A stretch of DNA of 64,000 nucleotides from Hyposmocoma kahamanoa. Taxonomy: Eukaryota > Arthropoda > Insecta > Lepidoptera > Cosmopterigidae. This document shows positions 1 to 64,000 of the stretch, one piece after another; position 1 is the first letter of the stretch; every line of letters begins with the position of its first letter. Position numbers and translations under genes: made by a program. The stretch covers positions 1,337,265 to 1,401,264 of the forward strand of contig NW_020653337.1 in assembly GCF_003589595.1 (NCBI RefSeq), in the 5' to 3' direction. The notes beneath the pieces were generated by a model, which saw nothing but the letters and a program-made list of their open reading frames with translations, was not told the DNA's origin and ran no database searches.

Positions 1-119
1 GTGTACGATAAAAAAGAATTGAGAGTCTATGCTTTAGCCGACACACACTTAACACAGGATTTAGGAGACGTTTATTAAGACTGCATAACAGTGAAAGTGT
101 TGAATCAAATCGCTTTGGA

Positions 120-690
120 AAAAATATGTAGTTAAATTGAGGATGTACCCTGATTAGTATGCGGTATGAAAACACGATTACTAAACATTTTCACGATAGA
201 AAAAAAAACAAACTTACCTCGAAATTTTACAAGAAAACCGCTGTATTCAATAGGTACCTTACCAACGATTTTATTATATCAACTGAATTTTTCAAATGGC
301 TTTATTTCAAATTCAAATTCGTTTATGCTTAGACCCATTAGTCCATATTTGTTAGAAACAATTTTTTAACTTAAGTTAGTAGAAACAAGAAGAGCAATTA
401 CAATATATAAAATTAAATTAGATTATTACATTATTATATGTTCACGTGCAACACGGTGAACCTACAGAAAACAGTAGAGTCCATTCTTCCTGATATCATC
501 CTCAGGATGCCATTGGTGCTCCCATGCAATCGCAACATCTGTGACGCACTTTTTTTGCGCATGTTTTCGTAAAAATCATCAACACACGCACCCGCGACCA
601 TGCCAGAGGCGCTGCCAAAGCGAGGAAGCCTCAACAGAACCCTAAAGATGTTATTGTACATTGTAATTACGTTTGTAAAAAAATAAATTC
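120..690 (-). mobile_element. Non-LTR retrotransposon remnant (RT C-terminal family)
   Basis: 434-661 minus encodes LLRLPRFGSASGM and DDFYENMRKKSASQ, the family seen at 35330-36245 and 55231-55668. 121-340 is similar to 59690-59870. Degenerate. Confidence 0.6.
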
Positions 691-795
691 TGGAATAAAG
701 CCAGTGTCTCTGCCGTTCGACCCGCGCAACAGAACCGATTCAAATTTGAATTCGAGGTGAGGCAACTCTTAATACGTGTCTCAGTTGTTACTTGC

Positions 796-927
796 CTTGA
801 GCTCCACATGTTTTGCGTAGTAGCTAAAGAATCCAAAGTATTTGTACTGTATGACATTGGAGAATTCGCCCACATATATCATGTAAAGCATTGTTGATAT
901 TATTTCCAAAATGCAAGTAAAAACCAC
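796..927 (-). CDS. Exon 37: repeat 4, S6 (GC donor)
   Basis: 44 codons. VVFTCILEIISTMLYMIYVG then EFSNVIQYKYFGFFSYYAKH: S6 with a GEFSNVI-type C-end typical of EAG/CNG relatives. Acceptor TGTGGCAG; the donor reads AAG then GCAAGT, the second GC-AG intron. The in-frame stretch upstream of the acceptor (LNDDYLWQ) resembles repeat 1 NDLERLSN, so the true acceptor may differ. C-linker and CNBD 4 must lie beyond the left edge. Confidence 0.78.
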
Positions 928-2053
928 CTGCCACAAATAGTCATCATTTAATACAGGGAGAAAATTTATATATAAAAACACTAAGTTTTTATATGAATAG
1001 GGTAGGATGATCGACAGTGGACCAGGAGTACACTATGAACCTCTCCTCTTCCCAGTCGACAGCGAGCTAGCGACACAAAGATGTTTTATTTTATTTTTTT
1101 ACCCAAAAATTTAAAAAAAACACGTGAGAAACGCATATTAATAGATATAATAGTTTGGCCATCGATGCACTTTTTATTGTGGTATCTAAAATAAGCAATG
1201 GGTTTTAAATAGGCACGTTGCTACATAGTATGCGGTGGCGCTGAATGAACCACTTTAAAGGTGTACCTACACAATAAATGACAATGACTATGACAACCTA
1301 GTGATAAATTAAACACGATTTTAAAAGCTTGTTATTTTTCAATTATATTTAATATTTCTGTTGGATGCCCAAAAATTTATTGTTTTCAATAATTTAAGCA
1401 AAAACTGCGTTATATTTTTATTTACAATTTTGGTAAAAAAAGAATGTTTTGCTGATGATTGTAATATCATGTCTATTGTGGCATCTTTGGTTCGTTGTGT
1501 GCTAGCCCCCCGGTTCAATGAGTACCATGGGGTGTGCACAATGTACCATTTCTCATTAAAAAAAAACATGTTTTAAGAAAGGACTGACTGTATTTGATTA
1601 AAAATGAAGTACTACTTTAACATACCACTAAAATTATCTATAATTCTAAGCAAAAAGTGTATAATTTAGGTTCATAGATCCGGAGTTACAGCTCCGGTAA
1701 AAAAATTTAGGTGGTTCATTGTAAGCCACCCTACCCTGCGCCGGTCGTGGTCCATCTTTTGTTGAAACATTCCTGTAGCGGATTTCTTTTCTCTTCGACT
1801 TTTATCTGTGCTATCGTAATATTTTACATTCAAATAGGCAAGAATTGTCCATGTCTGCATGGACAAAATGATGGAAGATGTAATGAACAAAAGAGCGTGA
1901 CTAATTTTGAAAACAGGATAAACGACGAATTCGTCACGATAGTGGCCTGTATTATTTTTGAATTGGAAATAGTCAAAAGAGATTACTTTTCACCCACACC
2001 ATCGTAAGTACTGCATATAACAAAGGTTATTTCAACATGCGAACACCACGAGA

Positions 2054-2087
<34 letters not shown>

Positions 2088-5000
2088 AATCATATATTTC
2101 GGAACTGGTCCATAAATTGTTAGTAAATTATAAAATGTTTATGTCTAAGGGTTAGTTGTTTGTACAATACATAAGGACAGCGACACAAAAACAAAACAAC
2201 ATTAATTTTCTATACGACCGCATGTATTATTTAAAAGAAATGTTTACAACTTGTCAGTAGGTACAACTAAAATAATAATGGGACAACCCTACACCCCGAG
2301 CGAAGTATAAACAACTTCACGCTCACCCAATGCGAATTGGTGACTTTACAAGGTATTAACCGATTTCAACGTCCACCACGACACTTTATTTTACCGTTAG
2401 TGCTACTAAACATTATATATTTGTTATGTATAAAATTGAATTGGTACAGGCCGCCACTGAGATACAAACCCGACTTTTGAAAAGCAACCACTTTCCAGCC
2501 CTTAAGTAAAGTAATTCTCAATGTATCTTAAAAAAACGCTAGTGTCATACAATACCTCACTTTGCGTCTTAGGCATTATGTCACCAACGCCATCCTGGCT
2601 GAACGTAGTCAGCGTGAAGTAAAAAGCACAGACATACTTATTTTGACAGGGTGGCTTGCCGGGAGCTGTCAACAAGTAGGTAGCCATTGTACAAACACTA
2701 ATGTCCACTTACACAAAGTTTTGTGCCAATGCTTGCAATGTAACAGCACTCTTAATGCAATATATTAAGAGTGTCTTATCAGTTTAAGCATTGGTTTAAG
2801 AAGTATTTAAATTTAGTGCAAGGTGACATTATATTACTAAATAGAAATTTAATTTTTATGACAATGGACATCAGATTACTGTTACTAAAGAAACTGACGA
2901 CGTAACGTGTAATGATAACAGTGAAATGGCAACACCGTAGACAGGACGAGCAAGTCGTGCACGCCTGTCCATCGCAAAGATCTGAGAGACTGCCACTGCG
3001 CTGTCACCCTGAGACATAAGTTGACAATTCTCGTGTGCCTGTAATTTTATCAGCACCCTTACCCTTCAAAACAGAAATACAGTAAGAGACCACCAACACT
3101 AGTGTCTTTCGAGCGTTAGCGACTTGCCACCACACGCACAACGTCGACACGTGTTTTTACGCGGCGGCGACGGAACGCAGTATCCCTAACGAATTTGTGC
3201 TCGCAACGCCTGTCGACGTTGTGCCCGCTTTGGCAAGACGCTGACCCTCGAAAAAAGAGTGGTGGCAGAAATAGGTAAGGTGGCAGTACTTCCCTGGACA
3301 ACTCTTTCACGGGGACCTCTACTGTTACTGTCATAGATAGGGGCATTCGAGTGTTTGGGCCGAGGAACGTTCACGAACTTACGAATCCCTTTCGTTTTGA
3401 AAGCGGTATTTATTTAGTATTAGGGAGTATTTATCTGATTGGTATAAAAGAGTTACGATATTTCAATCAAATTGGGGATGTCTTTAAAAATACCATGTTA
3501 AAAGTACCAAGAATAAAGGGACATGTAACAGAATGATGCGAGTGGACGAAGTGAAAGTGGTTCGGCAGGAGTGCATGCAAGTGGAGGTTCATAGTCCTGC
3601 CTACACCAATGGCAGACGGGCGTAATTGTATGAATGAATATCAAGTGACGGGACGAACAAGTCGTGAGGCTGGTGGTATGCGACATGACTGTCCATAACA
3701 GTTGCAGTGCAGCTCAGAGTTATAAGTCGCAAAAAATTGAGAGACACTGCTACTGCGCCTGTCACATGATGTATTTTATACGCGTCGCAGAAGCAACCTC
3801 AAGAAATTCCAAGTAGAGTACATAAACTCCAGTAGAGTACATAAGCTTCTAGCATGTAACGTGATGTTTGCGTTTGAATCGACTCATTACAGCGTTGTAA
3901 GTACGTCGTAGTTTTAGTGATGTAAGCATTACTGCGTTCCGGTTTTGAAGGGTGCTGGTGAAATTACAGGCACGTGAGACTTTTCAACTTATGTCTCAGG
4001 GTGACGGGTGCAGTGTACATCTTTGCGATTTAAAGCTCTGAGTACTGCAACTGTTATGGACAGGCATGTCGTTTACCACGAGGTGCACGACTTGTTCGTG
4101 CCAACACTTAGTATCATAAAAAATCTAATTACAATGGCAGTCAACTGCCATTCAATAGAGTGTCGGTGGAATGGTGGCTACCTTATTAGATTAGATGTTG
4201 CCTTACGAAAACACAATCGATACTACCTTTGTTGTCCGTGGTACTACCAGCAGAACTACCAGTAGTTCCACGGGCAATAATAATCCCCCGTGTAACTACA
4301 GACAGGCCTCGTAGTATTATTATGCATACATTAATTTTTATCCCGTTTGTTTAATCATTATTTTAGTATGGTATGGACATGGCATACGGAGGGAAGAATA
4401 TCATGTAACTAGAAGAGTGTTAGGTATGAATGTGGAGGGATATAAGGAGAGAGGAAGGCCAAAGAAAAGATGGATGGATTGTGTGAAAGATGACATGGAT
4501 AAGAAATGTATGAGTATGGAGATGACGGCCGATAGAGGAGCGTGGAAGAAAAATACATCTTCAAATTAATATATACATATATATATATATACACACACAC
4601 GTGACTTCTCTGAGAAGAACGAGCAAGAAACTTTACGGATTGCTCTTTTCAAATAAACTTAAATGCCATAGAATACATTTTGAATCATATATGTGTAGGA
4701 ATCTAGAGTCATGTTGTCTTTATGTAATATGATTTTTCAATTAAAATACTTTTAATGTAAGTTTTAAACTTAGGAAACTGTAATCTTAATACATGCTCCG
4801 GAATCTAATTGTATAAACGTATACAGTACCCCATAAAAGAATCGTTTACCTTAGTTAAACGAAATCGTGGTGTGTACCATGAGTTCGGACTTAGTTGGCA
4901 TTGACGAGCAGAATACCAAACAATTGCAATGGCAGTTAAATAGCAACTCGATGGCTAGCCACTGAGAAGTAGCTTGTCTCTCGACTCTTAACTTTTAGCA

Positions 5001-8000
5001 GAATACTAAACGTACAAAATCCTGTCATTAACACTATCCATCACAACTGAGATAATTTAATATTAGCAGATTTGGGGACTTGGACGATATTTTTCATAAC
5101 CGCTCACGCGATTCATGCGTCTCTGGAAGCATACCACACCTAGAGGTGCCAGTGATGATTTTATACCGATTTATCGGATATCGAAGTTATAACAGGTAAA
5201 AGAACTAATACTAATTGCTATTTCGGTAACTACTCTAGCAAACCATAAAGTTTTTAATGCCTGGGTCAGTCATTAAAAAAAAATAAACAACTTCAAAAAT
5301 ACGTCACGACAATCGTGTGTGTTATTGTTTGGGCTGGTGATGTCGGTGTTTATTTATTGAAAACATACCGTAAGTTGCGTTTTTTAAGTTTACCCTGAAT
5401 ATAAATGTTTATAAACTATACTTTAAGGAGTAATTTCATGGTAAACATTAGAACCACTCAAACGGAATATTATCATATTTACCCAAGTACACCAAAAATT
5501 TCATNNNNNNNNNNNNNNNNNNNNNNNNNNNNNNNNNNNNNNNNNNNNNNNNNNNNNNNNNNNNNNNNNNNNNNNNNNNNNNNNNNNNNNNNNNNNNNNN
5601 NNNNNNNNNNNNNNNNNNNNNNNNNNNNNNNNNNNNNNNNNNNNNNNNNNNNNNNNNNNNNNNNNNNNNNNNNNNNNNNNNNNNNNNNNNNNNNNNNNNN
5701 NNNNNNNNNNNNNNNNNNNNNNNNNNNNNNNNNNNNNNNNNNNNNNNNNNNNNNNNNNNNNNNNNNNNNNNNNNNNNNNNNNNNNNNNNNNNNNNNNNNN
5801 NNNNNNNNNNNNNNNNNNNNNNNNNNNNNNNNNNNNNNNNNNNNNNNNNNNNNNNNNNNNNNNNNNNNNNNNNNNNNNNNNNNNNNNNNNNNNNNNNNNN
5901 NNNNAAACAAATATACGCGATTTAAATCCGGAAAAATAGTTTCATTTCCTACGTGTAACAATCGCGAAAACCTAAGAACTCGATGAGTATAAACATGTTT
6001 GGCCTAAATAAGATAGGCATGCAAAAAATTGATCGTCACATGGCCAAATTAAATTATATAATCAGTATTACATTAACAATGTGCATATTAATAATAATAG
6101 TCACATGTACTTAAATTTATTAAAAATTGTATATAATAATTTTTGAAAAAAATCCCTAACACTTTGATATACTTCATCCCTAGACAATTCATATAATTTC
6201 GTCTTAAATAATTTAATATGCAAGTCTTTAATGTCATTGAGTACTGTATTGTAAATTCTGACACACGTGCACAAACAGTTTTGACTAGGTATATTTTTTA
6301 CCTTTGGTACTTCACAAAGAAGTAATCTGTTAGGATTTCTGTAATTTCCAGGGTTGATCTGAATTTTTAGAAAACAAATGTAAATTATTTTTTACAAGTC
6401 GCAGCGCCACAGACGTGACGTAACAATTAGTGATGCATGACAATACGCGGCTGCCGCGTTACAGTTCCGCCGCTGCAGCGCTTATATAAGCATCTAATTT
6501 TAAGGCATCCTAAAATTCTATTATACTTACGATTCGAAATATCCGATTGAGTCTAAGGAAAGAGAATGCTTCCCAGTGATACTGTTTCTCGAAAAGGATG
6601 CAAAATAACTCAAAAGGGAGACAAGACAAGATATCGTATTTGAATATTCCTTTGTAGTAGCTGCAAAAGTCAAATTATGAATATTTACAACTTTTTTATT
6701 TTAAAAAAACCGACTTTTGCTTATCGGCTTTTTTATTGGAATTACATCTTTTTTATATTTTTATCGAATTGATATTCAATTATTTTTTGTGAAATTACTC
6801 CACTAGTTTGTTATAATTATTAATACAAAGATCGAATACTCAGAAAAAATTCCTTCGATCCGGCCGGATTCGAACCGACGTCTTCTGGCATACCGTGCCA
6901 GATGCTATACCAACTAAGCCACGGAAAGAACCAGCGGACCTCACGAATTTTTCTATGTGCTTGTTGTCGTGTTTTTGTTTTTGGTTTTTCAACGACGTTT
7001 TAGTCGCAGCGTCATCTATGAGAAATCTATGAGAAATTCGCGAGGTCCGCTGGTTCGTTCCGTGGCTTAGTTGGTATAGCGTCTGGCACGGTATGCAAGA
7101 AGACGTCGGTTCGAATCCGACCGGATCGAAGGAATTTTTTGTGAGTGTTCGATCTTTGTATTAATAATTATTATATCTTTTTGCCAAGTTTTATTTATAT
7201 TGGTTAACGGAAAGTATGCGACACCGGATTCAGCCCCTAGTTTGCTTCCCTTATAGGTACGGACGTACCCTCTTTCCAAGAAAAAAAATCAGCAAAATCA
7301 GTTTCCAAATGCCTAAGGAATCGAGTAACATACGTAAAAAAATAGTCTTTCTTTTTGAAGTCGGTTAAAAAATTTAAAATTTATTTACACACATTTTATT
7401 GTTTCTCAAGAACTACAATTTGGAGCTTTTAAACATTCAAACTCAAATAACCTTTCATAGGTAAGCAAATTACACATTGAAATCGTCACATAGAATAAAC
7501 TCTACTATTCATTCACAGGGTAGTTCCACTGAGAATAAATATTACCAAACTGTAGGGGTTGCTCTTTGTAAAAACACACCCCAACCCTCCTAAACCGGAA
7601 AGCAGTAATGCTCACATTACTGCTTCGCGGCAGAAATAGGTAAGGTGGCAGTACTTCCCTGGACGAACGCTTTCACAAGGAACTCTACTGCTACTTAGCA
7701 CTATTACTATACTCTGTCTACTTTATATTAAAAAATAAGTATTTCTTCTTCTTTTTATCGTGTCGATTATTGACTTACAAATAAATGGACGACGGGTCTA
7801 ATACAAAAACGATGAAAAAAATGTCCCAGGTCAACCTATTTAAACGTAGTGACATGTAAAGGAATATGAAAAAGCTAAAACGTTGAATTCAAATTGTAAT
7901 GTCATCGCAGTACTGTCTAATTTTGCTTGCTTCGCTGTCAGAAGAAACAAACGAAGACTAAAGCGTGAATGACGCTCTGTATACGATTTTAACGCCCTAT

Positions 8001-11000
8001 AAATTCGGACACTTTTTAGCGCGGACCCGACGTCCATATAATTGTAAGTCAATGGTGTCGATACTTCCTTCACTTTACGACTAAATTGACTTAGAAGAAT
8101 ACATAAAACATTCGATGTTAATTGAAATACCCTTCAGGGTCTCACAATTCATTATACGCTTCTATATAATAAGATTCCGATTGACATTCAAAATTTGCCA
8201 TTTACGAGATTCAAAACTAAAGTGAAACAAAAACATCTTAAGTACTAAAGCCGTTTAGCTCTTTCAGGTATTCTCGATGTAAAATGTTTAAATTAAATAT
8301 TGTAATGATAAATGCATTGAAATGTATATTTACAAAGAGCAAGCCCTAGAGTTTCTTCTTCATTCTTCTCAGGGGAATCTGCCTTGCGAATGAGCAGTAG
8401 AGTGATTCTAATGTAATTGACTCAGAGCTGGTTAAAACTTATAGGTATTGCAATATTTGACATTGACATGCACTCACATTTTCCTTTGTGTCAGCAATTT
8501 TAATTTAATTTCTTTGCCGAAATTGGCATTCGCCATAAAAACATTTACAGCGACCTTGAAATAGAAGAGCATGTCAAGGATATAGAGAGTGATGAGTATT
8601 TGTATGGCGTTGTCCTGAAAAGCGGCATTGTACGTGTCCAGATAGATGCAACACAGTGATATGCCGACCACATAAATTTTCATGAACGTGGAGCGCGTAT
8701 CGAGGAACTTGATTGCGCCCTTGCGGGTCGCAATTAGAATTGCGGAGCTGAACGTATGGTCTTTCCACACGGACATGTCTTTTGTAGAATCCTTTTGACG
8801 GCCTATGATGTAGTTCTGGAAATTTCATAAGAAACATCATTTCGTACACTAAGGGTCGTATACCAGAACTCTACTCAATACTCAAGTCAGGACTTGAGTA
8901 TTGCAGTGAGCACTGAAAATCATACTCAAGTCCTTGCCATTAGAGTCGTATTTCCCGTGCTTGAAATCATACTCAAGTCTGCTCAAGTCCTGACTTGAGC
9001 CTTTAAGAGTTCTGGAATACTTATTTTATTTTATTATATTTGGGGAGCGTACAGCTACTTTTACAATATAGATTTAAGCTAATCGTGGCGTTTTGTTGCA
9101 TTTGTTGTATCTGTGTCTGTTTGGAAACAGGATACCGCGAAAGCTACAGAATTTGGTTCGTGGATTTTTTGTTGCATTGTTGGGTCTGCCTCGACACTGC
9201 CGTGCGTCGAGGATGTTCGCATCGGCACGCGTTGACTGTTTTTACGCAAAAATGCGTAAAAGATGTGCCTCACTAGTGCATAGGGTGAGGGGCAGCACCA
9301 ACAGTATCTTAAAATTGATTTCCAACAGGCTTGACTGCCCTTACATCAATCGCTGCTCTGCGTTTTCCAATGGCATCGCAGAGCGGCGAGTGAATGTTTT
9401 GGAATACAAAACTAACATAGTTATAAGTGTGAGTATCTAACCAATTATGGATTCAAATTATCTGAAATAAATTATTATTATTATTTATTATGAACGTAAA
9501 CGATTACATTTTTGTTTTCTCAATCGAAGTGAAAAGTAAAGTTTTCATCTCAAGACTAAAACCCAATAAAACCCTCGGAGTACTAGACACCTTCGCTACA
9601 GCTCGGGTGGCTAACCGCCTCGGGTGTACATTGGCTCATTTTAGTTCTTTTATAAAAATATACTATTATCACGTGAAAGTGTTAAAAATAATACGACCTT
9701 CATGAAATAAGTTCTATGAAATAAGTATCTAAGCGTAAAAAAGTTATCCATAAATTTCGTTAGTAGTAAACCTTTCTCCTGAAAAGATGTCATTTTGTAG
9801 ACGAAACTTTTTAACAAGTCTGGATTCTGCGAAACTAGATCAAACCCCTGTAAGTGGTTTTTTAGATATTATTCACATTCCGTTTTATTAATTATTAGAT
9901 TCAGGCGTTACTATCAGAAAGCCCATGTAAATTAACATGGAAGTATATTAATTTTCACCACACTAGCTCGGAGAGGCTTTCTCATTAGAAATCTGCGTGC
10001 AAAAGCTAAGCTAGCGCGGAAAAGGTTTTTGAAGTTCGAACTTGACGATGGCCTTTGTCTTTTACAATGGAAAAGACAGTACCAAAAAAGAAAAAAAAAC
10101 ATAATGACACGTTCAACTACGCGATTTGTTACGCAAGTTATTGTTTACATTAAATTGACAACGATAACTGTTCAACTGTTTTTCTTTCATCTACCATTTT
10201 CCTCGCTATAGTGAGGTGAAAAGTTGTGTGTTTCACTCGGCAGCAAGGTTGTTTTGCGTCTCGTGTCTGGAGACCCTCGCTACGCTCAGGAATAACTTTG
10301 CAGCTTGCGTAACAAATAACTCCGCGAAACCGCTGAAGGTTAAATAGTGTTAAGATCCTGCGCTTGCATTGAATATGTTTTCATGCACGTAGTTTTCCCA
10401 CCCTCCCTCCACATAAATATAAATAACACAAGCGCGATTACAGTCGCAGCCGTGGTAGTCTACTATTTGACCTACCGCCTCTTATCACTCGCGGGTTCGA
10501 ATCCGGGCTTGTACATCTAGTTTTTAAGAATTTATGTATCAAATTTAATTTGAAATTCACTATGAGTTTTGGTCTCTCGCAAAAACCTTTCTCATTGTAG
10601 GAGGACTGTGTCCAGGAGTAAGATAATATTTAATAACTATTTATTCCTTAAAATAAGATATTAATCCGTTTTTCTTATACAGTGCAAATATAATTCTAGT
10701 GACACAGACTAGCGGCTTTTAAATATTCTATCCAGCGACATTTGCCATATAATGTTGGCAACACTGAACTTGATTATATTAAAAAGAAAAAGAAAAAAAA
10801 AAAGGATTCACTCTGGACCTTTTGGAGGGTAAAGTGTCGTTTTTATTTTGAGTTTCAATTATTTTGTGAAATCTAGTTTAAAGTGGAATAGGATAGTGCT
10901 ATTGTGCCTTAATCGAAGATTAAAACGCGAAATTATACGAATCTCGAACTAAAATACCCGTATCGGCCCGTTCTAAGGAATCCCGAGTCAATCCAAGCAC

Positions 11001-14000
11001 GCCGCCTCAAATTACCTATCCTCTTTGTGGCGGCCATATTTACAGAAAAACTTATTTTTATGTTTTCGGCTGAAGGACTTTGTTTCCATGGCCAGATATA
11101 AATTAATAAAAAAAAATATATATTATAAAAGAAACAAAGCAAAAAATAACAAAAAGGTGACTCACCTGTCCGTGCGTGAGGTACGACTCCAAGTTCTTTT
11201 TTGTGATAGGAAACTCGAAAATTATCCGGTAGAATATTTCAGTTCTGATTAGGAGTAAATGGACTTTGTTGTTCGTTATGAATGTGTTCTGACTCCGAAA
11301 TGTCGAATGGTTCGCCAGGTTGCCGAATATACTGACAATGTACAATACGGGTGACTAAGTAATATTGTCTATACATACAGGCATATTTAGCTGAATACAG
11401 GTACCTACATGATTGAGTGAAGAAAAATGTTAATACATTTCTCACAAGTGGCGACCAAAAGAGCCATTAAAGTCAAATACAAAAATCTGTAACCAACGTT
11501 TAGAGAAATTTGTAAGATCTGCTGACTCGACCTGTAGTTCAGTTGGTAAAGCGATTGCCCTTGATTGGCTTACAGAACAGGAAGTCCTGTTAGATCGACT
11601 TTTTGTTGCATTCAGTTACGGAACTTTGTTTGAAGAAAAATATTCATAGATTTCTCACAGGTGGCGCAACGGCAAAAAATTCGTTATTAAAAACCAGGAA
11701 GAAAGATCTGCTACAAATACATAAAAAAATTCGTGAGGTCCGTTGGTTCGTTCTGTGGTTTAGTTGGCGTAGTGTCTGTCACGGTTTGCTAGGAGATGTG
11801 TGTTCGAATCCGGCCGGATCGAAGGAATTTTTTCTGAGTATTCGATCTTCTTCTTCGATCTTTGTTTAATAATTTTATCAAATTAGTGTAGTAACTTTAA
11901 AAAAAATAATTTAATATTATGGTGATAAAACATTCTAACATTCAATAAAACTTAATTATAATATTTAATACTTAATGTTTGTTTCGAAAGTTTTGTCGCT
12001 TATTTTTTTATTTTAATCTGAAAAGTTTGCCGACTGTAATTTTTTTCGCTCATTTTTTTTAATTTCCTACTAATACAAGTTTGTCGAGTAGTTCGAAGTT
12101 GATTTTATTGCGTTCTTGTAAACGTTGGATGGAGTCAAGTGGATCAAGCTAATCTGTTTTCATGTAACATAAATTAGTCTTCTTTTGCACTTTTTGTACA
12201 CAAATGAAGTAGAGTTCTCTATTGTTAATAAAATTAAGATGAAAATGGTATAGTTATTACCTCCCACGTGGCAACTTTGCTATAGGGGTAGTATCATCGT
12301 TTGGGTTCTTGACCTCGACGGTGCCGTAATCGACAAAGTACATAACTTCTATTACGTCATCATGTTCAATGAGGCGCGTCTCAGCCAAGAAGTAGACACT
12401 ATGCATGGCTCGACCCATTAATCGCAGCAACGCCAGGCTGCACTGATTCAGGACTGGGCACTGTGAACATATAATTTTTATTTACTTTTTTACAATCAGG
12501 TTACATGGACCCACAAATACTTAAGAGGAGGTAGTTTAAAGGGTTACGTTAACTTTGAGCGAAATTAAATTCAGTAAGATAATCAATATTAGTTACGATC
12601 TTGACAGTAATTGACTAAGTATTTAATGGAATTTTGTAACATGAAAGCGTTACAAACAAGATCACAGTTGGAAAATTAACTAAACCGTACCCAAAAACCG
12701 CTTTGACCGAGGGCGTGCCTAAAGCGTTACTAGGTTCTAGGCAAAAACGGACACTTAAAGTCCTGCGGAAAATAATAACTGTAGAAGGTGATAACATTAA
12801 ATGCAATGCGAAATGTAATAAATTTTAATTTGAGTACCTAGTTATCAACAAGAATACAAAAACATCAACAAAACACATAAAACAACATATCCCGTTAATT
12901 GATATCATAAAAGAAAAAAACTCTATGGTCGAAATTTTGGCCTAGTGGAAAAAATTCTCAGTCCGTACGCACCTTGTTAAATGTCGGTCCATAGATGTTC
13001 ATAATAGCGTCAGTGCGCAACGTGATCTGATCGCAGAGCTTGAACATGCTACTGTAGTCAATGCCGCCCATTTTATCCCAGCTGTACGTATAATAATCGA
13101 TCACCTCCCTGAAGTAGGGAATATTAAACTTAGCTACGAATTCTTTGTTGCAATTATATTGACTTTGATACTTCGTCGGGCGCAGGACATTTGCGCCAGA
13201 GCAATTGTGTTTGCGCCAGAGCAAATGTTTTTTTGCCGTAGCCATCTGTGAGAAATCTATGAAAGTATTCTACGTGTGGCGCACTATAAGGTTTCGGAAT
13301 TAATATGAAATAAATACTATAAATGGTCAGAAATGAATTTATTGTTTCTCAAAATATTCTTCGTTAGCGTTAATGCACTTTTTTATACGAATGAACCAAT
13401 TTTGAAAACATTTATGCCATTCCTCCGTGACAATCTCAGAAACATATTTATTTCATATTCTTCGACAGCCTCTTCAGGTGATGAAAATCGTTGACCGCGT
13501 AACTGGTTCTTAATTTTTGAAAATAAATAAAAGGCACAACGAGGCAGGTCGGGACTGTATGCGGGATGGCTCATAAGGTCAACGTTATTCACCTTTAAAA
13601 ATTCATTTGTCTTCCTTGGCGCTGTGTAAACTGACATTATCGTGGTGCAAGATGATACGGCATTTACGGTTATTTTTACGGAGTTTTGTCAATAACTTCC
13701 GGCAAACAAATGGTCGTGTATCAATCATTCATCACGAGGCACTATTCACGGTACAACGATTCTCCAAAGCAACAGTAGCCAGGTGTCCAGTTTTATTAAA
13801 GAAAGAAGCAATCATCCGCTTAGAGGCACTTTGCACGCGTGCCACTTTGGTTGGTTTCGGCTCATCTCGAAAGACCCATACGCTCGATTGCTGCTTAGTT
13901 TTGGGATCGAAACAATAAATCCATGTTTCGTCACCTGTTACTATATCCCACACCAAATTTGACGCCCGTTCTGTTCGTTCTTTCTTCAATCCGTTTTTTG

Positions 14001-17000
14001 CGCCTCAGTCAAATGGTGTGGGGTCCACGTTTTTGTGTCAAATTGTACGTTTGAATTCTGCAAACCAGCTATAAATAGTCGTCTTGCATGGTGCTTCACC
14101 GCCAAAGGCAGGTAGAATCCGTGCGAAGCTCCGCTGAGCTGTTAAATTACACTTAAAAGTCGTAGAAAATCATACTACGAAAATTTTCATAAGTAAAATA
14201 TATTGTGATGTAGACAACCAATTTCTAAAATGACGCCACAATGTAAAAACAAGTGACAGTCAGATGAAACAAACTGTATTCTACAGCCAAAGAGGTCCAT
14301 TTTCAAACGTTGTAATTACTTTTTAAATATTGTTTATGTAAGTGGCCAGTTCCGGTACCGTACACCCAGTTTTTCAATTATTTTTTTATCATATTAACTT
14401 ATTTATTTATTTAAGCCATAAGTAAAACTATCATTACAGATCATTACCCAATGCGATAGTCTAAACAATATGATTAATATTTACAAGTAGATAGGTAATT
14501 ATTATTTATCTAACTTGTAACTACAGGCAAATAAAAGAACCTTTGTGAATTCACTCCGAGGACACGTAAATATGTCTACATTATTATCAATCAAATTCAT
14601 GACCCGTGTTGCGCGCAAGCGGCGCATCTCTTTACATGTTGGTGCCCGCATATTGCACCACCGGCTTTTGTTATAATTATTGATACAAAGATCGAACAGC
14701 TAAAAAAAATTCCTTCGATCCGGCCGGATTCGAACCGAAAACGTGCCAGACGCCTACTAAGTCACGAAATGAACTAGCGAACCTCACGAATATTTTTACG
14801 TGCTCGTTGTCTGATCTTTGTTTTTGGTTTTTAACGACTTTTTTACCGCAGCGCCATCTGTGAGAAATCTATGAAAATTTTATTGCTCTGGTACGTCTCA
14901 AGCGCAAATTTCCTGTGCCCTACTTCGGCGTTACTTATGTAGTTCCGCTGAGACTTTCTCTTGTTTCATGAAGTCTGTAATATCTCGGATGTGCTCCTGA
15001 AATCCAGCTAAGGCTTGGTTCACGTTCGCCCGGATGCTTATCACGCGCACCGAGTAGTAAGTTGTAAGCATCATTGCTGAAAATTACAGGTATCTAAAGA
15101 ATATCTAATTATAGCTACTTTAAAAAAATCTTTGGATGCAGGTTTGCTCACTTTTAAAAATAAAGTCTTTATGAATCCAAATACTATGTCTACAATATTT
15201 AAAGTACTTTCCCTCCGTGATATTGCACTGCTATTACAATAGTGTCGTAACTCAAAATTGTGGAATACAGAAAACACAATTTGAAAATTCAAAAACAAAT
15301 ATTGAAAGGGTCTTATTGTGAATGATGTGATTAATTTTATTTGATTCTTGCAGAAAAAAACTATACAATTTGTAAACAATAAATTCCTGGATTAATGAGA
15401 ATATTAGGTATTAATTTGAAGTCATTTCTATATGATCTAACTGAATTAAGCAATAAATTCCCTAATGAACTTCATATTAAAAGTAAAATTGACGAATGTA
15501 CTAAACGATATCATAATTTACTTAGATCGGAGAGGACAAAATATTTTGAAAAAAATATTGCAAATAGTAATAACAATAGGAAATGAAACTATTTTTCCGG
15601 ATTTAAATCGCGTATATTTGTTTTTTCAAACAAACCGACGTTTCGGGCCCTTTACAGGTCCTATGGTCACGGTTGACTGAGGTGGTTACAGTCTTCAACC
15701 AGTTATGTCTAATATTAATGCAAACCACCCTATTTTTTCACTATAGTTACAATAGTTATTAATTAAATAGGTACCTTATTCTTAATTTTACAAGGAAAAC
15801 ATTCCAAATTACGCTACTTTAAGTTTTACAAATTATTTTATTGAATGAATTTTTATTAAGTTTAATTTGTTATTAACTATTAATAGAAATTAGAATAAAC
15901 CAAAACATATTAATTAGTACTGCAGTCGCGATTAAAATCCGGAAAAATAGTTTCATTTCCTATGTATAACAATCGCGAAAACCTAAGAACTCGATAAATT
16001 TTTTTTAGTGACATTTGTTTAGTTAATATTCTCTTTGACATTTAAGGTACTAAATTGACATGTAATGGAAATTATGAATATATGAGTATGATTATGATTA
16101 CATAATACTTAATTATCCATATATAAACGAGAATGTACATACATATCGCACTGTTAACTCAAAAAGTGTATTTTCTCAGAAACGACGAAAAACTAATTAC
16201 TCGCTTCCCGTGAAAGATCTGTGTAAATAATTTATGTGTAAGTTATTTCTTGCTTGCCAAATATATATATTTAAAAATACAAGAGAAAAAATAGTTTCAT
16301 ATTTTTTAATAAGGACAATTTTAAAAACACTCGTGTAATAGCAGTGCGATATGAATATTGATTTCATTCAGTTTCTTTTTTTTAATTTTCAAGTTGTCAT
16401 TTCTCAATTCCACAATTTTTTTGGTTTTAGAGGTAAGGTTGTTGGTGAAACTGCAAGCACATGGGACTTGTCAACTTTGTCTCAGGGTGGCAGTGGCAGT
16501 GCCCCTCAGGTCGTTGCGATTTAAAGCTCTGAGTGGCACTGCAACTATTATGGGTAGGCGTGTCGCTTACCCTTTGCATATTCCAGTCATTTGATATCAT
16601 AGAAAAATATATATGGTGGTGTAATCATTACCGATGATATTTCCCCAATAGAGAATCGAAAGAAGTGAAATATTGGTTGGTTGAATTGTGTTAAATCCAG
16701 TACAAGTTGTCTCGTATACCGCCCAGAAGTAACAAGTTAAATGCAGGTTTAATGGCGACTCCAAGACATCAAAATTTACTGGAAATTTAATAGAAAAAAA
16801 AATCGGTTGCCCATATGGGAAGGAATATATTTACCAATGATACTTTTATGATATTTAATATTGATAGAAATAAAACTAATTATGATAGTGCTCTCTCTAA
16901 AGTTCAAAATGTGCTACTTAATGTAAAAATGTAGCAAGTGACTTCAAACTTAATAACGAACAATCGAATTTAGAGGACACCACTGTCTTTTCGGGAATAA

Positions 17001-20000
17001 AGTTAGACTAAAAACTTCAATGGAACCCACATATTTCTGCTGCTTATGCTGAGCGAAAAATCAGGCAACTTAACTGGTGTCGAGATAGTCAGAAATTTTT
17101 GCTTCAGTTACTTTCACAGTATAATGTCATGCGACATTTTATTTTGGGGCGTAGCTTCTAATATCGAAACAACGGTTTATTTACAATTGTATACTTTTTG
17201 TGCGTTTGAATAATGAATTGTATAATAAACGGAGTGACGTACATAACTTTAATACTAGACATAAATGGAAGCTCGTTTTACCGAAGTTAAGACTTCAAAG
17301 GGTTCTCGGCTCTTTTGTGAGGCAAGCTATTCTGTATACTATAATAAGATTCCAAAATATCCTTTGATAAGTTCAAAAATAATGCAAAGGCAACTGTACT
17401 AAGAGCGGATATTACTTTGTTAGGGATTATATAAACGATAAGATGGTTTTAAAAATTGTCTAATTGTGACGAATTTAAGTGCAATTTATGCTTAGCTACG
17501 AAATAAAGATAATTTTGATTTTGATTATTCTAATAATTATATAGGACGGAATTTTATAACCCTTTTTTACAAAATATTCCTTTTTTTCCTTTCCTCGTAA
17601 TCAACCGAGTCACGGACGGAGTCAGGAATTCTTGTGAGTGAAGCAAAAGTTTTCCCACAGATGGCGCTACGGTAAAAAAGTCGTTAGAAGCTAAAAATAA
17701 AGATCAGTAACAAGCGCATACAAAAATTCGTTCCGTGGCTATATGTGTTCGGTCCCAGCAGGGTTTGACCCAGAGCATTTTTACAGAAAATATATGAATA
17801 GTATGGTAGTAAAACATTCAATAAATAAATTTTTAAGTTTTTATCGAATGTCAATGATGTTTAACCAGCATGGTATTCAATTAGTTTTTTGGTGAAATTA
17901 CTCCACCAGATTTTTATAATTATTACACAAAGAGCGAACACTTAGAAAAACGTCCTTCGATCCGGTTGGATTCGAACCAGCGTCTTCTAGCAAACCGTGA
18001 AAGACGCTGTGCCAATTAAGCCACGGAACGAATTTTTGTATGCGCTTGTTACTGATCTTTATTTTTAGCTTCTAACGACTTTTGGCCGTAGCGCCATCTG
18101 TGGGAAAACTTTTGCTTCACTCAGCGTCTATAAATATCTTTTGTTTATTCCATTATGAATAAACATTCGTATAATATACTTATTTAGAAACAAAGAAAGA
18201 GCTATCAAAATAAAACAAGTACCCGTGTTTGACTTGCCCACTATTTTTCGTTTTTTGTTTAAAAACGTGTCCGGATCGAAGACTATGCGCACTAACAAAT
18301 GAACACGAGGAGCCTCACACTGCATGGTTTTGTACCAGATTCCTTTTTCTAAAAAACTATTTCTAACGATAATGGAACTTGACCTTATAGTAAGAGATAG
18401 CGCTACTAGCTATCATGTATACTGCTACAGAGATTCACCCACCGAACCTTCCAAATGGAAAACAATCATTCTCCCACTCGGCCACTCTTTTATATAATAT
18501 ATTTTTAGCAGCAGTAAAGCTCATTGTCAAAGAGTTCGTCCAAGGAAGTACTGCCACCTTACCTATTTCTGCCGCCAAGCAGTAATGTTAGCATTACTGC
18601 GTTCCGGTTTAGAAGGGTAAGAGTGCTGATGATATTACAGCACATGGGACTTGGCAACTTATGTCTCAGCGTGATGGGCGCAGTGGCAGTGTTCCTCAGA
18701 TCATTGCGATTTAAAGCTCTGAGTGGCACTGCAACTGTTATGGACAGGCGTGTAGCTTAAAATCATAAAAAAATATGTAAATACATCTAGAAAAAAACAA
18801 CATAATTCGCAATTACACGATTCATTGGCCTTCTCAAGCCACTGGCTGCCGTCGTCTGTGAATTTTAAAAATAGCCATCCGGCTCCTTCTTCAGGCTTAT
18901 AAATAATTATCGATTCTTCCAACATACTCATTGTCATTACATTCAACAGTCCCATCAACAGAGGCATCCCCTTCACGCTAAAATTGAAATATTATAACTA
19001 AAATAAAAATAAAGAAAGGGCAACGTCATTGATTGGGTTTACATTTCTTGCCAGCGCCTACCACTACTAATTTGCTATTAATATATTACAAAATTTTGCT
19101 AAAGCTAAAGCATCAGGCGCTAACTTGCCTATGTTTTAGTAATTGGCATTCACTTTCGATCTTTAACCGTTCGGTTCTTTTATAAAATTGTTCAAAACTG
19201 GTGTCAAAATCAGATTAACTTTTAGTTTACTTTGAACTCCAAAAATATCCTCTAGACATACATAGGTATATTTTAACCATGAAAATCCTATCTAAAGTAC
19301 CTAGAAGCATTTGAGCTGTTCAAGATTAACGACAACGCGCGAATAATTGACAATCTCTGGCAAAAAGTTAATTCATATGTTAACCTTATATTACATTACA
19401 AAAGTAAAATAAGCAAGTAACTTTTAAAACACTTTGCTTATACGCTTCCGCTGTTTCCGTTGGTGCGGCACTCGTGAAACGCAGACCGAAGTCTCGTCTA
19501 AACAAATCACATGAGCCCAAACACAAGGCAGTTGCTATACACTGTTGAGGAGTCTCTTTAAACCGTCTGTCATTTGTATTTTATGTTCATTAGAATTACA
19601 TTAATAATAATAATAATAACGCACACACTCAACATAGCCCCGCACTAGGGACCCCCGTGTCGCGGGTGCCATGGACACACATAGACAACCACAAAATTAC
19701 ACCCAAACTCACGACAGAAATAAATGTAGGTACCTCTGCGTGGCAGTCCGGCAAGGTAACCGTTTGGCCACTGAGGCAGTTAATTACGTCTATGTGCCTT
19801 TGACATCTGTTAATGGAAAGTGTTTCTTTTCTTCAAATTTGAATGGTACCACTATTATGGTATCCACTTTCCAACAAAAAAAGAATCATTGAAATCGTTC
19901 ACAAATCTGAGTAATTGCGTAACATCCGCAAAAAAATAGAGTCGAATACAGAACCTACTCGTTTTTTGAAGACGGTTAAGAACACTGCATTATATTGAGG

Positions 20001-23000
20001 TTTTTACAAGTGTTCCGCTGAATGTCTGCCGGTGTATGTAGTACATTACAAAAGGACTTATTGCAAGGGACAGTGGACATAATATCTTACATGAGCAGGA
20101 TGTCTTCTCTTTCGATGTACGCAGAGAGCGTGTTGAATGCGCTGGGCAGCCGGTACAGCTGCAGCAGTCGATTGCACGCTAAATACTGTGATATTTTCGA
20201 AACAATGTACATATCCTTAGTTGCTGTAATTGTTCAAGTATATTTAATACTGTAGCAAGCTAGTATTCGCAAGAGTTTAATTCAAAAATGTGGAGAGGTC
20301 AGCGAAGAGGTTTTCATAGACAGACGAATTGAGGCGCCAGGATTTTTTATTATTAAAAATAAATGCGCATTTGACTTCCATGTTGCCTGATGGAAAGTGA
20401 CGATGGTGTGACGCTGTGACCTCCTTACACCGTCATCTCACGTCTTTGTATTGTCTCTCTCCTCTTGTATCTTATCATTTTTTTTTATTTTACTTGCATT
20501 TAAATTTAAAATTTGAATTGTTCCGTCTTCCTTCACTTTCTCATTTTGTTTTCGTACCACGGTCACTTCCAGCTCGACCGCCACAACAGTCAGAGCTGTT
20601 AATAAGCTAATCATGTGTAATAATTTATAAGTCTACACCCTTCATGTATCTATTTCTGTAATTCAGTTTCTCGGCCCATTTAGGGGTAAGTGCCTTAATA
20701 ATAAAGTGTAGGGAGTGTTTTATACTGTTATACCTGTTTTTTTACATTTTCCTTTATATTGTTACAGCCTTTCTTTAAACTTTACTTCTTTAATAAATTT
20801 TGTGGACCGGAAGTTTCCCATTTCATTGCCGTGAACCTGTTCACGGTTAGTTAGGGCTACAACCCTTTCAATGGAGCATGCACACGTAAATAATACCTAT
20901 TCACTCGCGCCTTGAAAAAGCTTAAATTATACTGTTCAGGGAACAAGTCTGCAGTCACGGAATTCAACTCCATAGCCGTTCGTAATATACATGTGGAAGT
21001 GAAGTGTTTCGTGCGAATCCTTAGAATACCCACACATAGGGGTGGAACCCCAGCCTACGTCTGATCCCCGGATGATGGAAGGCGGAAGGCGGAATTAATT
21101 CCTAATATCCTGCAGAATATCGATAAGCAAGCAACTTTACGGCGGTGTTCAAGGCTCTGCAGCTCCGCCTCTACTAATTTCGAGTCACCTACAAGCTTCT
21201 TGGCACGCTTGTCGATTGAATCCAAAGTGGCCAGTTGGTATATAGCAGACCCGTCCCATAGATAGTTGCATATTTAAAGAAATATCCATTGACTTACAAT
21301 AATATGGACGTCGGGTCCGCGCTAAAAAGTGTCCGAACTTATAGGGCGTTAAAATCGTATACAGAGCGTCATTCACGCTTTAGTCTTCGTTTGTTTCTTC
21401 TGACAGCGAAGCAGGCAAAATTAGACAGTACTGCGATGGCATTACAATTTAAATTCAACGTTTTAGCTTTTTATATTCCTTTACATGTCACTACGTTTAA
21501 ATAGGTTGACTTGGGACATTTTTTTCGTGGTTTTTGTATTAGACCCGTCGTCCATTTATTTGTAAATCAATGGAAATATCATAAATTTATCAAAAAGAAT
21601 TTAATTTACAAGACAATGGCTAATGCAAGACAATACACGGCCTTAAGAGCGGAATATAGACAGAAAGTAGTATAGCGCTACTATAGCATAAAGCTTTTTG
21701 CCATACAAAATATAAGAATTGATTTATACTAAAAAAAATCGCAAACTGCTTTAAAATACTCCCTACTGCCATCTAGCGTTGCGCGATGGAAATAAATGTT
21801 TGTGTACTCATACGTGGTAGAAAATTGAAGTCGTTAGAATGTAGACAGGTATACTACATAAAATACATGGTAAATATAACACTCACGGTGTTTATACATT
21901 TTAGATCGCCCCATATCGAGTATCTCTAATGGTAGTAAACCTAAAAGGTCGACGATAAAGGCACCCTTGATATAATGAGCTGCGGTACTGGCGGGGTGGT
22001 ACACGAGGATGCCCTTTTCGTTATAAAACGCCACCAGCATGCGCTGCAATCTGTAACAGGTCGCTTCACTCAGGCAGAGAAACAGCAACTATGTTAGCAA
22101 ACATTACCGTATTACGGTGCAATGAATTTGAAATTCTTAGCGGCAGTAGAGCTCCTTGTCAAAGAGTTCCTCCAAGGAACTACTGCCACCTTACCTATTT
22201 TATAACATCAAGTGGCGGAACGAACACGTCGTGCGCCTAAATGGCGCCTATCCATAACAGTTACAGTGCCACTCAGAGTTTTAAATTGCAAAATCTGAGG
22301 GGCAATACCACTGCGCCCGTCACCCTGAGACATAAGTCCCATGTGCCCGTAATTTCACCAGCTTCTTTACCCTTCAAAACCGGAACACAGTAATGCTGAC
22401 ATTACTGCTTGGTGGCAGAAATAGCTAAGGTGGCAGTACTGTACCCTGGACGAACTCTTTCACAAGGCGCTCTACTGCTCCTAAACCTCGCCCGGTTATA
22501 ATGCTTCAATGTCGTCAACAAACGCCATTCAGCCTTCAAGTTAAGGCGCAAAATCATTTTTTAATTTCCAATCAATCACGTCTAGGGCCTTGGTCGTCTT
22601 AAATGATCGAATATACCGAATATGCTTTATCAATACAGGAAAGTTTGTGTTGCGTTTCTAAAGCGTTACACCTCAGGCGGTACGCATTTAACACTGCACG
22701 TAGGAGGCTTAAACATTTCTAAGGTATGTACTTACAAGTCAAAATAGGCACAGTAGTCAAGAAAAATAGCCATGCTATGGACAAAGGGGAACTGAAGAGA
22801 CATGTACATGTAGCACGGGAATACAAACGCGCTCATCATGGCACAAATGGCGCGGAACCACTCGTAGCGTTGCATGTAGCGTCCGTCCGGACGGATGGTC
22901 CACCGCGGGAACACGTACCTGCAGTACACGTACAGCACGTTTAAATCAATATCGTCACTAGCTCAGGCCACACAGAGATGGTACAGCAGTCTGGGGGCGA

Positions 23001-26000
23001 ACCTGCGTGAGCGAATGCATACCAAGAGTTCCAAGCGTAGTTCGCAGCGGAATAGCGGCGCAAAGCAGGCCAGTGTGCTTCATTTTCTATACAGATTTTA
23101 AAGAAAGCACCACACCGTTGTCGGATAAAGGTCAAGAAAATTTTTTGCTTAAAGAAATTTCGGTCGAAATTCAAATTAAAACTCAATAAAAATCTATTCA
23201 AGAGTTGTTAAAAAATGCAACGTCAAAGCGCGCTAATGCCCAGCCAGAGAACAAAAAAGTAACGAGAACGGACACTCTCCACCCCTCCCTAGCTTTAGAC
23301 ACCGCAACACGCCCCACACATTGACGGTCACATTGGCTGAACGAGAACAAGGCTGTCGGCGAGTCGTTTTCGCGCTAAGACGGCTTTGACTTTTGAATAT
23401 AGTTTTCATTTATTCATTACGAAATTTGTACGTTATAATATCATTTTACGTTACTATTTATAATGGTCGTGAATTGTGCTATGTACGTCTGTTTATAATC
23501 ACAAAGTTTTTATAATATTTTATCGATATAAATACGTAATGAACATGTGCAATTATTAGGATTCTATTAATAGAATTATAGATAACAGACTCGAGTTAGA
23601 ATTTTCGCTATGGTGCCGCTCTGAACACGTAATATTAGTGATGGGTAACTCTGCCGCTTCACGCACACATTTGCGCGTGTGCAGATAGCGCCTTGTTGTA
23701 TGTAGTAGTAGTAGGTAAATAACTTTCGACTGTTATATGGAGTGTTCGGGGTGTGGCCGAGCTCTCGGACCGCGCCCCGCTGCTACAGTTCTGTGTGGAC
23801 GGTTGCATAGAACTCAAAAGGAAACTACTCCCGCGCCCGAACTCGCCCCGTTTTCGCCACGCGCCCGTCAATCACTCGATCCACTTGTTTGTCATAGCGT
23901 TCGGCCCCGGACCGCAATGTGGCAGGGTACATACGAACTCTAACATTAAAAAAATTCCCGCGCCCGGAACGCTCCCGTTCCCGCCTCTGTGTAGCCTGAG
24001 CATAAAAAAAATTTGAACTCTACTGCTCATTCGTAAGGCGGAGTCCCTTGAAAAGAATGAACTTGAGGGGTTGCTTTGTAAATAAACATTTGTACACGTT
24101 AGTTATTACGATACCTTTTTTTTTTTTTTTTTGACGGGGGTGAAATCTTTATGGATACCCCTGAGCCCAGGGAGACTCAGGGGTTATGTGGGAACTCTCA
24201 CCATGCCTACGCCAACCTAGTTTTTGGTAATTTTCTGTTTTTAATGTACCAGTAGTTTTTAATGTAACAATTTCTTAATTTTATGCTCCGTGAATTTTGT
24301 GAATAAAAATAAAGGAACAAAATTCGAAACGAAAACAAAAATGCGATTAAAAAAAAAAAAAAAAAGAAATAAAAACAGAGATGACTAAAAAATTTAATTG
24401 GCGTAGTGCTCATTCGGGTATCAGAAGGTATCGATTTACAATATTTAATATAAGTTAACACACTTACGAAGAAACTGAATATAATCTGTCAAAAAATTTG
24501 AATAGAAATGCCCCAAGCCATAAAATTATATCGGTTATGACTTCTGTCAATAAAAAAAACTATAATGACTTATGTTGTGTGTATCTTCTTAAGTTATATT
24601 TATTTATAAGTTATATTTATTCTTCTATCTATTAAGATTTTTTTATCGCCATTAGTCATTAACTTACAAATAAATGGACGACGGATCTAATACAAAAACC
24701 ACGAAAAAAATGTCCCAAGTCAACCTATTTAAACGTAGTGACATGTAAAGGAATATGAAAAAGCTAAAACGTTGAATTTAAATTGTAATGTCATCGCTGT
24801 ACTGTCTAATTTTGCTTCGCTGTCAGTCGAACAAACGAAGACTAGAGCGTGAATGACGCTCTGTATACGATTTTAACGCCCTATAAGTTCGGACACTTTT
24901 TAGCGCGGACCCGACGTCCATATAATTGTAAGTCAATGCCATTAGTTGATTTTTTTGCATAGTGAGAGTATTGGTTCAAACGAGCAAACGTCTCCCGACC
25001 CCAGGAGGTCTACCACGAAACACGAAACAACGATCGAAGAACGTGATTCGACATAAGATTTGTAAATACCATGGGGTTTACTCACGTTCCCTGTCCGACA
25101 TACGTCTGAAACAATTCCTGTCAAATAAGTAATACTCGACCAAAGTGGAAGACAATTCCAAGTATGAAGCTTTATTCGCATCGTGCCTCTTTTAATTTGG
25201 TCGAATATTACCATCTAGTATATAACTAGAAACAGAGAGGAAATATCATTTAATTTGTTTGAAAACTATTCTGCCAAATCGTTACGGTGGCAACTGCGCT
25301 TCGATTGGCCAGACGAATTCGAAACAATTGACGGGTGCCGTCAATTGTTTCACTTCAAATCGACCGGTTAACTTGAGCTTTGCTATAATGGACGAAAATT
25401 GAACAATTACATAATTTAATATTTAATTACCGATGAAATGTGATTCCGTTTGTTTTTCCCACACCACCGAATTGAACAGCACGGCATTGTTAGAGATATT
25501 ATCTTTATTACAATAAATACAGAATATTTTTTGGAATATACGGAGACGTACACACAGGTCAGTGGTTGGCGCTATACTATTTCAGCTTTCTAATTTGGAA
25601 TTTCAGCACAAACGAGAGTTGATATATAAAAGTGATATGAGTACCATTTGACTGATGAGTTGCCAGGGATGGCTGGCCCTTATTTCGTCTCTATTTATGG
25701 ATATATACTCTATGAATATTACTTATTTGACAGTAATTGTTTCGGACAGATGTCACGACGGAGAACGAGAGTATACTCCGAAACGTCAAATGACAGCCAT
25801 CGTATCGAATTTCGACATTACTGTCATCGTAAAACTGACATTTGTATAATACGTATGAGCTTCGTTGCGGACGCAGTCACGTAGTATCGTATTTCGTGGT
25901 AGACCTCCCGCTTCTAGTAGGTAATTGACTACTTGCCTGAGAAACGACAATAAGCCAAGTTTCTGAAAAGGATGGAGAAAGTCATAATCGTACTCGTGCT

Positions 26001-29000
26001 TTCTTGGCAGCGGGAATTTATCCCTGTTGGGTACCGAAGGTGGGTATGTGTATTTGACGAAAGATTTTCGACTATTAATTAAATTTTTATACTCCTGAAA
26101 CACAGAACAGTGCAATTAGTTAAAGAAATAACATATAGGAAATGAAACTATTTTTCCGGATTTAAATCGCGTATATTTGTTTTTTCAAACAAACCGACGT
26201 TTCGGGCCCTTTACAGGTCCCATGGTCACGGTTGACTGCATGTTGACAAATAAACGCGATTAAATCCGGAAAAATAGTTTCATTTCCTATGTGTAACAAT
26301 CGCGAAAACCTAAGAACTCGAAATAACATATGTTATACCCGTGGCTTAATAAAGTGACATGTAATCATACGTCAAAAGTGTCTTTATCACATGTAAGTAA
26401 AACAATCTCAGGAAAACCAACCTCAAAAGTCATTCTTCCCGTAGTTTGCCACTCTTAGAGGTGGAATCTTTTCTTCAAATTTAAATGGGACTACTAGAGA
26501 GGTACTCTCTTTCCAACAAAAAGAGTCATCAAACTCGGTTCACAAATGAGTTATCGCGTAACATACATACAAAAAAAATATATATACAGTCGAATCAAGC
26601 ACCATCTCCTTTTTTTGAAGTACATGTAACTTTTATTAAACACGTTCATCGCCGGCTAGAATTTTCAAAAATGTTCAAAAATTACATTGGCTTATATGAC
26701 TGTTTTTGGTCTCATTTGTATATGTATATTGACGCTGGAAAGGTAAAACGATTAAGGAGAGCGATTTCAAGTATTTTTTATGAAATGAAAAAGAAATCAT
26801 ATCATAACGTCCCGTCACTCGATATTATGAAATAAAAAAAATAGAAAAATTATTTGCTAAATGGAAAACTAGAAAGTTTCAGTTTTTCCATATTTTCTTT
26901 AAAAAAAAATTAGTTTAAATCGCTCGCTTCGTTTAAATCCTAATATTTTCCAAATGCACTTTCGACATTTTACCTTTCCGTAGATGTAAGCTCTTCCGCG
27001 ATAGTTCATTATTTGGCCCTATTTTGGGTTATTTTTTGTGGGTGCTTTTCGTAATATATAACAACAAATGACATATTTTTAGTCGACATAACGCTTAACA
27101 GACATAATTAATTTATGGTTTACAGACATATGTGACATATTCTTACGTGATACAAAGGTCACTAGGTGTAATAGACGATTGATATAACAACTTTCATTCT
27201 AATATACCGATGGCATAATGTTTATTTTATATAAACACTTCAGATATACCATTCACTGAGTATAATGTTGAATGTGTATTTGTGAAAAAAAAAAATTAAT
27301 ATAATTCCAGTGGTGTTTAGGTGCAACGGTCAATGATCTGAATTTGTTTGCATTTCCTAGCTGGTTTGACTTCTTCCTGTGGGTTTAGGTTAGGCTAGTG
27401 TATGACAAAGCTATCAGACGCGAATTTGTTGGCATTTGCTAGTAGTTTCGACCTCCTCCTGTGGGTTTAGATTAGGTTAGTGATGACAAAGCTGCCAGAA
27501 CCGAATTTGTTTACACTTGCTAGTTGGTTCGACCTCCTCCTGTGGGTTTAGGTTAGGTTAGTATATGCAATTGAATATTCTGCTTAAAGTTTTAATAAAT
27601 ATATTTTATAACACAAATAGCACTTAAATATATTTTGCGATTGTACATTTCATGGAATAAAAAATTCTTATCAACATGATGCGCCCTTCAACTATTCGTA
27701 AAACGAAATATTGTGTTACATTATTTAATACATTATATTGGTAGTACTTATACCCTTTATTCATTATGTCGCTTAACCAAATTAAATCCTTACAAATACA
27801 AAACTTAATAAAATTAAATCCAATTTGACTTTAGTAATTTTTTTATTCGAAATATATTTATTCTTCTAACCCTAGAAAAGTAGTTACGCCATCAAAAATC
27901 CTAAAAACCAAGTAGCAACAGAAGTTGGTCAGGGCCGCGCCGGTTATATGGCTAAATATGTAGCGTTTGCCACTTGTGGCGTGAACGAACATTGCAAAGT
28001 TAGAAGATTAAAAAACTTAACATTTAAAGCTAGCGTGTAATTAATAAGGCCACGTCTGTAGCCTGAAACCATTACTTTGAGTAATGGTCTCCTTGGCATA
28101 AGGTTGAGCGCAACCCTTTGGCGCTTACATTGAAAGCAAGGCCCAAATTGCAGTAAAAAAACTGGGTATCCTTAATAAGGTTAAGCGATATTTCACCCCT
28201 GGACAGCTCTTAACTTTATGCAAAACACAAGTCCGATCTTGCATGGAGTACTGCAGTCACCTGTGGGATGGCTTAACGAAGTATCAACTTGAAGCTCTTG
28301 ATTCGATTGAGGGCAGAGCCAGACGGCTTATTGGCGACAATAATTTCGAATCGAAAGTTCATAGTTTAGCCCACCGGCGCTAAGTTGCCCGTCTGTCGGT
28401 TTTTTACAAAATATATATCGGTGAGTGTGCTCATGAGCTCCATCAGCTCATCCCGCCCGCCTCTTTCACCATCGGACATCCAGACGTACGGCGGGATATC
28501 ATCCTTACTTGGTCTATATTCCCTTCAGGCGTACTAAGCGCTTTTCATCATCTTTTATTATGCGCACAGCCCAGGAATGGAATTCCCTGCCTGTATTTCC
28601 GAATTCATACAACTCGGGTAACTTTAAGGTACGACTGAATAGGCCTCTTAGGAGCAAGCTCGTTCCATCGTAGATCCTATCTTTGCTCCAGAGCTAGGTA
28701 GTGGTCAAGAGCAAGTCCATTTAATTTCAAAAAAAGATTAGGTCGTTGGTTTACTCGTAACCTTTTAGAAATTAAAACCTTGGTCACTGGTTAAACGACA
28801 GCCAAGTACCTACACACTTGGTAAGTGAATGTATGAGATGTAATGTTACTGTGAAGTGACGACAGCATTCGCGCCGATTATTTTGACCCACCACGGCGAT
28901 GAACGTGTTAAGCATAAAAAATAGGAAATGAAACTATTTTTCCGGATTTAAATCGCGTATATTTGTTTTTTCAAACAAACCGACGCTCCGGGCCCTTTAC

Positions 29001-32000
29001 TGATCCCATGGTCACGGTTGCCAATGCCGCAGGCCCCGTGTGAAACCACCAACAGTCGAGCGAAGACCTGCCATCTTACCTTACGTGAGAGGTGTTACAG
29101 ACAAGATCGAAAGAGTCCTCAGGCGTGCATCTATCAAGACCTATTTCAAGGCCCTGAGGAAGATTTCTCAGTTCCTGAGACCCGTGAAATGTAACATCCC
29201 CTTACAAGATGCAGGAGTTTACAAGCTTGACTGTGAGTGCGGTCTCTCTTATATTGGACAAACAAAGCGAAGTATTTGTACCCACGTCAAAGAACATATA
29301 GCTGATGTCAAACACCGTCGCGTAAACAAGTCTGCAGTCTGCGAGCATGTCATGGATAAACCTACACATTCAATGAAGTATGACAAACCCCAGATCCTTG
29401 CAAAAGAAGTCCGTTATCTACCCAGGATGCTCCGAGAGGCCATTGAAATTAAAAAACCACCAGTTTGGGATCCAGTATTTCTTGTAATGAAAAATCCCAA
29501 TCAGACATAAGACTGCAGTACTAATTAATATGTTTTAGTTTATTCTAATTACTATTAATAATTAATAATAAAATGAACTTAATAAAAATTCATTCAATAA
29601 AATAATTTGTAAAACTTACTGTAGCGTAAATTGGAATGTTTTCTTTGTAAAATTAAAAATAAGGTATTTAATTAATAACTATAGTGGAAAAAATAAGGTG
29701 GTTTGCATCAATATTAGACATAACTAGTGAAGACTGTACGACCTCAGTCAACCGTGACCATGGGACCTGTAAAGGGCCCGAAACGTCGGTTTGTTTGAAA
29801 AAACAAATATACGCGACTTAAATCCGGAAAAATTGTTTTATTTCCTATGTGTAACAATCGCGAAAACCTAAGAACTCGACAAGCATAAAAAAGTTAACGA
29901 TTAATTCATTCGTAGACTCTTTAAAGCTAGCGGAGCTAGTAGAGGAGCTGCTTAACAAACTAGAGCGCCTACAAAATCTGGCAATCCGTTTCATATTCGG
30001 TTTACGTAAATATGACCATATCTCTGAATTTCGGACTAAATTGAAATGGCTCCCAATCCGACTTCGCCGAGATATGCACGTTCTTTGTCTACTTTATAAA
30101 ATTTTAAATTACCCCCAGCTTCCTCATTATCTGTTTTCCCGTTTTTCCCCCTTATCCCCCAATTCCCGCCCAAAACGTACCTGTGACACTAGAACACTTT
30201 TATATCCCCAATCCAACTCCAAATTCTTTCACAATTCTTTTACCGTAAGTGCAGCTCGTATGTGGAATAAACTACCTGCTAGCATTCGTGATAGTCCATC
30301 GGTGGCATCTTTCAAACACAAATTAAAAGAGCACTTCCTGTCGAACGCGTTAGATAGTTTATAGGTAACATATTTGTAAACAAATGATCTGTTATTATAA
30401 TATATATTCTGTTTATGTATGTATTTATGTATATAAAGTTCATTTATGTGCATATGTCTGTCGTATGTATATTATTATCATTTATATTTTATTTACATTT
30501 AAATTTAAATTTTGTTGTACATTAATTAGTCCCGCAGACTTCATTTTTGCACCACGGCTGGGGTTGGCTGGAAGAGATCTCTTATAGAGATAAGCTCACC
30601 TTTGTATATGTCCATTGTAACGTGTGTTTCATGTGTCTTTTCTTTGTACAATAAAGAATATATTAAACCTCTCTCCAGAAAAATTGTCATTTTGCAGATG
30701 TGACCTTATTAAACTAAGGATGCGACATGTTTCGCGTACCTTTTGCTTTTTGGCGAAGCCAATTGCATCTTTTATTTTCGGCAAAGCAATTACGCTACCC
30801 AGGTCTTTGTTGTGTATACGCAACACTTGCACGTGTGTCACTGCACGCACTGTATAAAAAGCTGGAATACCTGCGGGACATAGATGCATTCTTATCTGAT
30901 GGCATTATTTAATTGTTAACTTAGAAAAACAATTTAAGAAATGATTATTTAAAGTACTTACGCAATAAGCATTCTAGGACTCCGAAATGTGTTTTAGAAC
31001 CTATGACATCGACGACTTCCATAGTGTCGGGACTTAAAACCTGAAAAAATAATTGGAGCGAAAAATAAAATAGTGGGCAGCTACAGTCAGTAGTAAAATT
31101 AAATACCAAATAAATTGCTAATCATAATCAATAAATACACAATACGCAGTAGTGGAACAAGCCGCGGTTTTCTCGTAGCAGTGACGCCGCACTTGTTTAT
31201 TTTTTGGCATATATTTCGCACAATAATACAATAAATACATTGACTTACAATTATATGGACGTCGGGTCCGCGCTAAAAAGTGTCCGCACTTGTAAGGCGC
31301 TAAAATCGTATACAGAGCGCGACACTCCGCTTAAGTCTTCATTTGTTCTACTGACAGCGCGATACTGCGATGACATTACAATTTAAATTTCGAATAGGTT
31401 GACTTGGGACATTTTTTTCGTGGTTTTTGTATTAGACCCGTCGTCCATTTATTTGTAAGTCAATGAATAAATATTAAAATATGACAGTGCACCAACAAAA
31501 CAGCTGGTGGCGCCATCTCTAATCGACGTTCGTCATAAAAAATTATGCTAGCGCCACACAGTATCAAATTTAGAACGAACATAAAACACCAAGGAGCGGC
31601 CATCTTGGTTATTGTTCTTTGGATCTTTGGGTGACCAATTTAGACACGGTAGATGTTGTTTTAAATCTAAGTTAATTATAGCCATCGTTCATTATTTCCT
31701 TCAGTTTTAACTGCCTATGTGGCCGAACGGTTACCATGCCGGACTGCCACGCAGAGGTCCCAGGTTCGATTCCCGGGCCGGGAGAAATGTTTGTATGGCC
31801 TACATTTATTTATCTCGTGAATTTGGGTGTAATTTGTGGTTGTCTATGTGTGTGTCCATGGCACCCGTGACACAGGGTTTCCCTAGTGCGGGGTTATGTT
31901 GAGTGTGTGCGTAATTATACTATGATACTATGTCCTTGTCCGATAATCCAAGGCCAAGGGAAAAAATGATAAACCAGTCTAGTGACGACAAAGTGGTTTT

Positions 32001-35000
32001 AAATAAACTATGAGTTAACAAGTAAGTAAATATCACAAAAGCGTATCAAAACTTCATATTATGGTGATGACATTATGAAAATGGAAGAAGTCGTGATAAA
32101 AATAGAGAAGGATATATTGAGGAGTTTTAGGCACATGAAGAGGTTGAGTGAAAATAGAGTGGCGAAAGTGATATAGGTACATATAGAGCCAACATGAAAG
32201 GCTATAAAAATGTTTTCAGATAAAATTGAGAAAGATCTTAAATGTGAAGTAAGAAAGATAGGAGGGCTGGTATTGTAGACTAGGCTCTACTCTATGAGTA
32301 GAATTGCTGGCTGAATATAGGTAGTGATTATAGTTTTATATTTAGAATGTTAAGAAAACAGAAGATCTTGACATATTAGATTATTGATTTGTAACCTGAA
32401 AGTATAAAATATGTAAAAATAGTGAAATAAACCAGAGTTCTTAAGATGATCCCGGTTTATATTATTAGAAGTACCTCTCGCTACGCAATCTGAGTTACCC
32501 CTCGTTACAGTACTATGAAAAAACTGATGCAACTAATAGAAGAGAGGTTGCTCAGAACCACAGAATAAAAATACAGTAGAAGTGCTGAGAGTGGCACATG
32601 TTCAAAAGCTCAGTCCGCCAATTTGGCTTAGTATGTTATAGTCATGTCAATAATTTAGATAGTAGTAAAATTTCTTATTTCGCTATTTTGCAGTGAAAAA
32701 ATGATAGTCTCAGTTAATATTATCTATGGCGGTGTTTCATATCATCGTTAAGTTTTACGTTATTTAATTTTGATAAATTTTCAATTTTCTTTTCGTAATA
32801 ATTGTTTGTTACAAGAAACGAAAATAAACCTTATGTCGCTGCAATATGGGCGCTTCTTTTTTGAAGACTTAAATTCGCCGTTGTTCAGCTACTGACCGCT
32901 AGACGGCCGCGCATTAAATTAAAATTTCAATATAAAATCTGAACGTCGTAACGTGCAATATTAGGTATTGAACTTTGAACGATATGCCAATAGGGTAAAG
33001 TGTAAATTATATTGAGAGGGAGGCAAAATTCCTAATCTTCGATTTGATTTTAGAGGAGCATATCCACTTTAAAGTTGAAAATAAAATATTGTATGAGTAA
33101 CTACACGATATATTCAAGCATAGACATTAATCAGAAACATAAAACAATAAAGTTTCCTCGATAGATAAAAATCACGAAATAACCTCTAATTTTCACATTT
33201 TTTCGATTTATCCTCGAAATGCTACAGGTTATTAGGACAAAAATTTGATAGTTAATTATATTTATGCATGATCGACAACTGTCACTACGGATTTTTTTTA
33301 ATCCCTTTAGTTTTAGAGTTATTCCGCTAAAATGAATTTGGTACTTTTAATGCGCAAAATTCAACGTCTCCTGTCGCATGTCACGCGAACTTCAGGCATA
33401 TATTTGTTTCACAAATTTGGGCGGAGCCAACGTCAAAACTTTTTTGGCATGAGAGCATTGACTATGAGAGCTCTTAATATTCCAGAATTTGTTACTTCTT
33501 TTTAAATTGAGTGTCAAAAATTGTGAATGTATGAGTTTGGCGACAGCGAGCGGTTCTAACTATAATGTATGATGAGGGCACTTCCATTTGTTTTTTCTTC
33601 CGAGATCAGGACTGTGAAAAATAGATAGTCAGCCTATCTGAATGGGAAATAAAGATATGTGACCATTATTGCTTCTTGAAAGATGCAGACACGGGCAGGT
33701 AAAATACTCACCTCGCATTTGCCTTGTTTGATGATGTACATCTCGTTGCAAACGTCGCCCGTACTCAACAGGATCTCGTTGGGGCATGTGTAGAATAGCC
33801 GCGCGACAGACGATATGTCATTCAGATGTTTCTCGTTAAGATACTATCCATGCGAACACAAAATTTCATCGTCAACCGTTTATTCATGGGTATCCTTTGA
33901 GGAGAAGGTGAGGTTAGATTATAGATATATCTCTCGCTGCCAACAATTCGAAGTGGGCGCAATGCTCGGCAGCGAGAGGTGCTGGGAGGCTGTGGTCTCC
34001 TTTTGCGAGAGCGTAGTCTCGCAGAAGGAGGCAACGGAGCGCTTCAGATAGGACGACGTCTCTGACCAGCCAAGACGAAGACGAAGGCCGGGGAGACGAA
34101 GGAGGCAGTACACCCGCCTTCTTCCCCCGCCGTAGCTTGCACGCCGTAGCTGGGACACCTTCCGAAGGATTGTGTCCCAGTAGTAAGCGCAAGCGGATCC
34201 TGAGGCGTCTATACATATATGGCGGTGGAGTTATTAGCTGGGTTTTAGTGGGTATACGGGACTATCGCCCGGGAGTCCCACATAACAGTTCCTTGCTCCC
34301 CCGAGCCGAGCGGTATGCGTAAAGCATTTCCCAGCGATTAAAAAAAACGGTTATAGGTATAGATGTAGTCCGAATGCAGATTTAGGATCTACACATATTC
34401 CAAGTATTGTGAACTTATTTCGTCGCGTTTTCCTTCGCAGTTAACAATTCAAGCAGTCACTCTGTTAGCAGTCCAAATTGCAAAGATCTAAGGGGCACTG
34501 TCACTGCGCCCATCACCCTGAGACATATAAGTGTTGTCAAGTCCTATGTGGCTGTAATTTCACCAGCAGTCGTACCCTTCAAAACCGTAACGCCGTAAAG
34601 CTCACATATTACTGCTTGGCGGCAAAAATAGGAAGGTGGTAGTACTTCCCAGGACGAACTCTTTCTTATGAACCTCTACTGCTACTTATAATTCCAAAAG
34701 ATGGGAATAATAAAAGATCTGGTAAATATAACCGTGATATTCTTAAATTTAATATTTTCTCGTTTCAGAAACGAGAATCTAATAAAAATTAAACAATAAC
34801 CTTTGCAAATGGTAATTTAGCAGTGTACTTCATTCGTTGCATGGCGAGTAATTCGCTAGACACATGCGGCGGCAGGTCGAATAACACTGACTGCTTTTTA
34901 TGCGTGATGGCATATGCCTGCAACAACAATATCTGTCATACTTCTTTTTGCCTCTGATTTGAGGAAGGTGACTGCAAACTTGGGCAGCAGTAATGGTCAT

Positions 35001-38000
35001 GCTTTCGTAATATCCTTCCAAGTTGGTGATTTTTGTGATAGCCTGTCACGATGTCACAAAAATACTAAAGTTAATAAATAATGACTAACAAGTCATAGGC
35101 CTGGTGGTAAACGTCACATCCATCCGTAACTGTGGCAGTGCCACTCAAAGCTTGAAATTGCAAATAATAACAATAATAATAAACCATTTATTTCAGGCCA
35201 TAGCCCATAAGATAATGGTGTTAGTTACAAAAGAAAACCTTAGAACTATGTTAGTATGATTACATTGAATTTTGAGATATTGACAGAAATTTTAAATATT
35301 AAAATTTGGAAAATGTACAATTATTACTTAATTTGACCAATTGTAATGTTTACCCAAAACTTTAAAATTGTAGAGTCAAGACGATGGGCAAACATCCTCA
35401 GGATGCCACTGCCACTGTCCCGCACTTGCTTTAGCAGAGACGACACCTCTTTACGCCTAATGGCATAGAAGTCATCTGTTCGCGCTTCAGTAAACATGCC
35501 GCCGGATGCACTGCAGTTCCGTGGCAGTCCCAACAGCATCCTGAAGATGTTATTGTATTGTACTCGTATTGAGTTGTATGTACGCTGTGTATATCTAACC
35601 CATAGACTACTCGAATACATCGACTGACAAAAAGCTTTAAAAAGCGTAACTTTCACCTCTCTTGTACAACGAGTGAATCTACGGGCCAGCATGTTTCCTC
35701 TCACAGCCAGCGCAGCCCTTTCGATATCTAGATCTTCCATGCTGTCAGTAATAACGTGACCAAGATATCTAAACCTATCAACTCTATTAAGAGGCGTGCC
35801 ACCAAGCGTTAACGATGGTACAACATCTGTATAGCATTTACCTGCCTTTACAACAAGCAGTTCACTTTTTTTTCAGTTGTACTTCAGCCCATGCTTAGTT
35901 CATTGACTTACACTTATATGGACGTCGGGTCCGCGCTAAAAAGTGTCCGAACTTATAGGGCGTTAAAATCGTATACAGACCGTCATTCACGCTCTAGTCT
36001 TCGTTTGTTCGACTGACAGCGAAGCAAGCAAAATTAGGCAGTACTGCGATGACATTACAATTTAAATTCAACGTTTTAGCTTTTTCATATTCCTTTACAT
36101 GTCACTACGTTTAAATAGGTTGACTTGGGACAATTTTTTCGTGGTTTGTGTATTAGACCCGTCGTCCATTTATTTGTAAGTCAATGGCTTGGTTGCATAC
36201 CTCTCACACAGTTTAAGTAATTTCCTGAGCGCATTAATAGACGGCCCCAAAGATCAAAGATCACAGACCTAAGAGCAAAGATCTAAGGGGCATTTCCACT
36301 GCGCTTGCACCCTCAGACAAGTACAATTTTTTTATCTTTAATTCAGACAACGGGACCCGTAAATTGGCTAGTTGCTTAGTGGCTACGTTAGTAAAAAGAA
36401 AAAACATGAACAGAATCATACTAATACTAATATTTGACCATGTTTGTCTGCAAGTTCTTTTTCTTACAAACACCTTTCGTTGACAAGCACCTAAAGAAAA
36501 TGGCGCATAATGGGGAATCATATTTCCTAACCACGCTCATCAGGATGGATTTGGCGCTGGCCCACATTCTGCAGAGCAACGAGGTCGTCTTTTGCACCCT
36601 AAGACATAAGTTGACAAGTCCCATGTGCCTGTAACTTCACCAGCATCCTTACCTTTCCCAACCGGAACACAGTAATGCTGACATTACTGCTTGGCGGCAG
36701 AAATAGGTAAGGTGGCAGAACTTCCCTGGACGAACCATTTTACAAGGAGGCCTGCTGCTACTAATACTCTACTGCTTCTCTTTCACAACGAGCTCTGCGG
36801 CTAAGTGGCCTTGAACGGATTCCGTTGCTCTATTACTTATAATACAATAAATTCTCTGGTTTAAGATCAGATAATGTAGTTTATAGGGGCATTACGCGCA
36901 CGATGGCGTACCAGTCATCGGTACGGGCATGCGCAAACTTTCCCGGCGCGTTGCAGAAGCGAGGCAGCCCCATCGACATCCTGAAGCCGTTATTATTTTA
37001 GTTAATTTAAGGACGCTAAAGGCCTTCTGCGTAAAGTTGGACCATAGGTTGCACGTGTAGTACTTGGCAATAGGCCTTGAAAAGCGTGATTTTTTCCTGC
37101 TCACCACAGCGAATTTGGGAACTGGAGAGACGCCGTTTTTCGGCATCGGGAAGTGAACGTGTCTTATAGCTCCGCCACTAATGAGGAGATTTGGTAGTCG
37201 ACGGCTCAGCGGTGGTAACCGTTAGTTGAGCAGAGCGCGATGGGAAGTGAGCGTGCCCAAGGCACTAGTCTTATAGATAACCGGATAAAGTCTGTGAAAA
37301 CGGTCTGATCTGGGGTTAGGACATGACTGGGATGATCGCTCGCACAGGTCATAGTGTACACATAACCAAGAGGTTGATAAGGAGGGGCATTATAAACAAA
37401 ACTTATATTGAAAGATATGGGACTTCAACATTACTGGTTGGCGGCAAAAATCAGGTATGGTACTTCCATGGGTGAACTCTATCACAAACAGGCCTGCTAC
37501 TGTAACTACAACTGTTGGTGGTTGGATACTGCCTTCCCTCACCTTGTTCGTGTGCCAACAAAGCTGAAGATAGCTGATAAAGCGATGCCGCAGCACAGGG
37601 TCCACATTATTCCGTATCAGGCAGTTCTTTACTTGGGATATACACGTTTCGTACTCTTGCCTGTTCAAGATATTGCATATTTGAAGTTAGTAAATAAAAA
37701 AACTTAAATTAAAATATATAAATCTCTCGATACAAAACAGTGTACTCCATAAAGTTAATAAAGTCACCATCTGTAAGGTAACAACTCGCCAGCGGGCCTA
37801 CCATAACCTTTCCATAAACAATCTTATTTCAATGCAAGCTTAAAGTAAGCTTATTACAATATTACTCATATTCGTACCATGACGAACCTGTCAACCAAGT
37901 CATTGTCTATTCCTTACTAAAAATATGTGAACTATATAATGCCATCTCTTTCTTTTTTGATGTTCCGAATTGTCTTATCGTAGTATAATGTTTAAGTACT

Positions 38001-41000
38001 TAATGTAATTTACATTCAGAGAATTTTGAATGTTAAAAAAAGAAAAGTATGTAATAATAAAATCTATTAAAATTACTTTGTTTTCAATAACTTTTCCGCA
38101 TTTTCGTGAAGAAAAATAAATAAAACAAGCTGAGTCGTCATAGTCACGTTGTGAATTCGGAACTATAGTGTCAACTGTTAGTTTCGCCAAGGAGCATATA
38201 GATGGCGCTGTTATAATTTTACGAAATAAACATCGCGTATTTTTATTCAACGAAAAATTATTTACTATGTGCTATTAAATAAAAAATAAGCAAAATATTG
38301 AAGAGATATATTATGTAAATAAATAAGTTCTACTTAACTTTTAATAATTATAAATCAATGTTAAGACAATAAAACTGAAAATAATATTGTTTCCATTGCA
38401 TCCGTGAAACTATTTTAAAATTGCTAAATTTGACATAAGAGCAATACTTTAATGTCAAAGTCGCGTCATAGTACGAACTGAGTTAGGTTAAGTTAGAGGA
38501 GAATAAATAGTCACAAAGCTGCCAATGAAACATCATAGTTTTAACATTACAATAAGCTTACGTAAAGCGCGTTATGGTACCAAAAATCAATGTAAGATTG
38601 AAGTAATATTGTTTTAAGAAGTTGTGGTAGGCCCCCAGGACCAATTTACAATACTGCGATCCTTAGTCGCCGGCACATCCCTAACACGAACTTCTGACGA
38701 TTCGTCAAAGACCAAGTTTCAGCACCGTAAGGACGGAGAGAATACGCACGTCCATGAGCTTTCTTTTGAGACTACATTTTTCAACACAATATATTAGTAC
38801 AGAAAACTTTCTCAAAAACAAGGTAAAGGCCTCAGCAATGTGCTGGTTATCAGGCTTCACTTGGTGCGTATTCGTCTCAGGAGACACCGCTTTTGAAATG
38901 AAACAGAAAATGTAAATAACATTTTAAAATTTCATATTTCAAAAGATTCGTGTCAGAGCAGTGGCGTAGCGTCGATTTGTGCTGACTGGGGTCAACCTTA
39001 AATTTGTTGCATCGTCTATTTTCACAATTACTTCCAAAAGTATGTCATTTGGGCAGGCTCGGCTCGATTGTGTTCTTATGTCCACCTGTCGTCGCCATGT
39101 TTGTGTTGGAATTTATTTTCAAAAAATTAAAAACAAATCATTTTGACCCAACTAGGGACTCGGCCGCGCTCGCCACTGCATCAGAGAATAAAAAAGTAAC
39201 GAGAAAGGTCACTCCCCGCCTCTCTCTAGCTTTAGGTACCACACCGCGTCCCGCATATCGTTGCGACATTGACGGAACGGCAACAAAGGCTGTCAGAACG
39301 TAAGTTTAAATTTATTAAGTACTTCATTATATGATAATCATGAATTGTGCCACGTACGGCTGCTTATTTTCATCTACTATGATTTCATAACAGATTATAT
39401 AGCTAAGACATTTAAAAGAAAATATTTCAGTGTATGTAATAAATATTAGCATAGTAATGTTATTCACTTATTAAGTCTTTTGTTTAAAAAAGTTACATAT
39501 TTAATTTAACTGGTGTAATTTACTGTTGTTTTAGTATTATTTGATAAAATCTGACGACCATATTATTTGCGTATACAATACATTCGTTTGCGCATACAAC
39601 GTACTGTGTACGTTAAACCAGAGAATAATAGTGCAAGAAAGTGATGGGTAACCCTACCACTTCATGCACACATCTGCACGTTCGCAACAGCGCCTTGTTG
39701 TACGTACAGTAGTAGGTTAATAAGTTTCTACCGCGTTGTTGTATGGAGTGTCCGGAATGTGCTCACGTAACGGCCACATAGTTAAATGTGTAAAGAGCAT
39801 TTTAGCATGTAGAATAAGACGAGCCAAAAATGCAAGTTACTCGTAAATAAAATTAAGGATTTTTACTAATACTAATAAATATTGCGTGGCTGTATAGAAC
39901 GGCATGAAATACCACTTTTCGAAAATAAAAAATATAATAAACAAACTCACATATGACAATTAACAGTAGAAGTACATCGAAAAATCAAATTTCGCATATG
40001 GATTATGTTAACGTTAGTCTTGCAATTTTAATTGTAGATTACACATAACGGTATGGATTGGATATCGATTACCGATAAACCACCCGTAATGATGCCATGA
40101 TCATGACTAACCAAGGTCTGTGATCACAGCGATCACTTCCCATTCGACAGGTGCCATTTTTTTTTTAATTTTCTATTTGGAGAGTATCCTGAATAAGAGG
40201 AGGTCAACCACACTCACTTCATAGCTATGGTGACCATGATTGTAGCAGAATAGGCGGAGTCGACGAAGATTCGCAGAACCATGCAGCCTTCGATGACCAG
40301 CATGGTGTACAACTTGTTGCGCCAATCACCAACGTTCCAATTCGCTGTCTTATGCACTGGGAATAAAAACCATCTGTTCTTTTTGGATTTATATGTCACC
40401 GTCACTGAAGCTCAGTGGGAGAGCGAATGTGTTGCAACAAAGAATTCGACGGTTCGTATTTCTGTTGCGGCACATACCTACAACTTTAAATTCAAAGTTA
40501 TGTACATTTGTGAACGTTTAGTAGCTATACCCTTCGTTAACGACGAAGGAAAACATGGTGGTGAACCTGCATGTCAAAGAAGGCGAAAGCGTGTTAAATC
40601 CCCAACTCACTTTGGGCCAGCATAGAGAACTTTGACTGGTGGTTTTCCACCGGTGAGTTCAAATTCAAATTCAAGTCGTCTTTATTTCATAGGTTAGCCA
40701 ATTACACTAGAAACGTCATATTAATTAAACTCTACTGTTCATTCGTAAGGCAGATTCCCCTGAAAAGAATGAGCAAGAAACTCTAGGGGTTGCTCTTTGT
40801 AAATATACATTTGAATACATTTAACATTTACAATATTTATTTCAAACATCTTAGATTGAGGCTACCTGCAAGAGCTAAACGGGTCACTACTGTAGACTAG
40901 GCAGTTTGGTTAGAAATACTGGCTGAATGAATGTAGGTTTGTATTTAGAATTGTGTAAAAAAATAGGATTGAAAAAGAAGAATATCTTTTTTGTTGTAGA

Positions 41001-44000
41001 ACAGGCTTCGAACTGAAAATACGTAATAAATGTTTATTCATGGATATAGTCCTGTTTTATATTTGAAAATAGCCTCACGGTAATCCAAGCTACGTCCCTC
41101 TCTACATTACCATGAATTCTTATCATCCAAGTACCCAGAAGCTGTATTATAACCTTCAGTATAAAGTTTTTGTTTCACTATAGTTTTAAACCTCGCAAAT
41201 GGCAAATTTTGAATATCAACGGGAATCTTATTATAGAAGCATATAGATCCCCCCTTAAATGAATTTGTCATTTTGTGAAGGCGACTGTCAAGAATAGCTA
41301 GTTTATTTTTATTCCCGTGTTAATGTTATATCTGTCACTATTTTTAATGAAAGAAATTACCGTTCTTCTTATGCTTCAAACTTATCTCTTAAAGATACCT
41401 ACTCTTGAATCAAGATTGTGAATTGCCTTGCGTTTCTGCAGGACAAAGATTCTATTAATATCGGCCTCATTACCCCAAAGCAAAATGCCGTATGTCATTA
41501 AACTGTAAAAGTAGCTGAAGCGAACCAATTTAGCTGTTTCGACGTTTGAAAGTTTCCTATTTTTTTCATCGCGTACACTGTAGAGCTGAGCTATTTCGAT
41601 AACTTACTTATATGAGGAGCCCATTGCCATTTAGCATCTAAAGTTATACCAAAAAGTACAACTATACCTAAACGGTTCAATTTTTCGTTTCTAACATAAT
41701 GTTTGTGTCCATCTCTATAACATTGGGTAATGTCAATTTCACACAGTTTGTTTTTGTCTCATTAAGTAGCAGGTTATTAGCTGTAAACCAATCTACTACA
41801 TTAGATATAGCATTGATTTACATCGTCGTAGGAACATTGGTGCCTTTTAACCTTAAATAGTAGGGAAGTATCATCACCAAACAATACTATCTCATGTTCT
41901 ATACCTTCCACGAGGCTAGCTAAGTCATTAATATAAAGTAAAAACAAAAATGGATGTAGAATTGAACCTTGAGGGACGCCCATGCCAATTGCAGACTCTG
42001 ACGATTACGATACCGTTGACATCGACCCTCTGTACCCTACCACTTAAATACGATTTAAGAAGGTCGAGGCCACGGCCTGCCTCACCATAATGGCGAAGTT
42101 TCTTGATAAGAGTATCATGGTGCACACAATCAAAGGCCTTGAAAAGATCACAGATACACCAAAAGCGTTATGTGAGACTTTCCAAGCGAGGTGAGATGAA
42201 CGAGGAGAGACAGTAATTGAAATCTCGCCGACCTATTTCCACCAAAATTGCCATTATGGAATATCCAGTGCTGTTCATTTCACTTATCATGTCTCGTAAA
42301 ATATATTATTAAGCCTGTTAACGGAAGAAGAATCAGATGAAACCTTTTTTTAAAGCTCAAATCGTACGTACTCCATAATTTCGCTATTGATATGAATAGC
42401 AATCATGAACTCACGCGAGAAACCGTATTTCTGTTGCAGACTATGTAGGCAGTTCAATTAATATTGAGGATGGACGAGGCGAGAATTGAAATATTTGTTG
42501 ATGATATATCCTCGTCAATCCAGATCATTTCCACCTTTCCAAAGATGGACTAGGAGAGGAGGTTTTGTCATACAAATTTCAATCGTTGTCTCATTCGTTT
42601 CGTTTCGCCTCGCCGGTGTAAAGTAATTTCAATTGTTTTTTGCATTAAGACATTACAAATTTAAGATGGAATATTAATTGATGGTATACGTGTGACGCCT
42701 TGCAAGGGCATAGCAAGGTATGAGTAACTGAACGCCATCCTATAATATAATGAAGAATACCGTCAATAATTCCATGCTTTTAAGTTAAACTTGCGAATAA
42801 AATGCTACTTACTTAAGAAATTCACCATACACACAGACCAGTACAGGGCCACCATAAATCTGACACTTTCATTTTCTGGATCAATCTTTGTTTTGCTCCA
42901 GAATGGTGGAGTAGACAGATCGGTCACCTCGCAGTATTCAAACCTTCGAAATGTGTAACATTTGTGTGTATCTATTGTTAAACAGCTAAGTTCAAAATGG
43001 GTGAGTGTTGAAACATTTATATTTCTTGAGTAGTGACATATTTGTGGAAGTTATACTTCAAGAGAAGATAGAAGGACAAAAAAAGAAAAGAAAACCAACA
43101 ATGGCGCATAGACAAATTACAAAGAAGATTGTCATTGTAAGCATCTATAAAGGTCAAGAAACTTGGTTATGAACCGTAAGCAGTGGAGGAGGATACGTCG
43201 ACCTAAGCGTGGCTCTTAAATATGATGATGATGAAAATGATGGTAGGTACTTACACATAACACATGACACCTTGCTGCAGACAGGCGAGCAAGTAGATCA
43301 CCAACATGATAAACAACGTGTACAATATAAATCGCAAAACATTACTGTAATAAACAGCAACTTCCTCCATGTCCCTTAGTGCTTTGAAAACCTGAAATAA
43401 ATGAATTAGACAAACGTGCATTGCGTTAACTGAACACATTGTTAAATTCATATTTATTTTCTTGCTAATAATTTGGTGACTGGTTAATTGACATACTTGG
43501 TAAACATTGTTTGCCTAAAAACTGGCGTCAATGTTCATGACGTTGATAAAAACGGTGGTTGCCCAATGGAACGCTTGTTTTCTAATAAGTTTTCAAACAC
43601 CAAAGTTTCTCATTGTCGTCATCCCAATTGAAAAGCAACCGTACATCCAAAATTTGATTTATAATCAATGATTTTAACTTTAGTTAAGGCTTTGACCCTG
43701 TAGTGTGAAATTAAAAGTATCAATCCCTCGCTAACGTCGTAGGCAAACATTGTGAGGAAATCAGCACATCATAATCGTTGGGAAACGTGTGGAGTCCCCA
43801 ACACGCATTGGACCAGCGTGGCCGACAATGGCCTAAAATTTCTCCTTAGAAGTGATCCAGTTGATGATGATGTTCGTAAGTTTCGCTACAGTACCAAATC
43901 TTCGATCCACATTGTCGAAATTAAGTCAATTTGCTTACAAACAGGAGAGAACAAAAATGCCATCAACTAGTGATTTTATCATTGTACCCTTACTTTAGGC

Positions 44001-47000
44001 AATTTACAAAGCTTGTTGATGCCAATACACTCTCCGTTCCCGACGAACTCGAATATCGGTAGCACTGCAAGTACATCCAGCACGAACCAAAAGCTCTTCA
44101 TTTGCCGACTCGACGTCTGCTTAAACGTGATTGGCACCCCTACGCAATCATATGTGTTATGAAAAACCAATATAAATAATACTAACAGTAAGGCTCAACT
44201 CACAATGGCGCAGAGTCGAAGCGTCGCGACGCGTCATGCTTTTAGCCTATATTCATCTCTATTTTGCCATCATTAAGGTACAAATTTGTGTTATGCAAAT
44301 ATGGAGCCCGCGCGTCGCCGTGCGTTACTTGAGCGCAGTGACGCGTCTGGCGCCGACCAGTGACTGTGATCCGGGCGCACTAAAGGGAGCGTCGTCTCCA
44401 GGCGTTGTAGTGAGTGAAAAACAAGACATCGATTCTGCGCCAGTGTGAGTTGAGCGTAAGAGTGCGTGACAACCATTCCAATAAGTAACTGGTCTCAATG
44501 TACTATGAGTACTAAAGCAATGAAATTCACTTTGAGGCACAAACAGGCATAACTCAGAATATTAAAACCAGAACTCATTCAGAAAAGTTCATTTCCAAAT
44601 CGGTCCTACCGAAAATTGAAACTCGCGCCTAACCATTAAAACAACAAACAGGACTAGAGCAAATATTAAGGTAATTCGATAAATATAATATCAATTATAT
44701 AAAACCAGTAACCTTCTTCAATGTTGGCGCCAGTAGAAAGATGCGTTATTATGTCAAATATAAACACTATTGTTACCAAATAGTCGAAAAAACGGAAATC
44801 GGGAGTAGCTTTATGTCCGTGAGCCAAGTTATAAGGGTGTATCTGCAAGAGCATACAAATATTTTAGTATTATATACGAGTAAAGCTCAGGGATTGTTAA
44901 GAATTGTGCAGGAAAGAGAAATCTACTAAGAACATTAGAGAACCGCAAGGGAAAAATATTTGGTCATCTGATACTAGATAGTTTTTTAACATTCCAGACG
45001 GAAAGATGGAGTAAAAAGAGGCAGGGCAAGATCTAGACGAAGATCATGGAAAAACTTAATGACGTGGTGTATTAGGACGTTAAAGTTAGAGCTTTGAACA
45101 AAAGTGGTTAACGATTATTGCACCGATAGGTTAAACAAGAAAAAGAAGCCAAGGAAAGATCACTCATAGTCATGCACAATGACTGGTTATGTTGTTTGTA
45201 TAATTACCAGCACCATAATTAAAACGAGTAATGCCACTAAACCGTTCCAGGCGATTAGCAGCGATGAAGTCGGCTGCAGGATGCATGGGAACTTGGACCG
45301 CATGCATATGCGATCTGAATTGTCAGTCAGAGACGAGTCCGCACGCTGCAACAGGACATTTCAAACTGTAAACTACAGTGTATGTTACTCTCGCAGCTTG
45401 GTTTAGGTTGTGCAGAAAGAAGAAATGGTTGCAGAAACGTAACCGTCCTGCAGCCAGACTGTTAGACGAATTCCTCACAGCAGTGGCCATAGACATTTGA
45501 GGCTATACCCACCAGTCCACGAAATTGGGCTGTGGATGATAATAATGATGATATTCTGCAGGATAAATAATGTAGGTACTTTAACACTATAGCCCGAAAT
45601 CCTTACACCATGGTTCGATTCTATCCCATGACCAGAAATATGTACAGAATCAGTTGTCAAGTGTCAACTCACGTTTCTAATAATGTAGCAACTGGCGATT
45701 TCGAGAAACACGTCGTTCCGAGCCAGCAGTAAGTTGCCATTTGCGTCTCGTGTCTTCTTCAGCTCCATCAGGTTACGTTTAAAGAACAAAACGCTGCTTT
45801 TGCACCTTAACATATTCGTATGAACCACATTATAAAAAACTATAACATTAAATAAATTAGTAACCGCTCACGCGATTCATGCTTCTCTGGAAGCATACCG
45901 CACCTAAAGGTGCCGGTGATGATTTTATACCGATTTATCGGATATCGAAGTTATAACAGGTAAAAGAACTAATACTAATTGCTATTTCGGTAACTACTCT
46001 AGCAAACCATAAAGTTTTTAATGCCCGTGTCTGTCATTTAAAAAAAAATAAACAATTTCAAAAATACGTCACGACAATCGTGTGTGTTATTGTTTGGGCT
46101 GGTGATGTCGGTGTTTATTTATTGAAAACATACCGTAAGTTGCGTTTTTTAAGTTTACCCTAAATATAAATGTTTATAAACTATACTTTAAGGAGTAATT
46201 TCATGGTAAACGTTAGAACCACTCAAACGGAATATTATCATATTTACCCAAGTACACCAAAAATTTCATTAGTGGTTTTTAAATGCAGGATTTGCGGTGT
46301 ATTACTGCATTTTATTTGAGATGTTTTTATTGTAGTACGGAGGGTATTTATTTAGCAATGTAGAATAATAATTTTTATTTATAAAAACTTGTATTTAAAC
46401 TGAATCCTTTTCTAATTTGTGAAACCTAATAGCCGCCATTTTGCGGTAGGATGAGCGCATCGCGTGAGCGGTTAGGATATTTACAGATACATGAATAATT
46501 ATTTATTACTTACGTAACTGGTAAATGTATCTTCTGAGCGTGATGTCTCGAAACTCTTTGGATGTGTTCCTATAATAGTACATAGTAAATAAAAAATGTA
46601 GTTTTACAGAAACGTGTGACGACCTGCATAGAGATGGGTGGACAACACCGTTCAAGTTCCGGGCGAAGTACATGGGAGAGACTAGCGCGAGATCATGGCG
46701 GATGACACACATTACGGCTGGTCTATCCCCAGATAAGTACCTACAAGTAACTTTGACTGTCTAATATAAGCCTATCCCTTTTCTGCCGCCGAGCTGTAAT
46801 GTGACCATTATTGCGTTCCGGTTTTGAAGGGTTAGAGGTGCTGGTGAAACTACAGACACATGGAGTTTTTCAACTTTAGATACCAGAGACTAACGCAGTG
46901 GCAGCTCATTCCCTCACTCAGAGTCACCTCTCAGACCTTTGCAATTAAAATCTTTGAGTTACTACTCGCAGTACTCTGCGATTGTTGTGGATAACCGTGT

Positions 47001-50000
47001 CGCTTACAATTGGTAGGGCTAGTATGATACGGGTGCGACTTGTGTGAGAGCGGCATAAAGCCAGAGATTATAATAATATCTCCTAACTCCCATAGATTAT
47101 AATAATATCTCGCTATTACTATGCCGCTCTCGCGCAAGTCGCGCTGTATCGTGCTGGGCCTACAGGCCCATGACTTATAAGTTTAACACTTAAAAACACC
47201 TGTCTAATTCGAAGTCAAATAATCATTTATTCCATAGGTAAAATTTTTACACTTGAAAACGTCATTTTTAAGCTACTGCTCGTTCACTACGCTGACCTCC
47301 CTGAGAAGAACGAGCAAGAAACTTAGGGATTGCTCTTTTCAAATAAACGTAAATGCTATAGAATACATTTTGAATCATATTTGTGTGGAATCTATACTCA
47401 CGTTGTCTTTCCATACATCTTTATCTAACACGTAGTCTACAATTTTGTAATATGACTTTTCAATTAAAATACTTTTGATGTAAGTTTTAAACTTAGGAAA
47501 TGGTAATCTTAATATAGAATTTTATTGTAAAAACGTATACAGTTCCTCCTAAAAGAATCGTTTGCCTTAGTTAAACGAAAACGTGGTACCATGAGTTTGG
47601 ACTTCGTTCTAAGGTTAATATTATGGATATCTTCTTTCTTAACGAAATTATGTATATTTTTACGGACAAATAAAATATTTGAGTAAATGTACTGTGATGC
47701 CACAGTCATGATACCAGTCTCCTTAAACTTTTCTCTAAGAAAAATACGAGAACCTAAACAGTACACAGAACTAGTCTATCTAGAACAGTCTATAACTCAT
47801 AGATAGCATAAATGAAATTACCTGAAAGGAAGAGGATACGATGAACGCTTGACGGTTACTTCTGCCGAACTTAGCAATCACTTTCCACAAATCTGAAGCA
47901 CTGAGCACGTGCGCCGTGCAAAATGTGGCAGCTCGAATCTCAACATGCGATTTGGCGCATCCTGCCGGAGGGCACCCGCCGCAGCCGTTCAGGATCGTGC
48001 CGCGGGAAAAGCGCAACATGGGTGTTGTGTCGTCTTCAGCCGACATCATCTGCAATGCTCCATTGTTTCGCATTATTTTGTTTATTACATAGCAGTAAAA
48101 ATAGAACAATGGAAGATTTCAGGAAATCAAACCTAAATTCAAAATATTTATTTAATGATGCACACAAGGAGCCTCCTCGAAATAACGTATTAATTGATTC
48201 GCCGTACATCTGGCGCACCCTCGGCAAATATCGGCGAATAGATTATGCTGATCGGCAAATCTTTTCATAACTATGACAAACATGTCCCATGCATGCGTCA
48301 TGCAGTTCAGCATGACGGCGACTAGTGACGTCAACATGGCTAATTTCTGGACCGCGATAATATAGTATAAGCCATCGATGCGATAAGAAGAAGAATCGGT
48401 ACACAAATTGCACTTGAATACACCGAACTGGTACAACACTACTTGCTTACTCATTTAATAGACAGATTTCTCTGGGACGAATAAATAAGAAACTCTCGTA
48501 AATAGGTATTCATTCACATTTATCAATATCACAATATTTATTTAAAATCTAAGACAGATACAAACTGAAAGAGCTAAACTGAAAGCTCTTACAGATTTGT
48601 ATGAAGCATCTTGAAGCGACCTGTGGCCCACATTGTGACGTAAATTGGATTAGGATAGATCATAATTATGCACCCGACTCGACAAAGGCAGGCAACGCTT
48701 GTTTGGCCGTCGACGCGGCTTTTGGTATGTATGGTGACTTCCTAAGACTAACTAAAGAGAATTGTGCTATATATACTCTTCGCCACCACTACATGGACGT
48801 TTGTTTCTACAAAATAGTATCTTTTAATCGCTTTACTATATTGGGACATGTTTAGAAAGAGAGAAACAAAAGGCCGGTAGAGTTATAGCTTTCGTTCTCA
48901 TATGCATAAAGTGGAAATTAATCACAGAAGCAAATAGTGAGTTTGCGCCTTACCTCGACGTCTCCGTATGAAATGTAGATTATTGATGATTTGTTGGACT
49001 TGCGCTTGATTATTGAATCTCCAGGAATGTAATTGATAGTAGTCATCATCTTCGATATTTCTGATAGGAATTGATTCGACAAATCCCGGAGAATAAGACT
49101 CTGTAGATTTATTATTTTTCTATTATTTTCTTTTTCATAGTTAAAATAAGTGCACATTTGATTCCATTTCACCGGATGAGTAGTGACAATGAGACACCTG
49201 TATAATGCCTATTCACTATCGCCTTGGAAAGCTCCAAGTTATAGCGTCCAGGGAACTTGCCTGCAGGCACTGAATTCTTCTCATAGCCGTACGCCGTGTA
49301 AATGTAGAAGCAAACTCTTAGTATGAATCCTAAGAATATCCATAACATAGAAGTGGATAATCTAATGGCGTTCAATGTCAGTGCTATCTAACTTAGCAAT
49401 CTCGCTGCTCCCTCCACACATTGTCAAGAGCAAAGGAGACATTATGAACATATTCAGCTACGCCGCACTACGTGTTTTTGGTGCTTATAACACCTCCAAA
49501 ATTGGTATAGACTATTTTATCCAACGTGTGGAACAGCGCCAAACTTGACGAAGAAAGTAAGGAACAAGAAATATGTGAGTCGGCGAGTAAGATCATTCCT
49601 CTTTAAAGGATATCTGAATCTGAAGAGACCGGAGATTAAATTCTGTTCCTGACGAGTGATAAAGCTAGTCACGTCATAAGGAACAATAGGTACAAATTAC
49701 TCCAGCTTATTATCGAAGGCAAAAGCACTGGAAAACAAAGTGTTGGTAGAAGGCGGCACTCCTGGTTAAAAAAATTGAGGGAATGGTTCGGCTGCAATAC
49801 CACCTCGCTCTTTAGGGCGGCAGCCACTAAAGTATTGCCAGGATGACGTCTAATCTCCGTTAGGAGAGGAACCCCAAGAAGAAGAAGGAGATAAAACTAA
49901 ACAATAAGAGAGATAAAAAAAACTTTTGTAACTATAGTGAAAAAATAGGTTGGTTTGCATTAATATTAGACATAACTGGTTGATGACTGTACCACCTTTT

Positions 50001-53000
50001 TTTTTACGTGGGGATATCCTCATGGATATCTCTCTGCTGCGGGGGCAACAGAGAGATCATGTCGGACTCCTACCGACTAAAACCCCACGGTGTTCCGTCC
50101 CTGCACCTTTTGCCGGGACTACGGGAACGCTTTCGCACTCTTCCGCGGTGCACCCGCGGACCCTCGGGCAGAGGGTCCTTCCCATTGAGGTAGAGCTGGA
50201 GAGACACCACCCCATTCATCACTTACAGGGGCACGCAGGAACACCGCGCCCGCCACCTCGGGGTCTGTACATCGCGGGCCGCGAGCACCGCGAAAACCCC
50301 TGTTATGGGGGTTGAAGGAGGGCGTGATAGTGTCTCCTCCGACGCCCTGCTCTCCTGCGGTGGATTGGAAGAAGGGTGGTGGCCTCCCTCTCCCGCTTCG
50401 CAGCTTCCTTCTGCGACATTACGCGTTCGCAGAAGGATACTACCTCCATCCACGACCTGTCACTTTCCAGCATTGATTTGATCATTGCTGGGAGTGACAG
50501 GTCGTACCCCACTGCGGCAACCAGTTCATGGCGCTCATTGGCCCAGTCTGGGCACACCTTTTGCGTGTGCTGTGCTGTGTCTTCACAGCAGCCACAATGG
50601 TGACATTCGGTTGTCGGTTCCCTCCGGGCTATATGACACAGGTACTTTCCGAAGCAACCATGCCCGGAAAGCACCTGCACCAGCCGGAAAGTCAAGGAGG
50701 AGACCCCGCTAACAAGCACGCCGCTTCATAGGATATGGTGCGATATCCTCTGATAGCCCCGACCGCCATCACCCTCTGAGATTTCCTCAGGAGTGCGATA
50801 TTTTTCGCTATAAGGACGTCAGACCATACGGGAGCCCCATATAGAGCCATCGAGCGCACCACTCTCGTGTACAGGCGACGGCTGCTCGCTTTAGGCCCTC
50901 CGAGGTTGGGCAACAGCCGCTTTAAAGCAGCAGCCGTTCCCATTAAACGAGGGATCATGCGAGTAAAGTGCTCGCGAAAGTTCCATCGAGAGTCGAGGAC
51001 GAGACCAAGATACTTCATCGTGGGCTCGACTCCGATGCGAGTCTCACCGATAGTGATATGAGAACTCCGTGGCGGCGCCCGCCGAGGGCCATGAAAGCAC
51101 ACTTCGACTTGTTAAGCGCCACCCGGAGTCCCAACATCTCTACTCTACCGACAACCTGTGCCACCGCCTCCGTGGCAAGACGAGCAGCGTCCGCGAAGGT
51201 CTGATCTCGTACCATCACCAACGTATCATCTGCGTAGCAGATCACGCTGGCGCCCAGAGGGAGATCTCCCCGTAACACCCAATCGAATCCGATGTTCCAC
51301 AGGAGCGGTCCTAGCACCGACCCCTGCGGGACCCCGCACGACATTACCGTTTTGCAACAACCGCCCCTCCCGCCCAATGACTGTACCACCTCAGTCAACC
51401 GTGACCATGGGACCTGTAAAGGGGCCAAAACATTGGTTTGTTTGAAAAATCAAGTATACGCGATTTAAATTCGGAAAAATAGTTTCATTTCCTTATTATT
51501 TTTAAATTTGCGTTTTTAGATGTTTATTAGTTAATGACATTGAAATGACTGGACAAATATGAAAGAAAACCTATTGGACATGGTTCATAATCATGATTCA
51601 CACCTGTCCAAAATGAACACTTTTTTGGACCACGCATTTGGGTAATATTAAATAACAATCGGCGAGAACCTTTACGCCGTTTGGCCAATCTTTTCACCAC
51701 TAAAGTGATACCATAAGTAGATCTAGATTAGTACTTAAGTAGCTTTAAGACGACTAAAATCGCGGCTATGTGCTAATATTACATATTTTGTACAAAAACT
51801 CTAAACTTCTCACCCTTTGTTGAGCCTCAAAATAAATTTCTGAATAAATGAGGTTGTGTATTGTAGGCGGAAAGGTAGTCATAAGTATCGAACCGGAGAC
51901 ACCTCGTTGCTTGAGCCAGTACATTCTGTAGAATGTCTCTACTTTATTTCGTAGTGCTTTTGGAATTTGCGTGTCGACCTGATTGTCATAAAAACAGAAG
52001 AAGGGATTGGGCAATAAAAAACTATACTATATAACATGTAACAGTGGGCCATCTCTCAAACAGAATGCAGAAGACCCATCAAACAACAGCAGTCTATATT
52101 TGAATATAAAAATTTAAGATGATGTATAGCTAAATACGTTAGTTGTTGAAACACAACGTCCCGCTTTGGTACACAACGTGCCTAAAATTTGTAGCAGTAC
52201 AGCATAATTGGGAGAATACCTGCTTCTCATGCCAGGAAGTCATACCGTGGGCTGTAACATTTTAGGAATTATCAGTGTAGGTAAACACAGTAAGTGCAAC
52301 CTGCATGTTGGAAAGGGCGCAATACTTCAAATACATGTGTAGTTCCAATGTAGCTCAAACTTTAAGATCTGTCCAAAGTTCAAAATGTCAAGCTTGATAT
52401 ACTCTTGGCTGTATTGGTGTGGTGAACCTTGGTATTCAGTACAAGGCTCTGCTATCCTTGTACTGAATAGTATGGATTCATTGGGTAGTACAAGTATGTT
52501 TTCAAGCAGTTAATATAAAATAAGTTTTACAGAAAAAAAACCATAATCCTGAAAAGAAATTATTAGACGCTTACCATATCCTGAACGATCAGCTTCAACC
52601 GATCGCGATAAGATTCTTCATTCTGCAAGAACACGGAAAGAACGATAGACATGGAAGCGACCGCTACACCGGTTACTATCAGAGTACCGGTGATCGTAAT
52701 TACAATGTTGCTTAATCTCTCTAGATCGTTGAAAGGCACCACCTCCGGACTGAAACCAAGTGAAAAAAAAACCTTTGACATTTGGATTCTGGAAATCGAC
52801 AAGTTACAACGATGAAGCACTTGCAATATCTTTGGGTATTTGTAAAGCCTTTGACGGTGTCTGACACGCAAGCCTTTTAAGTTAGCTTCCCTCTTATGGG
52901 CTTCCCACTGACCTTTGCAATTGGATCTCGGATTTCTTTAGCGAACGTTCGATTTGAGTGGTCTTAGAAGACTACTCTTCCGAACATATGGCGATAGATT

Positions 53001-56000
53001 CTTCAGGGTTCCGTACTGTCTGCGACTCTCTTTCTATTGCACATCAATGATGTGTCAATTCCAGATACCTTTGCGTGTGCTGATGACAACACAGTTATAG
53101 ATAATTACTTGACAAATGCAAGGGTCAATGGAGCGGAAATCCAGTCTTATTGAGTGTCCATAGTTAGCCGTTTGGATTTGACACTCAAGGTCCGACTGGG
53201 GCGATGCCAATTTTGTCAAATTTAACGCTACCAAAACGCAGGCGTGTCTATTCTCCACAAATGTAGTCCCTTTGAGGTGACTCCGACTTTTCGTGATATA
53301 TCTATTCCGATAGCCTCCAGCTCGGTGTGGACCTGCCGTCCAATTTGTACTTTGGCAGATACATTGAATCTATGGCCAAACATGCAGCCAAGAAGCTTGG
53401 GATCCTTTCCAGAGTGAGGCGTTACTTTACACCGGGACAGCTGCTTCAGCTGTAAAGCACAAGTCCGGTCGTGCATGGAGTACTGCTGCCACCTTAAGCG
53501 ACCAGTTACTCGAGAAGAAAGGTTTCGCGCGGCCGCCGCGCGGCGATCGCCCAGTTATCACATCTTCATGTACATTAATGGCGAATCCGAATTCTATTTA
53601 TTATGCAACATTTAAATTCCTCTCAATAAAATTAGTGCGCGGCCGCCACCGCGTAGACCAAATTCAAGCCAGGCTAGCCCGCGTGGCCGGAACGCTCATT
53701 TAAATTAAAACGTAAATATGCTAAACAAATAGGGTGGATTTTGCCATGACAGTTAAGGTGTGTCCAAACATAAAGCGGCATTCGAGCGCGGCTGCCGCAC
53801 GCGTCTTGCCGCGCTATGATTGGACGACTGCCGCGCGCGGCAGCCGCGAGCTACCTGCCGGCAAACTTGTGTCCCGCGAATGCCGCGCGTAGCTGCCGCG
53901 CACCGTGCACGCCGTGTTTGGACACACCTTTAGACGCTCGCGGTCGCTGCGCGGCAGCAACGCGGACTCCGCGCGGGGTGAGTGCGACGAAATACGTGTC
54001 GAATAAACGCGGCCTTAGGAATGCTCTGCACCTTAGATTCAATTGACAACCGTGTCAAGAAGCTTATAGATGATTCGGAATTAGTGGAGGTGAAGCTGCA
54101 GAGCCTTGAATACCGCCGTAACGTTGCCAGCTTATCAGTATTTTACAAGATGTATCACGGAGAGTGTGCAATGGAATTACACGATTTAATTCCGCTTTCC
54201 CCTTTCCATCGCCGAGGGACTGGGCGTAGTAACGTTATAACTTGGGTCTTTTCAAGGCGATCACGCACACATCGTCGACCTCGTCATCATTTACCATCAA
54301 AAAAAAATAAGTTTTATCTTATATAAGTCATTTTCTGGTGTCGCCATTTTCACATAAACAATACGGAAGCGTACGCGTGTGTACGATCGGAGCGCCTGAT
54401 CGAATTGAACGGCGCGCCGATCGCATTTGGCGGCGCAAGGAAAACGCGCCGGCGCGGCGCTCATATCTACTGTACAGCCTGGTTTACTTTGCAAAGTTGA
54501 TATAATAAGCGATTTAAAAAAAAGTATATATAGCATGTAGTTTTTCTACGACCGTTATTTAATAGTAAATACGTAAACTACTTGGTCTAGCAAAATAGTT
54601 TTTCCCGCCTGTGACTCGGCTTAACTTTTCACAAAGGAAAAATATTACCGTCCTTCCTAATTAGGGTTGGCAGTAACCATGAAGGTGATGACAATTCGAA
54701 TTTATCAAGACGCACTTACCCAATAGAGCTGAACGATTTGTCAACAAGGTACAGGCACCATATAAAAGGATGCTGTTTGTATTCTTGCATACTGTCTTTG
54801 TAAGTTTTAATATCTTTTACGTGCCCTATTAAATCAAATGCCAGTTCCAACTGTAAATAAATAGGCAAATTAGCGTACGTTACAGAATGGACTAATAACA
54901 AAGGACTGCCAATCTCCGCTATATTATAGCTAGTAACTCTGAAAAAGGTCAAAATTCCGTCTTACGTCTAGATGGCGCTGAATGGCCGTGAAAACCAATT
55001 AATTCCTCTTTGATATGAAATATAAGAAGTTGGTTATTTTTTCCTTGTAATATTATTAATAATAATTATTATTATTTATTTATTTAAGATCATTGATCCA
55101 CTTTGTTAGTAACAATCAAAAACTTAGGACCATGTTAGTAAATTACACTAAAATTAAATAATTAAAATACAAAAACACTTAAAAATAAATAATACAAATT
55201 TACAATAGGTACGCGTAATTAGAATTCATGTCACCAGCCCTTCTTGGTGACATGAATTCTGGTCCAGTGGCACAGTATCGGACACGCTACATCCTCCGAT
55301 ATGGTGTTCAGAAGGCTGTTACCGCTGCCACGCATCCTGCTCATGGTCGACGAAATGCGTTTCGGAACTACTGCGTCAAAACCGTCGGTACGCGCTTCCG
55401 CAAACATGCCGGACGCACTACAGAACGGGGGCAGCCGCAACAGCATTCTGAAGGTGTTATTATACTGGACCTTCAGGCCATTGAAGGATTTCTGCGTATA
55501 ATTAACCCACAGGCGGCAGGTGTACAGTGTCTGGCAGTAGGCCTTAAAAAGAGTTAATTTGACCTCGTTCGTACACCGTGCAAACCTGCGAGCTAACATA
55601 TTGCACCTTACCGTCAATGCCCTGCGCTCCCTATCCAGCTCTAAGTTATCTGTGAGCGCATCGGTCACCCAGTGATCCAGGTATTTAAACTATTATTCAA
55701 ATAGTGATTTTGCTAAAATTGTTCATTCTGAACCTTGTCAAATATGCGTGTCAATAGATGACATAGTTTGTAACAAACTAATTTATAAACAGTCGCTTCC
55801 TAATACGGGTAGATGGAGCTGTGTTAAATTACAGCTTGTCAAAGTAAAACAAACTAGTCCATGGTTCCAAATAAATAACATTCTGAAAAATATTATACCA
55901 CACCCTAAACACTCTATACAACGGTAGAAGCTTATTTACCCACTACTACGTACAGCAAGACGTTGTAAGCACTTACGCAAATGTGTGCCTGACGTGGTAG

Positions 56001-59000
56001 GGTTACCCATCACTTTATTGTACTATTTTATTATCTGGTTTAACGTAAACAGTGACTTTGTAAAAGCAAACGAATGTATGTAAATAATATGATCATTAGG
56101 AATTATTTTATTTATTAAATACTAAGCCAGCAGTAAATTAAACACACCAGTTAAATTAAAGTCAAATAAGCAGCTTTAACAAAAGACTTAACATAAAAAG
56201 TCAATAACAGTACTGTAAATTACTTACACTATAATATTTTCTTTTAAATATCTTATCGGTAAATAAGCTCATATGAAATCGCAAAGTACGTCAATAAATA
56301 GACTTAAACTGTTTCAACTTCAAAGTCGTCCTTAGCGAACGGCTCACTGACAGCCTTGTTGCCGTTCCGTCAATGTGACCGTCAATATGAGGGACGCGGT
56401 GTGGTATTTAAAGCTAGGGAGGGGCGGACCTTTGTCATTGCCTTTTTATTCTCTGCTTCTTACTTAACTCCTTTCGTTTTTCTTACCTTAATTAACTGAA
56501 TCAGGAGAAGCGCAAAAGTGACGCGCGTTAGACAACATATGTACATATATTTAAATGCCGTCCCAATCACACTGCCAGCTAAGATGTCGTTTAGAAACAC
56601 TGTAATCATTTGTACATTTTCAGATCAGAGTTGTATAAACCATAATTCTGAAACGAACCTAGTTTTTTCGTGACCACGAGACTTGTAAAAGGCCGAAATT
56701 TTAGTTGTAAAAAAATTAACATGAATTTCAATACGAAGAAAAATAATCGAGAAACTTAAGAACTCTTCGATCGAGTGAAACTCATTACTCACATAGAAAC
56801 TTTAAGGGATGATGTAGACGCACGTAGTAGCATATAGTCTTTACATCCCGGACGACTTTCATATCGGTTATGCCATGTTGCATGTGTAAGAAGAAAATTA
56901 TATAATGACAGAACGACAAAAAATCCATCAAGTAGCCAACTGCAAAATGTCATCAATATCAAAAACCCGTCAAGAGCGATTGTGATTCAAACACAATAGA
57001 TGTTTAGGAAATGAAACTATTTTTCCGGATTTAAATCGCGTATATTTGTTTTTTCAAACAAGCCGGCGTTTCGGGCCCTTTACAGGTCCCATGGTCACGG
57101 TTGACTGATGTGGTACAGTCTTCAACCAGTTATGTCTATAATGCAAACCACCCTATTTTATCACTATAGTTACAATAGTTATTAATTAAATACATTATTT
57201 TTAATTTTACAAAGAAAACATTCTAATTTACGCTATATTAAGTTTTACAAATTATTTTATTGAATGAATTTTTATAAAGTTCAATTTATTATTAATTATT
57301 AATAGAAAAAAAAAAATAGAATTATTTGGTTTGTTTGAAAAAACAAATATATACGCGACTTAAATCCGGAAAAATAGTTTCATTTCCTATGTGTAACAAT
57401 CGCGAAAACTTAAGAACACAATAGATGTACTATGTAACCATGTAACTTTCATAGTTTTCTCACAGGTGGCTACGGCAAAAACGCCGTTTAAACCCCAAAA
57501 AGACGATAAAGATCGGCAACAAGCATATAGATAAACATGGACTTACAATTATATGGACGTCGGGTCCGCGCTAAAAAGTGTCCGAACTTATAGGGCGTTA
57601 AAATCGTATACAGAGCGTCATTCACGCTTTAGTCTTCGTTTGTTCGACTGACAGCGAAGCAAGCAAAATTAGACAGTACTGCGATGACATTACAATTTAA
57701 ATTCAACGTTTTAGCTTTTTCATATTCCTTTAAATGTCGCTACGTTTAAATAGGTTGACTTGGGACATTTTTTTCGTGGTTTTTGTATTAGACCCGTCGT
57801 CCATTTATTTGTAAGTGAATGTAGATAAATTAGTAATAAGGCTATGATTATTATGGATGCGAATTCTGACGAATGCGTCCGAACAAACAAACGCCTGATT
57901 TTCAATAAGTGTTTACACTGACAGCGGCGAACACGCACATGCGCGATATCATCAGAACTAACTAGTTCTATGCTGGGATAACCATGCTGGAGCTAGTATT
58001 GCCTCTGTGACCGAACGGGTCTGCCACGCACAGGTCTCGGGTTCGATTTCCGAACTGGGCGAAATATTTGTATGGCCTACACCTATTTCTCTCGTGAGTT
58101 TGGGTGTAATTTTTTGGTTGTTATGTGTGTATCTATGGCACCTGTAAAACATGGTTTCCTTAGTGCAGGGCTATGAGTGTGTAGATTTTTTAGTGAGTAG
58201 GCTATTTCACCATTGATAATAAATCGATAAGTCTTGTGAACGAAAACAGATGTTTTTGGGTTATTTATGACAGACAAAAATTATCATGACAGACATATTT
58301 CTCGGCAAAAGTGCGAAAACACTAGCAGTAAGTACAATTTTGTACGTATTTGTTTTGATGTGAGGTTTACATGAATTACGTAAGCAATAAAATTAATGTT
58401 TACATTTTATCATTACATCATATAGCAAAAGACGCGCGCAGTTTAACCGCCTTGTTCTGACGAGGATTCCGAACATACTCATCCGAACACATTTTCGTCG
58501 GTATTCGGATGCATAGTAAATTTATCTTAAGTTCTGCTGATTGATCCCGTAGCTCAGTTCATAAGTTGGAAGAGCAGTTAGCCCCGGCCTGACAAACAGT
58601 CGCTGGATCGTATCTAGGCATCCGCCTACGAAGACATTTTTCCGTGTTTCTTTGATCTATGTCTCAATAATAACACCAAACTAGTGGAGTATTTTCAATT
58701 ATGTGAATGTCATGGTACTAAAAACTTCATGATATTCAATATAATAAATATTACAGATATTGTAATCCAACTTACATTTCCTGCAACCAGTCCACTTAAC
58801 ACCGGTTGTAAAATCGTGATAGGCAAGTCCCGTAGCGTGTATAAAGTAAATCACATTGAAAACAATGTCGAAGACTCTTGCAAAAAATGGTATCTCAAAC
58901 CAACCAGAACTCATGTCGTACGCAACCATTATGATGGCCAACAGACACATGATGCAGATGAAACTGTTCCACTTAGTGTTTTCAGCAATCCCGTGGAACC

Positions 59001-61274: not shown

Positions 61275-62499
61275 CTTGAGCTGCGGCCGTTAACGGAGAC
61301 CCTAACAAAACTAGCTGCTAACAAGAGTATATACGTACAAAAGATTTAGGAATTAAAATTTTTGATACAGTCTTCAAGACTTCCAGTTTCCCGTAAAGCG
61401 TCTAAATAACATGTCTTAGAATAAAAGTGTTCTATACTATCATCTAATTTTTCTATTAATTGCTTATAAAATTATCAGATCTTTTCGTAGGTACGCGTCA
61501 ACTTCGCAGATGTTACCAGTATTATGTATGTAGGGAATGGAAGACTTGAGAAAGCTCAGTGCTGATCACCATCTGACGCCAAGCGTATGTTGTATGCTAA
61601 GGCCGGTTTACCTTCAAGATAAACACTTAACAATGACCAAGACTGCTTCATCAGCTTCATAAACTACTGGTGTATTCATTATTAGCTCAATAACAATGAC
61701 TTCTTGAACAAATTATGAAAAATAAGAAACGAAGTACCTATAGTCCTATAGTCCTATTCATTGACCCTTTATCAACGACGATTTTTGAAAAAATTGGTCA
61801 TGATATTGATCTCAATACGTCAAATAGTATTTTTACGTCTTTGTCATATGCTTAGAGGATGGACAAAAATAAGGTCATATGTTACGACAAAGAGAACTTT
61901 TAACTTCCATCCTCTTAGAGGATGGAAAAAAAAGATAAATCTTCATTTCTTTGTACAATAAAATCAATCCTTTTTGTAGTCTACAAAGAAATCATATTTA
62001 CTAACCTGATGGGAAAAAAACTAAGAGGATCTTAGAGGTGGAAAAAAAAAGGATACATATCCATCCTGTAGATCTTATCCTCTTAAGCTGTAGATAATCA
62101 TGTGTTTGTAGATCGATATCATAGAGAAACATATAAAAATGAAAATCTGTGTTATTTGGTCTTTGCTTTTAACCTTCAATAATTTTTTTTAGTCACAATC
62201 AAAGAGAATTCATAAGTGTCATATTTTATGAGTATTTTGAATATTTTTTTAATATTTTCATGATTGTGTGATCTCTTACAAATAAATAACATAAGGCGTA
62301 GAGATAATGACGTCCTTTCTTATTTAATGCCAAATAAATTATTTATTTATTATTATTATTATTGATGCAGGTAGCAAAACCTGAACAAAAGAAGTCGTGT
62401 ATTTTCTACCTTGGAATCATATCTATTTTAAGTTTTTCCTGTTTGCATGTGCTTCTTATTCGAGGCATAGGCTGGGCATAATCAGCCCCAACTCTAAAG
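61275..62499. promoter_or_regulatory. Divergent intergenic region between the two channel genes
   Basis: 1,225 bp between opposing ATGs, the only place for the 5' UTRs and promoters unless upstream non-coding exons exist. No clear TATA/Inr can be assigned. It holds a cluster of AGAGGAT(GG) motifs on both strands, including an 11-bp-arm palindrome at 61905-61927, and a short TTA microsatellite near 62345. Shared regulation is inference. Confidence 0.5.
61905..61927. repeat. Perfect palindrome in divergent promoter region
   Basis: Arms TTCCATCCTCT and AGAGGATGGAA around one central T. Related AGAGGAT or GAGGTGG words recur near 61851, 62023 and 62034, and in reverse near 62085. Confidence 0.7.
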
Positions 62500-62586
62500 A
62501 TGTCCATGTCATACTCTCGGGCTAGCCGGCTCGCTAGTTTAAACCACAAGGAATTCGACTTCCAGTTCTTTGTGTACCAACAAGAG
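62500..62586 (+). CDS. Paralog exon 1: N-terminus
   Basis: 29 residues, MSMSYSRASR ... FVYQQE, then GTAAGC. Starts at the ATG equivalent to that at 61274; 22 of 29 residues identical. Confidence 0.86.
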
Positions 62587-63682
62587 GTAAGCTTTGTTAA
62601 TCGTTCTCACAGTAAGGTACGTTAAAGTTTAGTTGCAATTATCTATTTTTGCCAAACTATATACATAACAGTTTAGGGATCGTCTGGTTAAGGTCTATTT
62701 TTAAGATAACAAATTTTTGAAAACTGGGTTAGTCATTTGGCATTTTCAAAGGATTTTTACCTTTTATCACCAGGCTATATATAACTCAAACTGAAAATTA
62801 CGTGTTCAAAATATTATTGTCATATTAACAGGTTACCATGATCAAAATAGTTATTAGCTTTTGTTAGTTTTACAACTTTGATTTCCGTCAAAATATTTAA
62901 AATGAAATTCAAGATTTCGCTTGCGTTACTTATTGCGTCCATTTAGAGTCCAAAGTTTATATCTGTATTAATCAAGACACATTTCGTGATAAACTACTTA
63001 TTCAATTTTAGGTGGAGTATAAAACATGGCTTGGTGCCAAAAGAGTGAGTCGGTGGATCCACCGGATCGCTGACGACACCAGTTGGAACTGCTTCATGTG
63101 CATGATCTCGCTGTTCGCCATCGTGTTTGTGGCCGTTCAAGTTGGTGTTGAAACTGCGCTTCACGAGATAGTGTTCCACATTTTTTATAACGTGATTTAT
63201 TTCGTGAATTCAGCGTTATTGTTTTACATCCAGTTTGCAAAGCTCCAAAAGAGTACTTGGGCCACCAAATGTTAGTTGATGCATCATTTCTCTACGCCTT
63301 TCCAACTCACGCTAAGTTTTCACTCATCTCACAATTTTTGCAGTCGGCTTTGTGCTCGACGTCCTGTCAAATGTTCATTACCTTATGTACTATCTCTTCA
63401 CCATCGGCATCGTGCCGTTATGGGTGTGCCGAAATGCCAAAATTGCTTGCTACTACCTGCGTTTGTACCGTCCTGTGCGATACCTCTGTGAGTAATGACT
63501 CTTTTCTACTGAATAGTTTTTCGGCTCGAGAACAAACTAACGGATTGTGGCATTTGACTGCAGGGTTTCTGAACGACACCCATCTTATCGGTGGTGGTGT
63601 GATCGGAACTACACTCAAGTACGTGTACATATTCTGTTTGCTCCGCGTAACTTACGCTATACTTTGGATCCATCTGATATGG
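62500..63682 (+). CDS. Paralogous CNG-like channel gene, 5' part (4 exons, runs off right edge)
   Basis: Head-to-head copy of the giant gene. Four exons (62500-62586, 63012-63270, 63344-63487, 63564-63682) encode the N-terminus and S1-S5 of a repeat-1 unit. Intron phases at the first three junctions (0, 1, 1) equal those of exons 1-3 of the minus-strand gene; the minus gene carries S5, turret and pore helix in one exon, while here S5 ends at a phase-0 donor GTATGT. The unit has the same six-segment logic; the pore is outside the window. It is presumably another multi-repeat channel, but only repeat 1 is visible. Confidence 0.85.
63012..63270 (+). CDS. Paralog exon 2: S1-S2
   Basis: Acceptor CAATTTTAG, donor GTTAGT, ends phase 1. 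VEYKTWLGAKRVSRWIHRIA, S1 CFMCMISLFAIVFVAVQVG, S2 FHIFYNVIYFVNSALLFYI. Pairs with exon 2 at 58776-59043. Confidence 0.88.
63344..63487 (+). CDS. Paralog exon 3: S3-S4
   Basis: Acceptor TTTTTGCAG, donor GTGAGT. GFVLDVLSNVHYLMYYLF then S4-like YYLRLYRPVRYL. Slightly more basic S4 than the minus-strand copy. Confidence 0.88.
63564..63682 (+). CDS. Paralog exon 4: S4-S5
   Basis: Acceptor GACTGCAG, donor GTATGT, ends phase 0. WFLNDTHLIGGGVIGTTLK, then S5 YVYIFCLLRVTYAILWIHL. The HLIW end recalls the HW motif at the end of S5 in CNG channels. Confidence 0.85.
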
Positions 63683-64000
63683 GTATGTAAGACATCATAG
63701 TAGTTATAATTATATATTATTTATTATATATACTTTAGTAGCAGTAGAGATTCTTGTGAAAGAGTTTGGCCAGTTTTCAGCCACTCCAAAAATATGTCTG
63801 AAGTGATATATGCAGATTTTATTGACATAAGCAATTTGGATCCAGGGGACATTCCATCTTCAAATTCGGTTTTTTTATTTTTGCCCTTCCTTCAATGCAT
63901 GCTGGTCTCTCCCTTTTCAGCTGATGTTATTGTAGAAACGACTTTAGTGCCTTTTTGAGCCAGCACATGCGCGGGGCGGTTATTTAATTGGAGGCTAGTC

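Follow-up and report, generated by a model that had tools for sequence, protein, structure and literature searches.

The closest described systems to the locus reported here are the CNGK (or tetraKCNG) channels, known from sea-urchin and zebrafish sperm, in which a single chain of about 2,000 amino acids carries four 6TM-CNBD repeats. A GYG or GFG filter for K+ is a CNGK feature (PMC4749565). The sea-urchin channel is opened by cGMP at its third CNBD, and the zebrafish channel is pH-gated and not gated by cyclic nucleotides, yet its CNBDs are called canonical (PMC4749565). In the parts of the two sources that we draw upon, these channels are reported from choanoflagellates, fish and invertebrates including sea urchins, cnidarians and sponges, with no insect named (PMC4749565, PMC7576140), and they are treated as a separate clade (PMC7576140).

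We analysed 64,000 nucleotides (the window, meaning this whole stretch; positions 1337265-1401264) of a 19,169,019-base contig, C140, in the 728-Mb genome of the lepidopteran Hyposmocoma kahamanoa (Gelechioidea, Cosmopterigidae). Its minus strand holds a gene, gene A, which we consider, with reasonable but not high confidence, to encode one long membrane protein descended from CNGK, whose four repeats would form a pseudo-tetrameric cation pore with altered K+ selectivity and nucleotide sensing.

Spliced alignment to a profile of lepidopteran homologues gave 36 accepted exons within the window, all on the minus strand and running from the start Met at 61274 down to 796. They encode the first three repeats and most of the fourth as 6TM/C-linker/CNBD units of one polypeptide. 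The exon count, single orientation and outer coordinates given in a preliminary description of this DNA were reproduced, as was its order of three full S1-S6/C-linker/CNBD repeats followed by most of a fourth, the rest of which lies just outside the window. The alignment scored 4559, about 56 points of which came from three small spurious exons still contained in that model; the same aligner and profile gave 104 on the opposite (plus) strand, and 100, 89 and 95 on three dinucleotide shuffles. Exons 1-34 read through in one frame without any stop, where the two alternative frames have 106 and 79, but the splice-aware dynamic programme disallows stops and frameshifts inside exons, so that the open frame is partly built in and the controls are the real test. 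The accepted exons, with the best site for the one exon that is missing, are:

61188..61274, minus strand: exon 1, start Met and N-terminus; same length as exon 1 of gene B
58776..59043, minus strand: exon 2, repeat 1 S1-S2
56793..56939, minus strand: exon 3, repeat 1 S3-S4
56487..56599, minus strand: exon 4, repeat 1 S4-S5
54720..54850, minus strand: exon 5, repeat 1 turret, pore helix and filter start (SSIG)
52575..52749, minus strand: exon 6, repeat 1 filter end (PEVVP) and S6
51814..51978, minus strand: exon 7, repeat 1 C-linker
48954..49100, minus strand: exon 8, repeat 1 CNBD, first half
47822..48049, minus strand: exon 9, repeat 1 CNBD, second half, with degenerate phosphate-binding cassette
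46514..46569, minus strand: exon 10, repeat 1 C-helix region; 56-nt exon also present in gene B and contig C2216
45673..45805, minus strand: exon 11, linker preceding repeat 2
45208..45345, minus strand: exon 12, repeat 2 S1
44713..44842, minus strand: exon 13, repeat 2 S2
43994..44139, minus strand: exon 14, repeat 2 S3-S4
43255..43391, minus strand: exon 15, repeat 2 S5
42813..42943, minus strand: exon 16, repeat 2 pore helix and filter start, without GYG
40218..40356, minus strand: exon 17, repeat 2 filter end (MHKTANW) and S6
37543..37660, minus strand: exon 18, repeat 2 C-linker
34801..34917, minus strand: exon 19, repeat 2 C-linker
33712..33843, minus strand: exon 20, repeat 2 CNBD, first half
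30962..31040, minus strand: exon 21, repeat 2 CNBD, FGV in place of FGE
30740..30870, minus strand: exon 22, repeat 2 CNBD end, without the binding Arg
25946..26094, minus strand: exon 23, linker between repeats 2 and 3
22736..22918, minus strand: exon 24, repeat 3 S1
21887..22050, minus strand: exon 25, repeat 3 S2-S3
20091..20223, minus strand: exon 26, repeat 3 S4
18817..18977, minus strand: exon 27, repeat 3 S5
16632..16778, minus strand: exon 28, repeat 3 pore, filter TCTGFN
14935..15076, minus strand: exon 29, repeat 3 S6 and C-linker start
12973..13108, minus strand: exon 30, repeat 3 C-linker
12261..12460, minus strand: exon 31, repeat 3 CNBD, first half
11166..11331, minus strand: exon 32, repeat 3 CNBD end, FGN in place of FGE
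8478..8815, minus strand: exon 33, repeat 4 S1-S2
6531..6660, minus strand: exon 34, repeat 4 S3-S4
5505..5904, no strand: 400-N run, best site for the missing exon 35 (repeat 4 S5)
2556..2665, minus strand: exon 36, repeat 4 pore, filter SQDGVGD
796..927, minus strand: exon 37, repeat 4 S6, GC donor; the gene continues outside the window

Three of these boundaries are corrections of the raw alignment: the end of exon 34 was moved to 6531 (ATC, then GTAAGT), the start of exon 36 to 2665, and the end of exon 37 to 796, where a GC donor (GCAAGT) was adopted in place of a donor at 808; this is also where the preliminary description ended. The three spurious exons (5139-5101, 3688-3605 and 3481-3457) had taken the place of the unseen repeat 4 S5 exon and were dropped. 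The exon for S3-S4 of repeat 1 was skipped by our first lepidopteran profile and recovered by one of lower occupancy.

Introns of gene A contain reverse-transcriptase-like open stretches at 51449-50306 and 42167-41110 (both minus strand; YADD and FGDD by eye) and, within repeat 3, Mariner-like transposase fragments at 14004-13383 (minus strand, by eye). An open stretch at 29004-29510 on the plus strand has a GIY-YIG-like motif, again by eye, and is perhaps a Penelope-type element.

Beyond the window edge, four further exons complete repeat 4; in window coordinates they run from -746 to about -2483, and they bring the gene to 40 of 41 expected exons with no stop up to the last CNBD. About 45 codons past that domain, near -2598, the frame meets a stop. 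Between -2483 and about -4100 other frames carry long acidic, serine-rich open stretches that, by eye, somewhat resemble the 800-residue tail of gene B, a neighbouring copy; a frame change or small introns at this 3' end are possible. The exon that is missing encodes S5 of repeat 4. Its counterpart is 181 nt long in both gene B and gene C, a third copy; given the corrected boundaries (6531 for the donor of exon 34, 2665 for the start of exon 36), an exon of that size keeps the frame. The S5 peptides of both copies found no match better than E 1.3 in positions 2600-6600 of the window, and the 400-N gap at 5505-5904 can explain why the exon is not seen.

The homologues were gathered with 28 channel-like cores chosen from minus-strand open reading frames of at least 28 amino acids, 25 of them in the window and three in the adjoining locus. 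The joined cores retrieved 30 proteins at E <=1e-3, all 30 lepidopteran by name and most of them uncharacterized. The query still held a by-eye guess for the S4 core of repeat 1, at 55942, that profile alignment later replaced; the PDB sequence search described below used the same query. One could suspect that adjacent genes with one or two repeats each, or an error of assembly, were misread as one gene, and the assembly does contain gaps. However, 25 of the 30 homologues measure 1,681-2,330 amino acids, the two that we examined (P0001 and P0006) are collinear with the exons of gene A across repeats, the joins stay in frame across the repeat borders, and exon sizes are mostly equal in copies B and C, all of which makes such a misreading hardly credible and upholds the earlier view of one gene.

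That description included neither of the other copies. Gene C lies beyond the window; gene B lies head to head with gene A and starts at 62500 on the plus strand:

61275..62499, no strand: 1,225-base interval between the start codons of the divergently oriented genes A and B
62500..62586, plus strand: gene B exon 1, start Met
63012..63270, plus strand: gene B exon 2, repeat 1 S1-S2
63344..63487, plus strand: gene B exon 3, repeat 1 S3-S4
63564..63682, plus strand: gene B exon 4, repeat 1 S4-S5; the gene continues past the window

The interval between the two genes could act as a promoter region common to both. Gene B corresponds to the annotated H. kahamanoa locus LOC113232650 (protein P0038), with 93.6, 99.7 and 100% identity to our model in three compared stretches; the database model has some 170 extra residues in repeat 4 that are absent from ours and appear by eye to be repeat-derived. 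Its C-terminal tail exceeds 800 residues. Gene C lies tail to tail with gene B at about 1500277-1542529 of C140 (minus strand). An unplaced contig, C2216 (9,500 of its 18,412 bases examined), matches the repeat 1-2 part absent from gene C and ends within the S3-S4 exon of repeat 2, and the C140 part starts at the very next exon, S5; from this we infer that the two form one gene. Some candidate exons of gene B next to long runs of N, and a candidate first exon of gene C, proved spurious and were dropped.

In a tree of the copies, A and B are sisters (99), joined by C (100) and then by Pectinophora (100), so the duplications that gave A, B and C postdate the split from Pectinophora. Separate Spodoptera paralogues also appear in this tree. 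The Spodoptera exigua proteins P0010, P0021 and P0036 comprise two diverged paralogues, P0021 and P0036 coming from contigs of equal length, and noctuids may have tandem copies too. Between genes A and B, pN is 0.228 and pS 0.747 (saturated) over 1163 aligned codons of 23 exon pairs, which shows purifying selection on both genes across their divergence. This bears on whether gene A might be a decaying pseudogene beside functional copies B and C, as one could suspect from the unseen S5 exon, from the stop soon past the last CNBD and from the lack of any gene A product among the hits of two protein searches (whose candidates were limited by length and shared words; a partial database annotation could exist). 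Yet pN falls far below the saturated pS, the 40 exons are stop-free up to the last CNBD (with an aligner that forbids frameshifts), only one of the 41 expected is unseen, and the gap can account for that one; decay is very improbable.

Where does this gene belong? A bait search found CNGK-like four-repeat proteins in echinoderms, a hemichordate, amphioxus, fish, cnidarians, a sponge, a nemertean, an annelid and tardigrades, with no named arthropod among the best 120 of 1,267 matches (many rows being nameless). Models for each CNGK repeat were built on 55 repeats of 14 four-repeat proteins, including an unnamed eukprot protein (P0042); these were taken from 16 scanned non-lepidopteran proteins, excluding a tardigrade one with a filter in three repeats (P0069) and a diatom one (P0060), and Nematostella contributed no repeat 1 because its match begins past the filter. 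Against these models, repeat 2 of gene A scored 183 bits with CNGK repeat 2 (next best 126), repeat 3 scored 208 with CNGK repeat 3 (next 162) and repeat 4 scored 185 with CNGK repeat 4 (next 153). KCNH, CNG and HCN models reached at most 76 bits, the CNG and HCN ones covering pore to CNBD only and resting on two sequences and one. In 12 of 12 other lepidopteran proteins repeats 2, 3 and 4 likewise scored best with the same-numbered CNGK repeat, although by only 0.3 bits for the short repeat 4 piece of P0023. In the gap-ridden P0038, counted apart, all four repeats agree, with margins of 0.3 bits for repeat 1 and 1.7 for repeat 2.

The tree tells the same story for these three repeats. With 77 repeats (P0052 and P0056 also left out), SH-aLRT support for joining lepidopteran and CNGK repeats was 86 for repeat 2 (99 without P0042), 99 for repeat 3 and 90 for repeat 4, and without the KCNH, CNG and HCN outgroups the repeats grouped almost perfectly, with 8 changes against a minimum of 7. 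Repeat 1 behaved otherwise. Its best score was marginal (107.4 bits for CNGK repeat 1 versus 104.8 for repeat 4; repeat 1 was marginally best in gene B too), and among the 12 other proteins CNGK repeat 1 was best in nine and repeat 4 in three (P0003, P0010 and P0014). In the free tree it stood beside KCNH, CNG and HCN, its branch, 3.19 long, being marked by the program as a possible long-branch false join; constraining it to CNGK repeat 1 gave a tree 4.26 log units better (p-AU 0.6), which is no proof of that grouping. A whole-genome search with the Pfam Ion_trans profile gave no match inside the window, and the Pfam CNBD profile exceeded its cut-off in repeats 2, 3 and 4 of gene A and not in repeat 1 (E 0.055). 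The result that the preliminary description had named as refuting, a tree with the repeats in separate families, was not obtained for repeats 2-4; for repeat 1 it may still hold. That repeats 2-4 are positional orthologues of CNGK repeats 2-4 is well supported by these comparisons, on which repeat 1 is too diverged to place. With four repeats, three of them grouping with CNGK, gene A does not belong to the single-repeat KCNH, CNG or HCN families.

The suggestion of a lepidopteran branch fits our searches: besides the 30 of 30 proteins mentioned above, repeat 4 of the Galleria homologue retrieved 38 hits, of which 37, the query included, are lepidopteran by name and one is a fish protein, both searches requiring shared five-residue words and hence having little reach into other insect orders.

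In its filters gene A departs from CNGK. We compared 42 lepidopteran rows, namely genes A and C together with 40 proteins from databases, which include gene B and some paralogues or near-copies, leaving rows without the stretch uncounted. GYG or GFG was present in 53 of the 55 CNGK repeats sampled, whereas lepidopteran repeats 1 to 4 had it in 0/33, 0/36, 13/36 and 0/37 rows; the GxG pattern used to find filters biases the counts towards GxG. Four other signatures take its place: IGP in repeat 1 (28/33 rows), a His in repeat 2 (36/36), TG[YF] in repeat 3 (36/36) and G[VIC]G[DE] in repeat 4 (36/37, the remaining row being misaligned). The drift of the repeat 1 filter is partly non-lepidopteran, since the two CNGK exceptions are tardigrade repeats 1 that already read GLG. 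In gene A none of the four filters is GYG or GFG, repeats 1 and 2 having no such signature and repeats 3 and 4 reading GFN and GVG, and because of this an asymmetric pore that is not K+-selective appears the most likely outcome, one we regard as probable. The GYG of repeat 3 in 13 of 36 lepidopteran rows leaves room for some K+ preference. Nav, Cav and NALCN channels, which belong to another family and have no CNBD, also build a single-chain pore from four unlike filter quarters.

Altered filters together with degenerate CNBD pockets, in a protein whose fold and remaining sequence are constrained, could also mean that the protein no longer conducts and is retained for a job outside the pore, as a channel-shaped scaffold, a chaperone or a voltage- or ligand-coupled partner. 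But the altered filters are themselves strongly conserved, the His of repeat 2 without exception and the repeat 4 motif in all rows but one, and a dead pore need not be; we judge this explanation rather unlikely, and prefer a conducting channel of changed selectivity.

Few of the nucleotide-pocket motifs are left. The FGE of the phosphate cassette occurs in 0/37, 0/35, 0/38 and 5/32 rows of lepidopteran repeats 1 to 4; repeats 1, 2 and 4 gave no match to the canonical Arg pattern, and in repeat 3 the Arg is shifted by one place or replaced (by eye), so that FGE and Arg were found together in none of the four CNBDs. As the pocket Glu is gone from repeats 1-3 of gene A and the Arg from repeats 1, 2 and 4 (repeat 3 being judged by eye), its CNBDs most likely constitute a ligand-free gating ring and are probably not cGMP sensors. 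There are precedents in the pH-gated zebrafish CNGK and in KCNH channels, whose C-linker and CNBD work without nucleotide gating, in the account we rely on (PMC7576140). Motif loss is no proof of lost nucleotide binding, because motif and function part ways in the zebrafish channel.

Could gene A then still encode a functional K+-selective, cyclic-nucleotide-gated CNGK like that of sea-urchin sperm, merely diverged? Its descent, the TG[YF] and partial GYG of repeat 3, the G[VIC]G[DE] of repeat 4 and the database name of the Danaus orthologue ('tetrameric potassium-selective cyclic nucleotide gated channel') all point that way; yet with no GYG or GFG in any row of repeats 1, 2 and 4, no FGE in repeats 1-3 and the Arg lost or displaced, we find it quite unlikely. 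The CNGK/tetraKCNG label of the preliminary description thus holds for the lineage, strongly diverged, as profiles and tree agree for repeats 2-4, but cannot mean K+-selective or cyclic-nucleotide gated, because the K+ filter and most nucleotide-pocket residues have been lost. Gene A is a CNGK-derived variant that need not be K+-selective or cGMP-gated.

Structural comparison was made through a relative, the Ostrinia homologue P0024, whose AlphaFold model (39 rows) covers repeats 1-2 and the start of repeat 3 with moderate confidence (mean pLDDT 68.6, pTM 0.60). From its helix list, repeats 1 and 2 are each predicted to have six long helices, a pore helix, C-linker helices and a CNBD beta-roll. 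The best PDB matches, a list that gives no repeat assignment, were CNGA3 and CNGA1/2, followed by AKT1, GORK, HCN and SKOR (TM to target about 0.5-0.8). CNGA and CNGB channels nonetheless have one repeat per chain, and the TIGE filter of CNGA is unlike all four lepidopteran signatures. In the PDB sequence search with the joined cores the best hits were KCNH (EAG/ERG) channels, in the repeat 4 part; KCNH also has one repeat per chain, and its models score far below CNGK on gene A.

The four 6TM/C-linker/CNBD repeats would then fold together into a single-chain cation channel, each supplying one quarter of the pore. Family knowledge and the loss of motifs suggest that the unlike filters would change ion selectivity and that the degenerate CNBDs would make gating blind to nucleotides. 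As a tentative scenario, which we hold possible but would not bet on, an ancestral CNGK of the sampled moths and butterflies acquired four unlike conserved filters (IGP/H/TGY/GVGD) and nucleotide-blind CNBDs, and with them a new selectivity, and was later multiplied in some moths. Regarding where the gene is used, known CNGKs make sperm or testis the likeliest guess, albeit a doubtful one. Three papers on lepidopteran sperm gave no sign of the gene in a term search of their main texts, and among the top matches in an open-licence library we found nothing on a lepidopteran or insect CNGK or tetraKCNG, on the LOC numbers of the orthologues or on presence in a sperm proteome.

A lepidopteran branch with a rebuilt pore would be a natural experiment in how an asymmetric, single-chain pore leaves the GYG filter, an old question for Nav and Cav channels. 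If gene A and its orthologues are indeed sperm channels, they may also offer a lead to the control of sperm in moths and butterflies, which make two sperm types.
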